Source: Dulcicalothrix desertica PCC 7102
GTDB taxonomy: Bacteria; Cyanobacteriota; Cyanobacteriia; Cyanobacteriales; Nostocaceae
Assembly (NCBI RefSeq): GCF_003991905.1
Contig: NZ_RSCL01000005.1
Coordinates: 124,001 to 188,000, forward strand
Length of the DNA stretch: 64,000 bases
Direction of reading: 5' to 3'
Both the position numbers and the translations under genes were made by a program. The notes under the pieces were generated by a model, which did not search any database, was not told the origin of the DNA, and saw only the letters and a list, made by a program, of their open reading frames with translations. This document shows, piece after piece, positions 1 through 64,000 of this stretch (its first letter is position 1; each line of letters begins with the position of its first letter).

Positions 1-97
1 GCTTTTGTCATAGTGTCAAAGTTAGGTTTATTATAAAATCTCTAACGGCTCTAAAAAAGGGTTATAAGTTTACTTTAGAACAAAGTGATAATCTTGA

Positions 98-193
98 AGA
101 TGCTACCCTGCGGGAAAACTCCGTTTACGTTCCTCAGCATGACATTAGATGCTACCCTGCGGGAAAACTCCGTTTACGTTCCTCAGCATGACA
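98..193. repeat. Two tandem copies of a 47-bp repeat
   Basis: Two identical 47-bp units at 98-144 and 147-193 are separated by 2 bp. Each contains the core TGCGGGAAAACTCCG followed by TTTACGTTCCTCAGCATGACA. Related sequence lies at 44243-44278 and a partial match (CCTCAGCATGACA) near 58760, so this is a dispersed intergenic family. No coding potential is evident; the flanking bases 1-97 and 194-252 show nothing recognisable. Confidence 0.85.
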
Positions 194-252
194 CTGTAGT
201 TCGGAATAGGACAGGCTTGCAATGCCTATCCTACAAGGATGGTTAATTAGGC

Positions 253-780
253 TTAGATTACATTTGCGACTGCTGCGTATTTGGTCGCTAAATCTGCTGG
301 CGCCATTGTTTCGTATGGTTCAAATGGTTGGTGAATCCACGGATTATCGGCTAGGTAGTCAACGTAGTAATCTGGTTCAATTACTGAGCAGGCTTTATAC
401 CAAAGTACGGCAGTACGAATATCTTCGATTTGAGTTGCGCTATATTGTTTAAGCCAAGGGATGGTTTCTTTGAGGGTAACGCCTGAGTCTACTAAATCGT
501 CAACTAGTAGAATCCGCGAGCCTAGGGTATCGGTTGTCATTGCTAAATGTTGGGAAAAGATTAGGTTCCCCCTTTCTTGCTTGCCCACGCCGCTGTAAGA
601 TGATGTAGCGAAAATTGCTAGGGGCTTGTCGTAAATGCGTGAGAGGATATCTCCAACTCTGAGTCCTCCGCGTGCTAGACAAATAATTTGGTTGAATTCC
701 CAGCCAGACTGATAAATCTTAGCCGCGAGTAGTTCGATTTTTTGGTGGTAATCTGACCAAGAAACGTAAAGGTCTGGCAT
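253..780 (-). CDS. Phosphoribosyltransferase family protein
   Basis: This 175-residue protein has the type I phosphoribosyltransferase signature: a PRPP-binding loop seen as ILLVDDLVDSGVTL near residue 93, preceded by a substrate-side stretch with ICLARGGLRVGD. The family transfers phosphoribose from PRPP to purine-type bases; the length fits the xanthine/hypoxanthine-type (COG2236-like) group in the cytoplasm. Exact substrate cannot be read from sequence. I chose the ATG at 778-780 (MPDLYVSW) over a TTG two codons upstream. It is transcribed divergently from the sugar symporter, with under 60 bp between the starts, so the promoters must be tightly packed. A GGCGCC site lies near its 3' end. 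Confidence 0.85.
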   Translation of the reverse strand: MPDLYVSWSDYHQKIELLAAKIYQSGWEFNQIICLARGGLRVGDILSRIYDKPLAIFATSSYSGVGKQERGNLIFSQHLAMTTDTLGSRILLVDDLVDSGVTLKETIPWLKQYSATQIEDIRTAVLWYKACSVIEPDYYVDYLADNPWIHQPFEPYETMAPADLATKYAAVANVI

Positions 781-838
781 AAACAACCTGGTGATAGCTA
801 ATAATACTAATTGTCGAGCTTTGACTATCTTATTATGA

Positions 839-2296
839 GTGCGAAGATTTATGAAGGATTCTGATTTAGATTATATGAGGAGCAAGGCTGGTGAGAAGCT
901 GAATTTAAGTACTAAGCTAGCTTACGGCGCCGGAGATTTAGGTCCAGCGATTACTGCGAATATCTCAGTTTTTTTCTTGCTGGTTTTTTTTACTAACGTC
1001 GCGGGTATTCCGGCGGGGATGGCTGGCAGTATTTTGATGATAGGGAAAATTTGGGATGCTATAAACGACCCGTTTGTTGGGTATTTGACGGATAAGACAA
1101 AATCAAAGCGGTGGGGGCGCCGTTTACCTTGGTTGCTTTATGGTGCAATTCCGTTTGGAATATTTTTCTTTCTACAATGGATAGTACCACGGTTTGGTAG
1201 TGGTGAGAGTAATACTTGGGGTTTGTTTTGGTACTATGTGGCAATAGGGATATGTTCACAGGTGTTTTACACGGTTGTGAATTTGCCATATACGGCGATG
1301 ACACCCGAACTGACACAAGATTATGATGAGCGCACAGGCTTAAATAGTTATCGATTTGCGTTTTCGATTGGCGGTAGTATTTTTTCATTAATATTGGCAA
1401 GAATTATTTTTGGCGCCGTTCCTGACCGTCAGATGCAGTATGTTGTTCTAGCTGCGATATGTGGAGTGATTTCTGTAGCTTCTTTATATTGGTGTGTGTT
1501 TGGAACACGTAAACGGGTTTTGGCTTTTGAAGCAAAGCGTATTCAAACCGAAGAAGAATCTGCTTTTTCAATAAAAGAGCAGCTAACAGCAGTTTTTACT
1601 AATATTCCTTTTTTATATGTAATTGGTATATATCTTTTTTCCTGGCTTGCCGTGCAAATCACTGCTAGCATTATTCCCTATTTCGTTGTTGAGTGTATGG
1701 GTTTGAAAGAATCTGATGTACCAACGGTAATGATAGGGGTACAGGGTACTGCTTTACTAATGTTATTTGTATGGAGTGCTTTAAGTAAGCGTGTTGGTAA
1801 AAAAATCGTTTACTTTTCGGGGATGACTTTGTGGATATTAGCAGCAGCAGGATTATATTTTTTACAACCTGGTCAAATTGGGTTAATGTACGTTTTGGCG
1901 GTAATGGCAGGGTTTGGTGTTTCCACAGCATATCTCGTTCCTTGGTCAATGATTCCTGATGTGATTGAACTCGATGAACTTCAAACAGGACAGCGACGTG
2001 AGGGAATTTTCTATGGTTTTATGGTGCTGCTACAAAAATTTGGGTTAGCATTTGGTTTATTTGTTGTGGGTTTGTCACTCGAAGCATCTGGTTTTAAAGC
2101 AGTATCTGCTGGAAGTGGCGCCTTACCAGTTCAACCAGAGTCAGCACTTCATGCTATACGCATCGCGGTTGGTCCCCTGCCATTGGTTTCACTAATATTA
2201 GGTTTGGTTTTAACTTACTTCTATCCCATCACGCGGGAAATGCACGCCGAAATATTATTAAAGTTAAAACAGCGTCAAGAAGCAAAAGAGAATTAA
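839..2296 (+). CDS. MFS transporter, GPH (glycoside-pentoside-hexuronide):cation symporter family
   Basis: The 485-residue hydrophobic protein has about 12 predicted membrane segments. Its N-terminal half carries the GPH-family pattern: LSTKLAYGAGDLGPAI at the start, then WDAINDPFVGYLTDKTKS with the Asp-rich loop, followed by a basic WGRRLPW stretch. The family imports sugars or related solutes with H+ or Na+ across the inner membrane; the substrate is not determinable here. The reading frame opens with GTG at 839; an in-frame ATG at 851 is an equally plausible start. The stop is only 3 bp ahead of the methyltransferase ATG, so the two are probably co-transcribed. Confidence 0.85.
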   Translation: MRRFMKDSDLDYMRSKAGEKLNLSTKLAYGAGDLGPAITANISVFFLLVFFTNVAGIPAGMAGSILMIGKIWDAINDPFVGYLTDKTKSKRWGRRLPWLLYGAIPFGIFFFLQWIVPRFGSGESNTWGLFWYYVAIGICSQVFYTVVNLPYTAMTPELTQDYDERTGLNSYRFAFSIGGSIFSLILARIIFGAVPDRQMQYVVLAAICGVISVASLYWCVFGTRKRVLAFEAKRIQTEEESAFSIKEQLTAVFTNIPFLYVIGIYLFSWLAVQITASIIPYFVVECMGLKESDVPTVMIGVQGTALLMLFVWSALSKRVGKKIVYFSGMTLWILAAAGLYFLQPGQIGLMYVLAVMAGFGVSTAYLVPWSMIPDVIELDELQTGQRREGIFYGFMVLLQKFGLAFGLFVVGLSLEASGFKAVSAGSGALPVQPESALHAIRIAVGPLPLVSLILGLVLTYFYPITREMHAEILLKLKQRQEAKEN

Positions 2297-2299
2297 AAT

Positions 2300-2893
2300 A
2301 TGCCAAACCAAGAAGATTGGGAACAACAGTACCAAGAGAAAAATACTCGTTGGGATATTGGACAAGCGGCGCCACCTTTTGTTAGTCTACTATCTTCAGA
2401 TTCGGCGCCTTTACCTGGACGTATGGCAATACTAGGATGCGGACGTGGGTATGATGCGGTACTATTTGCCAAACATGGTTTTGAAGTTACTGGGTTTGAC
2501 TTTGCAACTTCCGCAATTGTGGAAGCGGAACAAATTGCTAAGTCAGAAAATTGTGACATTCAGTTTTTACAGCGTGATATTTTTGATTTACCTGAAGAAT
2601 TTACAGGTTATTTTGACTATATTCTGGAACATACCTGTTTTTGTGCAATTGATATAGAACGGCGCCTTTCTTACGTAGAAGTTGCAAGTTCCATACTTAA
2701 ACCACATGGTCAGCTAATTGGGTTGTTTTTTACACATAATCGTCCTGGTGGCCCTCCATTTGGCGTCACACCAGAGGAAATAAGGGAGTATTTTCAGGAT
2801 AATTTTAAAATTCATTATTTAAATCTTGTGGCGAATTCAGTGGCATCGCGTCAAGGGGAGGAGCATTTGGGACTGTTTGAATTAAATAAATGA
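2300..2893 (+). CDS. SAM-dependent methyltransferase, TPMT/thiol-methyltransferase-like
   Basis: This 197-residue class I methyltransferase has its SAM-binding glycine motif in ILGCGRGYDAVLFAKHGF (about residues 44-61) and the acidic post-motif GFDFATSAIVEAE. The N-terminal DWEQQYQEKNTRWDIGQAAP is typical of the thiopurine S-methyltransferase / halide-thiol methyltransferase group, which methylates small sulfur, selenium or halide substrates in the cytoplasm. Length matches that family. The start ATG lies 3 bp after the symporter stop, suggesting an operon. The natural substrate cannot be inferred. Confidence 0.87.
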   Translation: MPNQEDWEQQYQEKNTRWDIGQAAPPFVSLLSSDSAPLPGRMAILGCGRGYDAVLFAKHGFEVTGFDFATSAIVEAEQIAKSENCDIQFLQRDIFDLPEEFTGYFDYILEHTCFCAIDIERRLSYVEVASSILKPHGQLIGLFFTHNRPGGPPFGVTPEEIREYFQDNFKIHYLNLVANSVASRQGEEHLGLFELNK

Positions 2894-3019
2894 CGGTTAT
2901 CTCTCTACTCTAAGAGGAAAAATACACCTTTCCTGACATGGAGCAAATTGCAATAATACTTAATATTCTAGAATACTAGAATCATAAATATAAGTAGCAA
3001 AAGCGCTCTCATACAATAG

Positions 3020-3700
3020 ATGGCTACTCCTAGTTTAGACGAACTATCTGCCCAGCTAGAAAGTTCTAGCTTACGTGACCGCATGGTTGCCCTTGCAAAT
3101 TTGCGCGATGTGTCTGCCGAGGAAGCAGTACCCTTGATTAAGAAGGTGTTGAATGATGAATCGCTGCAAATTCGAGCGATGGCAGTTTTTGCACTTGGTA
3201 TCAAGCAAACTGCTGAATCATATCCAATTTTGGTGAATATCGTTGAAAACGACCCCGACTATAGTATTCGCGCTGATGCGGCAGGCGCCTTGGGATACTT
3301 AGAAGACAAACGCGCGTTTGAAGTGTTGGTACGGGTGTTTTATGAAGAGACTAATTGGTTAGTAAGATTTAGCGCTGCTGTAGCATTGGGTAATTTAAAA
3401 GACCCACGGGCACGTGAAACATTAATTAGCGCGTTAGATGGGCCAGAAGTAGTATTGCAACAAGCGGCAATTGCTGCGCTTGGTGAAATTAAAGATGTAA
3501 CCGCAGTAGATGAAATACTTCGCTTTGCTCAAGCTGAAGATTGGTTAGTGCGTCAACGACTAGCAGAAGCTTTAGGAAATCTTCCTAGTCCAAAAAGCGT
3601 TTCAGCATTGAAATATCTTGAAAAAGACAGTCATTATCACGTTTCTGAGTCTGCTAAAATTTCTTTAAAACGCCTAGAAGAAGCAGGTTATCCAGTTTAA
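3020..3700 (+). CDS. HEAT-repeat protein, NblB/CpcE-like
   Basis: The 226-residue protein consists almost entirely of about six HEAT-like helical repeats of roughly 31 residues, seen as recurring VRxxAAxALG patterns (e.g. VRFSAAVALGNLKDPRA). In cyanobacteria proteins of this size and composition belong to the NblB / bilin-lyase-like HEAT group that interacts with phycobiliproteins. Its neighbour 170 bp downstream is a CpcS/CpeS-type bilin lyase, which supports a role in phycobilisome assembly or turnover. Whether it is a true NblB or another HEAT scaffold cannot be decided by eye. An AT-rich 120-bp region precedes the ATG. Confidence 0.75.
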   Translation: MATPSLDELSAQLESSSLRDRMVALANLRDVSAEEAVPLIKKVLNDESLQIRAMAVFALGIKQTAESYPILVNIVENDPDYSIRADAAGALGYLEDKRAFEVLVRVFYEETNWLVRFSAAVALGNLKDPRARETLISALDGPEVVLQQAAIAALGEIKDVTAVDEILRFAQAEDWLVRQRLAEALGNLPSPKSVSALKYLEKDSHYHVSESAKISLKRLEEAGYPV

Positions 3701-3707
3701 AGAAGTA

Positions 3708-3746
3708 CACTCGTTGTAAGCACTCGTTGTAAGCACTCGTTGTAAG
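3708..3746. repeat. Three tandem copies of a 13-bp unit
   Basis: The 13-mer CACTCGTTGTAAG is repeated three times without gaps, followed by a related CACTTCAGTGCTT that can form a small hairpin. It sits just after the HEAT-protein stop and before the bilin lyase gene. It may act as an intercistronic or terminator-like element, but only the repeat itself is certain. Confidence 0.85.
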
Positions 3747-3868
3747 CACTTCAGTGCTTTCCCCATAAAGACTGAAGTTTTTACTACCTTAATGCTCAAT
3801 AATAAAAACTAGAAGATAAGGACTAAAGTCCTTAATACGAACATCATTTAATTAAGGCGTGAGAAACG

Positions 3869-4420
3869 ATGAATATTCAAGACTTTTTTGAATTAAGTGC
3901 CGGAAAATGGTTTGCCCATCGTACTGTTCAAGACTTAGGCGCCAATAAAGCAAACGAAGCTAAATCAGAAATTGTTATAGAAAAATTATCAGCAACTCAC
4001 CCTGATGTAGTGAAACTTTGCGAAGTTTTACAAGTAAACTCCAATTCTTCTGTTGTTGCAGCTAAGGTTAATTGGAATGATACAACTAAACTGAACCAAA
4101 AAAACGTAGGTACAACAGTTTTAGTTTTAGTTCCTGGCAATAATGCTGATGAGGGTAAGCTGTTACGTCAGGTTAGTAACGAAGATAAACCTTCGCTGGG
4201 TCAATATAAATTAGGTGAAGATGAAGCATTATCGCTATCGTTTGAATCTGGCACAACTTCTTATGAAGAACGTTTGTGGTTTGCCAGCGATAATCTGAGA
4301 ATGCGCGTTAATGTCATTAAGCAAGCAGGTGGTGTAAATACTACTTCTTTCACTACCGAAATACGTATGGGTGTTCCTCCTGCTAAAGAATCTCAAGCTG
4401 CAAGTTCAGCATCTAGTTAA
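3869..4420 (+). CDS. Phycobiliprotein bilin lyase, CpcS/CpeS family
   Basis: This 183-residue protein matches the CpcS/CpeS (T-type fold excluded) chromophore lyase family: the N-terminal MNIQDFFELSAGKWFAHRT and the C-terminal EERLWFASDNLRMRVNVI plus TEIRMG are the family's hallmark stretches. The family attaches phycocyanobilin or related bilins to cysteines of phycobiliproteins in the cytoplasm. The central region is divergent from the best-known CpcS/CpcU sequences, so the specific bilin and target subunit are not assigned. It has a Ser/Ala-rich tail. A GTGAGAAACG stretch precedes the ATG. It follows the NblB-like HEAT gene. Confidence 0.85.
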   Translation: MNIQDFFELSAGKWFAHRTVQDLGANKANEAKSEIVIEKLSATHPDVVKLCEVLQVNSNSSVVAAKVNWNDTTKLNQKNVGTTVLVLVPGNNADEGKLLRQVSNEDKPSLGQYKLGEDEALSLSFESGTTSYEERLWFASDNLRMRVNVIKQAGGVNTTSFTTEIRMGVPPAKESQAASSASS

Positions 4421-4434
4421 AGATTATCCCCCAA

Positions 4435-4454
4435 CCCCCCGCGAATTCGGGGGG
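4435..4454. terminator. GC-rich hairpin between convergent genes
   Basis: Seven C/G bases at 4435-4441 pair perfectly with 4448-4454 around a six-base CGAATT loop. It lies between the bilin lyase stop and the 3' end of the first DUF4058 gene, where a bidirectional terminator is expected. T-rich sequence follows on the plus strand about 20 bp later. Confidence 0.55.
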
Positions 4455-4476
4455 CTAAAAATAGCTTTATTTTCCC

Positions 4477-5259
4477 TTACCTTAAACCTTGCTGTTGCAA
4501 TAAATTAGCAGCCCAAACAGTATCAGTCTTGGATAATTTCGGCGCCGGGTCGCTAGTATAATCTATTGCTAGATAAAAACCTGCTCTGTCATAGATTTGA
4601 TTTATTAATAATTGCAAATCTAATAAAGGTTCATTATCACCCGTGCGTAAGGGTAATGGAAATTTAGGAATAGCTTCTTGGAGTTCAAAAGGGTATAATT
4701 CAGCTTTAGGACGGTAATTACTACGACTAACTAAAATGCGATAGCTACTAGGAATGTCTTTACCACTTATTGGCATTGGTTTTCCAGTTCTTAACAAGTC
4801 AATCTCAACAAGATGAGTTGCACTGCCTAATATTTTCTGACGTTTATTTTCATACGCATTTCGTCCTTCTTTAGAGAGTTTATTTTTTGGTGAAAGAAGC
4901 TCAATAACAGTTATCACTTCACCAGTTCCTACTTCCCTAACTTCTAAATATCCCTCCATTACTTCTTCAGGTATAGGAATATTTACATTTATAGGTTTAT
5001 TTAATGGTTCAGCAACTGCTACATTTAAGTTTGTATCAGTAGAATCAGATTTTGAGCTAATTACTAAAACGTCTGGAATCCCTACTGATAAAGATGCTTC
5101 ATTTATTTGATATACTCGCTTTTCAATGGCAACTCGATATTTAGGTAGTACTTGTGGGGAAATAGCATCAGAGATTGCCACTATTAAACGACTATGAACT
5201 TCTGGCCACAAGTCACTATTCTCAAGATAAGGATTCATTCCAGGGAATGGAGAAACCAT
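4477..5259 (-). CDS. DUF4058 family protein (copy 1)
   Basis: The 260-residue protein begins MVSPFPGMNPYLENSDLWPEV's characteristic pattern, the signature opening of DUF4058, a family abundant in cyanobacteria and of unknown biochemical function. Other conserved stretches are ELLSPKNK near residue 120, HLVEIDLLR and YRILVSR. The PSKNK-like and VEIDLL motifs recall the nuclease-like fold of Uma2-type families, but that is only a similarity of pattern. It lies 43 bp downstream of a paralogue on the same strand. It contains no signal peptide or membrane segment and should be cytoplasmic. Confidence 0.85.
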   Translation of the reverse strand: MVSPFPGMNPYLENSDLWPEVHSRLIVAISDAISPQVLPKYRVAIEKRVYQINEASLSVGIPDVLVISSKSDSTDTNLNVAVAEPLNKPINVNIPIPEEVMEGYLEVREVGTGEVITVIELLSPKNKLSKEGRNAYENKRQKILGSATHLVEIDLLRTGKPMPISGKDIPSSYRILVSRSNYRPKAELYPFELQEAIPKFPLPLRTGDNEPLLDLQLLINQIYDRAGFYLAIDYTSDPAPKLSKTDTVWAANLLQQQGLR

Positions 5260-5302
5260 AAGTCTTTATTTTAAATTTTTTCTTAAATCAATTGTAATTT
5301 AA

Positions 5303-6091
5303 TTAGCGTAAACCTTGCTGGCGTAATAAATTATCTGCCCAAGTTTCATCAGCTTCAGATAATTCAGGTATAGGTTTACGTGTATAATCTATAGCCATGT
5401 CTAAGCCTGCACGATCATAAACTTCTTGTATTAAAGTTTGTAAACTTAATAATGGTTCGGTATCCCCTTGACGTAAAGGTAAGGGAAAAGATGGTATTGG
5501 TTCAGTTAGTTCAAAAGGATATAATTCAGCTTTAGGACGGTAATTGCTACGACTAACTAAAATTCGGTAGCTACTGTTAATAAATCTACCCACGATTGGC
5601 ATCGGTTTTCCACCTCGTAGCAAGTCAATTTCTACAAGATGAGTTTCGCTACTTAATACTTTTTGACGTTTAGTTTCGTAAGCTTTTCGTCCATCTCCCG
5701 CGCACTTGTTCTTTGGAGAGAGAATTTCTATTGTTGTTACAACTGCTCCGGTTTCAACTTCTCGTACTTCCAGGTATCCTTCTCTTTCTTCCTCTGGCAT
5801 TGGAATTGTTACAGTTACAGGTTTAGCTTCCGGTGAAGCAACTGCTACAGTCGAAGCGGTTTTGTCATTAGAGTCGGTTTTGGAGCGTCCCACAGATACA
5901 TCCGGTATTCCTACTAAAACAATTTCTTCTCCAACCGTTTGATAAACTCGCTTCTCTATAGCTACCCGATATTTAGGACGTAACTGGGGAACTAAGTTAT
6001 TAGCAATGAGTGTAATTAACCAATGATGCACTTCTGCCCAAAGGTCAGGGTCTTCGAGGTAGGGATTCATTCCCGGAAATGGAGAAAGCAT
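5303..6091 (-). CDS. DUF4058 family protein (copy 2)
   Basis: A 262-residue paralogue of the downstream gene, colinear over the full length: FPGMNPYLED at the N-terminus, EILSPKNK in the middle and HLVEIDLLRGGKPMP afterwards. The two differ mainly around residues 60-85 and in the C-terminal quarter. Function of DUF4058 is unknown. The ATG at 6089-6091 is the only sensible start. The pair probably arose by tandem duplication and is likely transcribed together from upstream of this gene. Confidence 0.85.
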   Translation of the reverse strand: MLSPFPGMNPYLEDPDLWAEVHHWLITLIANNLVPQLRPKYRVAIEKRVYQTVGEEIVLVGIPDVSVGRSKTDSNDKTASTVAVASPEAKPVTVTIPMPEEEREGYLEVREVETGAVVTTIEILSPKNKCAGDGRKAYETKRQKVLSSETHLVEIDLLRGGKPMPIVGRFINSSYRILVSRSNYRPKAELYPFELTEPIPSFPLPLRQGDTEPLLSLQTLIQEVYDRAGLDMAIDYTRKPIPELSEADETWADNLLRQQGLR

Positions 6092-6162
6092 ATGGTGTGG
6101 TAAATAAACGATGTAGAATGACAGGCGCCATTTAAAACAATCGTAGCAACTTTACTAAATTA

Positions 6163-7638
6163 TTAAAGACCCAAAAGTCGCACAAAGACGTTTGGCAACG
6201 GCAAGACGATAAGTATTAGTAAAGCTATTGAAAGAATTCCTAAAATGTCACGTTGGTTATTAAGTTCTGTTACATCGTTTAATGCTGGCTCGTCAATTAA
6301 AGGTACAAATATCAAAATGATTGCCCATAGTAAAAATCCTGGTTGTACCAATGCCAGTAATAACAGTAAGAAACGCGCAATTTGACCGATAATAATGGCG
6401 TTTCTTTGTCCAAACATGGCGTGGATAATATGACCACCATCAAGTTGACCTACTGGTACTAAATTTAATGCTGTTACTACTAAACCTAATAACCCAGCAA
6501 ATGCAACTGGATGTAAATCAATCGCCGTTTTGGTAATTAATTGACTGCCTAAGACTAATTTTGATATTAATGCTAACAATATTGAGTATCTGGGGTTGAG
6601 AGAATCTGGGTTAAATAATCCTGATTGTTCGGTTAGAGGAATAATCGTTGAATTTGCTAATCCCCACGCTAGTATTGGCAAAGTCGCGATAAAGCCAGCT
6701 AATGGTCCAGCTACACTGATATCAAATAATGCTTTGCGGTTAGGAACTGGACTCCGCATTTGAATAAAGGCGCCAAAAGTTCCTAAGAATAGGGGCATTG
6801 GTATAAAGTATGGTAGTGTCGCACGAATTTTATAGCGTCTGGCTGTAATGTAATGACCTAATTCGTGAATTCCCAATATTGTTAATAATGCTAAAGCGTA
6901 AGGCAATCCTTGTAACAATACACCCGAATTTTGTCTTAGTTGTTGTGCTTCAACTCCAGCAATTCTTGCTCCTACCAAAGTAGTTGTCATTAGGGTTGCA
7001 AATAGTAAACCTAACGCTAATCCAGGTCGTGTTAATTTTTCTGAACTATTCTGATATTTGGCTAATTGAGTGTTAGGGACTAATACAAATATTGGTTTTC
7101 CGTTAAAACCTTCTTGAAGCATTACTAAAAAACGGTCGCCAAATTCTGCTTCGACGTTTTCTTTAACTTGTTGGTAAGCTGCTGTTGCATCTGTCCGCAG
7201 TTGACCTTTACAAATCACTGCTTGTGGTCGATATTCTATATCTTGAAGGTAATATAACGACCAAGGAAAACAATTTCTTAATTGAGCTTCTTCGTCTGGT
7301 TTAATTGGACGTACTGATACAGACGATTCTGCTACTCGATGAATAGCTAATTGAGGTTGAGGTGTTGCTGATTGAGTTTGGGTGACTTCACTCGGACGGC
7401 GCCCTATTTGAAATAATACCCAGTATAAAATAGGGCTAATTACCAAAGGAGCAATCATTAATGCCCTAGGTGGACGGACTTGTACACCATACACAGCAGA
7501 CCATGCAGTCCAAATGAGTGGTGGCGCCATTAGTACCAACCATAGCAGCCAAACAGGTGTTCTAGTGATTCTGGCAACACTGCGCTGCACCATGAAATAA
7601 GTAATTATTCCCAGTAAAAGGAGAAACCAAAATGTCAT
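6163..7638 (-). CDS. Site-2 protease (M50), EGY-like membrane zinc metalloprotease
   Basis: The 491-residue membrane protein has the M50 zinc site: HELGH near residue 256 and the second metal-ligand motif LDGGH near residue 399 (in NLVPVGQLDGGHI). The N-terminal third has membrane segments and a soluble stretch; about eight hydrophobic segments in total. This architecture matches the cyanobacterial homologues of plant EGY proteases, which cut membrane-bound substrates within the bilayer. All catalytic residues appear intact. Its targets are unknown. It is divergent from the MBL-fold gene, with about 80 bp between the starts. Confidence 0.9.
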   Translation of the reverse strand: MTFWFLLLLGIITYFMVQRSVARITRTPVWLLWLVLMAPPLIWTAWSAVYGVQVRPPRALMIAPLVISPILYWVLFQIGRRPSEVTQTQSATPQPQLAIHRVAESSVSVRPIKPDEEAQLRNCFPWSLYYLQDIEYRPQAVICKGQLRTDATAAYQQVKENVEAEFGDRFLVMLQEGFNGKPIFVLVPNTQLAKYQNSSEKLTRPGLALGLLFATLMTTTLVGARIAGVEAQQLRQNSGVLLQGLPYALALLTILGIHELGHYITARRYKIRATLPYFIPMPLFLGTFGAFIQMRSPVPNRKALFDISVAGPLAGFIATLPILAWGLANSTIIPLTEQSGLFNPDSLNPRYSILLALISKLVLGSQLITKTAIDLHPVAFAGLLGLVVTALNLVPVGQLDGGHIIHAMFGQRNAIIIGQIARFLLLLLALVQPGFLLWAIILIFVPLIDEPALNDVTELNNQRDILGILSIALLILIVLPLPNVFVRLLGL

Positions 7639-7720
7639 CTGATTTTTATATATTTTGAATCGTTATAACCTGATAAAAGCAACATTTACACAAACACTCC
7701 TCTTAAAATAAGCTCTTCCC

Positions 7721-8386
7721 ATGTCTCAAGAGAATCAAGACAAAAACCAAACAGTCAAGCAACCACGGGTTATACTCGATACCATTTATGCCTTTGCACC
7801 GAATCGGGACACTTTGGGAGGAACTGCTTACCTCATTGTAAGAAATGAAGGTAACATATTAGTCGATTGTCCAGCGAAGGATGATACAAACCAGGATTTT
7901 ATCAAAGCACATGGTGGGGTACGTTGGCTATTTATTACTCACCGTACAGCGATTGGTAAAACTGCTGAACTAAAACTTGCACTTAACTGCGAAGTCATTA
8001 TCCAAGAACAAGAAGCTTATTTGTTACCTGAAGTAGAATTAACTACTTTCAATCAAGAGTTAAGCTTGGACTCAACCTTGCAGTTGATTTGGACACCTGG
8101 ACATTCTCCTGGTTCCTCTTGTCTCTACTATAGCGATTTTGGAGGGATATTATTTTCTGGGCGCCATATACTTCCTGACGGTTCGGGTAAACCAATGCCA
8201 TTGCGAACCGCTAAAACTTTTCATTGGAAACGTCAACTCAAAAGTTTACAGTTACTACTGGAACGTTTCTCCCCTGATACGCTGCAATACTTATGTCCCG
8301 GTGCAAATACAGGGTTCCTTCGAGGTAAGCGAATTATCGAGAATGCCTACAATCAAATTAGTGATGGGATGCACGAATTTTTGTAG
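7721..8386 (+). CDS. Metallo-beta-lactamase-fold protein with degenerate metal site
   Basis: This 221-residue protein has the overall MBL-fold order: NEGNILVDCPA strand, then LFITHRTAIGK where the family normally has THxHxDH, then IWTPGHSPGSSCLYY, then GILFSGRHIL where GD is usual, and PGANTG where a last His is usual. Only the first His and the PGHS His remain, so hydrolytic zinc chemistry is doubtful (inference). It could be a structural or binding relative. The stop TAG lies inside a 28-bp palindromic repeat. It faces ctpA convergently. Confidence 0.8.
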   Translation: MSQENQDKNQTVKQPRVILDTIYAFAPNRDTLGGTAYLIVRNEGNILVDCPAKDDTNQDFIKAHGGVRWLFITHRTAIGKTAELKLALNCEVIIQEQEAYLLPEVELTTFNQELSLDSTLQLIWTPGHSPGSSCLYYSDFGGILFSGRHILPDGSGKPMPLRTAKTFHWKRQLKSLQLLLERFSPDTLQYLCPGANTGFLRGKRIIENAYNQISDGMHEFL

Positions 8387-8410
8387 AGACGTTACATGTA
8401 ACGTCTCTAC
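8383..8410. repeat. GTAGAGACG palindrome, copy 1
   Basis: A perfect 28-bp palindrome with arms beginning GTAGAGACG and core TTACATGTAA. It overlaps the stop codon of the MBL-fold gene and sits between two convergent genes, where it can form a terminator-like cruciform or hairpin on either strand. The same element recurs at 17311, 26088 and 58787, with variants at 19513 and 39149. Confidence 0.92.
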
Positions 8411-8421
8411 GACAGGAAATA

Positions 8422-9657
8422 TTACGCTGCTCCTACGACGACGTTTTGTTGCTGTAGAAGTAATAGTGCTGCTTGGTATTGAGCATCGTCCTTGGTTGCT
8501 ACTTGGTCGCGTGTTAAAGGTTCAGAACTCACTACCTTGTCAGGTTTTATACCAATTTTATTAATATCGTGGTGTTGCGGTGTTTCGTATTTGGCAATGG
8601 TTACTGCCAACCCGGAACCGTCGGAAAGTTCAAATAGTGATTGAATTAAGCCTTTTCCAAAGGTTGTTTCACCTACTAGTGTTGCTCGACCGTTGTCTTG
8701 TAAGGCGCCTGCTAAAATTTCGCTAGCACTAGCTGTACCTTGATTGACTAGAATAACTAATGGGTCGTTAGTTAAAGCCGAGCCAAAGGCTTCAAAACTG
8801 CCTTGGATACCTTGACGATTAACTGTATAAACAATCGTACCCTCTGGAAGCCAGAGACGCGCTATTTCAACTCCTGCTTGCAGTAAACCACCTGGATTAT
8901 TTCTTAAATCGAGTATGTACGAATCGGCGCCTTTTTTCTCTAAACTATTAATAGCGTGTGCTAACTCCATTGGGGCATTAGCATTAAACTGAGTTAAGCG
9001 CAAATAACCTACTGACTTACCTTGTTCTGTTTTGTGTAGTTGGGCAATAACTGGGTTGAGTTCAATGCGTGAGCGTGTTAGCTGTATTTCACGGTTTGGG
9101 GCGCCTTCACGCTCAATAACGAGTGTTACAATGCTACCGTTTGGTCCGCGCATTCTAGCTGCTGCTTCATCTAGAGTTAGTTTTTCTGTTGAAATACCCT
9201 CAATGGTAACAATACGGTCGCGTGGTTGAATGCCAGCTTTTTCTGCTGGTGAACCTGCTATTGGCGCCACAACTTCTAATTTACCTGTTTCAGGATTGAG
9301 CGCTATTTGCAACCCAACTCCTGTTAACTCCCCAGAAGTGTTGACCTGTAGGCTACGATATTGCTCTGGGTCTAAAAAACGAGTGAAAGGGTCATCTAGA
9401 CTCTTGAGCATTGTCTGAATAGCTGCGTATGTAGCTTGCTGGTTTTGGAGGGGCTTTTCTAAGATTTTTTGCCGAACGGATGCCCAATTTTGATGATTAA
9501 AGCTATCATCAAGATAAGTACGGTTGACAATGCGCCAAACTTCTGATATAAGTTTTTGCTCGTCAGTCAATGCTGTTGCACTTTGACTGAAGCTAAAAAA
9601 ACTAAGAACCAAAGCCATTAGCAGCGATAATACCACCCGAAAAGTTTTCTTTTGCAT
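8422..9657 (-). CDS. ctpA: C-terminal processing peptidase (S41), CtpA-type
   Basis: About 411 residues, with an N-terminal signal peptide (hydrophobic run ending SQSATA), a PDZ domain around residues 95-175 and the S41 Ser/Lys catalytic site: GTASASEILAGALQ near residue 307 supplies Ser and FGKGLIQ near residue 334 supplies Lys. CtpA trims the C-terminus of the photosystem II D1 precursor in the thylakoid lumen; other Ctp paralogues exist, so the exact paralogue is an inference, supported by its position next to petBD. Several in-frame starts exist (GTG 9678, ATG 9666, ATG 9657); the last gives a clean signal peptide. Confidence 0.87.
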   Translation of the reverse strand: MQKKTFRVVLSLLMALVLSFFSFSQSATALTDEQKLISEVWRIVNRTYLDDSFNHQNWASVRQKILEKPLQNQQATYAAIQTMLKSLDDPFTRFLDPEQYRSLQVNTSGELTGVGLQIALNPETGKLEVVAPIAGSPAEKAGIQPRDRIVTIEGISTEKLTLDEAAARMRGPNGSIVTLVIEREGAPNREIQLTRSRIELNPVIAQLHKTEQGKSVGYLRLTQFNANAPMELAHAINSLEKKGADSYILDLRNNPGGLLQAGVEIARLWLPEGTIVYTVNRQGIQGSFEAFGSALTNDPLVILVNQGTASASEILAGALQDNGRATLVGETTFGKGLIQSLFELSDGSGLAVTIAKYETPQHHDINKIGIKPDKVVSSEPLTRDQVATKDDAQYQAALLLLQQQNVVVGAA

Positions 9658-10037
9658 TTTGACCATTAGAAGCAACACGTTTAACTCAATTGCTAAATTA
9701 ATCGCGCGGGGAAGTGCGGATTTGATGAAATATGTCTCTCGATTATGTTACTTTTTTTATAGGAGTGATGCATTCTCTCATCAAACAGGTGACCAATTGA
9801 TGTGGTTCATCCTTCTTCATAAACGCTAAAATTTACTTTGTGTCTATCATCCTCTGAGATTGGGTGCAAAGTACGCCATAATACGAACAAACTTTGAAGA
9901 GTGTTAAGTTTAGTTTCATAGTCTTAGCACAATTGGGCGCCAAGACAACAAGCGAACCTCTATAAGCCAAAACCCCATGCAGTGATGTTTGGGAACTTTA
10001 TCACAGTAAGTATCGATTTTTAGGAACTAGAGATTGT
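9658..10037. promoter_or_regulatory. Divergent ctpA / petBD promoter region
   Basis: About 380 bp without a gene between the divergent ctpA and petB starts. It must hold both promoters. It contains one GGCGCC site and the last 20 bp before petB carry TAGGAACTAGAGATTG, a weak AG-rich ribosome-binding area. No strong operator palindrome was recognised. Confidence 0.5.
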
Positions 10038-10685
10038 ATGGCTAACGTTTACGACTGGTTTGAGGAGCGCTTGGAGATTCAAGCAATTGCTGAAGACGTA
10101 ACCAGCAAGTATGTACCTCCTCACGTAAATATTTTTTATTGTCTGGGTGGAATAACCCTGACATGCTTCCTTATTCAGTTTGCAACTGGATTTGCGATGA
10201 CTTTTTACTACAGACCAACCGTTGCTGAAGCTTATACTTCTGTACAGCACATCATGAACGATGTGAACTTTGGTTGGTTAATTCGCTCCATTCACCGCTG
10301 GTCTGCCAGCATGATGGTGCTGATGATGATTCTCCACACTTTCCGAGTTTACTTAACAGGTGGTTTTAAAAAGCCCCGCGAATTGACTTGGGTCAGTGGT
10401 GTAATTTTGGCAGTAATCACAGTTTCATTTGGTGTAACTGGTTACTCGCTGCCTTGGGACCAAGTTGGTTATTGGGCTGTAAAAATTGTTAGCGGTGTAC
10501 CTGAAGCTATTCCTGTAGTTGGCGTTTTAATTGCTGATTTACTTCGTGGTGGCGCCAGCGTTGGACAAGCTACTTTAACCCGTTATTACAGCGCTCATAC
10601 CTTTGTATTACCTTGGTTAATTGCAGTATTCATGCTGTTCCACTTCTTGATGATTCGCAAGCAAGGTATTTCCGGTCCATTGTAA
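10038..10685 (+). CDS. petB: Cytochrome b6
   Basis: The 215-residue protein has the expected cytochrome b6 length and sequence: [20 protein letters not shown] at the N-terminus, four transmembrane helices, and haem-ligand histidines in the [15 protein letters not shown] and [10 protein letters not shown] helices, plus [14 protein letters not shown]. It is the core haem-b subunit of the b6f complex in the thylakoid membrane, oxidising plastoquinol and passing electrons to cytochrome f. petD follows 57 bp downstream in the same transcription unit. Codon use is biased towards preferred codons, as expected for a highly expressed gene. Confidence 0.98.
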
Positions 10686-10742
10686 AACGCGCTTATTGAA
10701 GAGCGCAATTAACTTAAACCTGAGCAGGAGAGCATATCTAAA

Positions 10743-11225
10743 ATGGGAACACAAAAGAAACCTGACCTCTCGGATCCAACTTTAAGAGCCAAGCTGGCGA
10801 AAGGCATGGGTCACAACTACTACGGTGAACCGGCATGGCCTAATGACCTACTGTATATTTTCCCAGTAGTAATCATGGGTTCGTTCGCTTGTATCGTAGC
10901 ACTCTCAGTTCTTGACCCCGCAATGACTGGTGAACCAGCAAATCCTTTTGCAACACCTTTGGAAATTTTACCTGAGTGGTATTTGTACCCTGTATTCCAA
11001 ATTTTACGCACGGTTCCTAACAAACTTATCGGCGTATTCTTAATGGCAGCGGTACCACTGGGTCTTATACTCGTTCCTTTCATTGAGAACGTTAATAAAT
11101 TCCAAAACCCATTCCGTCGTCCAGTTGCTACCGCTGTATTCTTGTTCGGTACTTTGGTAACAATTTGGCTTGGTATTGGCGCCACCTTCCCAATCGACAA
11201 GTCTTTGACTTTAGGACTGTTCTAA
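10743..11225 (+). CDS. petD: Cytochrome b6f complex subunit IV
   Basis: A 160-residue protein with the canonical start [20 protein letters not shown] and the [13 protein letters not shown] Qo-site motif containing the PEWY sequence, followed by three transmembrane helices. Subunit IV corresponds to the C-terminal half of mitochondrial cytochrome b and completes the quinol-oxidation site with PetB. A clear GCAGGAGAG ribosome-binding site lies about 10 bp upstream. It forms the petBD operon with the preceding gene. Confidence 0.98.
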
Positions 11226-11257
11226 GCCAATAGCCTTATAATGGTTTTTTAACGGTT

Positions 11258-11319
11258 TGACGCCTGTGAGTTTCGTTATTGTGGGATAATTCCACAGAGC
11301 GAAATGAGCGCAGGCGTCA
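11258..11319 (+). ncRNA. Long structured stem-loop downstream of petD
   Basis: Outer arms TGACGCCTG (11258-11266) and CAGGCGTCA (11311-11319) pair perfectly. Inside them TTTCG/CGAAA and TGTGG/CCACA also pair, so a 62-nt multi-part hairpin can form in the RNA. There is no T-run immediately after it, so it is more likely an mRNA 3'-end stabiliser or processing element for petBD than a simple terminator. The name 'ncRNA' is provisional; only the structure is seen. Confidence 0.5.
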
Positions 11320-11464
11320 TATGTTCTGTGGAGAATGTCGTCAATATGAAGCAAAATAATAAGAATCGGTAAGATTTGCCTCAATTCGTTTGACATTAGT
11401 TTCAATCATTTAGTATAAAATCTGTACATCACAATCCTAACTAAAAATAACGATTAACCGAAGA

Positions 11465-11923
11465 GTGTTTAAGTCAAGGTCAATGCTAGGCATGGAGCAG
11501 CAAGACCATCTGACGGTAAAGAGCGAACTAAAGCTTCTAAACCTAGTACAACAATGGTTTGAACAATTTTGTCTGAACTACCTATCGCCATCCCTCTGGT
11601 CTGAGAGCCAACTTTACCGTCTTAATCTCGCGTTGGCAGAAGGTTTTACCAACGCTGTTCGTCATGCTCACCACGCTTTACCACCAGAGACAACTATTGA
11701 TATTGATGTTTGTTTGTTTCTTGACCGACTCGAAATTAGAATTTGGGACCGGGGTAAACCTTTTAACCCTGATGCGATTAGGGAACCGGAACCAGGTACT
11801 CTTCAAGTTGGAGGTTATGGTTGGTTTTTACTACGACGTTTGGCTGACCGTGTTGTTTACGAACGCACGCTCGACGGTCGAAATTGTTTGCTCATCGTTA
11901 AATACGCTTTAATCGGTCAATAA
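11465..11923 (+). CDS. Anti-sigma factor-like ATP-binding protein (HATPase_c_2, RsbW family)
   Basis: The 152-residue protein is a stand-alone GHKL ATPase domain: N-box ALAEGFTNAVRHAHH near residue 58, G1 box IWDRGKPFNPD near residue 95 and G2 box GGYGWFLLRRLADRV near residue 118. Such proteins act as serine kinases/anti-sigma factors in partner-switching control of sigma factors or of type III-like regulators, in the cytoplasm. No partner anti-anti-sigma gene is adjacent. The frame opens with GTG at 11465; ATG codons at 11483 and 11492 are alternatives. It is monocistronic by position. Confidence 0.85.
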   Translation: MFKSRSMLGMEQQDHLTVKSELKLLNLVQQWFEQFCLNYLSPSLWSESQLYRLNLALAEGFTNAVRHAHHALPPETTIDIDVCLFLDRLEIRIWDRGKPFNPDAIREPEPGTLQVGGYGWFLLRRLADRVVYERTLDGRNCLLIVKYALIGQ

Positions 11924-12037
11924 TCAACGTCAACGAATCATAACAAGACTCGGCGCCTCACTCACTGACAGCACAGCAAATTTGAAGAGTAAATTTTGAA
12001 TGAATTTGTATAAAATTAAATCAATAATTACGTAAAC

Positions 12038-12065
12038 GCCGCATTTCTAGTTGCGGTTTTTTTTT
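12038..12065 (+). terminator. Rho-independent terminator
   Basis: CCGCA (12039-12043) pairs with TGCGG (12052-12056) and a run of nine T follows directly. It lies about 115 bp after the RsbW-like gene on the plus strand and is a good candidate terminator for it. The rest of the 274-bp gap to the glycosyltransferase gene is AT-rich and shows no gene. Confidence 0.7.
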
Positions 12066-12197
12066 GCTATGATGTGGAAAATTATATATGTCAAGTAAAA
12101 TTTGTGCCAAAATTCAGAAAATATTCAGGATAAATACTTAAATTTAGGGTGCGTACCATTTTAATATTACAAACGAACCCTTTTATATATAAAGCAA

Positions 12198-13358
12198 ATG
12201 CTAAAAACAAGTTATAGAAAAATAAACGATTTAGCTGTGAACAAAATCGAAGCAGCAAGTCACGTATTTGTATTTTTAGAGATTTTTGCCCGTGAGGGTG
12301 GGATTCAATCTTATGTAAAAGATGTATTTCGCTCTTATACAGACAAGAACGAAGCAATTCGTGCAGAAGTCTTTTTGCTACGGGATGCTGCTAACTGCGT
12401 GAATAAATTTGAATCTGCGAATTTGCGGTTTCGTTACTTTAAAACGAATTGGCCCCAACTCGACAGAATACGAATGGCAGCAGCATTATTTTTGCATTTG
12501 CTGCTTCATCGACCAAAGCATGTTTATTGTGGACACGTTAATCTTGCCAGTTTAATTGGAATATTTTGTAATTTTTTAGGTATTCCTTACACGGTGATGA
12601 CACATGGTAAAGAAGTTTGGCAACCTTTACCAGCACTCACAGTTAAAAGTTTACAAAAAGCAACTTCGATTTGGACAGTAAGCCATTATACCCGTGACCA
12701 AATTGTAAATGGCGCGTCGAAGCTAGACGCACGAAAAATTAAAATATTACCTTGTGCAGTAAATAATAATTATTTTACGCCGGGAGAAAAATCGACGGCA
12801 CTTGTAGAACGTTATGGTTTGAAGGATGCTAGGGTGCTGATGACCGTGGCAAGACTATGGTCTGGAGACCGATATAAGGGAGTAGACATAACAATACAAG
12901 CTTTACCTGAAATTGCCAAAGTTTTTCCAGACGTAAAATATTTAGTGATTGGTCGAGGTGATGACCAACCGAGATTAGCGTCTTTAGCAGCAGATTGTGG
13001 TGTAGAAGAGCGTGTAGTGTTTGCTGGGTTTGTAGCTAATGAAGAATTAGTAGAGCATTATCGTTTAGCTGATGCCTATGTTATGCCTTCGCAAGAAGGA
13101 TTTGGGATTGTGTACTTAGAAGCAATGGCTTGTGGTGTGCCTGTTGTAGCAGGTGATGCTGATGGTTCTGCTGACCCACTTCAAAATGGTAGGCTTGGTT
13201 GGCGTGTTCCACATCGTGATGTTAAAGCGGTAGCAATAGCTTGTATAGAAATACTCAAGGGTGATGACCATCGATGTAATGGTGAGTGGTTACGTGAACA
13301 GGTCGTATCACACTTTGGTATTGATGCTTTTAGCGCGCGACTCAGAAAACAGTTCTAA
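12198..13358 (+). CDS. Glycosyltransferase family 4
   Basis: A 386-residue GT-B fold enzyme. The N-terminal acceptor half contains a Gly-Gly loop (REGGIQSYVKD) and MTHGKEVW; the C-terminal donor half shows LMTVARLWSGDRYKGVD, VIGRGDD and the retaining-GT EX7E motif EGFGIVYLEAMACG near residue 300. GT4 enzymes transfer sugars from nucleotide donors to lipids, polysaccharides or small molecules at the cytoplasmic membrane face. The acceptor is unknown; no other exopolysaccharide genes flank it. Start ATG chosen at the open-frame beginning; no strong ribosome-binding site is seen. Confidence 0.9.
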   Translation: MLKTSYRKINDLAVNKIEAASHVFVFLEIFAREGGIQSYVKDVFRSYTDKNEAIRAEVFLLRDAANCVNKFESANLRFRYFKTNWPQLDRIRMAAALFLHLLLHRPKHVYCGHVNLASLIGIFCNFLGIPYTVMTHGKEVWQPLPALTVKSLQKATSIWTVSHYTRDQIVNGASKLDARKIKILPCAVNNNYFTPGEKSTALVERYGLKDARVLMTVARLWSGDRYKGVDITIQALPEIAKVFPDVKYLVIGRGDDQPRLASLAADCGVEERVVFAGFVANEELVEHYRLADAYVMPSQEGFGIVYLEAMACGVPVVAGDADGSADPLQNGRLGWRVPHRDVKAVAIACIEILKGDDHRCNGEWLREQVVSHFGIDAFSARLRKQF

Positions 13359-13458
13359 TGTTTTTACCACTATTCAATAACGGATTATAACTTCGCTTCT
13401 TCAAAATCGTTATCCTAGGAAGAGAACAAAAAAGAAATTTGAATTTATAAGTTTGACA

Positions 13459-13830
13459 ATGAGCTTTAAATCCCCCCAGTATCAATTATCGAATCTCCGT
13501 CCAGTACTGACTCTAGTCGCTATCGCTTGGTTACTAGGGTCACTAGGGTTGAGTTGGTTGGTTAATTCAGTCTTAATTATCGTTGGATTGCTGCTTGTGG
13601 CGCCAGCTATTGCTTTTTTTGGCTTTCAGTGGTGGCTTTCTCGAAGCTTAGTAGCAGATAAATGCCCAGTATGTCAATTTGAATTTACAGGATTAAATAA
13701 TACACAATTAGAGTGTCCGAACTGTGGGGAAGGGTTATCGGTGGAAAATTCACATTTTCATCGCATAACTCCCGCAGGTACCATCGATGTTACCGCAGTT
13801 GAAGTACCTACGAAATTACTCGAAGAATAG
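13459..13830 (+). CDS. Small membrane protein with zinc-ribbon-like tail
   Basis: About 123 residues: two closely spaced transmembrane segments (residues 16-60) followed by a soluble tail with two CxxC pairs, DKCPVCQFEF and LECPNCGEGL, 15 residues apart, which should form a zinc ribbon. I do not recognise a named family. The start ATG at 13459 is preferred over TTG at 13453. The membrane anchor plus cytoplasmic zinc ribbon suggests a small assembly or regulatory factor, but nothing in the neighbourhood confirms it. Confidence 0.75.
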   Translation: MSFKSPQYQLSNLRPVLTLVAIAWLLGSLGLSWLVNSVLIIVGLLLVAPAIAFFGFQWWLSRSLVADKCPVCQFEFTGLNNTQLECPNCGEGLSVENSHFHRITPAGTIDVTAVEVPTKLLEE

Positions 13831-13862
13831 TTATTTTGGATGATAAATGTAGGTATTTTTAA

Positions 13863-13900
13863 CAATTGACAGCTTAGTCTTGTTAAACAGTTGTCAATTG
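13863..13900. terminator. Bidirectional hairpin between convergent genes
   Basis: CAATTGACA (13863-13871) pairs with TGTCAATTG (13892-13900), followed by ATTATTTTTT. The stop codon of the minus-strand gene begins right after it. The position between two converging genes supports a shared terminator. Confidence 0.65.
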
Positions 13901-13901
13901 A

Positions 13902-14333
13902 TTATTTTTTCTGTTGCGAAATCGAGAGCGTATAGTTATACTGTCCCTGAGATAATTCACCTACATATAGCGAGTAACTACCAGCTTGCCAAAACCCTGT
14001 AATTTCTGGCTTCTTGCCTGAGTAATTATCAGGTAGTACACAAAAACGACCCCCAGGTCCATCAATTAGTAATGTTGGTTGTCCGGAACCTTCGACCGTT
14101 AACCGTAAATACGGTAATGATTCGGTGACTTGGATAACCTGATTTGGAGTAGGTGCAATATTACCGCAGTTACCTTTGTTAGAACCTCCTGATTTACCTG
14201 TTAGGGTGAGAGGGTCTGGTTTGAAATTGGGACTGATTTTTACTTGCTCTGCTGTTGCTTGTTTGGCAATGGTGAGACTTAGACTCATCGCTAAAGCAGC
14301 TGGAACAAGCCTTAATAGTAAACCTGTTTTCAT
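13902..14333 (-). CDS. Secreted hypothetical protein
   Basis: About 143 residues starting from the ATG at 14331-14333, which gives a good signal peptide (MKTGLLLRLVPAALAMSLSL, cleavage after ATA/E). The mature part is a small beta-rich domain with two cysteines (NKGNCGNI and GRFCVLPD) that probably form a disulfide, and the stretch FWQAGSYSLYVGEL. It resembles small exported cyanobacterial proteins with a pre-peptidase-like beta fold, but no function is known. A longer frame to 14405 exists and adds 24 residues before the signal peptide; I consider it untranslated. Confidence 0.72.
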   Translation of the reverse strand: MKTGLLLRLVPAALAMSLSLTIAKQATAEQVKISPNFKPDPLTLTGKSGGSNKGNCGNIAPTPNQVIQVTESLPYLRLTVEGSGQPTLLIDGPGGRFCVLPDNYSGKKPEITGFWQAGSYSLYVGELSQGQYNYTLSISQQKK

Positions 14334-14552
14334 TTTAATAATGCCCGCCAACTCGCGCACGAGCGATAAAGTGTTGATAAAAGCTAATTTTATAGACGAA
14401 GGCAACTATTAAGAGGTTCCAATCGTCCCACGTAAAGATTAGTTATATGTTGAGAAATATTAAGTTGTAACTCGTTCGCTATTAACTATTAAATAGCCTT
14501 TAATTTATAAAGGTTGTGATTGCTTAAAAATTTCAGAATAAAGGAAATATTT

Positions 14553-16697
14553 ATGACAACCCCAATTGTGAGGAGAGGGACAAACGAGAATAAGCCACGA
14601 GAGTCTGGCAAACAGGCGCGTTCAATGTCTTTGAAAACAAGGCGCCTTGCAGCTTGGGCAGCAGAAGTGGCAATTGTGTTTGTAAGTGGGTTGGTACCTT
14701 ATGGAATAGGAGCTTTTGCGAATACAAGAAGCGAATTTAGTAGAGTACCGTTGAATCCGGTGATTGGAGTAATTGAGCGTGAAGTTTCGCGTCCTTTAGC
14801 ATTGCCTGTAAGCTATGGAAATCGAAACGTTTCATTACCTACAAATATTTTGTGGACGATTGCTGCAATTGCACCTTTAACGTTTTCGTGTTGGCAATTA
14901 TATTTACTAGCAAAGACAGGCAGTACGATTCCCAAGCGTTGGTTTGCAGTGCGGGTTGTTTCTGAACAAGGAACATCACCGGGTTTGGCGGCTGTTTTAG
15001 TACGCGAAGGAATTGGGCGTTGGGGTGTACCAATGTCTGTTGCTTATATATTATGGCGTTATAGTCCAGCGTTTCCCAATTTAGTAATTCTAACTGGTTT
15101 AGCTGGGATTGCAATATTAAGCGAAGCAACAGGATTTTCTTTAAAGCGTAATCGTCGTGCGTTCCACGACCAAATTGCACTCACTTATACAATTGACGCA
15201 ACAAAACCCTTTATACCACCAAACACTGGGTTAAAGCAATCTAGGGAACAGTGGAACGAATCAGATGAAGAAGCTGCTATTGCCTCAGTGGTAATGTCTC
15301 CAGACACAATTCGACGCTCAGGACTATGGCGTTGGATGGTTTCCAACCCTAGTATTACTCTGTTTAGCATTGCACTAGTGAGTATGACTGCGGTTTTAGG
15401 GACGCTAGTCGGTACTCAAGTATACATTCAGTCACAAGAAAATAATCGAACAACAGAAGAAAGTAATCGTAAGCAGTTTACAGAATTAGAAAAGCGTTTG
15501 ACACCAAGTTCTAATGCCAGTGTCGAAGAGCGTCAGCGCACCATTATGGCAATGGGAACTTTGAACTACTCACAAGCGACACAGTTTTTAGTAGATTTGT
15601 TAGCAGAAGAAACTAACCCAATTCTTCTTAATACAATTCAGCAAGCTTTAGTTAATGTTGGTGCTGATGCGATTCCTTATTTAAAGCGTAAAAATTTACA
15701 ACTTGCAACTGCCGTTGATACGAGTTCTGGAAACGAACAATTGAAAAACCAACAAGAGTTACAAGTTAACCAACAAGCGATTAACAAAATTATTGGAACT
15801 TATAGTGGTCAATTACTAAACGTTGATTTAAGCCGTTCTAAGTTATCACAAACTGTCTCCAATCCAACTGCTTTCTTTAATTTGGTACTTGACAAAACGA
15901 ATTTGTGGGGCATGAATTTTAGAGGCGCCAATCTGAATCAAGCTAGTTTTAAAAACACTCGTTTTCGGGGTCCGGGTTCAGATGGTCGCTGGGATACATA
16001 TGATGACTGGACAGCGGATTTGCGGTTTGCCTCTATGAAGCAGGCAAATTTTACCGAAGCTAACCTCAGTCGGGTGTTGTTAAACAAAACTGATTTGAGT
16101 GGTGCCACTCTCAACAAAGCTAATTTATCTTCCGCACGTTTGTTAAGTGCAAACCTAAGTAGCGCTCAACTTGTAGGCGCCGATTTACGTGGTGCTATTT
16201 TAGAAAATGCAAGCCTTACAGGTGCTGATATTGGCGAAGCTAAATTGAATGATGCCGAAATGTTTGGCGCCCAATTAGGCAGGTCAATTGCAATAGGCAC
16301 CCAATTATCTTACGCCAACTTAACCAAAACAAACTGGCAAGCAGCAGATTTATCAGGTGCTTATTTAGACCATGCGAATTTAAGTAGCGCGAATTTGAAT
16401 GCGACTAGGTTGACAAACGTAATATTGCGTTCTGCGAACTTAGAAAATGCGAGTTTACGAAATGCCGATTTGAGTCTAGCAGACTTACAAGGTGCAAACG
16501 TAGCAGGCGCCGATTTTCAAGGAGCAATTTTATCTAGTTCCGGTCAAGACCCGAACGAGCAATTTGTACAGAAACCTCAAATAGGTGTTCAGTCAGCAGT
16601 AGTAAAAGGTGTCGATTTTAGTCAAGCCAGAAATCTAGATGCCAAGCAACTAGCCTACATTTGTACTCAAGGTGGCATTCATCCACGATGCCCGTAG
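14553..16697 (+). CDS. RDD-domain membrane protein fused to pentapeptide repeats
   Basis: About 714 residues. The N-terminal part is an RDD domain (RRLAAWAAEVAIVF near residue 32 and further hydrophobic helices to about residue 210). A further membrane helix lies near residue 275, then a short helical HEAT-like stretch around residues 310-380. From about residue 430 the protein is a pentapeptide-repeat solenoid with dozens of A(D/N)LxxA units (e.g. ANLSSARLLSANLSSAQL), interrupted by an Asp/Trp-rich insert DGRWDTYDDWTADL. Function unknown. I chose ATG 14553, which has AAGGAAAT upstream, over TTG 14520. Confidence 0.85.
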   Translation: MTTPIVRRGTNENKPRESGKQARSMSLKTRRLAAWAAEVAIVFVSGLVPYGIGAFANTRSEFSRVPLNPVIGVIEREVSRPLALPVSYGNRNVSLPTNILWTIAAIAPLTFSCWQLYLLAKTGSTIPKRWFAVRVVSEQGTSPGLAAVLVREGIGRWGVPMSVAYILWRYSPAFPNLVILTGLAGIAILSEATGFSLKRNRRAFHDQIALTYTIDATKPFIPPNTGLKQSREQWNESDEEAAIASVVMSPDTIRRSGLWRWMVSNPSITLFSIALVSMTAVLGTLVGTQVYIQSQENNRTTEESNRKQFTELEKRLTPSSNASVEERQRTIMAMGTLNYSQATQFLVDLLAEETNPILLNTIQQALVNVGADAIPYLKRKNLQLATAVDTSSGNEQLKNQQELQVNQQAINKIIGTYSGQLLNVDLSRSKLSQTVSNPTAFFNLVLDKTNLWGMNFRGANLNQASFKNTRFRGPGSDGRWDTYDDWTADLRFASMKQANFTEANLSRVLLNKTDLSGATLNKANLSSARLLSANLSSAQLVGADLRGAILENASLTGADIGEAKLNDAEMFGAQLGRSIAIGTQLSYANLTKTNWQAADLSGAYLDHANLSSANLNATRLTNVILRSANLENASLRNADLSLADLQGANVAGADFQGAILSSSGQDPNEQFVQKPQIGVQSAVVKGVDFSQARNLDAKQLAYICTQGGIHPRCP

Positions 16698-16781
16698 TGT
16701 TATAAATGAAGAATGGGGAAAGGGAAAAGTAAGAAAAATAACCCTTTACCCCTAATTCAAAATTATGTGAGGAGTAGGGCA

Positions 16782-17276
16782 ATGAGGCATCTTAAATATT
16801 TGACATCACTTGTATTCGCTGGTTCGATATTGGGGTTGACGCCGTTTGCTCAACCCGCTTCTGCACAAGTTGCATATGGAAGTTATGTAGGTGTTGGGCC
16901 TGCTGTTGGTCTTTCGGATGGTATTCAAGTTGGAGGTGTTTTAGCAGCACGTTACAAGCTTTTAGAAGTACCCGTATCATTCCGCGCGCAAGCTTTTGTA
17001 GGTAATAATGTGGCTGTTGTGCCTACGGTATCTTATGATATTCCTTTAAACTGGCAAACCGATGCTTATATAGGCGCCGGGTTAGTACTTGCTGGTGGTA
17101 GTGACCCTTCTCCTGTTGGTAACAAAATTAGCTTTGCGCTACAACCTGGTGTTGATTATGTTGTTCCCAACAGTAATACAGTAATTTTTGGTAATGCGAT
17201 TATTGCATTTGATGCTTACCGCGATGGTGGTGGTACTGCACTTTCGTTACAAGGTGGTGTGGGTTTACGATTTTAA
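16782..17276 (+). CDS. Exported beta-barrel-like outer membrane protein
   Basis: From the ATG at 16782 (preceded by GTGAGGAGTAGGGC, a good ribosome-binding site) the protein has 164 residues with a signal peptide ending PASAQ. The mature part alternates hydrophobic and polar residues in short strands and ends LQGGVGLRF, with a terminal Phe as in many outer-membrane barrels. It is too small for a porin and more like an OmpA/OmpW-type eight-strand barrel. No family name is recognised. It lies 84 bp after the RDD-pentapeptide gene. Confidence 0.7.
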   Translation: MRHLKYLTSLVFAGSILGLTPFAQPASAQVAYGSYVGVGPAVGLSDGIQVGGVLAARYKLLEVPVSFRAQAFVGNNVAVVPTVSYDIPLNWQTDAYIGAGLVLAGGSDPSPVGNKISFALQPGVDYVVPNSNTVIFGNAIIAFDAYRDGGGTALSLQGGVGLRF

Positions 17277-17310
17277 TTCACAATTTCATACGGGTTATGA
17301 TACAAAAATT

Positions 17311-17338
17311 GTAGAGACGTTACATGTAACGTCTCTAC
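17311..17338. repeat. GTAGAGACG palindrome, copy 2
   Basis: Identical 28-bp palindrome to the one at 8383, with core TTACATGTAA. It lies 34 bp after the barrel-protein stop and may terminate its transcript. Confidence 0.92.
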
Positions 17339-17355
17339 AATTTGATTGTTTAATT

Positions 17356-17481
17356 ATGGTTATATTAATGAATGATTATTTTTTGGTAGCTGGCAGTATA
17401 GAAGAGTGGGCGACAGTTTTTACATACTTGGGTTTAACGGTGTTTGTGATAGGCGCCATATTTATCGCTGGCAAAAAATAG
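17356..17481 (+). CDS. Small single-pass membrane protein
   Basis: A 41-codon reading frame (or 37 from the ATG at 17368) encoding a short polar N-terminus, SIEEWATVFTYLGL and one hydrophobic helix VFVIGAIFIAGKK ending in basic residues. The shape is that of a single-span small subunit of a membrane complex. It matches none of the small photosystem or cytochrome subunits I can recall. It contains a GGCGCC site. It is supported only by its composition and size. Confidence 0.45.
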   Translation: MVILMNDYFLVAGSIEEWATVFTYLGLTVFVIGAIFIAGKK

Positions 17482-17600
17482 GATTATAGTCTTTAACCAA
17501 TAGATAGATTTTTATATCGAAGTAGTAATACTAGAGGTAGATTCTCTGTTGTGTAAAGCATCTTAAAATATTGAACAACTATCAGCATGAAGTATAACTT

Positions 17601-20600
17601 ATGATGGAGGCAAAGCCAGTTAGTCCTAATAACCTCTTCTCTTCTGAAGGTGAAATGGTGGGGCTTGTGCAGAATAAGGATTGGGCTGCAACACCACTCG
17701 GTTCAAAGGAAAACTGGCCACAAAGTTTACGAACTGCTGTAGATATTTGTTTGTATTCACGGTTCCCAATGGTAATTTGGTGGGGACGAGAACTTGTTTT
17801 AATTTACAACGACGCTTGGCGCCCAATTCTTGGTCCAATTAAGCACCCCAAAGCATTAGGCAAACCCGGATACGAGATGTGGCAAGAAGCTTGGGACATT
17901 ATTGGAGCGCAACTCAACGGTGTATTAAATACAGGGCAAGCTACATGGTCTGATGATTTATACTTACCTATAAATCGGTTTGGTTTTATAGAAGAATGTT
18001 ATTTTACTTATTCTTACAGTCCTATTCTTATAGAAACAGGAGAAGTTGGAGGAGTATTTACTGCTGTTACGGAAACTACCGAGCGTGTAATTGGTGAGCG
18101 ACATTTACGAACATTACGCGAACTTGGCGCCAATACATCCAAAGCAAAAACTGTTGAGGAAGCTTGCAAGTTTGCTGTTAATACTTTATCTCATAATCCT
18201 TACGATATTCCTTTTGCTTTGTTGTACTTAGTAGAAGAAATTGAAACGGCAACATTTGCGCGTATTGTTGGTGCGGTAGGGATTGAGACGGGATGTGATG
18301 CAAGTCCAACACAAGTAGATTTAACACAAAATCAAAGCAGTGATGTTTGGAACCTTGCAGAAGTTTGTCAAACTTGCGAAGCGGTAATTATAGATGATTT
18401 AGCATCTAAATTTGATGCAATACCTTCGAGTGTCTGGAGTACACCGCCGAATTCTTGTATTGTAATGCCAATTGCTCAATCGGGACAAAAAAAGCAGCTA
18501 GCTGGATTGCTAGTTATGGGTATTAGTCCCCAGCGCAGTATGGATGACACTTACCAAAGATTTTTTGAATTAGTAGCTAACAATGTAGCAACTGCAATTG
18601 CCAACGCTTCGGCATATGAAGCAGAAAAGAGACGCGCGGAAGTGTTAGCAGAATTAGATAAAGCTAAAACAACTTTTTTTAGTAATGTTAGTCACGAATT
18701 CCGAACTCCACTGACATTAATGCTATCTCCGTTAGAAGACATGGTGGCAGAAGATGCAGAACTTACGCAACAGCAAAGACAAATATTGGAATTAGTTCAT
18801 CGTAATGGCTTACGTTTACTGAAACTCGTTAATACGCTGCTTGATTTTTCTCGTATCGAAGCAGGACGAGTACAAGCAGTGTATGACAAAACTGACTTAG
18901 CAACGCTGACAAGAGAACTAGCAAGTGTATTTCGTTCTGCTATTGAAAAAGCGGGACTACAGCTAATAATCAATTGCCCACAATACATTGAAGCATATGT
19001 AGACCAACAGATGTGGGAAAAAGTCGTTTTAAACTTGATTTCTAATGCTTTTAAATTTACCTTTGTAGGAGAAATTGAAGTTGCGCTGCACGCTATTGGT
19101 GACAATATTGAACTAAAAGTGCGCGATACTGGTATTGGTATTCCAACTACAGAACTACCACATTTATTTGAGCGATTTTACCGTGTTGAAGGCGCCAAAG
19201 GACGTTCTTTAGAAGGGTCAGGAATTGGGCTATCACTAGTACAAGAATTAGTCAAGCTGCACGGTGGCAATATTTATGTAGAAAGCATTGTAGATAAAGG
19301 CACTTGTTTTACAGTATCAATCAAGAGAGGGTATGCCCATTTACCTGCTGACCGTATCGGTGCAACTAGTACACTTGCCTCAACTGCTTTAGGCGCCACA
19401 CCTTATGTCGAGGAAGCTTTACGCTGGCTACCTCAAACACTCCAAAAAGTGGAAAGTGTAGAGACCGAATTAATTCGGTCTGTACAAGTGCTGAGTCAAC
19501 TACAAACCATTCGTAGAGACGTGATTAATCACGTCTCTACTCAGCACTCAGCACTCAACACTCAACACTCGAAGCGCATTTTGCTTGCAGATGACAATGC
19601 GGATATGCGTGAATATGTCAAGCGTTTATTAGAAGAAAATTATATAGTAGAAGTTGTAGGAGATGGGATAGAAGCTTTAGCTGCGATTCGTCAACAAGTT
19701 CCTGATTTAGTTCTGACAGATATAATGATGCCGGGACTTGATGGTTTTGGGTTATTGCGAGAACTAAGAGCAAACCCTGATACTACAGATATTCCAATTA
19801 TTATGTTATCAGCGCGTGCGGGTGAAGAGTCGCGCGTTGAAGGTATGGAAGCTGGAGCAGATGATTATTTAGTGAAGCCATTCTCAGCTCGTGAACTAAA
19901 AGCGCGCGTTGCAGCAACTTTGAAATTAGCTCAGTTACGCAAAGAAGCATTAATACGTGAACAAGCATTGCGTCAACAAAGTGAAGAGACTTATAACCAG
20001 CTTATATCTCTTTTAGAAAATATGAGCGATGCATATATTGCTGTAGACAAAGAGTGGCGAGTAGTCTATCAAAATGCAGCAGCCGAACGTATCAATGCTA
20101 AACCCCGCACAGAGGTACTAGGTAAAACTCACTGGGAGGAATGGGCGCCTTCGGTTGGTACAAATGTAGAATATCAGTATAGGTGGGCAATGGAGCATCA
20201 AGTTCCAGTCCACTTTGAACACCATTATTATCTGCCAACTGTTTACGATGTTTGGCTAGAAATTCATGCTTATCCTAGCGAGAGCGGATTAAGTATTTTT
20301 TATCGAGATATTACCGAGCGTAAGCAAGCAGAACAGGAACGCGAACGTTTATTGCAACAAGAGCAAGCAGCACGGGCGGAAGCTGAAGCAGCAAACCGAA
20401 TTAAAGATGAATTTTTAGCAGTGTTATCTCACGAGTTACGCTCACCTCTCAACCCAATTCTTGGTTGGGCAAAATTATTACAAACCCGTAAATTTGACGA
20501 AGCAGCTTTAAAAAGTGCGCTTTCAACAATTGAACGTAATGCCAAGTTACAAGCGCAACTTATCGAAGACTTACTTGATGTTTCACGAATTTTACAAGGT

Positions 20601-21515
20601 AAACTTAGCCTGAATATGGTTAGTGTTAACTTGATACCTGTTATTGAGGCAGCACTCGAAACCGTGCGTTTAGCAGCAGAAGCTAAAAATATTTGTATAG
20701 TAACGCAGTTTGACTCAATTGGACAAGTTCTAGGTGATGCTGGACGTTTGCAACAAATTATTTGGAACCTTCTATCTAATGCCGTCAAATTCACGCCCCC
20801 TACTGGACAAATTAAAATTTGTTTAGAATGTGTAGAGAATCAAGCTCAAATTTCAGTTAGCGATAATGGTAAAGGTATTAGTGCAGACTTTTTACCTTAC
20901 GTATTTGAACACTTCCGTCAAGAAGATAGTGCCACAACCCGAAAATTTGGCGGTCTGGGACTAGGGTTAGCAATTGTTAAGTATTTAGTTGAATTGCATG
21001 GTGGAACAGTTAAGGCAGAAAGTCTGGGTGAAGGACTTGGCGCCACTTTTATAGTTAGATTACCTGTGATACAAAATTTAACAAAAACCGAAGAAATAAA
21101 TATGAACTTATTAGATACTCCTTCAAATACCCTGCCTCTTGCAGGTAAAAATATTCTTATCGTAGATGACGATACAGACAATCTTGAATTTTTTAGCTTT
21201 ATCTTAGAAGAGTATGGAGCTACTGTTACAACAGTGTCATCAGGAACCGAAGCTTTACAATTACTATCACATTCTCAGCCCGATATTTTACTCAGCGATA
21301 TTGGCATGGCAGAAATGGATGGGTATATGTTAATACAAGAAATACGGACTAGGGAAAAAGAGAAAAATATACAACAAATACCAGCAATTGCATTAACAGC
21401 TTATGCTGGTGAAATGAATCAGCAGCAAGCATTAACAGCAGGTTTTCAATATCACATTGCTAAACCTGTAGACTCAGAAGAATTACTCGAAGCTATTTGT
21501 AAATTACTATCTTGA
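17601..21515 (+). CDS. Hybrid histidine kinase with two kinase and two receiver domains
   Basis: The 1304-residue cytoplasmic protein has, in order: an N-terminal PAS-like region (to about 160), a GAF-like region (170-335), kinase core 1 (SHEFRTPLTL near 365, NLISNAF near 478, RDTGIGIP near 512), receiver 1 (ILLADDN near 657, DIMMPG, KPFS), PAS (SLLENMSDAYIAVD near 810, ending YRDITERK), kinase core 2 (SHELRSPLNP near 942, NLLSNAVKFTP, SDNGKGIS) and receiver 2 (ILIVDDD near 1184, LLSDIGMAEMDG, AKPVDS). Both kinase and receiver sets look intact. No transmembrane helix, so it senses an internal or bound signal. A palindromic repeat is embedded in the linker before receiver 1. Confidence 0.93.
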   Translation: MMEAKPVSPNNLFSSEGEMVGLVQNKDWAATPLGSKENWPQSLRTAVDICLYSRFPMVIWWGRELVLIYNDAWRPILGPIKHPKALGKPGYEMWQEAWDIIGAQLNGVLNTGQATWSDDLYLPINRFGFIEECYFTYSYSPILIETGEVGGVFTAVTETTERVIGERHLRTLRELGANTSKAKTVEEACKFAVNTLSHNPYDIPFALLYLVEEIETATFARIVGAVGIETGCDASPTQVDLTQNQSSDVWNLAEVCQTCEAVIIDDLASKFDAIPSSVWSTPPNSCIVMPIAQSGQKKQLAGLLVMGISPQRSMDDTYQRFFELVANNVATAIANASAYEAEKRRAEVLAELDKAKTTFFSNVSHEFRTPLTLMLSPLEDMVAEDAELTQQQRQILELVHRNGLRLLKLVNTLLDFSRIEAGRVQAVYDKTDLATLTRELASVFRSAIEKAGLQLIINCPQYIEAYVDQQMWEKVVLNLISNAFKFTFVGEIEVALHAIGDNIELKVRDTGIGIPTTELPHLFERFYRVEGAKGRSLEGSGIGLSLVQELVKLHGGNIYVESIVDKGTCFTVSIKRGYAHLPADRIGATSTLASTALGATPYVEEALRWLPQTLQKVESVETELIRSVQVLSQLQTIRRDVINHVSTQHSALNTQHSKRILLADDNADMREYVKRLLEENYIVEVVGDGIEALAAIRQQVPDLVLTDIMMPGLDGFGLLRELRANPDTTDIPIIMLSARAGEESRVEGMEAGADDYLVKPFSARELKARVAATLKLAQLRKEALIREQALRQQSEETYNQLISLLENMSDAYIAVDKEWRVVYQNAAAERINAKPRTEVLGKTHWEEWAPSVGTNVEYQYRWAMEHQVPVHFEHHYYLPTVYDVWLEIHAYPSESGLSIFYRDITERKQAEQERERLLQQEQAARAEAEAANRIKDEFLAVLSHELRSPLNPILGWAKLLQTRKFDEAALKSALSTIERNAKLQAQLIEDLLDVSRILQGKLSLNMVSVNLIPVIEAALETVRLAAEAKNICIVTQFDSIGQVLGDAGRLQQIIWNLLSNAVKFTPPTGQIKICLECVENQAQISVSDNGKGISADFLPYVFEHFRQEDSATTRKFGGLGLGLAIVKYLVELHGGTVKAESLGEGLGATFIVRLPVIQNLTKTEEINMNLLDTPSNTLPLAGKNILIVDDDTDNLEFFSFILEEYGATVTTVSSGTEALQLLSHSQPDILLSDIGMAEMDGYMLIQEIRTREKEKNIQQIPAIALTAYAGEMNQQQALTAGFQYHIAKPVDSEELLEAICKLLS
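19513..19540. repeat. GTAGAGACG palindrome variant inside a coding sequence
   Basis: A perfect 28-bp palindrome with the same GTAGAGACG arms as the intergenic family but core TGATTAATCA. It is in frame and encodes RRDVINHVST. It is followed by a short run of CAGCACTCA / CAACACTCA repeats encoding QHSALNTQHS. Together they form the linker between kinase core 1 and receiver 1 of the hybrid kinase. Confidence 0.9.
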
Positions 21516-21904
21516 TATATTTAAGTTTGTTTAAGTTTTATTAAGGGACGGGCAAGGATGCCCATCCCACAAGAGAAAAATAAATTCAAATTACTACAGC
21601 TTTGTGCAAACCAGTAGTACCGTTTTTGGTGGTTTCAAGTGCAGGCGCCACGAGTACTACTGGTTAAAACTGTAGGTTGGGTGGAGGAACGGAACCTAAC
21701 AAATGGTTTTGATGTTACTTGAAGAAAGCACAGTCAGGATTCAAGCTTGCAACTAGTACTACTGGTTAAGAGTCTACCAGTAGTACTGTTTGATATGTTT
21801 ACTTGACAGGCGCCTTTCTGGTGGTACTACTGGTTGAGGATATGTTGGGTTACGCAAAGCCTCCACCCAACCTACAATTTCAAGCAGTAGTACTGGCAAA
21901 TATT
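21516..21904. promoter_or_regulatory. Repeat-rich region with six CAGTAGTAC motifs before the SDR gene
   Basis: About 390 bp without a convincing gene. It holds six copies of AACCAGTAGTACT or its reverse complement AGTACTACTGGTT, at 21610-21620, 21653-21665, 21754-21766, 21776-21787, 21823-21835 and 21885-21894. It also contains a GGGACGGGCAAGGATGCCC-type repeat (21543-21573) and two copies of a GGTTGGGTGGAGG-type repeat in opposite orientation (21672-21700 and 21843-21875). The frame of the SDR gene is open through part of this region but is not likely translated. Confidence 0.7.
21543..21573. repeat. GGGCAGGGATGCCC-type dispersed palindrome, copy 1
   Basis: Sequence AAGGGACGGGCAAGGATG followed by CCCATCCCACAAG. 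Related copies are at 26373-26400 (reverse orientation) and 33242-33272. It is imperfectly palindromic and lies just after the hybrid kinase stop. Confidence 0.8.
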
Positions 21905-22672
21905 ATGATTACTTTCGATTTCCAAGGAACAAAAGTATTAGTTACAGGTGCCTCGCGAGGAATAGGGGAAGCAATAGCAACAGGTTTTGCAAGAAGTGGT
22001 GCCCGTGTAGCAGTTCACTATCATCAGCAGTATGATGTTGCTGAAAGTGTGTGTAATTCTTTGGAAGGTACGGGACATATTACAGTTGGAGCAGACCTTG
22101 GCAACCCTGTAGCAGTTGAGGAAATGGTGACTTCGACGTTAAATGAATTTGGGCAAATTGATATTTTGGTTAATAATGCAGGTATTTATCAAGAGCATCC
22201 TTTGAATCAAACCAGTTATGAAGATTGGCAAACAGTATGGCAACAAACTATAAATGTTAACTTAATAGGCGCCGCGAATGTTTCGTATTGTGTAGCAAAA
22301 CATATGATAGAACAACGCAGTGGACGGATTATTAATATAACTTCACGTGGTGCATTTAGAGGAGAACCAACAGCTACTGCATATGGCGCCAGTAAAGCTG
22401 CTCTTAATTCTTTGAGTCAATCATTAGCTCAATACTTGGCGCCTTATAATATATTTGTGACAGCAGTAGCTCCAGGTTATGTAGAAACCGAAATGTCGCG
22501 TGCAGTTTTAGAAAGTCCAGCAGGGGATTTTATTAGACAACAAAGTCCATTAAATCGTGTTGCATATCCTGAAGAAATTGCACACACAGTTTTGTTTTTA
22601 GCTTCACCAGGTTCTGAGTTTATAACAGGTAATATTGTTGATGTGAATGGCGCCAGTTATTTACGCTCGTAA
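21905..22672 (+). CDS. Short-chain dehydrogenase/reductase (SDR)
   Basis: From the ATG at 21905 (MITFDFQGTKVLVTGASRGI) this is a 255-residue classical SDR: NAD(P)-binding TGASRGIG near residue 13, VNNAGIY near residue 90, catalytic Ser in ITSRGAF and the YxxxK pair in YGASKAAL near residue 160, and a C-terminal GSEFITGNIVDVNGASYL. It reduces or oxidises a carbonyl/hydroxyl substrate; FabG-like length, but substrate unknown. A 34-codon upstream extension in frame is composed of repeat-derived sequence and is rejected as coding. Confidence 0.9.
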   Translation: MITFDFQGTKVLVTGASRGIGEAIATGFARSGARVAVHYHQQYDVAESVCNSLEGTGHITVGADLGNPVAVEEMVTSTLNEFGQIDILVNNAGIYQEHPLNQTSYEDWQTVWQQTINVNLIGAANVSYCVAKHMIEQRSGRIINITSRGAFRGEPTATAYGASKAALNSLSQSLAQYLAPYNIFVTAVAPGYVETEMSRAVLESPAGDFIRQQSPLNRVAYPEEIAHTVLFLASPGSEFITGNIVDVNGASYLRS

Positions 22673-22761
22673 TTATGGCGCTCTAGCAATCAATACCTTT
22701 AAAAAATAGTATTATAGAAGAGAATAGGCGTTATAGTAACTCTACAAGGAGGGTCGAATCA

Positions 22762-23253
22762 ATGCTAATTGCACCAAACGAAGAAAAGATGTGGGAAGAA
22801 CAGCCCATAAAATACAATATTAGCAAAGTGGATGAGATGTATAGTGATGTTAAGATAGATACCAACTATTTAAAAGCAAAAAGAAGAATACTTAACGAAA
22901 GAGGCCGTCAGAAGCTTCCAGGATTTTTAGAAGCGCTAAAAAATCGTGATTATATAGATTTAGAACTCTTCGCTCAGGTCAGCAATTTCTGGGATGTAAA
23001 AAAGCAATCTAGGCTGATAGAGTCGATATTAATTAATATTACAATACCACCAATTATTCTTTTTGAGAAAAGGTATGGGTATAAATCTTATGAATTGATA
23101 GATGGAAGGCAGAGAATTATAGCTATTCGTGATTTTTACAATAACAAGTACCAATTGAACGGACTTGAATTTTTGTATGAATTTGAAGGATGCACTTATA
23201 GAGAACTTCCTATTGAAATTAGAAGAAATTTGGACAACCATTCGATATCATAG
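22762..23253 (+). CDS. DUF262 (ParB/GmrS-like) domain protein, truncated
   Basis: The 163-residue product matches the N-terminal DUF262 domain: SRLIESILINITIPPIILFE, then ELIDGRQRIIAIRDFYNNK near residue 111 (the DGQQR nucleotide-binding motif with a Gln-to-Arg change) and LNGLEF. DUF262 proteins include GmrS-type modified-DNA restriction subunits and other anti-phage or nucleic-acid proteins, usually much longer. Here the frame ends at a TAG just after RRNLDNHSIS, where homologues continue. A GGAGGG ribosome-binding site lies 10 bp before the ATG, so the truncated protein could be made. Confidence 0.75.
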   Translation: MLIAPNEEKMWEEQPIKYNISKVDEMYSDVKIDTNYLKAKRRILNERGRQKLPGFLEALKNRDYIDLELFAQVSNFWDVKKQSRLIESILINITIPPIILFEKRYGYKSYELIDGRQRIIAIRDFYNNKYQLNGLEFLYEFEGCTYRELPIEIRRNLDNHSIS

Positions 23254-23445
23254 GCAACTAGTTTATCAGTCGGAGCAAGTCTTTTCCTTGTTAAAGAAGA
23301 AATATCTTACTGTCAACCAGCAACTATTGTCAGTATAAGAATTAATAACAGTCCAGTAGAACAGGTACAAACAACAGATGGAATGGAAGTTGGGCTAAAA
23401 TTTGATATAGATGCAAAAATTGGATGGCGCCTATATCAAATATAG
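23254..23445 (+). pseudogene. In-frame continuation after the DUF262 stop, gene fragment
   Basis: Directly after the TAG at 23251-23253 the same frame stays open for 63 codons. Its product, with ATIVSIRINNSPVEQV and TDGMEVGLKFDIDAKIG, does not look like DUF262 but like a small beta-barrel stretch reminiscent of EF-Tu domain 2-type sequences. It has no good start codon. I read it as the remnant of another gene joined by deletion; the family assignment is tentative. Confidence 0.45.
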
Positions 23446-23526
23446 TCTGTAAAATCATGTTAATTCCCAAAAATAAAATGGGCAGAATAATAATACAGCT
23501 TTAATAAACTATTTGTATAAAATTTT

Positions 23527-26058
23527 ATGGACGAACAGCTTATTGCTGCGATTGAGTCGGGTGATATCCAGCGTGTGAGAGAATTACTTGAAGCAGGCGC
23601 CAATCCGAATGCGAAAAAGGGTGGTAACACAGCATATCAACTTGTGCCTCATGGTAGAGATGATATTAAATGCACGCTTATTGAAGCTGGCGCCAACGAC
23701 GCATCACTTCGACACTCGCTTGTTTGGGCAGTTGGGACACGTCGAGTTGAAACGGTAAAAGCTCTAATTCAAAGAGGCGCCAATGTTAATATGGCATCTG
23801 TTGGTTTGGGAAGTCCACTTCAATCTGCTGCAAGAGAAGGTAGTTTAGAAATCGTTGATGTGTTAATTGCAGCTGGTGCTGATGTTGATGATGGCAATTC
23901 AATCTCAACTCCTTTATTAACAGCGATTGAGGAAGGACATTTTGACATAGCCCTTAAACTGATTAATAACGGCGCCAATCCAAACCAAACAGCTACATAT
24001 GCTAAAGTTCCACCAATTGGAATAGCAGCAGTACAAGGTTCACCATCCGTAATTCGTGCCCTTTTAGCTGCTGGTGCAGATGTTAATGCTTTAATAAATC
24101 AAATTACTATTAATCAAGCAAAAATTCGTAATTCAACTGGCGCCGCATTAAAATCAGCGTTTGAGATGTTAGAAACAGCAGGCAAAGCTATCGAAAAACT
24201 CGACGCAGTTGAAACAGAAACATCGCTATCTGAAGTTAACGAAGTAGTAGAATCAGTTGATATTGCCGCAAATCGAGCCAAATTATCAAGTAATAACATT
24301 CCTCAGCCAGAAAATGCAGTTGATACATTTCCTGTAATTTTAGCAGCACGTTGTGGTCATGCAGAAGCGTTGACTGTTCTTATGGAAGCAGGCGCCGACC
24401 CCTACTGTAAAGATGGAGAAGGATTATCAGCTTACGAATGGGCAGGACGAAACGAACATTCACGCATTCTGGAAGTTTTGCGACGATTTGGTGTAGATGG
24501 AACAAGAGTAGACAAAAATGAAAATTTAATACTAGCTGCTGAACAAGGAGATGTAGCTACTGTTAGCGAGTGGTTAACACAAGGTGCTGATATCAACGCA
24601 CGCGACCAAAGACGCAAAACTAAAAATAGTACACCTTTGATGTTAGCTGCTGCCTGTGGACATATAGAAGTTGTTGAGGCACTACTGCAAGCTGGCGCCA
24701 ATCCGAATTTAAGTGATGTAGGAGACGAGACAGCCAAAACTCCATTAACTTTGTTTGGGCAATTTAAGCCTGAAACTATTGCTGCTATAGGGTATCGTCT
24801 GGGCAGAACACCACTAATACTAGCTGTTAATAATTTAGCAATTTTACAAAGGCTTCTAAGTGGAGGCGCCGAACTAAATACTCAAGATGCATTGGGTTAC
24901 ACAGCTTTACACCTTGCTTGCCAAGATGGAAGTGTTGAAGTAGTTAGAGAATTAATCAATGCAGGAGCAGATGTCAACATTACAAACCATTACAAAGAAA
25001 CAATATTATTTCGCCCAGCACAAAAATGTAACCTTGAGTTGATTAAATTACTTATCGAAACAGATGTAGATGTCAACGCTGTTTCTAGTTCGGGAGAAAC
25101 CGCTTTAGCATTAGTTGCTGGCGCCACTTGTAATATTACAGCACAAGTACTAGAAGCAGTAGAATTTTTAATCGCAGCAGGCGCCGACCCTAACTTACCG
25201 AACTGTTCTATGACCCCACTTGCTCAAGCTGCGAGTCAAGGATATTTGAGCGTTATGCAGCGTTTATTAGATGCTGGGACAAGGATAGAACTTTGCACTA
25301 ATAATGGTTATACAGCATTTGATATGGCTGATTTATACGGAAGAGAAGAAGCGTTAGAATTTCTCGAACAACGTGCTGGTGATTTTAGCTGGAAAAGCCG
25401 TTGGAATAGTGATGACTCATATAATGAAGATAACAAGAATGACGAAGATGACGAAAATGAGGAAGACGATGAAGATAAGGGTTGGGATATTGAACTAGCT
25501 CAACCAGACTTTACAGAAGCAGCTAAAAACCCCGAATATCAAAAAGCAGTTGCAGAATTAGGTGAAATTTGTGGTAGCCAACCAGTACCCATGTATGATG
25601 ATTTTCCTGGCTACTTTCAAGTGCATGTTAACACCAAACGGCGCCGTGATATCAAAACAGAACAATTACAACAACAGTTTTTGCAATGTGGTTGCTTTGT
25701 CTATGAACCTAACAAATACTTTGATGGGGAAGGACCTAAGAAACTTTGTATTTTACCAACTACAAATAAATATGATGTAATTGCCTTACATCAAACCAAC
25801 GGCTGTAATTATGGCATAAGTCCAAGTTCTGTTGTTCAATGGCTACGGGAACTTGAAGCCGAACAACCGTTTATTTTAACGCTTATAGCTCATGATACTT
25901 TAGAAGGACGCTTCCTTACACCAATTAAAGACCCAGAAGAACTTGCCACAAGGATGTATGATTTTTGTTCTGATATTGTTGACCAAGGTTGTGGTTCAGT
26001 TGAAAACTTAGTTGAGAGATTGCGCTCAAGCGACTATCTTTACTTCTGGTGGGATTAA
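23527..26058 (+). CDS. Ankyrin-repeat protein with C-terminal DUF4253 domain
   Basis: The 843-residue protein carries about a dozen and a half ankyrin repeats (residues 1-620; typical unit TPLMLAAACGHIEVVEALLQ, AGAN). A strongly acidic linker (NEDNKNDEDDENEEDDEDKG) lies near residues 630-655. The C-terminal 180 residues match DUF4253: LCILPTTNKYDVIALHQTNG, WLRELEAEQPFILTL, GRFLTPIKDPEELATRMYDF and the terminal YLYFWWD. Ankyrin repeats bind proteins; DUF4253 has no known activity. No signal peptide. Many repeats encode their GA(N/D) turn with the GGCGCC motif, so the gene is dense in that site. Confidence 0.9.
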   Translation: MDEQLIAAIESGDIQRVRELLEAGANPNAKKGGNTAYQLVPHGRDDIKCTLIEAGANDASLRHSLVWAVGTRRVETVKALIQRGANVNMASVGLGSPLQSAAREGSLEIVDVLIAAGADVDDGNSISTPLLTAIEEGHFDIALKLINNGANPNQTATYAKVPPIGIAAVQGSPSVIRALLAAGADVNALINQITINQAKIRNSTGAALKSAFEMLETAGKAIEKLDAVETETSLSEVNEVVESVDIAANRAKLSSNNIPQPENAVDTFPVILAARCGHAEALTVLMEAGADPYCKDGEGLSAYEWAGRNEHSRILEVLRRFGVDGTRVDKNENLILAAEQGDVATVSEWLTQGADINARDQRRKTKNSTPLMLAAACGHIEVVEALLQAGANPNLSDVGDETAKTPLTLFGQFKPETIAAIGYRLGRTPLILAVNNLAILQRLLSGGAELNTQDALGYTALHLACQDGSVEVVRELINAGADVNITNHYKETILFRPAQKCNLELIKLLIETDVDVNAVSSSGETALALVAGATCNITAQVLEAVEFLIAAGADPNLPNCSMTPLAQAASQGYLSVMQRLLDAGTRIELCTNNGYTAFDMADLYGREEALEFLEQRAGDFSWKSRWNSDDSYNEDNKNDEDDENEEDDEDKGWDIELAQPDFTEAAKNPEYQKAVAELGEICGSQPVPMYDDFPGYFQVHVNTKRRRDIKTEQLQQQFLQCGCFVYEPNKYFDGEGPKKLCILPTTNKYDVIALHQTNGCNYGISPSSVVQWLRELEAEQPFILTLIAHDTLEGRFLTPIKDPEELATRMYDFCSDIVDQGCGSVENLVERLRSSDYLYFWWD

Positions 26059-26087
26059 TTTTTCGTAGCATATACAATATATACAAT

Positions 26088-26115
26088 GTGGAGACGTTAC
26101 ATGTAACGTCTCTAC
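26088..26115. repeat. GTAGAGACG palindrome, copy 3
   Basis: A 28-bp palindrome with core TTACATGTAA and one mismatch in the left arm (GTGGAGACG). It sits between the ankyrin gene and a convergent small gene and may end both transcripts. Confidence 0.88.
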
Positions 26116-26140
26116 ATATATTGAAAATCAACAAAGATTA

Positions 26141-26332
26141 TTAAATAGGTATAAAATAATTACTAGGGTATAAATAATCCTCACCTGATTCGTCAACTAC
26201 TCGAATCATTTGATATTGAGAAGCTTTAAAATCAAAGATTATTTGATAAATTTTCTGTATTCGTAAAGAAGCTTGATACTCTTTGTTATTGATACAAAGA
26301 ACAAATTGATTTTGATTATTAGCTTGCGGCAT
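26141..26332 (-). CDS. Small conserved hypothetical protein
   Basis: A 63-residue cytoplasmic protein: LCINNKEYQASLRIQKIYQI followed by RVVDESGEDYLYPSNYF. I recognise this ESGEDYLYP pattern from small conserved hypothetical proteins of cyanobacteria and other bacteria, but no function is assigned. It converges on the ankyrin gene and is divergent from azlD. Confidence 0.7.
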   Translation of the reverse strand: MPQANNQNQFVLCINNKEYQASLRIQKIYQIIFDFKASQYQMIRVVDESGEDYLYPSNYFIPI

Positions 26333-26372
26333 AACTGATTCTATAAAAATGTTTCATTGTGTGTATCTAACT

Positions 26373-26400
26373 CTTGTGGAACGGGCATCCCTGCCCGTCT
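26373..26400. repeat. GGGCAGGGATGCCC-type dispersed palindrome, copy 2
   Basis: Reverse-orientation copy (CTTGTGGAACGGGCATCCC then TGCCCGTCT) of the element at 21543 and 33242. It lies in the leader of azlD. Confidence 0.8.
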
Positions 26401-26470
26401 TTTCTTTGATTTTATATGCAAAATAACTGACTATACCAATAAATTATATGAATTTTTTCTTATTGTTGGA

Positions 26471-26758
26471 ATGGCAATAGTAACATTTATTATCCGCTAT
26501 CCTGTGTTAGGAGTCAGCGCGCGGATTAAAATGGCGCCACAGTTCATCCAAATTCTTCGTTATGTTCCACCCGCAGTTTTGACGGCAATTATTGCTCCTG
26601 CAGTACTCATACCTACAGGTGATAAAATAGATATTATTACTAATCCTCGATTAATAGGAGCAATTGCTGCATTCGTTGTAGGTATTTGGCGCCAAAATCT
26701 TTTATTAACGATTTGTGTCGGAATGATAGTGTTTTTGATTTGTCAGTTGTATATGTAA
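26471..26758 (+). CDS. azlD: AzlD-family branched-chain amino acid exporter subunit
   Basis: The product (95 residues from the in-frame ATG) has VTFIIRYPVLGVSARIKM, LRYVPPAVLTAIIAPAVLIP and three to four membrane helices, which is the AzlD family. AzlD works with AzlC to export branched-chain amino acids or analogues; no azlC is adjacent. A better family start would be the ATG at 26448 (M-N-F-F-L), but that is one base out of frame across a run of six T. Translation from 26471, an alternative start, or a one-base indel are all possible. Confidence 0.8.
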   Translation: MAIVTFIIRYPVLGVSARIKMAPQFIQILRYVPPAVLTAIIAPAVLIPTGDKIDIITNPRLIGAIAAFVVGIWRQNLLLTICVGMIVFLICQLYM

Positions 26759-26777
26759 GATTATGATAGGTTTTTAA

Positions 26778-28310
26778 TCACTGTACAGGCTTTCCGGCCT
26801 GTGCTACAAGAGATGCCTGTGCTACAAGAGATGAATATTTTTTGAGCAAGTTACCAAGCGTTTTAATCCCAATTTCAATTTGTTCTATATTGTGAGAAAA
26901 GTTTAAGCGCATTGCGGGATAACCAACACCTGGGAAAAATGCCGCACCGTTGGCAACGAGTATATTTTGAGCTAAAGCTTCTTTACAAATTGCTTGAATA
27001 GGAAAAGAATCTGGTAAATGTGCCCATAAAAATAAACCTCCTTTAGGAATAGTCCATGTTACTGCTTCGGGAAAATAAGATTCTAATGCTTGTAACATAG
27101 CATTTCTAGACTGAAGGTTGTGTGTTTGTAAGCGGTTGAGATGGCGCCTAAATTGACCTGATGCTAAATATTCGCTTACAATTGCTTGTGATACTGTGGA
27201 AACATGCATATCATGAAGTGCTTTTTGTTTTACTAATTCTCGGTAATGTTTTCCTGTAACGACCATGTAACCAACTCGCAGTCCTGGCATTAGGGTTTTC
27301 GAGAAGGTGCTAATATATGTAACTAAGTTGTTATTATCTAATGCTTTGATAGGCGCCGTCCCTTTATCAAAGTTCAATCCTTCATAAGCATTATCTTCTA
27401 AAATCGGACATTCGTACTGTTGTGCTAACCTGAGTAATTCTTGACGATGTGTTAGTGAAGTTGTTATGCCAGTAGGATTATGAAGAGTGCTGATAGTATA
27501 TATTAATTTGGGACGGTGACTTTTAAGGTATTGTTCGAGTAATTCTAAATTCATTCCTGCACCTGTCATGGGAATACCGATTACTTTGGCGCCGATATTT
27601 TCTAAAATACTTAAGGCGCCGTGATAAGTTGGTGTTTCGACAATTGCCCAATCACCACGTTGAAGGTAGTAATTTATCGTTAGTGATATACCTTGTTCGG
27701 AACCACTGGTAATAATTAATTCCTCTGGTAGAACTTCCAAACCTTGCTGAAGTAGCATTTGGCAGATTTGTTGCCTTAAAATTAATTGCCCTTCTGGAAA
27801 ATCATACCGAAATAGATTGTCGAGCGGTTTAGCAAGCGCGCGTTTAGCAATTTTTTGCAGATTATCTACACCATGACTACGTGGAAACCCTGAACTAAAA
27901 TCAATTATGCCTGTTGTGTGCTGTGCCTGTAATGAAGCTATATATTGTTCAAAAAAAGAACTTCCCCCTTCTGAAATTATCACTTTCTGAGCAGGTGCAA
28001 AATGTGATTCTGTGTAAGATATATTACGTGAGCGTAATGTTAAATCTGAAGCTACTACACGATTAACAAAATATCCTGCTCCTTGACGAGCATATATTAA
28101 CCCATCGGCTTCTAAGTAACTATACGCTTGTATTATTGTTAATTTATTTACTCGAATGCGTTGAGATAAAGTGCGAATTGATGGTAACTTTTGCCCGGGT
28201 GTAAGTTTGCCTGATTTGATTAAGCGACTGAAGTGGTTGTGAATTTGCTGATAAACTGGCTGCGAGGAATGACGGCTTAAAACAATATTCACAAGCTTAC
28301 CCCTTTCCAT
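26778..28310 (-). CDS. MocR-type regulator (GntR wHTH + aminotransferase fold)
   Basis: The 510-residue protein has a GntR-type winged helix at residues 10-80 (QPVYQQIHNHFSRLIKSGKL, KLPSIRTLSQRIRVNKLTI) and a class I aminotransferase-like domain with the PLP lysine in YISTFSKTLMPGLRVGYMV near residue 335. MocR proteins are PLP- or amino-compound-responsive transcription factors. It is divergent from a small gene plus an EamA exporter, its probable target. The C-terminal tail SLVAQASLVAQAGKPVQ is encoded by a duplicated intergenic repeat (CTGTGCTACAAGAGATG twice). Confidence 0.9.
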   Translation of the reverse strand: MERGKLVNIVLSRHSSQPVYQQIHNHFSRLIKSGKLTPGQKLPSIRTLSQRIRVNKLTIIQAYSYLEADGLIYARQGAGYFVNRVVASDLTLRSRNISYTESHFAPAQKVIISEGGSSFFEQYIASLQAQHTTGIIDFSSGFPRSHGVDNLQKIAKRALAKPLDNLFRYDFPEGQLILRQQICQMLLQQGLEVLPEELIITSGSEQGISLTINYYLQRGDWAIVETPTYHGALSILENIGAKVIGIPMTGAGMNLELLEQYLKSHRPKLIYTISTLHNPTGITTSLTHRQELLRLAQQYECPILEDNAYEGLNFDKGTAPIKALDNNNLVTYISTFSKTLMPGLRVGYMVVTGKHYRELVKQKALHDMHVSTVSQAIVSEYLASGQFRRHLNRLQTHNLQSRNAMLQALESYFPEAVTWTIPKGGLFLWAHLPDSFPIQAICKEALAQNILVANGAAFFPGVGYPAMRLNFSHNIEQIEIGIKTLGNLLKKYSSLVAQASLVAQAGKPVQ

Positions 28311-28371
28311 GAACGGCTAGTAATTAAAGCTACTACAGGCAATATAAGTGATTTTTGATTATTTGAGTTGG

Positions 28372-28420
28372 TACAGTTATGCAAAATTGAACTAGAACAG
28401 TTGAGATTATTGTAACTGTA
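28372..28420. promoter_or_regulatory. Candidate MocR operator in the divergent promoter
   Basis: Between the MocR regulator and its divergent neighbour, TACAGTTA (28372-28379) and TAACTGTA (28413-28420) form an inverted repeat and AACAGTTG (28396-28403) adds a direct copy of the left half. MocR dimers typically bind such spaced repeats in divergent promoters. The arrangement is seen; binding is inferred. Confidence 0.45.
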
Positions 28421-28516
28421 TTAGGTAAAATTAGCTGAATTTGTACCTTCTCGTGAAGCTGTACTTGGTGCGAACCTAAAAGTAGGCGCCGCAGGAATCT
28501 ACATGAGGGTATAAAA

Positions 28517-28741
28517 ATGAAGATTATAGACTCATTTTTCGCACTGAAATCTAATTTAAACAGTGTTTGGCAAAAGTTAACACTCCTTTTTATAGAAAAT
28601 TCTGAGTTACAGGTTTGGTCAACTCATAATAAAAACGGTGAAATATCCTGGTACGCTTATGACCCCACTACAAGACGTTCTGCTTGTTTCGGTTCAGAAG
28701 ATGATATGCGTGCGTGGATTGAAAAACGACTGTATTTATAA
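28517..28741 (+). CDS. Small conserved hypothetical protein upstream of EamA exporter
   Basis: A 74-residue soluble protein with the C-terminal stretch ISWYAYDPTTRRSACFGS and WIEKRLYL, which I associate with small conserved cyanobacterial hypotheticals. Its stop codon shares one base with the ATG of the exporter gene, so the two are translationally coupled. A GAGGGTATAAAA stretch precedes the ATG. Function unknown. Confidence 0.7.
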   Translation: MKIIDSFFALKSNLNSVWQKLTLLFIENSELQVWSTHNKNGEISWYAYDPTTRRSACFGSEDDMRAWIEKRLYL

Positions 28742-29637
28742 TGAAACAACTTCTTTCTCGTATTGATTCAGAAACACTAGGGTTATTTTATGGTTTTCTG
28801 GGGGTGTTGGGTTTTAGTTTAACTTTACCTGCTACTCGTGTTGCTGTTACAGATTTTGACGCTGTTTTTGTGGGACTTGGACGCGCGGTTGTTGCTAGTG
28901 TATTGGCAATGCTGGCACTATGGGTAACTCGTCAACCTTTTCCACCACGTAAACTTTGGGGAAGTCTTATTGTTGTAGCAATGGGTGTAATTATTGGATT
29001 TCCTTTATTATCTGCTTGGGCAATGCAGCAATTACCGGCTGCACATGGCGCCATTATTACAGGTTTAGTACCTTTAGCTACTGCTATCGTCGCTACTGTT
29101 AGAGTTGGTGAGCGTCCTTCACTCAAATTTTGGATTGCTAGTATAACAGGTAGTACAACAATCGTTTTGTTTGTTTTACTTTCAAGTGGTGGCAGTATTC
29201 AAGGGGCACATGTTTTACTTTTAGGCGCCTCTTTTGCCGCAGCTATTGGATATGCTGAGGGTGGAAACCTTGCTTCTATATTAGGAGGTTGGCAGGTTAT
29301 TAGCTGGGCATTGGTATTTATTGCCCCTATTTTAGTTATTCCTGTTACGTTAAGTATTTTTCAACATGGGTTAATAGCTTCACCTCATGCTTGGTTAGGG
29401 TTTGGGTACGTCAGTATTATTAGTCAGTTTGTGGCATTTTTTGCTTGGTATCATGGAATGAAGGTAGCAGGTGTTGCCAGAGTTAGTCAAATACAGTTAT
29501 TACAACCGTTTTTAACTATTTTATTTTCTGCTTGGTTGCTGCATGAGCAAGTTACACCCCTGATGTTATTAGCTACCTGCATTGTAATTGCTTGCGTATT
29601 TATTGGGAAAAAAGCTTTAATTAGGCGCCGCCAGTAA
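28741..29637 (+). CDS. EamA/DMT-family exporter
   Basis: The 298-residue protein has ten hydrophobic segments in two EamA halves (GFLGVLGFSLTLPATRVAV at the start; GFGYVSIISQFVAFFAWYHG and LQPFLTILFSAWLLHEQ in the second half). DMT exporters move amino acids, metabolites or nucleotide sugars out across the inner membrane. It is coupled to the preceding 74-residue gene and probably controlled by the divergent MocR protein, which suggests an amino-type or vitamin B6-related substrate. The gene ends exactly where the convergent peptidase gene ends. Confidence 0.9.
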   Translation: MKQLLSRIDSETLGLFYGFLGVLGFSLTLPATRVAVTDFDAVFVGLGRAVVASVLAMLALWVTRQPFPPRKLWGSLIVVAMGVIIGFPLLSAWAMQQLPAAHGAIITGLVPLATAIVATVRVGERPSLKFWIASITGSTTIVLFVLLSSGGSIQGAHVLLLGASFAAAIGYAEGGNLASILGGWQVISWALVFIAPILVIPVTLSIFQHGLIASPHAWLGFGYVSIISQFVAFFAWYHGMKVAGVARVSQIQLLQPFLTILFSAWLLHEQVTPLMLLATCIVIACVFIGKKALIRRRQ

Positions 29638-30669
29638 TTAACTTGAAGGTGGTGTTTTCAAATCATTGGGACTTTCTAGTAGTTTATGAGTTGCGTTTAC
29701 TATTATTTGTGCTGAACCTGTAAAGAAATTACGGTCTATGGTTTCTGGTTTGTCACTAGGTTTATGGTAGTGGGGAGTACGTAAGTTTGCTGTATCGGTT
29801 ACTAATACTGCTCCTATTCCTTGATACCAAAATGGTGCGTGGTCACTACGCAGGGTGTCGGGTGTTAATAATCCTTTGAGTGGTATGGGTACTGTGAGGA
29901 TAGCTGGTAAATTGGTTTGTTCGGATGCGTTATTTTGAAATGAATTTAGTAGTGGTAAGTGTTCTATGTCACCAACTACTGTTAGAAAATCTCCTTTATC
30001 ACTAGGAGGTGTAATTGGTAAGGTTGGTGGGTATTTTTGACATCCTGGAGTATAACATGCGTAACTTACCATATCCATGACTACGGCGCCGCGTAAGTTC
30101 TTCTGAATATTTTTTGCTTTTTTGACGTAAGCTTGACTTCCTAATAACCCTGTTTCTTCTTTGTCGAATAGTACTAGCTGTAAACCTCGTGGTGTTGGTT
30201 GTGCTAAAAGTCGGGCAACTTCTAATACAACTGCTACACCACTTGCGTTATCATCTGCACCTGGAGATTGATATACTGTGTCATAGTGGGCGCCTACTAA
30301 AATACTACCTGCTGTTTTATCTGTTCCTGCACGTTCTGCGACTACGTTAACTCCCTGACCAAAGTTTTGTAATTTTGGTTTAAAACCGTATTTTTTGAGT
30401 TCTGCTGTAATATAACTACGTGCGGAAGCTCTTTCTGCATCAGTGTATCGCTGAAAATTTAATTTTTGAAGATGAGCGAGTAAAGTATCTGTTTGTACTA
30501 GGGGAGAACTTACCGCACTTTCTAACTTTTGTTGCGGCGCCTCATTAATATCATTTTGAACTCGAATTGTGTCAACAGGTGGTTGCGGTGCTTTATCAAA
30601 AAAATTTCTACCAGCAACTATACCTAACGCTACTATTACCAGCAGTACCAGCCAGATTAATTTTTTCAT
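29638..30669 (-). CDS. M28-family zinc aminopeptidase, exported or membrane-anchored
   Basis: A 343-residue protein with one N-terminal hydrophobic anchor (LIWLVLLVIVALGIVAG) and an M28 domain: GAHYDTVYQSPGADDNASG near residues 129-145 (metal His/Asp and Asp), LFDKEETGLLGSQAYV (catalytic Glu-Glu), MDMVSYA and the final metal His in RTPHYHKPSD. Two-zinc M28 enzymes cleave N-terminal residues of peptides; it acts in the periplasm. All ligands are visible. It is divergent from the DsbD_2/ferric-reductase-like gene with only 18 bp between start codons. Confidence 0.9.
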   Translation of the reverse strand: MKKLIWLVLLVIVALGIVAGRNFFDKAPQPPVDTIRVQNDINEAPQQKLESAVSSPLVQTDTLLAHLQKLNFQRYTDAERASARSYITAELKKYGFKPKLQNFGQGVNVVAERAGTDKTAGSILVGAHYDTVYQSPGADDNASGVAVVLEVARLLAQPTPRGLQLVLFDKEETGLLGSQAYVKKAKNIQKNLRGAVVMDMVSYACYTPGCQKYPPTLPITPPSDKGDFLTVVGDIEHLPLLNSFQNNASEQTNLPAILTVPIPLKGLLTPDTLRSDHAPFWYQGIGAVLVTDTANLRTPHYHKPSDKPETIDRNFFTGSAQIIVNATHKLLESPNDLKTPPSS

Positions 30670-30687
30670 AAAACAATTAAAAAGAAG

Positions 30688-31866
30688 ATGTTAGATTTTT
30701 GGCTTATTTTTACTCTTGGGTTCTTGGGAAGTTTTGGTCACTGCGTTGGTATGTGCGGCCCTCTTGCTGCTGCTTTCTCTCTTTCTCAAACCCAAAATAC
30801 TCGTGACTGGCGCCATCAATTACAGTTCCATATTCTTCTCAACCTCGGTAGAACACTTAGTTATATGATAATAGGCGCCGCTATTGGAGCTATTGGTTCG
30901 GTGTTTCTAGCTAGCGGTCAAATGGCAGGTGTTGGGAGTGATATGCGTCGCTTTCTGGCTATTATTACTGGTTTAATGTTGATTTGGTTTGGATTACGGC
31001 AAATTAAACCCGACTTATTACCCCGTGTACCTCTATTACATCCTTTATTACAATCCAAATTACATGACCGTCTAAGTACGCTCATGGTTAAGCTTTCTCT
31101 TAAAGCAACTTGGTGGACTCCTGCTTTACTTGGTATTACTTGGGGTTTGATACCTTGTGGTTTTTTGTATGCAGCACAAATTAAAGCTGCTGAAACTGGT
31201 GATTTAATTAAAGGCGCCACCACGATGTTCGCTTTTGGCTTAGGAACTTTACCAACTATGTTGGGGGTAGGAATATCAACGTCGGTTCTTAGCAAAGATA
31301 AGCGCAGCCAGTTGTTCCGTTTGGGTGGATGGGTAACGCTAATAATTGGCGCCTTAACTTTGCTGCGAACGGGCGATATGATGGTTGATTTTACAGGACA
31401 TGCGGCGTTGTTCTGTTTAATGTTAGCTCTGATTGCGCGTCCAATTAGTAATTTGTGGTCGGCGCCATTACGTTATCGTCGCGCTTTAGGTGTGGGAGCA
31501 TATGTTCTTTCCATAGCTCATACAACTCATATGCTGCAACATTCTTTGGATTGGAATTTTGAAGCATTTTGGTTTTTACCATTACAATTTCAATGGGGTA
31601 TTGCTGCCGGTGGTGTAGCTTTAGTATTAATGACACCTGCTGCACTTACTAGTTTTGATTCGATGCAGAACAAATTAGGTCAATACTGGCGCCATATTCA
31701 TTTATTAAGTGTTCCGGCTTTGATTTTTGCTGTTATTCACGCTATTACTACTGGTTCGCGTTATTTAGGCGCCCTTTCTATAACCTGGGGAAATCAATTA
31801 GCTGTTACAGCACTAATTATTTTGATGTTGAGTGTATTATTATTACGTTTACGAAGTATTAAGTAA
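30688..31866 (+). CDS. DsbD_2/UreH-like transporter domain fused to a ferric-reductase-like domain
   Basis: The 392-residue membrane protein begins with a six-helix DsbD_2 / UreH-type (TauE/SafE-like) domain carrying the metal-type motif FGHCVGMCGPLAAA near residue 14 and LGITWGLIPCGFLYAA near residue 150. The C-terminal 150 residues have RRALGVGAYVLSIAHTTHML, an intervening FDSMQNKLGQYWRHIHLL and FAVIHAI, with spaced His pairs on helices, as in YedZ/ferric-reductase haem domains. I infer an integral membrane redox or metal-handling protein. AAAGAAG precedes the ATG. Confidence 0.75.
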   Translation: MLDFWLIFTLGFLGSFGHCVGMCGPLAAAFSLSQTQNTRDWRHQLQFHILLNLGRTLSYMIIGAAIGAIGSVFLASGQMAGVGSDMRRFLAIITGLMLIWFGLRQIKPDLLPRVPLLHPLLQSKLHDRLSTLMVKLSLKATWWTPALLGITWGLIPCGFLYAAQIKAAETGDLIKGATTMFAFGLGTLPTMLGVGISTSVLSKDKRSQLFRLGGWVTLIIGALTLLRTGDMMVDFTGHAALFCLMLALIARPISNLWSAPLRYRRALGVGAYVLSIAHTTHMLQHSLDWNFEAFWFLPLQFQWGIAAGGVALVLMTPAALTSFDSMQNKLGQYWRHIHLLSVPALIFAVIHAITTGSRYLGALSITWGNQLAVTALIILMLSVLLLRLRSIK

Positions 31867-32167
31867 AAAATTGATTTTTTGCATCTGTCGCTTATTTATA
31901 TAATTATTGGTGTAATCATACTTTTATAAACTTTATAAACTTCCTAAAGTTTCTACCCTTAATGACTGTTACAAATTTTATGTTGTAGATGTTTGATGTA
32001 TTTATTTAGTTGCGTAATGTAATTGTAATTTTGAGTTGCATTGAGATTCTAATTGTGCTTAAATCATCATCAAACTTAGTTGTGGGCAAAATCAATTAGT
32101 TTGCAATTTTGTATCTAAGATAACTATTCTTAGTAATTAATAAAACTATATTTTCTTTTTTAGAACA
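31867..32167. other. AT-rich intergenic region
   Basis: About 300 bp of very AT-rich sequence before the carbamoyltransferase-like gene. It contains a direct TATAAACTTTATAAACTT repeat near 31925. No gene, terminator hairpin or known repeat was recognised; it presumably carries the promoter of the downstream gene. Confidence 0.5.
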
Positions 32168-33226
32168 ATGAAAATACTTGGAGTTTGTGCATACTACCAC
32201 GATAGCGGCGCCGCTTTACTAGTTAATGGTGAGATTGTTACTGCTGTTCAAGAAACACGTTTTACTAACGTTACGCATATTGGAGTTCCAACAAATTCAA
32301 TTTCTTACTGTCTTGCAGAATCAGGAATTAAATTGAAAGAACTAGATAGTATTGTTTTCTATGAAAAACCTTTAATTGCTTCTCAGCTTATTAATGAATA
32401 TGAATTTGCAAATTCATCGATTAAAGGGTTTAATCCGGTTTTACAGGTAATTTCTTTACAGAGAAATAAGCAATTTTTTAGAGCTATGTTAAAAAAAGAA
32501 CTAGCTGCCTTTGGAAATTGTAAACGCTCTGAATTACCACCTGTTGAATTTATAGAACATAACCAATCACAAGCAACTTCAGCTTTTTTTCTGAGTCCTT
32601 TTGAACGTGCGGCAGTAATTTGTATTAACAGTGTTGGTGAATGGGCAACCGCGTCGGTTTGGTTAGGTAAAAAAAATCAGCTATTACCTCAATGGAGCTT
32701 AAATTTTCCTAACTCTTTTAAAATTCTTTGTACTGCTTTCAGTTATTATACTGGTTTGAAAATAAATTCTGATGAAAATAGGCTTAGAGAGTTAGCTCCT
32801 TATGGAAAACCAAAGTATGCTGAACTTTTTCTTGATAAATTATTAGAATCTAAAGAAAATGATATTTTTCAGATAAATACAGATTACTTAGTAACTGAAT
32901 TGACGACAACTAATAGAGATTCTGATAATTTTGTTGAAGTATCGTCCCGGTTAGAAGGCAAAATTAATCAATGGGAAATGGATGTTGCTGCGTCTATTCA
33001 AAAAGTGATAGAAGAAATAATATTACGTTTAGTGAATACTGTTTATCAAAGATTTGGAGAAAATTATCTTTGTCTGGCTGGTGATGTGGCTCACTACCAT
33101 ATTTTAAACGGTAAAATTATGCGTGAAAATTCTTTTCGAGATATTTGGATTCAACCTTGGAATGATTACTCTAGAAGCGCAGCGCTTGCGGTTTGGTTTC
33201 AATGCGCTTGTGTTTGTGTGAAGTGA
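32168..33226 (+). CDS. Degenerate NodU/CmcH-type carbamoyltransferase homologue
   Basis: The 352-residue protein follows the N-terminal carbamoyltransferase fold: MKILGVCAYYHDSGAALLVN, FIEHNQSQATSAFFLSPFER, CINSVGEWATASVW and INSDENRLRELAPYGKPKY. Normal family members have EHHxSHAASAF, DGVGEWATT, VNSGEYKxMGLAPYG and a GGVALN loop; here the His pair is HNQSQ, DG is NS, and the late loop is GDVAHYH. It also stops near residue 352, where full enzymes exceed 550. Carbamoyl transfer is therefore unlikely (inference). A pseudoenzyme or a decaying paralogue are both possible. Confidence 0.8.
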   Translation: MKILGVCAYYHDSGAALLVNGEIVTAVQETRFTNVTHIGVPTNSISYCLAESGIKLKELDSIVFYEKPLIASQLINEYEFANSSIKGFNPVLQVISLQRNKQFFRAMLKKELAAFGNCKRSELPPVEFIEHNQSQATSAFFLSPFERAAVICINSVGEWATASVWLGKKNQLLPQWSLNFPNSFKILCTAFSYYTGLKINSDENRLRELAPYGKPKYAELFLDKLLESKENDIFQINTDYLVTELTTTNRDSDNFVEVSSRLEGKINQWEMDVAASIQKVIEEIILRLVNTVYQRFGENYLCLAGDVAHYHILNGKIMRENSFRDIWIQPWNDYSRSAALAVWFQCACVCVK

Positions 33227-33241
33227 AGGGGGTTATTTATA

Positions 33242-33272
33242 TAAGGGCGGGCAGGGATGCCCGCTCCACAAG
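33242..33272. repeat. GGGCAGGGATGCCC-type dispersed palindrome, copy 3
   Basis: TAAGGGCGGGCAGGGATG followed by CCCGCTCCACAAG, then AAGTGATTCACAAGTAATTC direct repeats. It lies between the carbamoyltransferase-like gene and convergent galE and may act as a terminator. Confidence 0.8.
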
Positions 33273-33317
33273 TGATTCACAAGTAATTCACAAATGAGTT
33301 ACAAGAGATTATATTTT

Positions 33318-34316
33318 TTATTTGTGTCTTTTTTGATGCCAAGACCATGCGTGGGTAAGTATATCTTCGATGGAAGAATATTTTGGTTCCCAGCCTAATG
33401 TTTGTCGCGCTTTGTCGCCACTGCCTATTAATGATGGTGGGTCGCCTGGGCGCCGTTCGCATTCAATAGCTTTAATTTCTTTACCTGTAACTTTGATGGC
33501 GGTATCAATTACTTCGCGCACTGAGAAGCCGCTACCGTTGCCTAAATTAAATACGGCGCTGTCGCCACCTTTGAGCAGGTATTCTAGCCCTAATATGTGA
33601 GCATCTGCTAAGTCGCTGACGTGGATATAATCTCGAATACACGTACCATCTGGTGTTGGGTAGTCGGTACCAAAAATTGATACTGAGTCGCGTAAACCAA
33701 GAGCGGTTTGTAAAACTAAGGGAATCAGATGAGTTTCGGGGTTATGGTCTTCGCCTAAATTTCCACTTGGGTCGGCGCCAGCAGCGTTAAAGTATCGGAA
33801 TCTAACTGATTTTAGTCCGTATGCAACATCAAAATCGGTAAGTATACGTTCTACCATCAATTTGGTGGCGCCGTAGGGGTTAATGGGATTTTGTGGATGG
33901 TCTTCGGGGATGGGTACTTCTTTTGGTACACCGTATGTTGCACAAGTTGACGAAAATACAAAATTCTTAATAGAAGCCGCTAACATCGCTTCTAACAGCG
34001 TTATGGTACCAATTACATTATTTCGATAGTACTTTGCAGGGTCACTGACCGATTCACCTACGTATGCGTATGCCGAAAAATGCATGACCGCATCGAATGC
34101 GCGCGTTGTAAATAGCTTATCCAGTAAGGTTCGGTCATTTGTATCGCCTACAACTAACTCGACCTGTAAAACCTTTTCAACTAAGTCACGATGCCCGTAC
34201 ACAAGATTATCAAGTATTACTATCTCGTAACCTGCTCGCTTAAGGGCAAGCACGGTATGGGAGCCAATGTATCCAGCTCCCCCTGTGACAAGGATGGTGG
34301 GCTTTGCAGACGACAT
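33318..34316 (-). CDS. galE: UDP-glucose 4-epimerase
   Basis: A 332-residue extended SDR: NAD-binding VTGGAGYIGSHTVLAL at the N-terminus, FSSTCATYGVP with the catalytic Ser/Thr, YGATKLMVER with the YxxxK pair near residue 148, and RYFNAAGADPSG. It interconverts UDP-glucose and UDP-galactose in the cytoplasm, feeding galactolipid and exopolysaccharide synthesis. Length and motifs are those of GalE. The ATG at 34316 is well placed; a 254-bp gap separates it from the divergent membrane protein gene and shows no further gene. Confidence 0.95.
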   Translation of the reverse strand: MSSAKPTILVTGGAGYIGSHTVLALKRAGYEIVILDNLVYGHRDLVEKVLQVELVVGDTNDRTLLDKLFTTRAFDAVMHFSAYAYVGESVSDPAKYYRNNVIGTITLLEAMLAASIKNFVFSSTCATYGVPKEVPIPEDHPQNPINPYGATKLMVERILTDFDVAYGLKSVRFRYFNAAGADPSGNLGEDHNPETHLIPLVLQTALGLRDSVSIFGTDYPTPDGTCIRDYIHVSDLADAHILGLEYLLKGGDSAVFNLGNGSGFSVREVIDTAIKVTGKEIKAIECERRPGDPPSLIGSGDKARQTLGWEPKYSSIEDILTHAWSWHQKRHK

Positions 34317-34570
34317 AGTTTTTCCTTACATGTAGAAGTCTCTTCAACTAATTTAATTTACTTAATACAAAATACCTAACAGGAAAATCACAATTCAGTA
34401 AGCCAAGTTCGAGATTATGCTCTAAAATCACTACGACGGTAGTCTTTGTGTGTGGGGTGTGAGGAGTTTATTGCGGTCAAAAAGAAGTCCTACTACAATT
34501 TGACGGTAACAATAAGTCAATCGCCCAAATCAAAAAGGCTGTCGCTTATATACGATTTGAGAGTGAGCCT

Positions 34571-35197
34571 ATGTTTGTAATGTTAAGCCGGGTACTACTC
34601 TGGCTACTTCTGGGTACTATCGTTTATTCCTTGTTCCAAAGGTTTTATCCTTCTGGGGGCTTTTTTGGAAGATTCGTTTTAGCCGTTCTTGCAGTTGTAC
34701 TACTACTATCGTTCTTTAACCCTGGTGGTACAGGAACAGTCGTATCTCCCTTATGGCAATTCATATCGTTCCCGCTCAAACCGCTGGGTGCGTCGATTTT
34801 GCTAATGATTTTTGCTGCACAGCGTTTGAAAGATGGTGGCATCGGCAAACCAGGTGGATATTTACTCGGTTGGGCACTAACGATTTTGTTAATTGCTAGC
34901 ACACCAGCGTTTGCTTACTTCTTGGTTAGCCCTCGTTTAGCTCAGATGTTACCAGAAGGTCAACCACAGCAAACCCTCGTAGCATTAGCTTCTCAATCTG
35001 ATGTTAATGCTATCGTTAGTGGTTCAGCTCGTAGCGACGTGCCTTCATACTTGATGCAAACAACACCAGCAGATACTGCTCGTCGGGGAAGGATAGCGCT
35101 TGAGGATTTTATTCCTAATGCACAAGCTCTTGCACAAACAACCGCTGCTTGGGAAGCTTTCCTAAATCAAGGCTTTATATTCCTTCGTGGTCGTTAA
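34571..35197 (+). CDS. Hypothetical membrane protein
   Basis: This 208-residue protein has three or four membrane helices in its first 120 residues (LLWLLLGTIVYSLFQRFYP, FVLAVLAVVLLLSFFNPG, GYLLGWALTILLIASTP) and a soluble tail of about 85 residues. I do not firmly recognise it; its layout resembles the membrane part that precedes the DUF218 (YdcF-like) domain in some cyanobacterial proteins, in which case it would be a shortened version. No function can be assigned. Confidence 0.65.
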   Translation: MFVMLSRVLLWLLLGTIVYSLFQRFYPSGGFFGRFVLAVLAVVLLLSFFNPGGTGTVVSPLWQFISFPLKPLGASILLMIFAAQRLKDGGIGKPGGYLLGWALTILLIASTPAFAYFLVSPRLAQMLPEGQPQQTLVALASQSDVNAIVSGSARSDVPSYLMQTTPADTARRGRIALEDFIPNAQALAQTTAAWEAFLNQGFIFLRGR

Positions 35198-35230
35198 TTT
35201 CTGAATTTGATAATCATTATCACTTGCTTT

Positions 35231-35250
35231 GAGCCACGCCTTCGTGGCTC
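35231..35250 (+). terminator. Hairpin after the membrane protein gene
   Basis: GAGCCACG (35231-35238) pairs with CGTGGCTC (35243-35250) around a CCTT loop, 33 bp after the stop codon. The following GTTCTGTCTCT is pyrimidine-rich but is not a clean T-run. Confidence 0.55.
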
Positions 35251-35381
35251 GTTCTGTCTCTGTAGAAAGTGCTGAGTATAAAGTGCTGAGTTGTATAGGA
35301 AGTATGTACTAAATGTGATTCATTTATAATTAGTAGCTGGATAATAAGATAAGTAATGTAATCAGAAGTAACAATGCTGTA

Positions 35382-37133
35382 ATGGCAACATCAAGAAGGC
35401 TGGCAAAATTGGGTTCTTACCTGCGTCCGCATTGGCGTGATGCAGCATTAGGAGTAGGTGCATTATTTACTGTAAACGGTTTGGGGGTTTATATACCTCT
35501 ACTAATACGCTCTGCTGTTGATAGACTAAGTTCTGAATTTACTATTAACCAAGTGCTAGGTTACATAGTGCCTGTTGTCTGTTTAACATCGGCAATGTGG
35601 CTAATTCGCATGGCTTCGCGTATTTGGCTGTTTGGTGTTGGTCGTCAGGTTGAGTTTGACCTGAAACAAAATATATTTGAACATTTGCTGAGATTAGAAC
35701 CTTCATATTTTGCCACTAACACTGCTGGTGACTTAATTAGTCGTGCGACAAGCGATGTAGACAATATCCGTAGGTTACTAGGTTTCGCTGTTTTGAGTTT
35801 GGCGAATACATTTTTTGCTTACACATTGACATTACCTATAATGCTGAGTATTAATGTCGATTTAACCTTGGCATCGCTGACTGTGTATCCATTAATGTTT
35901 TTGCTAGTACATTTATACAGTGAAAAGCTTCGTAACCAACAAGCGAGGGTTCAAGAAAAAATCTCAGATATCAGCGGACTCATACAAGAAGATGTTAGTG
36001 GTATGGCGTTGATTAAAATTTACGCACAAGAGGACAACGAACGACGTGCGTTTGCCGAAAAAAATCAGCGACTATTGGGAGCAAACCTTGAGCTAGCTAG
36101 GACTCGTAACACAATTTTTCCATTAATTGGTGGTTTAGCGAGTGTTAGTTCTTTAATCATCATCTGGTTAGGCGCCACAAAAATTGCAGATGGTAGTCTA
36201 TCGGTAGGGAACTTTGTGACGTTGCTTATTTATGTTGAACGTCTAGTTTTTCCAACTGCGCTATTAGGATTTACAATTACAGCTTACCAGCGTGGTGAAG
36301 TCAGCATTGACCGTATCGAAGCAATTTTATCTACTCAACCAAAAATCGCTGATGAATTAAATGCGATTCATTTGGCGCCTGAAAATGTTAAAGGTAAAAT
36401 CACTGCTCGAAATTTCAGTTTTAGTTATCCACAGAGAAATACATTAGTTCTAGATAATATAAACTTTGAAATAGAACCAGGAGAAACGATATCGATAGTT
36501 GGTGCGATAGGTTCAGGAAAAACAACCTTGGCAAACTCGCTACCAAGATTACTCGATATAGCTCCGGGACAATTGTTTCTTGATGGTATCGATATAACTA
36601 AAATAGCTATTGCTGACTTACGGGGTGCAATAGCTTATGTACCTCAAGATAGCTTTTTGTTTAGTACAACCATAAGAAATAATATTCGTTACGCTGACCC
36701 TTTAGCTGAAATTCAAGAAGTTGAAGCAGCATCTAAGAGCGCGCAAATTCATCCTGAAATTATGAACTTTCCAGCGACTTACGAAACTATTGTTGGTGAG
36801 CGTGGTATTACTCTTTCGGGTGGACAGCGACAGCGTACTGCTCTTGCGCGTGCGATGCTTGTAGATGCACCGGTATTGATTTTAGACGATGCCCTTTCTA
36901 GCGTTGATAATCAAACTGCAACGGCAATTTTACGTAATATTTCGGGTGGTACAACTCGTAAAACTGTAATTTTTATTACGCATCAATTATCAGCAGCAGC
37001 AGCAGCAGACAGAATATTTGTCATGGACAAAGGGCAAATTGTTCAAATAGGAACACATATGGATTTGGTGCAAAAGCCAGGTTTATACCGAACTTTGTGG
37101 AGTCAGCACCAGGTAGAAGAGTTATTACATTAG
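35382..37133 (+). CDS. ABC transporter, fused permease and ATPase (type IV exporter)
   Basis: The 583-residue half-transporter has six membrane helices (residues 20-310) followed by the ATPase domain: Walker A VGAIGSGKTTLANS near residue 374, Q-loop VPQDSFLFS, signature LSGGQRQRTALARA near residue 478, Walker B VLILDDALSSVD and the H-loop ITHQ. It should form a homodimer exporting lipids, drugs or peptides across the inner membrane. All ATPase motifs are intact. Possible starts are the ATG at 35382 or slightly upstream; the substrate is unknown. Confidence 0.93.
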   Translation: MATSRRLAKLGSYLRPHWRDAALGVGALFTVNGLGVYIPLLIRSAVDRLSSEFTINQVLGYIVPVVCLTSAMWLIRMASRIWLFGVGRQVEFDLKQNIFEHLLRLEPSYFATNTAGDLISRATSDVDNIRRLLGFAVLSLANTFFAYTLTLPIMLSINVDLTLASLTVYPLMFLLVHLYSEKLRNQQARVQEKISDISGLIQEDVSGMALIKIYAQEDNERRAFAEKNQRLLGANLELARTRNTIFPLIGGLASVSSLIIIWLGATKIADGSLSVGNFVTLLIYVERLVFPTALLGFTITAYQRGEVSIDRIEAILSTQPKIADELNAIHLAPENVKGKITARNFSFSYPQRNTLVLDNINFEIEPGETISIVGAIGSGKTTLANSLPRLLDIAPGQLFLDGIDITKIAIADLRGAIAYVPQDSFLFSTTIRNNIRYADPLAEIQEVEAASKSAQIHPEIMNFPATYETIVGERGITLSGGQRQRTALARAMLVDAPVLILDDALSSVDNQTATAILRNISGGTTRKTVIFITHQLSAAAAADRIFVMDKGQIVQIGTHMDLVQKPGLYRTLWSQHQVEELLH

Positions 37134-37277
37134 TAAATATTACTACCAATTTTTGGAATAATTAAGTGTTATTCGCCCTCCGGGCAAACTGCGTTAACGC
37201 AAAAAAGACGCTATTTTACAAGTTAATTTTTATAATTAGCGTAATTTTTATACACAACGATATTGTATATTAGAACT

Positions 37278-37940
37278 ATGGAAGTTAATAAAGATTGGGA
37301 AGAATGTACAAGTGATGCGGCAGTAGCTGAAGCTGCGAGATTAACTGACGAGCAGTATAATAAGAAAATGCAGCGCCGCAAGGAAGTGCAAGATAAGCGT
37401 ATAGAAAACGCGATATCAGAAAAAGGTTTGATTATCGTTAATACAGGTAATGGCAAGGGTAAAACTACGGCAGCGTTGGGAATGGTTATACGTGCGCTTG
37501 GACATGGTTATAAAGTCGCAATAATTCAGTTTATCAAAGGCGCCTGGGAACCAGCAGAGAAGAAAGTATTAAGTGTATGGTCTGACCAGTTAGAATTTCA
37601 TGCGATGGGAGAAGGGTTTACTTGGGAAACTCAAGACCGTGAGCGAGATATAATGGTGGCGCAAGCTGCATGGGAAAAAGCGCTTGTTTACATCAAAAAC
37701 CCGGATTTCCGCGTCGTGCTTTTGGATGAAGTTAATATTGCCCTCAAACTTGGTTATCTAAATCTCGAAGATATTATCAAAGGATTAGAACAGAAACCTG
37801 ACTTGAATCACGTTATTCTTACAGGAAGAGGGGCGCCTAAGCAACTCATTGAGCGGGCAGACTTAGTAACAGAAATGACTTTAGTAAAACATCCCTTCCG
37901 TGAACAAGGGGTAAAAGCACAACCAGGAATTGAATTTTAA
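37278..37940 (+). CDS. cobO: Corrinoid adenosyltransferase
   Basis: About 220 residues with the CobO/BtuR P-loop GNGKGKTTAALGMVIRALGH near residue 57, then VAIIQFIKGAW, FHAMGEGFTW, VLLDEVNIALKLGYL and the C-terminal KHPFREQGVKAQPGIEF, all hallmark sequences. It adenosylates cob(I)yrinic acid a,c-diamide or cobalamin using ATP in the cytoplasm. ATG 37278 is preferred to TTG 37263. It lies 18 bp ahead of a LuxR-type response regulator, which is probably coincidental. No cobalamin riboswitch was recognised upstream. Confidence 0.95.
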   Translation: MEVNKDWEECTSDAAVAEAARLTDEQYNKKMQRRKEVQDKRIENAISEKGLIIVNTGNGKGKTTAALGMVIRALGHGYKVAIIQFIKGAWEPAEKKVLSVWSDQLEFHAMGEGFTWETQDRERDIMVAQAAWEKALVYIKNPDFRVVLLDEVNIALKLGYLNLEDIIKGLEQKPDLNHVILTGRGAPKQLIERADLVTEMTLVKHPFREQGVKAQPGIEF

Positions 37941-37958
37941 TTATTAGAATTTAATATT

Positions 37959-38618
37959 ATGTCTTTAAATCTACCACTCGATGCTCCACCGCTACGGATA
38001 CTAATTGTTGAAGATGACCCGATGATGCAATTGGGACTTGAGCAATCATTAATGTCATATCCACAATTAGAAATAGTTGGACGAGCAGAAGATGGTTACT
38101 TAGGTGTTCAAGCAGCGCTTAAACTGAAACCTGATTTAGTCGTAATGGATATTGGACTACCTCGGTTGGATGGTATTGCCGCAACACAACAAATCAAGGC
38201 AGCATTACCCCAAACTCATATCGTAATGTTGACATCCCATCAAACCGAAACCGAAATTATCGCTGCTTTATCGAGCGGCGCCGATGCTTATTGTATCAAA
38301 GGCGCCACCGTCGAGCGGTTATTAAGCGCAATTTCTGCCGCAGTTGAAGGAGCAGCTTATCTAGACCCACAAATAGCAAGACGAGTCATTGAAAATCTTA
38401 AACCACCAGCTAATAAAACCAATTCTGCAAATTTATCACAGCGCGAGTTAGAAGTATTGAAGTTAATGGTAGATGGTTTGAGTAACCCTGAAATTGCAGA
38501 GAAACTATATTTAAGTCCTAACACAGTAAAAACCCACGTTCGCGGAATTATGAATAAGCTTTCTGTTGACGACCGAGTACAAGCTGCTGTAGTCGCTCTA
38601 AGGTCAGGACTTGTTTAA
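37959..38618 (+). CDS. NarL/LuxR-type response regulator
   Basis: The 219-residue protein has a receiver domain (IVEDDPMMQLGL near residue 15, phospho-acceptor Asp in VVMDIGLPRLDG near residue 62, MLTSHQTETE, and Lys in YCIKGATVE) and a C-terminal LuxR helix-turn-helix (LSQRELEVLKLMVDGLSN, YLSPNTVKTHVRGIMNKL). It is a DNA-binding transcription factor activated by a sensor kinase not encoded nearby. The tandem repeats begin a few bases after its stop codon. Confidence 0.93.
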   Translation: MSLNLPLDAPPLRILIVEDDPMMQLGLEQSLMSYPQLEIVGRAEDGYLGVQAALKLKPDLVVMDIGLPRLDGIAATQQIKAALPQTHIVMLTSHQTETEIIAALSSGADAYCIKGATVERLLSAISAAVEGAAYLDPQIARRVIENLKPPANKTNSANLSQRELEVLKLMVDGLSNPEIAEKLYLSPNTVKTHVRGIMNKLSVDDRVQAAVVALRSGLV

Positions 38619-38624
38619 TGTAGA

Positions 38625-39100
38625 TTTTTACTAGGGGATATATTATCATTTCCATTTTTACGCTTGTCGATTACTAGGGCTGATTTTGATATCCCCTAGT
38701 AATTTTGGATGTTTTTACTAGGGGATATAGCATAATCTCCATTTTTACGCTGGTCGATTACTAGGGCTGATTTTGATATCCCTAGTAATTTGGATGTTTT
38801 TACTAGGAGATATAGCACCATCTCCATTTTTACGCTGGTCGATTACTAGGGCTGATTTTGATATCCCCTAGTAATTTTGGATGTTTTTACTAGGGGATAT
38901 GGCACCATCTCCATTTTACGCTGGTCGATTACTAGGGCTGATTTTCGTATCCCCTAGTAATTTTGGATATTTTTACTAGGGGATATGGCGCCATCTCATT
39001 ATTGGTGTGGTCGATTACTAGGGCTGATTTTGATATCCCCTAGTAATTTCGGATGTTTTTACTAGGGGATATGGCGCCATCTCATTATTGGTATGGTCGG
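38625..39100. repeat. Five and a half tandem copies of an about 86-bp repeat with internal inverted repeats
   Basis: Units begin with TTTTTACTAGGGGATAT at 38625, 38712, 38797, 38884, 38970 and 39056; spacings are 87, 85, 87, 86 and 86 bp and the last unit is partial. Each unit contains TTACTAGGGGATAT near its start and ATATCCCCTAGTAA near its end, which are perfect reverse complements, and a third TTACTAGGG in the middle. Hairpins can form within a unit or across the unit junction. The last units also gain a GGCGCC site. There is no reading frame. The array follows a LuxR-type regulator gene. Confidence 0.93.
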
Positions 39101-39148
39101 TCTTGGATTTGCTATAGCAGTCCTATCTGAATTGTAAAAATGATATGC

Positions 39149-39181
39149 ACGTAGAGACGCAATTTAATTGCGTCTCTACGT
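39149..39181. repeat. GTAGAGACG palindrome, variant core
   Basis: Arms ACGTAGAGACGCAATT and AATTGCGTCTCTACGT flank a single T. It has the same GTAGAGACG arms as the copies at 8383, 17311, 26088 and 58787 but a different core. It lies between the tandem array and the first TspO-like gene. Confidence 0.9.
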
Positions 39182-39270
39182 CATGTACACATATTTTCAA
39201 ACCAAGGGATGAAGAGTAATACCGTGAAATTTACCAAAATTAGAATTAAATGGCAGATGGTGGTGTCACA

Positions 39271-39744
39271 ATGATTAAATCGTGGATGGTTATTCTTGGC
39301 GTTGGTTTTATTATCGCGCTGGGCGCCAACTTTTTTACTCCTGATGACCGTAAGTGGTTCAATCGTTTACAGCGTCCACGTTGGTTGACCTTTGAAAAGT
39401 TGATACCTGTAATTTGGACTGTTGTTTTTGTTTGTGCTGGATGGTCTGCTTATATTGTTTGGGAACGTAACCCAGGTACTACAGAAACTTGGTTACGAAT
39501 GGCTACATATATACTATTAGAAATACTCACAATTGCATATACGCCTGTAATGTTTAGACTTCGCAGTTTGAAAGTCGGTACAATCATTGGTGGCGCCGGA
39601 TTTGTGGTAGGTTTATTACTCACATTATTTGTGCTTCCCGTTTCTGGTTCAGCAGCTTTACTTCTTGTACCGTACTTACTGTGGAGTCCTATAGGTACTT
39701 ATACTACTTGGGTAATGGCTCGTTTAAACCCTCGCGATGCTTAA
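39271..39744 (+). CDS. TspO/MBR-like membrane protein (copy 1)
   Basis: A 157-residue, five-helix membrane protein. The RPRWLTFEKLIPVIWTVVF and SAYIVWERNPG stretches follow the TspO/translocator-protein pattern (Pro-Trp loop then Trp-rich helix). TspO proteins bind tetrapyrroles and affect their breakdown or transport. The ATG at 39271 is chosen because the downstream paralogue begins with the same SW(M/I)VI pattern; an ATG at 39250 adds seven residues. These proteins are more divergent than classical bacterial TspO, so the ligand is uncertain. Confidence 0.75.
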   Translation: MIKSWMVILGVGFIIALGANFFTPDDRKWFNRLQRPRWLTFEKLIPVIWTVVFVCAGWSAYIVWERNPGTTETWLRMATYILLEILTIAYTPVMFRLRSLKVGTIIGGAGFVVGLLLTLFVLPVSGSAALLLVPYLLWSPIGTYTTWVMARLNPRDA

Positions 39745-39841
39745 TACTATACCCATAATTTCTCCAACCATAGATTGATTAATAGTTACAGTCAGGGTTG
39801 ACAAAATAGATTTATAACTTTACTTGCAGAGTTTGAATACT

Positions 39842-40315
39842 ATGTTGCAATCTTGGATAGTAATTGGTGCAATTACACTAATAGTACAATTCGGAAGTTT
39901 TTTCATTACTCCCCGCGATGTTAAATGGTTTGCTAAACTAGCTCGTCCACGTTGGTTGGTATTTGAACCTTTAATTCCTGTTATTTGGACTGTTATCTTT
40001 ATTTGTGGCGCCGCATCTGCTAACTTTGTATGGCAGAAAAATCCAGGAACCTTACAAACTTGGTTATTTATGGGTTTTTATTTGCTGTTGGAAATAATTA
40101 CTGTCACGTATATTCCTTTAATGCTTAGATTCCGTAGTTTGCGTGTTGGAGAAACTATTGGTTCTGTTGGTGTAATCTTGGGTTTGCTTTTAACATTCTC
40201 TGTTCTGCCTGTTTCTCGTTTTGCAGCACTGCTACTTGTACCTTATTTGATTTGGAGTCCTGTCGGCGCCTATACTACTGAAGAGTTAGTACAGCTAAAT
40301 CCTCAAGATGCATAA
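39842..40315 (+). CDS. TspO/MBR-like membrane protein (copy 2)
   Basis: A 157-residue paralogue of the preceding gene, colinear without gaps: RPRWLVFEPLIPVIWTVIF, WQKNPGTLQTW and SAVLPVSRFAALLLVPYL-like C-terminal helices. The start ATG at 39842 (MLQSWIVIG) replaces a TTG at 39824. The two genes are 97 bp apart on the same strand and clearly arose by duplication. Retention of both suggests different ligands or regulation (inference). Confidence 0.75.
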   Translation: MLQSWIVIGAITLIVQFGSFFITPRDVKWFAKLARPRWLVFEPLIPVIWTVIFICGAASANFVWQKNPGTLQTWLFMGFYLLLEIITVTYIPLMLRFRSLRVGETIGSVGVILGLLLTFSVLPVSRFAALLLVPYLIWSPVGAYTTEELVQLNPQDA

Positions 40316-40323
40316 GAGTCTTT

Positions 40324-40422
40324 GCAACGGATACAACGGATGTAACGGATAATTTATTGATTACAAACAAAATCTAGTTATTTAAAATCAATCATCCGTT
40401 ACATCCGTTTATAATCCGTTGC
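40324..40422. mobile_element. 99-bp MITE-like element with CGGAT-rich terminal inverted repeats, copy 1
   Basis: The left end GCAACGGATACAACGGATG and right end ATCCGTT...ATCCGTTGC are inverted and each end is itself a run of CGGAT/ATCCG repeats. The copy at 61978-62076 is the same length and similar along its whole length, including the interior TTACAAACA and GTTATTTAAAA. No transposase is encoded. The right end lies inside the DdpX-like gene and supplies its stop codon. Confidence 0.85.
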
Positions 40423-41124
40423 CAATCTTCCGTATTTTGCGGTGACGATATTATTTGGGTTTTTTTCGTTGTGTTGCCATGCCCACATTTGGTCGCCATA
40501 TGAAAAGTGCCACCATTCACGTGGGTTACGATGAAAACCTGCTTTTTCCATGACTTCGCACAATAGTTTGCGGTTTGAGTGATATTGGTTTGAAGTACAA
40601 TGATTATTATTATCGTAGTAGTTGGGGAGTGACCTATCAGACATTTCATCGATAGGTGAACCCATATCAAGTATTTCTTGATTTTCATTTACTAAAGTTA
40701 CATCGAGTGCGGCGCCTGTACTATGAGGTGGTGGAGTTTTCATGTCTAAACTCGGTACTGCCCAGATTTTATATACTTCTTCCCAAACTTGTTGACGTTG
40801 TGTTGGTGTTAAATCTGATTCGATTAATTTTTTTTGTTGAATCCAAGATGTAAAGCTATAATCGACCATAAATTGCTGTACTGCGACTGGACGATAAGCA
40901 TCAAATATCTGGATTTGCCAGTTAGGATACTTTTGTTGCAGATAATTTTGAGCTTCAATCAAACAGTCTATTACACTCTGTCTTAAGAAATATGGTGAGT
41001 ATTGCCCGTAAGGGGCGCCTAATTTTTCGTATGGGTGGGGTGTTTCTACGGCGAAGTTTTCTAGAGGGATTTTTACCAGTGGTTCATTACATTCGATGAT
41101 TGGTATATTGTTATATGGTCGCAT
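40399..41124 (-). CDS. D-alanyl-D-alanine dipeptidase, VanX/DdpX family (M15D)
   Basis: A 241-residue protein with the M15 zinc site: PPHSTGAALDVTLV near residue 134 (SxHxxGxAxD) and REWWHFSYGDQMW near residue 201 (ExxWH). QIFDAYRPVAVQQFMV upstream holds the conserved Arg. The family hydrolyses D-Ala-D-Ala in cell-wall recycling or metabolism; here no resistance genes are nearby, so a recycling role is likely. No signal peptide is seen. The last seven residues (LATDYKRM region) are encoded by the end of a 99-bp repeat element, so the native C-terminus was probably replaced. Confidence 0.88.
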   Translation of the reverse strand: MRPYNNIPIIECNEPLVKIPLENFAVETPHPYEKLGAPYGQYSPYFLRQSVIDCLIEAQNYLQQKYPNWQIQIFDAYRPVAVQQFMVDYSFTSWIQQKKLIESDLTPTQRQQVWEEVYKIWAVPSLDMKTPPPHSTGAALDVTLVNENQEILDMGSPIDEMSDRSLPNYYDNNNHCTSNQYHSNRKLLCEVMEKAGFHRNPREWWHFSYGDQMWAWQHNEKNPNNIVTAKYGRLATDYKRM

Positions 41125-41138
41125 TATGTAGTTAGGAG

Positions 41139-41387
41139 TTAGGAGTTAGTTTTGTCATGTTTACATGCACAAGAAACTTCGGGTACTGGGTCGTAACCAC
41201 CTGGGTGGAAGGGGTGACAGCGTAAAATGCGCTTTGTAGCTAACCAACTACCTTTGATGGCGCCAAATCTTTCGATAGCTTGAATGGCGTACATTGAACA
41301 AGTCGGTTGAAAGCGACAAGTTGGCGGAAATAGGGGAGAGATAAACATCCTATAACCGCGAATCAACCAAATAAATAACTGCTTCAT
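41139..41387 (-). CDS. yidD: Membrane protein insertion efficiency factor YidD
   Basis: An 82-residue protein with the whole YidD pattern: [55 protein letters not shown]. It is thought to assist YidC-dependent insertion at the cytoplasmic membrane. Three conserved cysteines are present. It lies 14 bp upstream of the DdpX-like gene on the same strand, so they may be co-transcribed. Confidence 0.95.
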
Positions 41388-41449
41388 TTTAAATGTAAAC
41401 TGGAACTATAAAAGACAAAATTTACTGTTTATTATTTAGTGTTGTATCT

Positions 41450-42169
41450 TTGATAACTTTACTTACTGATTTAGATTCAAGTTACCCTTTGTGGCTGCAA
41501 ATTTCTAGTGTTGCAGCTTGGGTTGGGTTTGTCCTGTCTCTCGCATGGGTCGTTAGCCGTACTGTGAGTAAAGACACTGAAATTTTGCGAAAAATTGTTC
41601 ACATTGGCACAGGTAACGTAATTTTACTGGCATGGTGGCTTGATATACCCGCTATTCTAGGCATTACTGCTTCGATTTTAGCAGGCGCCATAACGCTATT
41701 ATCCTATCGCTTTCCGATTTTACCCGGTATCAATAGTGTGGGGCGCAAAAGCTTGGGCACGTTTTTTTACGCTGTGAGTATTGGTATCTTAGTCGCCTGG
41801 TTTTGGTACCTCAATCAACCTTACTACGCAGCGTTAGGTATCTTAATAATGACGTGGGGTGATGGTTCTGCGGCACTAGTAGGACAGCGTTTTGGGAAAC
41901 ATAAATATACAGTCCTAGGCGGGCAAAAAAGCTGGGAAGGTTCATTATCAATGACCTTCGTCAGCTTTGTTATCTCTAGTTTGATTTTATATAGCGTTCA
42001 AGGCAATATTTGGCAAACTTGGGTTGTGTCCTTAATTGTTGCTGTCGTGGCAACAGTTTTAGAATCATTTTCCTTCCTAGGTATCGATAATCTAACCGTC
42101 CCTTTAGGAACTGCTGCCCTAGCCTTCTACCTCAACCAGGTAATGTACGTCACGCACCTCACTAATTAA
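41450..42169 (+). CDS. Diacylglycerol/polyprenol kinase family protein (phytol-kinase-like)
   Basis: This 239-residue membrane protein has about seven helices and the CTP-dependent kinase motifs: EILRKIVHIGTGNVILLAW near residue 44, a central MTWGDGSAALVGQRFGKHK near residue 143 and LGGQKSWEGSLSMTF, then VLESFSFLGIDNLTVPL. This is the phytol kinase / dolichol kinase-like group; in cyanobacteria such enzymes recycle phytol from chlorophyll for tocopherol and chlorophyll synthesis. Which paralogue it is cannot be settled. The only plausible start is TTG at 41450. It overlaps the convergent gene by a few bases at the stops. Confidence 0.8.
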   Translation: MITLLTDLDSSYPLWLQISSVAAWVGFVLSLAWVVSRTVSKDTEILRKIVHIGTGNVILLAWWLDIPAILGITASILAGAITLLSYRFPILPGINSVGRKSLGTFFYAVSIGILVAWFWYLNQPYYAALGILIMTWGDGSAALVGQRFGKHKYTVLGGQKSWEGSLSMTFVSFVISSLILYSVQGNIWQTWVVSLIVAVVATVLESFSFLGIDNLTVPLGTAALAFYLNQVMYVTHLTN

Positions 42170-42555
42170 TGGCCATACCCATTATTGTGGTACCCGTTAT
42201 TTTGGTACCCATTATTGTGGTACCCGTTATTTTGGTACCCATTATTGTGGGAACCATGACCGTACTTTTTGTGACCACTATGACGGTAGTAATTGGTTTG
42301 ATGGTAGCCACTATGGCGAGGACGGTAGTAATTTTGCTGCTTATATCCGCCATATGACTGACGTTTGTAACGAGGTTTGCAATTAGATTGGTAGTTATAG
42401 TTGTTGGCGTAATATTGAGGCTCCGAATCTTGTACACTTTGTGCGACTTCTGATTGTGCGCTACTTTGAGGAGTTACTGCTGCTTGTGCAGAAACTGTGC
42501 TAATCCCTAAATAAGCGGGCAACATGAGGGCGCCAACTGCTAATTTCCAAAGCAT
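42166..42555 (-). CDS. Exported Tyr/Asn/Gly/His-rich repeat protein
   Basis: A 129-residue protein with a signal peptide (MLWKLAVGALMLPAYLGIST, cleavage near SAQA) and a low-complexity mature part. The last 30 residues are tandem NNGYHNNGYQ units encoded by 30-bp DNA repeats (42179-42250). The middle is rich in Tyr, Arg and Lys (NYYRPRHSGYHQTNYYR). No enzymatic domain is present; an extracellular or surface role is likely (inference). The repeat region could expand or contract by slippage. Confidence 0.75.
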   Translation of the reverse strand: MLWKLAVGALMLPAYLGISTVSAQAAVTPQSSAQSEVAQSVQDSEPQYYANNYNYQSNCKPRYKRQSYGGYKQQNYYRPRHSGYHQTNYYRHSGHKKYGHGSHNNGYQNNGYHNNGYQNNGYHNNGYGH

Positions 42556-43158
42556 TATGTTTTACTCCTGATAATGTTTAACTTTTGAATGCAAGAGATA
42601 TAATCGTCTGTAGCGTGCTACTTGCTTTTATGCTTAAACTGTGGACGTTTTAGATTTATATACAGCATTTGACTGCTGCAAATGATTTTCGCCAATTGAT
42701 AAAAATCTTGAATCTAAAGTCCTTCGTTAATTTCTGTCCCATTGGTAGAAGCTTTAAGAAATAGTTATCACAATACTCATAGTCGATATGGTTACTCGTG
42801 AGCGCAACTGTACTTTTCACGATATTTTTATCTTTTATTTAGAAATAGAAGCCGGGTTTTTACAATCAACCCGGTTTTTTTGATAGTATTTATGCCCAAT
42901 TGTTAAATTTTAATAAAATTTGTAAGTAAGCGTGTGTAGCTTTATAAGCCGCATAGTGGAGAACCTAGACAGCAGGACTACGGATTTGTAAAAGGAATAG
43001 CAGAATATACTGCATGAGACAGAATATAAAATAACCAAACTCACTACCCGTAGGCAGAGTAAAAATAAAACGTTGCCAGACAATATAAAACATAAATATG
43101 ACGTACCGCGAGTCAGTAAATCATTAAATTTTCATAAAAATAAAGCAACGTAATAATA
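42556..43158. other. 600-bp intergenic region with a terminator-like hairpin
   Basis: No coding frame was found. A hairpin CCGGGTT (42852-42858) / AACCCGG (42868-42874) followed by seven T looks like a rho-independent terminator, which suggests a transcript ends here on the plus strand although no gene precedes it nearby; an unannotated small RNA is possible. The rest is AT-rich, including the promoter region of the gene at 43159. Confidence 0.5.
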
Positions 43159-43770
43159 ATGACCTTCTTTAATTATTCAGTACCACCGTTACGCCGTAAA
43201 CAAGCCACTCTAGATATACATGATATCGAGGGACTTTGGCTTGTCAATTGGCAAATTGGCTCTTTTAGACTTTATTCTAATTTTTATACTCGCATTGACC
43301 AAGCATTTTTGGTGTGGAGCTTATTGCTTATTCCTATGTTTATAACAGCCCAGTTTCTACCAGTTGATTGGAGTCTACAAGCAACATTATGGTCGGTTCT
43401 GAGCTTTATTGGCACTATTGTGATGATGAGTTGGTCGCATTACTGGGTAAAACGCAGACAAGTGGAATGGTTGCTATACTTATGGGCAGCATTAATGCTA
43501 GTAGGAATTATTCTAACTGATTTAGGTATTTCTTTTGGTTGGGGAGAAATACTGCTGAATTTATGTCCGTTATGGTTAGGACTTAGCGCTACTGGATATT
43601 TATGTACTGGTTTAGCTGTACGTTCTCGCACGCTTTTAATAACAGGCGCCGTACATTTACTAGGTATATATATACTAAGATTTATTGGGGAATGGCAATT
43701 TTTAGCAACAGGTGCTTTGATGGCATTTTGCTTACTATTACTGGCAGAATTTGAATGGGATCATTTGTAA
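43159..43770 (+). CDS. Hypothetical multi-pass membrane protein
   Basis: A 203-residue protein with an N-terminal soluble stretch (LDIHDIEGLWLVNWQIGSF) and about five transmembrane helices, ending LLLLAEFEWDHL. I recognise no family. It stands alone and is followed by a strong terminator hairpin. The sequence suggests a cytoplasmic-membrane or thylakoid protein of unknown role. Confidence 0.65.
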   Translation: MTFFNYSVPPLRRKQATLDIHDIEGLWLVNWQIGSFRLYSNFYTRIDQAFLVWSLLLIPMFITAQFLPVDWSLQATLWSVLSFIGTIVMMSWSHYWVKRRQVEWLLYLWAALMLVGIILTDLGISFGWGEILLNLCPLWLGLSATGYLCTGLAVRSRTLLITGAVHLLGIYILRFIGEWQFLATGALMAFCLLLLAEFEWDHL

Positions 43771-43777
43771 AAAGCGA

Positions 43778-43808
43778 GAAACCGGGTTTCTTTAAAAAAC
43801 CCGGTTTC
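43778..43808. terminator. Strong hairpin terminator
   Basis: GAAACCGGGTTT (43778-43789) and AAACCCGGTTTC (43797-43808) form a perfect 12-bp stem just after the membrane protein stop. T-rich sequence follows. It also faces the end of the small minus-strand gene, so it can serve both. Confidence 0.8.
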
Positions 43809-43827
43809 TAAATAATTATTTTTTTAC

Positions 43828-43977
43828 CTACAACTTGTCAACGTGACCTTTAAACGGTTCACCACTGAAAGGTTGTACACCAATATTTGGATAAGAATCG
43901 TGCGTAGGAGCAAAAATTTCCATCGCAGCTTCGCTAATATACTGGGTGACGACTGCTACAATCTTCGAGATAGACAT
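43828..43977 (-). CDS. Small conserved protein, 49 residues
   Basis: A short gene reading MSISKIVAVVTQYISEAAME then IFAPTHDSYPNIGVQPFSGE and ending KGHVDKL. An AAGGGG ribosome-binding sequence lies about 10 bp before the ATG. I recall closely similar small proteins (MSISKIVA...IGVQPFTGEP) in other filamentous cyanobacteria, but no function is known. The N-terminal half is an amphipathic helix. It has its own promoter region to the right and the hairpin at 43778 to the left. Confidence 0.7.
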   Translation of the reverse strand: MSISKIVAVVTQYISEAAMEIFAPTHDSYPNIGVQPFSGEPFKGHVDKL

Positions 43978-44151
43978 AACACTATACCCCTTGTGTGATT
44001 TCTTTAATCACTATTTTTTTGTGATATTCATACTCTAGTTCCGATGACATTAGTTAGCTTATATTCGCAACATATTTAAATTAGATGCAATATTACTTGA
44101 AGTTATTGTGAAGTTCTACTACTGTTTTTTATACTTTTCGTAACATAGCTG

Positions 44152-44378
44152 GCAACGGATGGAACGGATGTAACGGATATACTAAAAACGGGTTAAAACT
44201 AGACTTTTCAAGCAAACGAAAATCTTTAAAATGCGCTCTAAAGCGGGAAAACTCTGTTTACGTTCACGACTCATGACAAAGTTTAATTTTCACCCTTTTG
44301 GGGTATAAGTTATTTGTCATGAACAATGACTTGCTATCTAAAACAAACCATCCTTTACATCCGTTTATCATCCGTTGC
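44152..44378. mobile_element. CGGAT-type MITE-like element, copy 2, with nested sequence
   Basis: Left end GCAACGGATGGAACGGATG and right end CATCCGTTTATCATCCGTTGC match the 99-bp element at 40324 and 61978, but 227 bp separate the outer ends. The extra interior includes GCGGGAAAACTCTGTTTACG, related to the tandem repeat at 98-193. It lies upstream of pncB. Confidence 0.75.
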
Positions 44379-44434
44379 CAATAAATTTAAGTACAACCAT
44401 TACAAAATGTTAAATATTTTATTAATTGAGCATT

Positions 44435-44451
44435 ATATTTACCGTAAATAT
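44435..44451. promoter_or_regulatory. 17-bp palindrome upstream of the NAD operon
   Basis: ATATTTAC and GTAAATAT form a perfect palindrome around one C, about 100 bp upstream of pncB. NrtR is encoded in the same operon and normally binds near such genes, so this is a candidate operator; the link is inference. Confidence 0.4.
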
Positions 44452-44556
44452 ACTATTTCAGCCAGGTTGTCTACTTTCTAGCTTTTGTCACTTGACATTA
44501 TTTTTGGTGAAAACTACCATAATTGTTATAAGCATTCTTCGGAGGCGCCTTTGACA

Positions 44557-45960
44557 ATGACCATTTATTCGGGGTTGGGCTATCTGGAAAGAGACATGCA
44601 GCAATCATCGCTATTTGTGAGTGAGGATGATTGTAGTTTGCTGACAGACCTTTACCAGTTAACAATGTCAGCTTGTTATGTAGGTGAAGGGGTTGAAAAC
44701 AAAAGAGCGAGTTTTGAGCTATTTGTGCGTCGTTTACCATCGGGGTTTGGTTATTTGATTGCAATGGGTTTGGCGCAAGCGTTGGAGTATTTGGAGAAAT
44801 TGCGGTTTAATCAGACGCAAATAGAAGCTTTGAAGCGAACTTCTATTTTTGATAACGCACCAGATAGATTTTGGAAACTACTAGAAAACGCTCGGTTTAC
44901 AGGTGATGTTTGGGCGGTTCCAGAAGGTACCGCTGTCTTTGAAAATGAACCATTTTTACGGGTTGAGGCGCCTCTATGGCAAGCACAGTTAGTAGAGACG
45001 TATTTATTAAATACGATTAATTATCAAACTTTGATTGCAACACGTGCTGCGCGCATTCGTGATGTGGCAGGTGAAAATGCGACGCTGTTGGAGTTTGGAA
45101 CGCGACGTGCGTTTAGTCCTCAAGGCGCCGTGTGGGCGGCACGTGCAGCGTTAGCGGCAGGTTTAGATGCTACATCAAATGTGTTCGCTGCGTTACAGTT
45201 AGGTACGCAACCGAGTGGTACGATGGCTCATGCGTTAGTTATGGCACTTTCAGCACTTGATGGTAGTGAAGACCAGGCGTTTACGGCATTCCATCGTTAT
45301 TTTCCTGGTGCGGCATTATTAATTGATACCTATGATACGGTAGCGGCAGCTAAAAAGTTAGCTGAGAAATTAAATTCTGGAGAAATAGAATTGGCAGGGG
45401 TTAGACTTGATTCTGGAGATTTAGTAAATTTGTCAAATCAAGTACGTTCTTACTTACCAAATGTACCAATTTTTGCCAGTGGAGATTTGGATGAGTGGGA
45501 AATTAGCCGTTTGAAAAAATCAGGCGCCCAAATTGACGGTTATGGTTTAGGTACAAAACTAGTAACGGGTTCTCCTGTGAATGGAGTTTATAAATTAGTA
45601 GAGATAGATAGTATACCTGTAATGAAGCAGTCGAGCGGTAAAACAACATACCCAGGACGAAAACAAATTTTTCGACGTTATGTAAAGAATGACAATGGTA
45701 TTAAACTAGAAAACGACCGTTTGGGGTTAATGACAGAAGAACCATTAGAAGGAGAACAACCTTTATTACAAGTATTTATCAAAGAAGGTATACGTATAAA
45801 ACAGCAAGAAGATTTAGCTACTATCAAAAAACGTACTCAAGCGCAAGTAGCAAGCTTACCTGAGCAAACAAGACAAATAGAAAATAGCCACGCACCGAAA
45901 ATTGTGATATCAGAAGATTTAGAGCAACTGACTCAAATAACCAAAAAAAATCAGAACTAA
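44557..45960 (+). CDS. pncB: Nicotinate phosphoribosyltransferase
   Basis: About 467 residues from the ATG at 44557 (GGAGG 12 bp upstream; a further ATG at 44596 is possible). Recognisable motifs are LLTDLYQLTMSACYV, LPSGFGYLIAMGL, ATLLEFGTRRAFSPQGA, VRLDSGDL near residue 290 and DGYGLGTKLVTG. The enzyme makes nicotinate mononucleotide from nicotinate and PRPP in the NAD salvage pathway. It is the first gene of a NAD module with nadD 3 bp after its stop. Confidence 0.94.
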   Translation: MTIYSGLGYLERDMQQSSLFVSEDDCSLLTDLYQLTMSACYVGEGVENKRASFELFVRRLPSGFGYLIAMGLAQALEYLEKLRFNQTQIEALKRTSIFDNAPDRFWKLLENARFTGDVWAVPEGTAVFENEPFLRVEAPLWQAQLVETYLLNTINYQTLIATRAARIRDVAGENATLLEFGTRRAFSPQGAVWAARAALAAGLDATSNVFAALQLGTQPSGTMAHALVMALSALDGSEDQAFTAFHRYFPGAALLIDTYDTVAAAKKLAEKLNSGEIELAGVRLDSGDLVNLSNQVRSYLPNVPIFASGDLDEWEISRLKKSGAQIDGYGLGTKLVTGSPVNGVYKLVEIDSIPVMKQSSGKTTYPGRKQIFRRYVKNDNGIKLENDRLGLMTEEPLEGEQPLLQVFIKEGIRIKQQEDLATIKKRTQAQVASLPEQTRQIENSHAPKIVISEDLEQLTQITKKNQN

Positions 45961-45963
45961 CTT

Positions 45964-46572
45964 ATGCAAATAGCCTTATTTGGAACAAGTGCCGACCCGC
46001 CAACTGCTGGACATCAAAAAGTATTAAAATGGTTATCAGAATGTTTTGATTTAGTTGCGGTATGGGCGGCAGAAAATCCTTTTAAATCGCATAAAGTATC
46101 ATTAGAGCATCGCGTCATAATGTTACAAATGCTTATTGATGGTATAGAGTCACACCCTAGTAATGTACATTTACAACAAGACCTCAGCAGTTTACGAACT
46201 TTAGAAACGTTAGATAAAGCCAAGCAAAAATGGCATTCGGCAGAGTATACTCTAGTAGTTGGTTCAGATTTGCTTACTCAGCTACCCCGCTGGTATCGAA
46301 TTGAAGATTTATTGCAACAGGTAAAACTTTTGGTAGTACCACGTCCAGGATATGCAATAAATGAAACTAGTATGCTTCGAGTAAAGCAACTAAGCGTTCA
46401 GGGGGGCGCCAAAATAACAATTGCGCCAATAACTGGTTTAGATGTTTCTTCTACATCGTACCGGGAACACGGCAACTCTGATGCTTTAACACCATCTGTA
46501 ATAGACTATATCAATCAACAGCATTTGTACAAATGCCAGGACGTAACTCAAAATTGCCTGAACGCTCGCTAA
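45964..46572 (+). CDS. nadD: Nicotinate-nucleotide adenylyltransferase
   Basis: A 202-residue nucleotidyltransferase with the HxGH-type site GTSADPPTAGHQKVL at the N-terminus and the C-terminal DVSSTSYREHG (the SSTxxR motif). It adenylates nicotinate mononucleotide to deamido-NAD. The start ATG is 3 bp after pncB. Its last 40 bp overlap the nrtR gene in another frame. Confidence 0.93.
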   Translation: MQIALFGTSADPPTAGHQKVLKWLSECFDLVAVWAAENPFKSHKVSLEHRVIMLQMLIDGIESHPSNVHLQQDLSSLRTLETLDKAKQKWHSAEYTLVVGSDLLTQLPRWYRIEDLLQQVKLLVVPRPGYAINETSMLRVKQLSVQGGAKITIAPITGLDVSSTSYREHGNSDALTPSVIDYINQQHLYKCQDVTQNCLNAR

Positions 46573-47279
46573 ATCAACAATCTTTGGCAGATTTCAAAGT
46601 TGGTGTTGATAATGTGATATTTTCAGTAGACACTGCCCAAAATCGGCTATTAGTTCTGTTAGTAATGCGGCAGCAGCAGCCGTTTATCAATTCTTGGAGT
46701 CTTCCTGGTACTCTAGTACGACAAGGAGAGTCTTTAGAAGATGCTGCGTACCGAATTATGTCGGAAAAAATTCGTGTGAATAATCTTTACTTAGAACAGT
46801 TATATACATTTGGTGGACCGAAGCGTGACCCTAGGGAGGATTGCGACAGTTATGGAGTTAGATATTTATCGGTTAGTTATTTTGCTTTAGTCAGATTTGA
46901 AGAAGCCGAACTAATTGCTGATGGAGTGACTGGAATTGCTTGGTATCCTGTTAAAGATGTTCCATTACTAGCATTTGACCATAACGAAATTTTGACATAT
47001 GGACATCGGCGCCTGAAAAACAAGTTGGAATATAGTCCTGTTGCTTTTGATGTGTTGCCTGATATGTTTACTCTTAATGATTTGTATCAGTTATATACAA
47101 CAGTTTTGGGTGAGAATTTTTCTGATTATTCTAATTTCCGTTCCCGACTTTTGAAGTTAGGGTTTTTATCAGATACTGGTGTTAAGGTTTCTAGAGGGGC
47201 TGGGCGCCCTGCTTCTTTGTACCGCTTTGATGCTGATGCTTTTGCACCGTTTAAAAATAAACCTTTGGTTTTTATATAA
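46533..47279 (+). CDS. nrtR: Nudix-related NAD regulator NrtR
   Basis: The 248-residue protein has a Nudix domain whose box is degenerate (LPGTLVRQGESLEDAAYRIM then SEKIRV; the REUxEE acidic residues are mostly lost) followed by a winged-helix tail (LYQLYTTVLGENFSDYSNFR, GRPASLYRFDADAF). This is the architecture of NrtR, an ADP-ribose-responsive repressor of NAD genes, and its location between nadD and nadE supports it. Catalysis is unlikely; ligand binding is expected. It overlaps nadD by 40 bp. Confidence 0.92.
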   Translation: MPGRNSKLPERSLNQQSLADFKVGVDNVIFSVDTAQNRLLVLLVMRQQQPFINSWSLPGTLVRQGESLEDAAYRIMSEKIRVNNLYLEQLYTFGGPKRDPREDCDSYGVRYLSVSYFALVRFEEAELIADGVTGIAWYPVKDVPLLAFDHNEILTYGHRRLKNKLEYSPVAFDVLPDMFTLNDLYQLYTTVLGENFSDYSNFRSRLLKLGFLSDTGVKVSRGAGRPASLYRFDADAFAPFKNKPLVFI

Positions 47280-47294
47280 TATTGGGCAACGTTG

Positions 47295-47682
47295 GCAACG
47301 GATATAACGGATGTAACGGATATAACGGATGATTTATAAATTATAAACAATGACTTTTTTTTCAGATGCTCTTTTTCCCCCCGAATCTACGCTACGGTGT
47401 ACACATAAGTCTTAAAAAGGTCTTGTAGCAGGGGTAGCAGGGGTGGCAGGGGGGGGAAAAGTATGGTTTTTTGAAATCCTCCAACTCTCCAATTGCTTGA
47501 TTTTCCGTACCCCCCCTGCACCTGAAGCTTAAGAACCCCCGATGCCAGAAAGTTGTGTGTACACGACAGCCTTATCAAGGGGGGTCAGGGGGGATTTTCT
47601 AAGGCTATAGTCTCATTCTATACTTTTCAAACATCCTCTTAGAAACGAATCAACTATCCGTTACATCCGTTGTATCCGTTGC
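47295..47682. mobile_element. CGGAT-type MITE-like element, copy 3, with a large insert
   Basis: The left end GCAACGGATATAACGGATG (followed by further CGGAT units) and right end TATCCGTTACATCCGTTG match the other copies, with 388 bp between outer ends. The interior has G-rich and C-rich blocks (GGGGTAGCAGGGG near 47432 and CCCCCCCTGCACC near 47510) that can pair, and GTGTACAC sequences flanking. It fills the whole gap between nrtR and nadE and contains no gene. Confidence 0.7.
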
Positions 47683-47716
47683 CAATATTTTTACCATACC
47701 TACAATATCAACAATT

Positions 47717-49417
47717 ATGAAAATTTCAATTGCACAACTGAATCCTATTATTGGTGATTTGCCGGGAAATGCTGCGAAAATTCTGGATGCTGCACGTAAT
47801 GCGGCTTCGTGTGGCGCCCGTTTGTTGTTAACTCCGGAACTGTCTTTATGTGGGTATCCACCTAGAGATTTATTGTTAAATCCTAGTTTTGTTGAGGCGA
47901 TGAATAGCACGTTACAGCAATTAGCACATGATATTCCAGAGAATTTAGCTGTATTAGTTGGTACTGTTGAGGCAAATGTGAAGTCAAGCATTAACGGTGG
48001 TAAAGGCTTATTTAATAGTATGGCACTGCTGGATGAAGGCAGGATTACACAAGTTTTTCATAAGCGTCTTTTACCAACGTATGATGTTTTTGACGAACAT
48101 CGCTACTTTGAGCCAGGGTTACAAGCTAATCACTTTACCTTAGATGACACTAAGATTGGTGTTACTATTTGTGAGGATTTGTGGAATGATGAAGAGTATT
48201 GGGGAAAACGTAGCTATGCCATCAACCCAATTGCAGATTTAGCGACTCTAGGTGTAGATTTTATCATCAATTTATCTGCTTCTCCTTATAGCGTTAGCAA
48301 ACAAAATTTACGCGAAGCAATGCTACGATACAGCGCGATTCGATATCAGCATCCAATAATATATGTTAATCAAGTTGGTGGTAATGATGATTTATTATTT
48401 GATGGCAACAGTTTTGCACTCAACCGTAAAGGAGAAATTGTTTGTCGGGCAGCAGGTTTTGATACTGATTTAGCATATATTGAATTTGATAGTAACTGTT
48501 CAGGGGGGCGCCACGACTTACTACCAAGTTCGATTATTTCAGCATGTGAAAGCGAAGACGAAGAAATTTGGCGTGCTTTAGTGTTAGGAGTTCGTGACTA
48601 TGCCCAAAAATGCCGCTTTTCTAAAGCTGTTTTAGGTTTAAGCGGTGGTATAGACTCTGCTCTTGTCGCTGCTATTGCCACTGCTGCCCTTGGTAAAGAA
48701 AATGTCCTCGGTATCTTAATGCCCTCACCTTACAGTTCCGACCATTCAATTAGTGATGCCTTGGCACTAAGTGATAACCTTGGTATAAAAACACAAACTA
48801 TTCCTATCGGAAACTTGATGGAAGGGTTTGATAATGCTTTGGTTGGTTTATTTGCAGGTACAGAATTTGGATTAGCCGAAGAAAATATTCAATCTAGAAT
48901 TCGCGGTAATTTACTAATGGCAGTGGCAAACAAATTTGGTTACTTACTACTTTCAACTGGTAACAAATCAGAAATGGCTGTAGGTTACTGTACTTTATAC
49001 GGTGACATGAATGGAGGACTCGCAGTTATTGCCGATGTTCCAAAAACACGAGTTTATTCATTATGTAACTGGTTAAACTCAAATACCGAAATTATCCCCA
49101 ATAATATATTAGTCAAACCACCAAGTGCGGAATTAAAACCCGGACAACTAGACCAAGACTCATTACCAGAATACGAAATCTTGGACGATATTTTACAAAA
49201 ACTCATACACGAACATCAATCTGCTGCTCAAATAGTAGCTGCTGGACATGACCCTGCTACAGTAAACCGAGTCATTCAAATGGTAGCACGCGCAGAATTT
49301 AAACGAAGACAGGCGCCACCAGGAATCAAAATAACAGACCGAGCGTTCGGTACAGGATGGCGAATGCCCATTGCTAGTAACTGGTTAGCGGTAAAAGGCG
49401 CCTATCAAGCACCGTAG
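47717..49417 (+). CDS. nadE: Glutamine-dependent NAD+ synthetase
   Basis: A 566-residue bifunctional enzyme: an N-terminal nitrilase-type glutaminase (Glu in LTPELSLCGYP, Lys in FHKRLLPTYDVF, Cys in VTICEDLWND near residue 150) and a C-terminal ATP-pyrophosphatase synthetase domain (LGLSGGIDSALVAAIA near residue 309). It converts deamido-NAD to NAD using glutamine. It completes the NAD module with pncB, nadD and nrtR. The stop codon lies within a GTAGGCTGGCTGGAGG-type intergenic repeat. Confidence 0.95.
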   Translation: MKISIAQLNPIIGDLPGNAAKILDAARNAASCGARLLLTPELSLCGYPPRDLLLNPSFVEAMNSTLQQLAHDIPENLAVLVGTVEANVKSSINGGKGLFNSMALLDEGRITQVFHKRLLPTYDVFDEHRYFEPGLQANHFTLDDTKIGVTICEDLWNDEEYWGKRSYAINPIADLATLGVDFIINLSASPYSVSKQNLREAMLRYSAIRYQHPIIYVNQVGGNDDLLFDGNSFALNRKGEIVCRAAGFDTDLAYIEFDSNCSGGRHDLLPSSIISACESEDEEIWRALVLGVRDYAQKCRFSKAVLGLSGGIDSALVAAIATAALGKENVLGILMPSPYSSDHSISDALALSDNLGIKTQTIPIGNLMEGFDNALVGLFAGTEFGLAEENIQSRIRGNLLMAVANKFGYLLLSTGNKSEMAVGYCTLYGDMNGGLAVIADVPKTRVYSLCNWLNSNTEIIPNNILVKPPSAELKPGQLDQDSLPEYEILDDILQKLIHEHQSAAQIVAAGHDPATVNRVIQMVARAEFKRRQAPPGIKITDRAFGTGWRMPIASNWLAVKGAYQAP

Positions 49418-49476
49418 GCTGGCTGGAGGAACGGAACCCAACATCAGAAGCATGGAGCATTTGTTAGGTTCCGTCT
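49414..49476. repeat. GTTGGGT-type intergenic repeat after nadE
   Basis: GTAGGCTGGCTGGAGGAACG followed by GAACCCAACA and, 25 bp on, TTGTTAGGTTCCGTC in opposite orientation. The same family appears at 21672-21700 and 21843-21875. It overlaps the nadE stop and can form a hairpin in the 3' untranslated RNA. Confidence 0.75.
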
Positions 49477-49509
49477 TTAGTAAATTTAGCATACCAGGGA
49501 CAATGGTCA

Positions 49510-52500
49510 CTAAATAACAGGAAGGTTAATCATAAACTCGGCGCCTTCCCCAGGTGCTGAATTGACTTTAATAGTTCCACCGTGTTTCTCAACAACAATT
49601 TGGTGAGCAATTGCCAATCCCAACCCCGTACCTTTACCAACGCTTTTAGTAGTAAATAAATGGTCAAAAATACGTTCCTTAACTGACTCGCTTATTCCCT
49701 TTCCATTATCTTTAATACTAATTGTTACTTGTTTTTCGTCTATATTAACCGAGGTTTTAACTGTAATGCGATTAGCGTTGGCTTTAATTTCTGCAAAAGT
49801 ACGTCCGTTATTTGACTCTTCCAAAGCATCAATTGCGTTAGCAAGCAAATTCATAAATACCTGATTTAGTTGACCGGGGAAACACTGCACCTGGGGAATT
49901 TGACCATAGTCTGTTATGACTTCAACTGCTGGACGATTTTCCGAGGCTTTAAGACGGTGTTTGAGGATGAGGATTGTACTGTCGATACCATCATGGATAT
50001 TAAAACTAACTGGTATATCTGTATCTGCACGAGAAAATGTCCGTAAACTATTGGAGATACTTCGGATGCGCTTCACTCCTTCTTTCATTGAAGAAAGTAG
50101 TTTGGGTAAATCTTCGCGCACATATTCTAAGTTTATAGTTTCAATTTCATCTTTAATTTCTGCACCGGGATTGGGAAATTTTTCCTGGTATAAATCAACT
50201 ACACCAAACACATCTTTTACGTAATCAAGTGCGGGTTCTATATTTCCAGCAATAAAGCCAACTGGGTTATTAATCTCATGTGCTACACCTGCAACCAAAT
50301 TACCCAAAGCTGACATTTTTTCATTTTGTACTAGTTGCAGTTGCATCTGCTTTAAGTCTGACAAAGATTGTTCTAATTGTTGAGCATAATTTTGTGCTTG
50401 AGTCGCATAGTCTTGCGCTTGTTTATAAAGACGAGCATTTTCTAAAGAAATTGCCACTTGTGAAACTAACAAGTTAAGAAGTTGTATTCTATCTGTTGTA
50501 AAAGCTCCAGTTATCAGACGATTTTCTAAGTATAATATCCCAGTTAAATTACCTTGGTTGATAATTGGAGTACACAATATACTACGAGGTTGTTCCCGTT
50601 GAATGTAGTCATCAGCTATCCATGCTATTTTTGCAGTTGCATGATCAATTACTAATGTTTCTAGAGTATTTTTTACATAGTAAATAATGCTATGAGGGAT
50701 ATCAAGGCTTTCTGCAATAGGGATAGATTGTAGGACTTTTGTTTCAGTTTCTTGCTGGTTATGAGAAATTTGAGCAATTACTTCAATGACTAAATTGTTA
50801 TCTCTGTGCAACAACAAAGCAGCTTTTTTCGCTCCTGCATTTTCTATCACAACTTGCATGAGGGTAGCAAGCAAATTGTCTAATTGAATTTCGCTAGAAA
50901 TTGTTTGAGATGCTTTAATTACTGCTGGTAAGTCGAGAATTGATGTGGTTGTGGTGCTGGTGGAATGAATGGTGTTAGCAGAGTTTATCAAAATAGTTCC
51001 ACGTTCTGCACTCAAGTTAGGCTCGAATTTGAGAACGGGGGAAAGCAGTTCGGGATAGCGTTTTTCTAAATCATCAACTTTAGCTTTAGCACCCCAACGT
51101 CCATAGCAATAATAAGCATTTGTTATGTAAACTCTAGCAAATTGTTCTCTACCATCATCAAGATATAATTTAGCAGCAAGCTCATTAGCAAGAGCTTCAA
51201 TATTAAGATATTCATTTTCCTTTGCAAGAGAAATAGCGCGGTCGTAGAGCGTAATAGCTTGAAATTTTTGACCTAAAACCCGATGTCGTTCAGCTTCAAC
51301 AAGATAGTATTGATGCAAATGATTCATAGGAGCAGTACTTGCTACTTTATGCAGCTTTTTCTGATTGCTTTGCGCTCGTTTCATCAACTGTTTTTGTTGA
51401 GCAGGTGGAGATTGGTTAAAGAGAGCCAAACAAATTAAAGAGTCATAAAAATAGGAGTTTGGTAAAATAAATGTCGAAGTTGCAGCTTCTGCATATTTTT
51501 TTGCTACATCTGCCGACTCAAGAGCTTGCTGATATTCTCCAAATAAGTAACGAGCAATAGATTGAAATACAGAAGTAAAAAATACACCTGGTTTATCACC
51601 TAATTCTATTTGTAAATTTAATTTTTCTGTTTCATCAAAAACTTCACCTTTGAGAATATGTGGCGATTGAGAATTCCCTTTTAAATTAAGAACTAGTTGA
51701 GCGAGAGCATCAATATAATTCTGTGCAGCTGACTGCTTCAGTTGAGCAACAACATTATGATATATCTGTAATTTATTTTCTAATTTGATTAAATCAAAAC
51801 CACTTAAATAAAGATGTTGGCAGTAAATCATTACTGACCAAGAAGCATATTCAATATCTCCGCTGTTTATACCAGCTTGATAAGCCTCTAACAAAGAATC
51901 TAATGTTGTATTAACATGGTTTTTCCAAGGTTTTATGAAGGCGTAAACCATGAAAATAACTTTACATTCAATCTCTTTAGCATTAAAGGCTTGGAGAATT
52001 TTTAAAGAAAGTTCTCCAAACTGATAACCTGTTTGGACATTCCCTAAAATTCCACATAGAATTAATGCGTAGCAGACATATCCAAATGCAGACAGACGAT
52101 GGTTTCCCATTTTCAGACACAGATTAAGATTTTTAAATACTAGTAGTGCCATCAACTTGGGTGAACTAATATAAGCAGCAGAAACTACGCTGAATAATAG
52201 GCGAGTCGCTGCTATTGTCTCAGAATGATTCATTCTTGGTAAGCTCACCAAAGCATCCACTGGTTTCCCAGCTAATGCAATCTTGGTTCCAACTAAACCT
52301 AGTAAAACTTGTGCCATACTCGGTTGGGTTGGTAATTGAATACCGAGTGTATTTAAAATATATAAAGCAGCATTAATCGCTTTTGGTGATTGATTTTGTG
52401 CGACATAAGCTTGAATTTTTATTTCGTAAACTCTTACTTGGTCTGAAATTTTTTTACTATGCTTTATAATTGTTTGAGCATTTTCTTCCATCTGGTCAAA

Positions 52501-54966
52501 ATTTCCTAAAAGATAGGAAACTTCAGCATCCTCTTCGTAAATTGCAAGTGTTAATTCATACTGATTTTTCCAAGCTTCTGCTTCTAATAGTTGTTTTCCG
52601 ACAGCTAAATAGCTGCTTGCTGCCACATATGCTATTGTACTCTTGGCTTTTTGTGCTGCTTGCAAATTTAATTGAGCTAGCTGTTGACGGGGAGCAACCT
52701 GCGTAATTAGGTTAATTCCCAAATTGAAATGACCTACAATATCAAATAACTTTTCTTCCAGTTCTACTTGAGAAATTCCATTTAATAATAATTGTCCAAT
52801 TTTTAGATGAGTCGTTTGTTTTTTATCATCAGGAATTAGAGAGTAAGCTGCTTGTTGAACGCGGTCATGAAGAAAGCGATATTTAACTAACTCATGATGA
52901 CTTGTTTGTAACTGCTTATTCGATTTAAGATTATTTTCTTGATAAAACTTGTAAATTTCACTTTCTGGTAAGACCAATCCTTCCTGTAAAGCTCTCCATA
53001 AATTTGCGGCTGTTTCTTGCAGCGATATTTGCGAAACAACGGAGAGGGTAGTTAAATCAAATTGGTTGCCAATACAAGCCGCTAATTTTAATAATGACTG
53101 GGTTGGCTGCGGTAATTTTTGTAATTGCAGCGCCACAAATTCGACAACATCATCAGTCATTGCTAAGGCTCTTATTCGAGCAATATCACATTGCCAAATT
53201 CCGATATTAAAATCAAAAGTAATCAGCCCATCTTCATATAGTGCCTTAAGGAACTGCGTTGTAAAAAATGGATTACCCTTTGTTTTTTGATAAACTAATT
53301 CTGCAAACTGCTGGGAAATAGAAAAATTACAACTGAGCGTATCTGCAACTAAATTATTTATATCTAATTCACTTAGCGCATCTAACGTAATAGTCTTTAC
53401 GGTTGCCCCTGCTTTTTTCATCTCATCCACTGTCAAAATAAACGGATGAGATGGTGACACTTCATTATCTCGATATGCTCCAATAACTAATAAATACTCA
53501 TTATTTCTTTCACTCATTAATAATTGGATTAACTTTAGCGATGCTGAATCAGCCCACTGTAAATCATCCAAGAAAATTACTAGTGGATGTTCTTTGCAAG
53601 TAAATACTTTAATAAAATTTTTAAATAATAAATTAAATCGATTTTGGGCAGCATTTCCAGATAACTCAGGCACTGGTGGTTGTTGACCAATAATTGTTTC
53701 TAATTCGGGGATAACTTCGATAATTACCTGTCCATTTTCACCCACTGCTGCTGAAATATTCGCCTTCCATTTTTGTAATTGAGCATCACTTTCACTCAAT
53801 AATTGCCCCATAAAATCACGGAAAGACTGCACAAAAGCACTGAATGGAATGTTACGTTGAAACTGGTCGTATTTACCTTTAATAAAATAACCACGTTGAC
53901 GAACTATTGGTTTGTGAACTTCAGAAACAACTGCAGTTTTACCAATACCAGAAAAACCTGCTACAAGTATCATTTGTGTACTACCTAGACTCACCCTATC
54001 AAATGCTTCTAGCAATGTTTCAACTTCTTTTTCTCGACCGTAGAGTTTTTCTGGAATTAAGAAACGGTCGCAAATATCCCTTTGTCCTAATGTCAAATCA
54101 GCAATCTTACCAGTCTCTTTATATTGATACAAACAGTTTTCTAGGTCATATTTCAACCCTAAAGCGCTTTGATAGCGGTCTTCGGCATTTTTCGCCATCA
54201 GTTTGGCAATAATGTTTGATATAACTAATGGAATTTCTGGGTTAATGCTATGTGCTGGTAATGCTTGTTTGGCAATATGAGAATGCACCAATTCCATTGG
54301 CTCATTGCTAACAAAAGGCAATTTTCCTGTTAGTAATTCGTAGAAGGTAACGCCTAAGCTGTAAAAATCTGTACGATAATCAACCAAGCGGTTCATTCGT
54401 CCTGTTTGTTCTGGCGAGATATAACCTAAAGTACCTTCCAAAATATTTGGATTTTGTAGTTGTTGTGTTTCTCGTGGTAGAAGTGAGGAAATGCTTAAAT
54501 CTATGAGTTTTATTTGTCTCGTTTGCGGATGAATTAATATATTTGCAGGTTTGATATCTTTATGGATAACGTGGTGACGATGTAATCCGTCAAGAATTGT
54601 GGCAATTTGTACAGCAATACTCAAAAAATCTGCTTTATCCTTCGCTCCCCAGTCCCCGTTTTGCACTACCCACTCTTTAAGGGAAACACCATCAAAATCT
54701 TCCATCACCAGAGCATAGCCATTGTAGTGAGTTTCTAAGCTGTAGGGTTTGATAATGCCAGGAATGTCCAGGTTGAGGGCAATAGTGTACTGGTTACGGA
54801 ACTGAACAATTTCGCTAAAACTGGGATATTCATTCCGCATCAGCTTGATAATAACAGTCTGAAGGTCTTTTTCCCGTATGGCTCTATATACTAATGTTCT
54901 AGTACCTGCGTAGATTTGTTCCTTGATGCTGTAACCCAAAACGTTGACCATTGTATCCCCCATCAT
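49510..54966 (-). CDS. Giant Ser/Thr kinase-ATPase-GAF-histidine kinase (HstK-type)
   Basis: The 1818-residue cytoplasmic protein has, in order: a eukaryote-type kinase domain (residues 8-270; VIHKDIKPANILIH near 134, KLIDLSISS where DFG is usual, GYISPEQTGRMNR), an AAA ATPase domain (Walker A GFSGIGKTAVV near 339, VIFLDDLQWAD), a long helical TPR-like region (about 700-1280), a GAF domain (about 1355-1515), a coiled coil and a histidine kinase core (VAHEINNPVGFI near 1564, NLLANAIDAL near 1710, GTGLGLAIAHQIV). It matches the cyanobacterial multi-kinase family. Except for one site near its 3' end it lacks GGCGCC motifs. Confidence 0.93.
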   Translation of the reverse strand: MMGDTMVNVLGYSIKEQIYAGTRTLVYRAIREKDLQTVIIKLMRNEYPSFSEIVQFRNQYTIALNLDIPGIIKPYSLETHYNGYALVMEDFDGVSLKEWVVQNGDWGAKDKADFLSIAVQIATILDGLHRHHVIHKDIKPANILIHPQTRQIKLIDLSISSLLPRETQQLQNPNILEGTLGYISPEQTGRMNRLVDYRTDFYSLGVTFYELLTGKLPFVSNEPMELVHSHIAKQALPAHSINPEIPLVISNIIAKLMAKNAEDRYQSALGLKYDLENCLYQYKETGKIADLTLGQRDICDRFLIPEKLYGREKEVETLLEAFDRVSLGSTQMILVAGFSGIGKTAVVSEVHKPIVRQRGYFIKGKYDQFQRNIPFSAFVQSFRDFMGQLLSESDAQLQKWKANISAAVGENGQVIIEVIPELETIIGQQPPVPELSGNAAQNRFNLLFKNFIKVFTCKEHPLVIFLDDLQWADSASLKLIQLLMSERNNEYLLVIGAYRDNEVSPSHPFILTVDEMKKAGATVKTITLDALSELDINNLVADTLSCNFSISQQFAELVYQKTKGNPFFTTQFLKALYEDGLITFDFNIGIWQCDIARIRALAMTDDVVEFVALQLQKLPQPTQSLLKLAACIGNQFDLTTLSVVSQISLQETAANLWRALQEGLVLPESEIYKFYQENNLKSNKQLQTSHHELVKYRFLHDRVQQAAYSLIPDDKKQTTHLKIGQLLLNGISQVELEEKLFDIVGHFNLGINLITQVAPRQQLAQLNLQAAQKAKSTIAYVAASSYLAVGKQLLEAEAWKNQYELTLAIYEEDAEVSYLLGNFDQMEENAQTIIKHSKKISDQVRVYEIKIQAYVAQNQSPKAINAALYILNTLGIQLPTQPSMAQVLLGLVGTKIALAGKPVDALVSLPRMNHSETIAATRLLFSVVSAAYISSPKLMALLVFKNLNLCLKMGNHRLSAFGYVCYALILCGILGNVQTGYQFGELSLKILQAFNAKEIECKVIFMVYAFIKPWKNHVNTTLDSLLEAYQAGINSGDIEYASWSVMIYCQHLYLSGFDLIKLENKLQIYHNVVAQLKQSAAQNYIDALAQLVLNLKGNSQSPHILKGEVFDETEKLNLQIELGDKPGVFFTSVFQSIARYLFGEYQQALESADVAKKYAEAATSTFILPNSYFYDSLICLALFNQSPPAQQKQLMKRAQSNQKKLHKVASTAPMNHLHQYYLVEAERHRVLGQKFQAITLYDRAISLAKENEYLNIEALANELAAKLYLDDGREQFARVYITNAYYCYGRWGAKAKVDDLEKRYPELLSPVLKFEPNLSAERGTILINSANTIHSTSTTTTSILDLPAVIKASQTISSEIQLDNLLATLMQVVIENAGAKKAALLLHRDNNLVIEVIAQISHNQQETETKVLQSIPIAESLDIPHSIIYYVKNTLETLVIDHATAKIAWIADDYIQREQPRSILCTPIINQGNLTGILYLENRLITGAFTTDRIQLLNLLVSQVAISLENARLYKQAQDYATQAQNYAQQLEQSLSDLKQMQLQLVQNEKMSALGNLVAGVAHEINNPVGFIAGNIEPALDYVKDVFGVVDLYQEKFPNPGAEIKDEIETINLEYVREDLPKLLSSMKEGVKRIRSISNSLRTFSRADTDIPVSFNIHDGIDSTILILKHRLKASENRPAVEVITDYGQIPQVQCFPGQLNQVFMNLLANAIDALEESNNGRTFAEIKANANRITVKTSVNIDEKQVTISIKDNGKGISESVKERIFDHLFTTKSVGKGTGLGLAIAHQIVVEKHGGTIKVNSAPGEGAEFMINLPVI

Positions 54967-55167
54967 CCTGCAAACAGCTTGTTTTTTGTTCTTCTTAACT
55001 TAGTGTTCCCAGATTGAACTAAAAAATAATCAGAAGTATTGAAGCCTATAACCACAACTGAGAGTTCGGAATAATTGAAATAAGTATTTTCACTAAACAC
55101 ATTTATAATGATAATGGAATAGAATCAAACATTAGTGATATTATTTTTATTCAATCATAAAAAATAG

Positions 55168-57621
55168 ATGAAGCCATCATATATATCGACTTATTTCTTA
55201 GGGTTATTGCTACTACTTCCAGGTGTTGGTTCTGCACAGATTCTTCCTGATAGAACGACTAAAACGCAAATAATACCTGATACCTTGATGAATGGTGACA
55301 TAATCAACGGTGGTTTAATAAGTGGTGGTAACTTATTTCATAGTTTTAGCGAATTTAATGTCAATGCTGGACGTGCAGTATACTTTGCCAACCCTAATAA
55401 TATTACCAATATATTTACCCGAATTACAGGCAATAATTCATCAAGTATTAATGATACGCTTGGAGTATTGGGGAATGCAAATTTATTTTTAATGAATCCG
55501 AATGGAATTGTATTTGGAACTAATGCGAAATTAGATATAAAAGGTTCGTTTTTGGGAACTACAGCAGATACAATTAACTTTGCTGACGGTTCTATGTTCA
55601 CTACTGCCACCAATTCAACACAAAGCACTCCTCTAATTACTCAAAGTGTACCAATAGGATTAGGATTTGGAAGTCAACAAGCGTCTATTACAGTTAATGG
55701 TAAAGGTCATAATCTCACTACAGATACAAGACTACCAGCAGGAAATGCACCAACTGTCCGAACTCTTAATCAGGGTTTACGTGTATCTCCAGGTAAAACA
55801 TTAGCATTAGTCGGCGGAAATGTTAACCTTGATGGTGGTGTTTTGACTGCAGAAACAGGGAGGATAGAAATTGGTGGTGTCGGTAGTGGACAAGTTAAAA
55901 TAACACCAACTGACTCAGGATTTGCTTTGGATTATGCAAGTACCTCAAATTTTGGTGATATTTTTCTTAAAAACCAATCCTTAGTTGATGTTAGTGGCGT
56001 AAATGCGGGTCAACTACAAATTCAAGGTCGTCGAATCAATCTCAGTGATGCTTCTGTGGTACTTTCTCAAAATTTGGGCAATAATAATGCGTCGGACATG
56101 AAAATTCATGCATCTGAAGCTATTGAGTTAAGCGGTACTAATAGAAATGGTCGAGTTCGCACAGGATTTCATAGCGAAACTTTAGCTAGGGGTAGAAGTA
56201 GTAATATTGATGTCAAAACACCATTACTATTACAACAACAGGGTGCTGGTATAGTAAATTCTAGCTTTAATGTGGGTACTACCGGAGAAATAAACGTAAA
56301 TGCTAATGATATTAGATTAATCGGTGCCTCTGCTACAAATCCAGCAATTGCAACTGCGCTAACTACGGCAACATATGGGACAGGAGTCGCTGGAAATATT
56401 AAAGTTAATGCCCAAAAGATATTAATGTTAGGTGGTTCTTTCTTATCTAGTAATACTTACAGCCGTTCTAGTTTGGGTATGGGTGGTAATGTCATTGTCA
56501 ATGCTGATGATATTCAAGTTTCTGGCGCCACTCCCCTAGCATCAACAACTGCAATCGCTTCTGCAAGTTTTGGTGCAGCAAAAGCTGGCAATTTAACTGT
56601 AAATACTAAAACATTGCAACTTCTAGAAAGTGCTTCAGTTTCAGCAACCGCTTTTGCTAGTGGAGACGCTGGTAATGTTAATATCAATGCTGCTAACTCA
56701 ATTAAAGTTATTGGTTCAAACCAAGCCCTAGGTAACAGTACTATTAACTCCTCTGTAACTATAGCGCCTCTTGAATTTCAAAGAATATTAGGAATATCTG
56801 GCAACCCGACAGCAAATGCTGGCACGGTGTTAATTAAAACACCACAATTAACCATAACAAATCTAGGTGCGGTTAGCGTGAGAAACGCTGGTCAAGGTAA
56901 CGGTGGGGAGCTTCAAATTATTGCAAATTCAATTCAATTCAAAAAGGGGGGGAAAATTCAATCACGGAGTCAAAATGGTTTCGGTGGTAATATTTACGTG
57001 CAAGCTAATGAAATGCAATTACAAAAAAATAGTCTGATTAGTGCTGCTGCTGGTGGTACAGGTCAAGGAGGAAACATTAATTTAAATACCGATAGCATTG
57101 TTTTGCTAGAAAACAGTAATATTACTGCAAATGCTATTCGCGGTCAAGGAGGACGTATTAATATTAATACTCAAGGTATTTTTAGCTCACCCAATAGTGA
57201 AATTACAGCTTCTTCCGAAGTTGGTATCGATGGTGTAGTTCAAATTATAACTCCTGATATTAAGCAAGAAAATAATTTACAACAACAACCTAGTAATTTT
57301 GTGATACAGGAAACTATTGTGGCAAATAGTTGTTTAGTGAATCGCAATGCTCAAACTAGTCAATTTGTGGTTACAGGTAATGGAGGTGTTCCAGAAGCTC
57401 CTGATACTCCAAATATAGAATATTCTCTATTGCAGGTGATGCCAACGTCAGCAAGTGTAAACGCACAGTCTATAGTACCTGAAAGTTCTAAATTATCTTC
57501 TTGGAAAGCCGGTGATAGGATTGAAGAGGCTATTCAATTAGTCAGAACTAAAGACGGTAGATTACTTTTGGCTAGCAGCAATCATCATAACTATAAGGAT
57601 TTGAAACAACTTACATGTTAA
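55168..57621 (+). CDS. Filamentous haemagglutinin N-terminal domain protein (two-partner secretion)
   Basis: An 817-residue exported protein with a signal peptide ending VGSAQI and the TPS domain (residues 25-150; NIFTRITGNNSSSI, LFLMNPNGIVFGTNA), followed by a beta-helix rich in short Gly/Asn repeats (AGNVNINAANSIKV, GGNVIVNADDI). Such TpsA proteins are secreted through a TpsB outer-membrane partner and act in adhesion or matrix. No TpsB gene is in the window. It has only one GGCGCC site. A C-terminal cysteine pair lies in VANSCLVNRNAQ and QLTC. Confidence 0.92.
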   Translation: MKPSYISTYFLGLLLLLPGVGSAQILPDRTTKTQIIPDTLMNGDIINGGLISGGNLFHSFSEFNVNAGRAVYFANPNNITNIFTRITGNNSSSINDTLGVLGNANLFLMNPNGIVFGTNAKLDIKGSFLGTTADTINFADGSMFTTATNSTQSTPLITQSVPIGLGFGSQQASITVNGKGHNLTTDTRLPAGNAPTVRTLNQGLRVSPGKTLALVGGNVNLDGGVLTAETGRIEIGGVGSGQVKITPTDSGFALDYASTSNFGDIFLKNQSLVDVSGVNAGQLQIQGRRINLSDASVVLSQNLGNNNASDMKIHASEAIELSGTNRNGRVRTGFHSETLARGRSSNIDVKTPLLLQQQGAGIVNSSFNVGTTGEINVNANDIRLIGASATNPAIATALTTATYGTGVAGNIKVNAQKILMLGGSFLSSNTYSRSSLGMGGNVIVNADDIQVSGATPLASTTAIASASFGAAKAGNLTVNTKTLQLLESASVSATAFASGDAGNVNINAANSIKVIGSNQALGNSTINSSVTIAPLEFQRILGISGNPTANAGTVLIKTPQLTITNLGAVSVRNAGQGNGGELQIIANSIQFKKGGKIQSRSQNGFGGNIYVQANEMQLQKNSLISAAAGGTGQGGNINLNTDSIVLLENSNITANAIRGQGGRININTQGIFSSPNSEITASSEVGIDGVVQIITPDIKQENNLQQQPSNFVIQETIVANSCLVNRNAQTSQFVVTGNGGVPEAPDTPNIEYSLLQVMPTSASVNAQSIVPESSKLSSWKAGDRIEEAIQLVRTKDGRLLLASSNHHNYKDLKQLTC

Positions 57622-58251
57622 GATTAGGGCAGAGTATACTTACGGATACTGAATATTTTGATAATGATAATTAAAATAAAGATTGTCAATAAATCCGCAT
57701 TATAAGCAATTATTGACTAATTTTGGCGATTAAAGAGGGAAATATAAGGTCAGCGTCAAAAAGATGTATTTATAAAGTTCGTCTATTTGTAATCTTGTTA
57801 ATGCTTGTTTTTACATCATCATTAGTTGACGCTCTGTGGCGCGACTGTAATACTGCGGGCACACCAGTACAGCCAAAACAACTAATTATCGCTGTATTAA
57901 TTAACAACGTTGAAGGTGGCGACCATTTGGAGTTAATACAATAATGAAAAAAAAATATTAATAGTCAATACAAAAATATAGCTGACCTTATTTACAAAAG
58001 CACATCTTATCATTACAAGCGTTTACTATTAGTATTTTTTTATAACTAGTGTATTAGCTGTAGGTATTGTTTTAGCTAGACAATACTTAAATTTTCTATC
58101 GCGGGTGCTAGAAAACTTACAGCAAAATGCTTTTAGTGAAGTTGAGCAACAAAGAAAAAGTGTAATTGCGTTGGGCGGCAGTTCCAGATTTTAGACTGCA
58201 CTCAAGGGTTGTATCCATTTTCATGAATTTTGAAAGAGTGATAAATCCATT
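57622..58251. pseudogene. Degraded region with short gene remnants
   Basis: No intact gene is convincing. A 73-codon frame at 57723-57944 (TTG start; one hydrophobic segment then AGTPVQPKQLIIAVLINN) and a startless stretch near 58045-58193 encoding VLAVGIVLARQYLNFLSRVL and SEVEQQRKSVIALGG are broken pieces of unrecognised membrane or exported proteins. Stops and missing starts suggest decay. Confidence 0.4.
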
Positions 58252-58518
58252 TTGTTTTTAGCTTTGTATTGGAGTGCTGTTCTTATCTTTGGTGCTGCAA
58301 ATTCTGTTACCCGCAAGCTGACGGAAATTGGTGCTAACAATTTTGTGGATGGTAAAAACCCGATTTCATTTTGTAATGTTTTATTTGTGAGTAATCTTTG
58401 CGCTTTGTTAGTATTAATAATCGTCTTGCAAGATATAAGGCGCGGCACAATTAGAAATGTGGAAAACACCAGCTACAAAGGCGCCATATTATTGGGCGGC
58501 GTTTACAATGCAAGGTGA
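58252..58518 (+). pseudogene. Truncated EamA-family transporter
   Basis: An 88-codon frame encodes only the first two helices of a DMT exporter: YWSAVLIFGAANSVTRKLTE, then NPISFCNVLFVSNLCALLVL. Full-length relatives have about 300 residues and ten helices. The sequence after GAILLGG no longer matches and stops. It lies in a degraded region and is almost certainly nonfunctional. Confidence 0.65.
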
Positions 58519-58841
58519 GTGGCAGTAAAGCGCAGACCGCACCATTAAACAGTGGCGCCGATTTCTTGGCATCAGTTCTAGTTATAATAAAAAGTACAAA
58601 AAAACTATTTATTATCACCGTGAAATCTTTGTTGACTGATGTCCAACTTGAATCATCTGAAGTTGTTGCTAATTCACCTATAACTATCAATATTACCAGC
58701 AACATGATTTGGTGAAGCGAAAAAACTTGGTAAAATTCGAGTTGTCTAAGATGCTTCGTACCTCAGCATGACATAATAAAATCATCGTAGAGACGTTACA
58801 TGTAACGTCTCTACAGGGGTGGCAATTAACCAAACACGATA
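58519..58841. other. Intergenic remnant region
   Basis: It contains a 66-codon frame of doubtful reality (58515-58715), a partial copy of the CCTCAGCATGACA repeat near 58760 and the palindrome at 58787. No gene is supported. Confidence 0.45.
58787..58814. repeat. GTAGAGACG palindrome, copy 4
   Basis: A perfect 28-bp palindrome with core TTACATGTAA, identical to those at 8383 and 17311. It lies 28 bp from the 3' end of the PNPOx-like gene and may serve as its terminator. Confidence 0.92.
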
Positions 58842-59354
58842 TTATTTCAATTCCAGCTTCTCATGTTCACCAACATTACTGGCAGGTTTACCTGTTGCTA
58901 CAGCTTTCACCAAACTGACAGCATTAGCAACAACACTTGAAGGAGAATCCCAGTACTCAGCATTTTCAACATTGACTTTAATAAGGGCAATATCTGGTTC
59001 TTCAAGCTCTTTGGGGAACCAAGCTTTAAGCTGGGGTTGCCATAACTCTTCAAGTTTTTCTCTATCTCTAACAATTTCTGCCGTACCAGTTAGAGAAACA
59101 TAGCTTTGTTTTTTGGGGTCAGCGTAACTGACGTTTACTTCATGGCGCCGATTAATTTCATTGACCTTAAGCGAGCTTGCGTAGGTAAAAAACCATACAT
59201 CACCGTTAAACTCTACTTCTTTATTGGTTGCCATCGGACGACTGTGTAATTTACCTTCACTGTCAACAGTCGTTAGCATGGCATAGTCGATATCTTTGAT
59301 TAATTCTCTAACTTTTTTGATGCTGTCGCCGTTGTTTCCGTTTGAGTTAGTCAT
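58842..59354 (-). CDS. Pyridoxamine 5'-phosphate oxidase-fold (general stress protein 26-like) protein
   Basis: A 170-residue soluble split-barrel flavin-binding protein: YAMLTTVDSEGKLHSRPMAT, DVWFFTYASSLKVNEINR, VNVSYADPKKQSYVSLTG and AEYWDSPSS. It matches COG3871-type proteins that bind FMN or F420-like cofactors; specific activity is unknown. The ATG follows a good AGAGAG ribosome-binding region. It is divergent from dnaK with a 600-bp gap. Confidence 0.87.
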   Translation of the reverse strand: MTNSNGNNGDSIKKVRELIKDIDYAMLTTVDSEGKLHSRPMATNKEVEFNGDVWFFTYASSLKVNEINRRHEVNVSYADPKKQSYVSLTGTAEIVRDREKLEELWQPQLKAWFPKELEEPDIALIKVNVENAEYWDSPSSVVANAVSLVKAVATGKPASNVGEHEKLELK

Positions 59355-59957
59355 GTTTATTCTCTCTGTTACTTAGCCTGATGTTGAGTTTGATTGACAT
59401 GCCAAAACAAACGCACAACCATATAGATAAGCGTTTTGGCTATGAAGTCAACTTGAATATTCGTCAACATTACCCCTAACTGCTAACTGGTATCCTGCAT
59501 CTAAGGTTAGGTATTTTGAACGGCGCCACTCGAAATTTCACGCTCAAAAATGCTGCGTTACAGGAGTGTAATGCTGATTTTGATGCCAAATATTGCGACT
59601 ATAGTGGATTTTGGCGGCAAACACCACTTAGGGTTTACGGTTGACGCGAATTACTTACAGTATTATTTCTCATACATTAGACGAAGTGAAATAAAACAAA
59701 TTGTGAGTTTGAAAGCTGCTGCATGGAGTCAATTGGCTGACCGTCCGTTAAATTGTTCGGGAAACCACCCTTCATGGAGAGGCTACACAGGCTCAGTATA
59801 TATATCAGCATAGTTATGGGTTTTCACCCTCTTGAAGCCAAAATCTAAGGTTTGAAGTGCTGAACTGGTTGCAAATCGCGCAACTAGGTTGGTTTAATTT
59901 TCTCGCCCTTATTACGTCCATTTATTAATTTGTAGTTAAACGGAGCCAGCACCTACA
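59355..59957. promoter_or_regulatory. Long divergent promoter region upstream of dnaK
   Basis: 600 bp with no convincing gene; an 87-codon plus-strand frame at 59550-59813 has unconvincing composition. It holds one GGCGCC site and the dnaK leader. I saw no CIRCE-type TTAGCACTC inverted repeat. The long leader suggests complex regulation of dnaK. Confidence 0.5.
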
Positions 59958-61877
59958 ATGGCAAAAGTAGTTGGAATAGACTTAGGAACAACTAACTCCT
60001 GCGTGGCAGTCATGGAAGGTGGTAAACCCACAGTTATTGCTAACGCTGAAGGTTTTCGCACCACTCCCTCGGTTGTTGCGTTTGCGAAAAATGGAGACCG
60101 CTTGGTTGGTCAAATCGCCAAACGTCAAGCGGTAATGAACCCTGAGAATACTTTTTATTCAGTAAAACGCTTTATCGGACGCCGCTTCGAGGAAGTTACA
60201 AATGAAGCTACGGAAATCTCATATAAAATTTTACAGAGCGGTGGAAACATTAAATTAGACTGCTCTGCAGCAGGCAAGCAGTTTGCACCAGAAGAAATTT
60301 CCGCACAAGTTCTTCGTAAATTAGTTGAAGACGCTAGTAAGTATCTTGGTGAAACTGTCACTCAGGCAGTAATTACCGTACCTGCTTACTTTAACGACTC
60401 ACAACGTCAAGCAACCAAAGACGCAGGTAAAATTGCGGGTATTGAAGTATTACGGATTATCAACGAACCTACTGCTGCATCGTTAGCATACGGTTTTGAT
60501 AAGAAGAGCAACGAAACAATTCTTGTATTTGACCTTGGTGGTGGTACTTTCGACGTATCTGTCCTTGAAGTAGGAGATGGAGTATTTGAAGTACTTGCAA
60601 CCTCTGGTGATACCCACTTAGGTGGTGACGACTTCGACAAAAAAATCGTTGACTTCCTTGCTGAAGAATTCCGCAGAGCGGAAGGTATCGACCTTCGTAA
60701 GGACAAACAAGCGTTACAACGTTTAACAGAAGCAGCAGAGAAAGCAAAAATCGAACTTTCGAGCGTTACCCAAGCCGAAATCAACCTGCCTTTTATCACT
60801 GCAACACAAGATGGTCCTAAGCACCTCGACACAACGTTAACACGCGCACGCTTCGAGGAACTTTGCTCTGACTTGATTGACCGTTGCCGCATTCCTGTTG
60901 AAAATGCGTTACGTGACGCGAAACTCAGCAAGACTGATATTGATGAAGTTGTATTAGTTGGTGGTTCGACTCGTATCCCTGCAGTACAACAGTTAGTTAA
61001 GACTGCATTAGGTAAAGACCCTAACCAAACAGTAAACCCTGATGAAGTGGTAGCTGTTGGCGCCGCAATTCAAGCTGGTGTATTAGCTGGTGACGTTACT
61101 GGTATCTTATTGTTAGACGTAACACCACTTTCTCTAGGTGTGGAAACCTTGGGTGGTGTAATGACTAAGATTATTCCTCGTAACACAACCATTCCTACCA
61201 AGAAGTCAGAAGTATTCTCTACCGCAGTTGACGGACAAACAAACGTAGAAATTCACGTCCTCCAAGGTGAGCGTGAAATGTCCAACGACAACAAGAGCTT
61301 AGGAACTTTCCGTCTTGATGGTATTCCTCCAGCACCTCGTGGTGTTCCCCAAATTGAAGTTGTGTTCGATATCGACGCTAATGGTATCTTGAACGTAACT
61401 GCAAAAGACAAGGGTACAGGTAAGGAACAGTCTATTAGTATTACTGGCGCCTCCACCCTCGACAAGACAGACGTTGAGCGCATGGTACGTGATGCAGAAC
61501 AAAACGCATCAACCGACAAAGAACGTCGCGAAAAAATCGACCGTAAAAACCAAGCTGACTCTTTGGCATACCAAGCAGAGAAGCAAATTCAAGAACTTGG
61601 TGACAAAGTACCCGCAGCAGACAAAACCAAAGTTGAAGGTTTGGTTAAAGACCTCAAAGACGCTGTTGCAAAAGAAGACGACGAGCAAATCAAACGCATT
61701 ATGCCCGAATTGCAACAAGCACTATTTGCAGTTGGTAGCAGCATCTATCAACAAGGTGGTGACGCTGGCGCCCCTGGTGCTGGTGCCCCTGGTGCTGATC
61801 CTGGTTCTGCTGGCGGAGCATCGGAAGGTGGTAGCGGTGATGACGTAATTGACGCGGATTTCACTGAATCTAAGTAA
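59958..61877 (+). CDS. dnaK: Chaperone DnaK (Hsp70)
   Basis: The 639-residue Hsp70 is complete: [17 protein letters not shown] at the N-terminus, [15 protein letters not shown] near residue 197, [14 protein letters not shown] near residue 340, substrate domain [17 protein letters not shown] and a Gly/Ala-rich linker ending [12 protein letters not shown]. The sequence matches the DnaK2-type, the essential housekeeping paralogue of cyanobacteria. It folds and protects cytoplasmic proteins with DnaJ and GrpE (not in this window). Codon use is biased as for a highly expressed gene. ACGGAGCC precedes the ATG by about 12 bp. Confidence 0.97.
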
Positions 61878-61925
61878 TTATTTCGTAATTACATTTCCAG
61901 GTTAAATCTGGGAACATTAAAATAT

Positions 61926-61957
61926 CCACACTAGCTTTTGTTAGTGTGGGTTTTTGT
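61926..61957 (+). terminator. Rho-independent terminator of dnaK
   Basis: CCACACTA (61926-61933) pairs with TAGTGTGG (61942-61949) and is followed by a T-rich run. It lies about 50 bp after the dnaK stop. Confidence 0.85.
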
Positions 61958-61977
61958 TGTTAAGAGGGGGTTGTTTT

Positions 61978-62076
61978 GCAACGGATGTAACGGATGTAAC
62001 GGATGATTTATTTGTTACAAACAGAGTTTAGTTATTTAAAACTACTTATCCGTTACATCCGTTCATCATCCGTTGC
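61978..62076. mobile_element. 99-bp CGGAT-type MITE-like element, copy 4
   Basis: Same length as copy 1 at 40324 and similar throughout. Left end GCAACGGATGTAACGGATG, interior TTACAAACAG and GTTATTTAAAA, right end ATCCGTTCATCATCCGTTGC. The terminal inverted repeats are made of CGGAT units. It lies between the dnaK terminator and the MscS gene 3' end. Confidence 0.85.
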
Positions 62077-62142
62077 TAATTATTTTACCCACCAAATTTA
62101 ATGACATGGAACACTACACTTTAAAGATGCAGTTTAATTCGC

Positions 62143-63261
62143 TTAATATTTGTCTATTTCCACCAAAAGCGAAACTTGTAATTCTTCTATTGATTGCTTT
62201 TCCAACATTTGAATTATAGCTAAATTAATCGCGGCTTCAGCGTCGTGATACTTGTTAAAATCGTCGGTAAACGTGCGTAGCCTAAACACGCGAGCATTTG
62301 CTTCAATTCCTTGTAGTCGAACTTGACAGTTAGGGGAAACTAAATCAATGGTCTTTGGTATTTCTTGTAAAGCTTGGTAAATAATAGCAGATTGTTCTGC
62401 AGAAAGTTTATCGATTTTTAGGGTGAAATTAAGACCATATGAAGGTTTATCTGAGGGATTTTGTGTCCAATTTTCTACAATACCAGTAATCATTTTTGAG
62501 TTAGGAATTTTTTGGATAGAATTCCATTTAGCAACACGCAATTTTGTACTTCTCAAACCGATTTCTAGAACGTTGGCAAAACCGTCAATTCCTGCAATAA
62601 TTAATCTATCTCCCGGTTGATACAGCTTATCGAGGAAAATAATTACAGTGCAAAACCAGTCATAAATCACATCTTTAATTAGTAAACCAAAAGCTACACC
62701 TGCTCCACCTAATAAACCAATTAGCGCTGAGGCAGATGCACCTAGCAATATTTCAGATGCCTTGATAACTACAACTAAAATAGCAGCGACCTGAAATAAC
62801 TTTGGTAAATAGGGAAGAAGTAAATTATCAAGTTCAGTTTCGGTACTAGCTGCGAACTTTCTGAGCGCTTTGCCAAGTAACGGTGAAACATGGTATACAA
62901 TATAGGCACCGATACTAATAGCTAGAAAATTTATAATTTTTCCACTTAGTTGAGTTATTTGAACTCCAAGTTCTGGCGCCAGAATTAACTGTCCAACCCA
63001 CAGTCCAGCTAACAAAATTAACCAGCCAGTCGGTTGCTTGAGAATTTCAATTAATTCATCATCTAAAGACGTTTTATCTTCACTTGCTAATAATTCAAGC
63101 CTACGAATAATTACAGATAGAAAAAAATGTTTTGAAGCTTGTGTGATTACAATAATTAGGACAAAAAGCAAAATTTTTAAAATTGGTATACTCGTAAGAT
63201 TGATATTATAATCAATAATAGTGTGTTTGATTGCGTCTAAAAATTGCTGTTGGTTTTCCAT
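62143..63261 (-). CDS. MscS-family mechanosensitive channel
   Basis: About 372 residues from the ATG at 63261 (MENQQQFL); an upstream TTG-type extension of 11 residues is rejected. It has four or five membrane helices and the MscS pore and beta domain: LLGGAGVAFGLLIKDVIYDW near residue 195 (Gly/Ala-rich pore helix), FLDKLYQPGDRLIIAGI and KIPNSKMITGIVENWTQ. The C-terminal mixed domain is present. It releases solutes on osmotic downshock across the inner membrane. Confidence 0.88.
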   Translation of the reverse strand: MENQQQFLDAIKHTIIDYNINLTSIPILKILLFVLIIVITQASKHFFLSVIIRRLELLASEDKTSLDDELIEILKQPTGWLILLAGLWVGQLILAPELGVQITQLSGKIINFLAISIGAYIVYHVSPLLGKALRKFAASTETELDNLLLPYLPKLFQVAAILVVVIKASEILLGASASALIGLLGGAGVAFGLLIKDVIYDWFCTVIIFLDKLYQPGDRLIIAGIDGFANVLEIGLRSTKLRVAKWNSIQKIPNSKMITGIVENWTQNPSDKPSYGLNFTLKIDKLSAEQSAIIYQALQEIPKTIDLVSPNCQVRLQGIEANARVFRLRTFTDDFNKYHDAEAAINLAIIQMLEKQSIEELQVSLLVEIDKY

Positions 63262-63647
63262 AGTTAATTTACATCTTGTAAAAAAAAACTGCAAACTAAA
63301 TCATTGACATTGCTTTGAAAAATGATACAGGTTTTGCTGGGTTTTAAATATATATTATTTAACATTTGACAACAAAGAACAATATTATGCTCCAGAGGTT
63401 GTACGCTTTTATGACTGGATAATGAGTAAACGGTGCCTAAGAAGAAAGCTTATGTCTTTTAAGCTAAAACCTTTGATAGTAGCGCGAACGATAACAGTAA
63501 TCTATACTCTTGCTAAGGTTAAATAAGACCAAAATTTGAAGCAGGTAATTTTGGATGATGACCCTAAGCTATTTAATATATTGGTGGGAGCATAACCTAG
63601 ATATTTCGGTAATACCATAGATTCATAAGTTAATGCAGGAGGCAAAA
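63262..63647. other. Intergenic region
   Basis: About 385 bp of AT-rich sequence between the divergent MscS and acetoacetate decarboxylase-like genes. A minus-strand frame at 63502-63732 overlaps the decarboxylase-like gene and is not supported. No repeat or operator was recognised. Confidence 0.5.
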
Positions 63648-64000
63648 ATGACATATCCGATGGCGCCTTGGAATTTACAGGGTTATGCGGTGGCAACTGT
63701 GCATCTAACAGATATAGACCGCGTTCGTCCATTAATTCCCTCTGAGTTTGAGATTTTTTCTGTTTTTCCTGGTAAAACAGTTGGTGCAGTGTATGTGTCT
63801 AATTATCAACCAGGTTCGGTACTCGAATATAGCGAGTTGATTGTTGTACCTGCTTTAGTTACATATCAAGGCAAGGTTAGTGGTTGGGTATCACATATAT
63901 ATGTAGATAATCTTGACTCAGTTGCAGGTGGTCGAGAAATTTGGGGACTACCCAAGGAACTTGCTGATTTCACTTGGCTTGACAAACGTGTTTTTGTACA
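63648..64000 (+). CDS. Acetoacetate decarboxylase-like protein, partial at window edge
   Basis: The frame is open to the end of the window (117 codons visible). The start ATG at 63648 follows a GCAGGAGGC ribosome-binding site; an in-frame ATG at 63633 is an alternative. The product (MTYPMAPWNLQGYAVATVHL, then VRPLIPSEFEIFSVFPGKTV, SNYQPGSVLEYSELIVVPAL, GREIWGLPKELADFTW) matches the acetoacetate decarboxylase fold family. Many members lack decarboxylase activity; the catalytic Lys region (WGLPKE) is present. Function is not assigned. Confidence 0.8.
   Translation, partial: MTYPMAPWNLQGYAVATVHLTDIDRVRPLIPSEFEIFSVFPGKTVGAVYVSNYQPGSVLEYSELIVVPALVTYQGKVSGWVSHIYVDNLDSVAGGREIWGLPKELADFTWLDKRVFV

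Follow-up and report, generated by a model that had tools for sequence, protein, structure and literature searches.

The hexamer GGCGCC is supported as the alternate highly iterated palindrome (HIP) of one Calothrix lineage. An earlier note had claimed this role for it in the Dulcicalothrix desertica PCC 7102 genome, with HIP1 (GCGATCGC) gone, from the window (the whole 64,000-base stretch analysed); the claim extends to the complete genome and to six other genomes of the genus. As an explanation we prefer GATC loss, an orphan methyltransferase and methylation-dependent keeping of GGCGCC, an account that, taken as a whole, is judged moderately probable.

The hand count of about 120 sites, with about four expected at random, proved accurate: the window contains exactly 120, and its base composition (G 20.9%, C 18.1%) predicts 3.5. 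The genome-wide count that the earlier note had suggested gives 19,393 copies in 11.42 Mb (1698/Mb), far above expectation. HIP1, said to be unseen, has 0 copies in the window and is not abundant outside it, with 58 copies genome-wide vs 62 for the reversed control. Furthermore, GGCGCC is the top over-represented palindromic hexamer of the 64-kb window. A maximum-order Markov model predicts 68.9 sites there, an expectation set aside as inflated, because its 5-mers are mostly fragments of the motif itself. In 264 kb of the genome, the observed/expected ratio is 34.7, 21.3 and 27.3 under order-0, order-1 and order-2 models, respectively, and all four symmetrical flanks of the bare hexamer are enriched (12-27 fold). 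The remaining GRCGYC forms, GACGTC, GGCGTC and GACGCC, fall short of expectation (observed/expected 1/34.5, 8/22.6 and 8/20.8, respectively); consequently, the form that is kept is narrower than the target of the methyltransferase described below, which counts against the preferred account.

Sites occur in genes and gaps alike, as had been noticed: 107 of the 120 fall wholly within ORFs (100.5 expected; 49 greedily chosen ORFs, 83.7% of the window), and 13 lie outside or only partly in them. The statement that all reading frames are used holds insofar as every frame occurs, but their use is uneven (70/17/20). The reported Gly-Ala clustering is readily apparent, since 70 of the 107 coding sites are Gly-Ala codon pairs. 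Such a preference would be consistent with codon usage or dinucleotide bias as the source of the abundance, an explanation that is scarcely credible: of 137 Gly-Ala pairs, 70 are written GGCGCC vs 1.1 expected from codon use elsewhere, 13 of the 120 sites are not wholly within ORFs, and the ratio is still 21-27 under the order-1 and order-2 models. Letter composition is likewise disfavoured by CCGCGG, which has the same letters and occurs once in the whole genome, though it is probably avoided for reasons of its own. Because the genome carries two Eco29kI-type nuclease genes, CCGCGG is a poor backward control, and the composition models were used instead. Coordinates are collected in Table 1.

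Table 1. Features mapped in the window and at loci elsewhere in the genome
Feature	Position	Strand	Basis or location
GGCGCC sites, n = 120	1..64000	no strand	hexamer count over the window
GGCGCC-free stretch, 6,984 bp, GC 36%	49540..56524	no strand	site map
1818-aa kinase/AAA/histidine-kinase ORF, most of the GGCGCC-free stretch	49510-54966	-	
TPS-domain ORF, partly inside the GGCGCC-free stretch	55168-57621	+	
HindV-type methyltransferase gene	L024:7731-8672	-	outside the window, elsewhere in the genome
DpnII GATC restriction-modification locus	L207:3502-5519	+	outside the window, elsewhere in the genome

Dense GGCGCC is found in 7/7 genomes of the genus examined, at 1150-1711/Mb or one site per about 585-870 bases, and HIP1 stands at 3.6-22.6/Mb in the same genomes; among 165 other Nostocaceae genomes the GGCGCC maximum is 111/Mb (G093). 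HIP1 is below 150/Mb in 21 of 292 genomes. Eight of these 21, with the HindV-type methyltransferase and without a HindVP match, carry GGCGCC at 1150-2497/Mb, and the other 13 at 0.1-252/Mb. Twelve genomes that have the methyltransferase, lack the nuclease and retain HIP1 show only 0.3-43/Mb. The median is 0.92/Mb in the 54 non-genus genomes with the methyltransferase and any HindVP match, and GGCGCC is scarce too in the 212 genomes without the methyltransferase (median 4.85/Mb). The methyltransferase alone is insufficient to create the motif, which counts against the preferred account; among the 292 genomes, the trait is confined to the clade with the GRCGYC methyltransferase, without the nuclease and with HIP1 lost. 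The seven genus genomes being one clade, the association of motif and methyltransferase is essentially one event, which counts against the preferred account.

The idea of GGCGCC in place of HIP1 is already in print, since the accessible part of Elhai 2015 (PMC4390886) assigns the role of alternate HIP to GGCGCC in a congener, Calothrix PCC 7103. This was the only paper found to bring Calothrix and GGCGCC together, in a literature search whose reach excluded most subscription journals. As far as that part of the paper goes, the likeness covers the motif, the genus, the absence of HIP1, a GRCGYC methyltransferase, scarce GATC and the presence of a GATC nuclease gene. In contrast to that report, seven genomes are considered here and the GGCGCC HIP is a trait of all of them, not of one strain; in addition, the methyltransferase gene is present once, not twice, in D. 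desertica and in G001. Beyond that part of the report, the genus-wide HindVP absence, the shared DpnII locus and the site turnover are also new. GGCGCC has the properties of an alternate HIP, being a GC-rich palindrome at about 1000-2000/Mb with HIP1 low and a predicted cognate methyltransferase. The same source remarks, not as a HIP criterion, that alternate HIPs are sporadic and do not form clades, whereas GGCGCC is the HIP in 7/7 genus genomes. Like HIP1 of most cyanobacteria, it is a dense GC-rich palindrome with a cognate methyltransferase, a predicted one in the case of GGCGCC; unlike HIP1, it has another sequence without GATC, and HIP1 is missing from the genomes in which GGCGCC is dense.

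The search for a methyltransferase that the earlier note had proposed found a HindV/BsaHI-type (GRCGYC) C5-methyltransferase in 7/7 genus genomes. The enzyme (313 aa; PF00145, 219 bits) shares 55% identity with the product of a hindVM-annotated gene, and its recognition region is conserved and alike in nuclease-linked relatives (alignment A1, 14 sequences); from homology and annotation, its target is very likely GRCGYC. It is single-copy in D. desertica and G001, a call backed by further searches because scoring covered at most seven candidates per genome; consequently, two copies are not needed. A family search for the HindVP nuclease was negative in all seven genus genomes and positive in 60 of the 292, which indicates that the genus methyltransferase is not part of a restriction system. 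The HindV/BsaHI/HgiDI restriction-modification family, as presented in the accessible part of Neely and Roberts 2008 (PMC2413257), has a similar methyltransferase and recognition region, and M.BsaHI, of the same family as the genus enzyme, methylates the central C of GRCGYC. In contrast to that family, the genus is without a HindVP-type nuclease, and GGCGCC is enriched instead of scarce.

A DpnII-type nuclease is likewise present in 7/7 genus genomes, and BLAST locates both its gene and that of a D12 adenine methyltransferase in all seven (the Pfam check concerns the D. desertica pair). The nucleases are paired with relatives of the D. desertica D12 enzyme, and neighbour genes are shared. Retention of this GATC pair in 7/7 could account for the disappearance of GATC and HIP1: once fixed in the lineage, the pair would have removed GATC and hence HIP1, the genes and the depletion being observed and the cause being what we infer.

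Aligned GGCGCC sites are conserved more than control hexamers, and the difference is clearest when distant congeners are compared. The synonymous third base of GCC is kept in 44/44 vs 58/82 cases with PCC 7103, and in 15/20 vs 6/28 with G001. Across five close genomes, 3/86 G003 sites are lost in all and 29/86 in exactly one, vs 729/1776 and 142/1776 for 5-GC control hexamers; losses are frequent but young. Single losses number 32 and 21 in two regions vs 1 and 1 single gains, with control hexamers balanced (21/23, 323/353; 28/37, 360/375); a gain was scored, for motif and controls alike, only when the other four genomes agreed. A looser count over 4-7 genomes gives 36 losses to 9 gains. This imbalance would follow if the site-making drive had stopped recently and GGCGCC were now decaying; the rarity of gains and the uneven single losses by genome (20, 13, 12, 4, 4) both count against the preferred account. 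Recent decay is nevertheless distinctly improbable: the tip loss rate predicts 65% (G003) and 54% (G001) retention vs 85% and 81% seen, about 18 sites should be lost in all five genomes instead of three (P about 4e-6), and in each of the seven genomes GGTGCC/GGCACC amounts to 0.11-0.29 of the GGCGCC count, so that several lineages would have needed to stop at about the same late time. Comparison of the seven genomes shows that GGCGCC sites are being maintained and do not simply decay.

Among the changes seen, C to T at the central C is the most frequent (25/108 vs 30/439 for identical trinucleotides not in the motif, p 7e-6; replicated as 15/100 vs 30/606, p 6e-4), which suggests that the sites are methylated in the cell. 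At other motif positions, C to T (6/225 vs 534/10157, p 0.09) is not significantly lower than elsewhere, which counts against the preferred account. GGTGCC/GGCACC is the commonest one-base departure (20/32 and 11/21 single losses) and is rarely old, being fixed in 0/28 columns in the window and 4/25 in the second region; the rule that GGTGCC is never fixed, true in the former, failed in the latter. Very-short-patch repair of T:G mismatches by Vsr, which acts likewise at Dcm sites in E. coli, would produce this pattern by converting GGTGCC to GGCGCC, but it is highly improbable here. Vsr had no match in 12/12 genomes (the same search was positive in 5/14 control genomes), and the three states sum to about 57 by composition in 264 kb vs 474 GGCGCC seen; consequently, the T-to-C step alone cannot yield the 35-fold excess. 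Near-misses other than GGTGCC, off the motif columns, are fixed in the five genomes in 11/41 cases, similar to 5-GC controls (414/1624). They are not short-lived and thus do not point to a general ratchet that drives sequences to GGCGCC, which counts against the preferred account. Together with the conserved synonymous positions and the spread over genes and gaps, this lack of conversion is consistent with direct selection for a methylation-independent function (nucleoid or replication protein binding, a recombination signal), the methyltransferase being a bystander. Such selection is unlikely, given that none of the 292 genomes outside the nuclease-less GRCGYC methyltransferase clade without HIP1 has the trait, and that the central C-to-T excess points to methylated sites.

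In the preferred account, the HindV/BsaHI-type methyltransferase would have lost its nuclease partner earlier, as its absence in 7/7 genomes suggests, and the base it methylates is very likely the central C of GRCGYC, in keeping with homology and the C-to-T excess there. The GGCGCC form may then have been enriched and kept by a methylation-dependent process, the likeliest being mismatch repair that uses the sites to mark strands, or else a repair bias. The proposed repair role resembles the GmeC model in the accessible part of Elhai 2015 (PMC4390886); MutH was found in 0/7 genus genomes, and this negative, like that for Vsr, counts against the preferred account. The different methyltransferase or repair pressure that the earlier note had envisaged fits the nuclease-less enzyme and the site maintenance, methylation and repair themselves being deduced. 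It is possible, though doubtful, that the sites flicker, the central 5-methylcytosine repeatedly becoming T and a methylation-guided process, neither MutH nor Vsr, rewriting the palindrome; a restriction methyltransferase without its nuclease would then be part of a genus-wide, genome-wide sequence-restoring system. What HIP sequences do is an old question, for which the genus offers a natural exchange of both palindrome and methyltransferase. The exchange has remained stable while the genus diverged (aligned parts of D. desertica and the most distant member share about 80-86% DNA identity), and site loss is measurable. The genus can serve to test directly whether the palindrome is kept by methylation-guided repair, and it shows that an alternate HIP is able to persist as a clade trait.

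A second origin appeared convincing from hexamer counts in G228, of another family, which has 9489 GGCGCC in 3.8 Mb, a HindV-type enzyme, no HindVP match and HIP1 lost, and is the eighth such low-HIP1 genome. A 219-kb sample reveals a different motif, with the unit CGGCGCCG accompanied by CAGCGCCG and with TGGCGCCA absent, so that G228 was not scored as having the same HIP. Two further genomes, G179 and G282, carry many GGCGCC yet keep HIP1, at 381 and 900/Mb.

The hexamer GGCGCC occurs 120 times in the window, against 3.5 occurrences expected from base composition, and the usual cyanobacterial palindrome HIP1 (GCGATCGC) does not occur in these 64 kb at all. Both observations agree with the earlier note, which had estimated about 120 sites against roughly four by chance and proposed GGCGCC as the replacement of HIP1. 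Across the whole genome (11,419,637 bases, 109 contigs, with the window at 124001-188000 of contig 5), GGCGCC is found 19,393 times and GCGATCGC 58 times, compared with 62 for the reversed pattern. In a 264-kb sample, composed of the window and ten 20-kb stretches of the same genome, the observed-to-expected ratio of GGCGCC is 34.7, 21.3 and 27.3 under models of order 0, 1 and 2, respectively. All symmetrically flanked forms are enriched under order 1 (TGGCGCCA 27-fold, AGGCGCCT 25-fold, CGGCGCCG 25-fold, GGGCGCCC 12-fold), which indicates that the unit is the bare hexamer. As the note had also claimed, sites are spread over genes and gaps alike (107 of 120 wholly coding, 100.5 expected), they occupy all reading frames, albeit unequally (70/17/20), and they cluster in Gly-Ala codon pairs, 70 of 137 of which are GGCGCC, compared with 1.1 expected. 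The finding is real, and its initial reading was sound. The longest stretch of the window devoid of GGCGCC, 49540-56524, has a GC content of 36% and may have been acquired recently. GGCC is scarce in the window (11 vs 92 expected), and likewise in the sampled congeners and in genomes G012 and G028.

Both motifs were counted in 292 genomes: PCC 7102, six congeners, 165 further members of the family and 120 of the order. The trait is genus-wide among the genomes compared, since all seven members carry 1150-1711 GGCGCC and only 3.6-22.6 HIP1 per Mb. The highest GGCGCC count among other family members is 1053 (G093, 111/Mb), where the control CCGCGG reaches 1270. The phenomenon itself was already described in 2015 in a congener, Calothrix PCC 7103, by Elhai (PMC4390886), in whose account GGCGCC is the alternate HIP of a strain that encodes two GrCGyC methyltransferases as well as a GATC nuclease and in which GATC is very rare; exceptional HIPs are there argued to be sporadic rather than found in clades. 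The present analysis adds the clade-wide extent, a nuclease-free enzyme in single copy, a common DpnII pair, and the finding that losses at the base presumed to be methylated are short-lived.

The genome of PCC 7102 is restriction-rich and contains 13 C5-methyltransferase matches in 11 genes, two of which have full-length relatives throughout the genus. CCGCGG occurs once in its 11.4 Mb, which bear both Eco29kI-type pairs.

Methyltransferase features of PCC 7102 and their positions in the loci (L) examined
Feature	Position	Neighbourhood or relation	Full-length relatives in genus
313-aa C5-methyltransferase (HindV-type)	L024:7731-8672 (minus strand)	no adjoining nuclease	7/7
370-aa C5-methyltransferase		adjoins deoC	7/7
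Two Eco29kI-type restriction-modification pairs	L030:7146-8983, L031:6885-8744	methyltransferases 77% identical to each other	
C5-methyltransferase	L027:4148-6177	BsuBI/PstI-type nuclease gene	
C5-methyltransferase	L023:5972-8157	Bpu10I-type nuclease gene	
C5-methyltransferase	L022:7179-9052	TdeIII-type nuclease gene	

The 313-aa enzyme has 55% identity to a gene whose annotation reads modification methylase HindV, and 99% to its PCC 7103 counterpart. Six of the seven genus members share, by BLAST cluster, the same RuBisCO-like neighbour, identified by Pfam and NCBIfam runs on the PCC 7102 gene. According to PMC2413257, GRCGYC is the target of the HindV/BsaHI family, and the base methylated by M.BsaHI is the central C. 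The 313-aa enzyme has its recognition region in common with relatives that adjoin a HindVP-type nuclease; outside the genus, 17 of 23 loci of the enzyme contain an ORF of this nuclease's BLAST cluster (three of the 17 were run on Pfam). The search that matches HindVP in 60 of the 292 genomes finds it in none of the seven genus members. Further HindV-type copies (about 59-63% identity, some broken) are present in G002-G006. In contrast to Elhai's PCC 7103, which has two, no second copy was found in PCC 7102 or in the distant congener G001; therefore two copies are not necessary. Second HindV-type genes of the genus (about 60% identity) lie on plasmids AP018291, AP018292 and AP025019, in NIES-4105 and, in two pieces, in PCC 7716.

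With the enzyme counted as present at a best E <1e-100, eight of the 21 low-HIP1 genomes (<150/Mb) among the 292 have it and no HindVP match, and these contain 1150-2497 GGCGCC per Mb; the other 13 (11 lacking the enzyme, two with enzyme and nuclease) contain 0.1-252. Where the enzyme is present, the nuclease absent and HIP1 kept (n = 12), the density is 0.3-43/Mb. Outside the genus, the 54 genomes that combine the enzyme with any nuclease match have a median of 0.92/Mb, and GGCGCC is also scarce with neither (n = 212, 4.85/Mb); family medians are 0.81/Mb with the enzyme (n = 44) vs 3.5 without (n = 121; p 0.006). The eighth genome, G228 from another family, was rejected as a same-motif case because its dense motif is a different octamer. 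Consequently, only one clade provides a clean case, and the association amounts in essence to one event.

GATC is strongly depleted in PCC 7102 (32 vs 926 expected; CGATCG 2 vs 34.5) and in each congener (2-18 per 20 kb vs 66-74), most weakly in G001 (18 vs 69). All seven genus members encode a DpnII-type nuclease (E 3e-92 to 5e-95), whose gene lies behind that of a D12 adenine methyltransferase and has shared neighbours; in the congeners, both genes are 84-97% identical to those of PCC 7102. We infer a causal role of DpnII in the loss of HIP1. Among five non-genus genomes searched, the nuclease was not found in four, and the family member G028 gave a single marginal match (2e-4). In G028, GATC is nearly gone (4 vs 215 expected in 60 kb, L100-L102) and HIP1 mostly lost (535 in 10.7 Mb), with neither the HindV-type enzyme nor a GGCGCC excess, and with no palindrome among the top hexamers. 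GATC loss is therefore possible without a clear DpnII gene and does not alone bring in GGCGCC.

Site turnover was followed by aligning the window to the six congeners, the alignments spanning 16-47 kb at identities of 79.5-93.8%. GGCGCC sites of PCC 7102 are better conserved than other all-GC hexamers in the distant genomes (G003 35/46 vs 10/32; G001 18/32 vs 0/27) and in the four close ones (66-86 of 83-98 vs 46-56 of 75-101). Where a change would be synonymous, GCC keeps its third base in 44/44 cases within the motif vs 58/82 outside it in G004 (PCC 7103), 23/27 vs 22/37 in G003 and 15/20 vs 6/28 in G001. The third base of GGC, presumably the methylated one, shows no clear advantage over positions elsewhere (38/44 vs 63/73, 23/27 vs 19/35 and 11/20 vs 12/26). 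Among the five close genomes, motif columns comprise 34 fixed, 32 single losses, one single gain (scored only where the other four agree) and 11 mixed, while control hexamers are balanced (losses/gains 21/23 and 323/353); a looser count over 4-7 genomes gives 36 losses vs 9 gains. GGTGCC/GGCACC accounts for 20 of the 32 losses. Central C-to-T change affects 25/108 motif positions vs 30/439 in the same trinucleotides outside, and the other motif positions 6/225 vs 534/10157 among C and G bases anywhere outside the motif (p 0.09). A second 60-kb region agrees, with 33 columns fixed, 21 losses (11 GGTGCC/GGCACC), one gain and 14 mixed, controls at 28/37 and 360/375, and central C-to-T at 15/100 vs 30/606. 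Its conservation advantage over all-GC controls is modest in close genomes (e.g. G004 66/88 vs 107/158) and clear in the distant ones (59/76 vs 61/133; 34/55 vs 21/96).

The two regions together contain 86 G003 sites, of which 46 are intact in each of the five close genomes, 29 are absent from a single genome and 3 are found in no close genome, compared with 591, 142 and 729 of 1776 control hexamers with five G or C; for 49 G001 sites the numbers are 23, 18 and 4, vs 263, 62 and 708 of 1135. If sites decayed constantly at the tip rate, 65% of G003 and 54% of G001 sites would be retained; the values seen are 85% and 81%. Because retention exceeds this prediction and few sites are lost in all five, GGCGCC losses, frequent and mostly at the presumed methylated C, seldom last and are purged or reversed. 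Tip losses are uneven (G004 20, G006 13, G005 12, G002 4, PCC 7102 4), and some of them may therefore reflect sequencing or the history of the cultures. There is no sign of general conversion of near-misses to GGCGCC: apart from GGTGCC, these persist as long as control hexamers do (11/41 fixed away from motif columns vs 414/1624).

GGCGCC is presumably methylated in the cell, with a probable step that restores or purges lost sites. In Elhai's model (PMC4390886), a mismatch-repair ratchet directed by GmeC would enrich and keep GGCGCC. This remains the best frame, because GGCGCC alone is enriched among the four GRCGYC forms, as predicted for the end state. Three points count against it: other near-misses persist, gains are scarce, and no repair protein was identified (Vsr in 0/12 genomes searched, MutH in 0/7 genus genomes). 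Reversion of GGTGCC as the sole source of sites was rejected, as it would yield about 57 in 264 kb vs 474 seen.

HIP1 may also have been replaced outside the genus. In G228 (L103, L104, L106, L186-L195), which has a HindV-type enzyme (54%) and no HindVP match, HIP1 is gone, and the dense octamers CGGCGCCG (order-1 ratio 25) and CAGCGCCG (26) apparently represent another alternate HIP. Its congener G178 (L107, L199, L200), with HIP1 at 36/Mb, 3-fold over-represented GGCC (808/266 in 60 kb) and CAGGGCCA at an order-1 ratio of 12, may be a further case. HIP1 is kept in G206 and G246, congeners of both.
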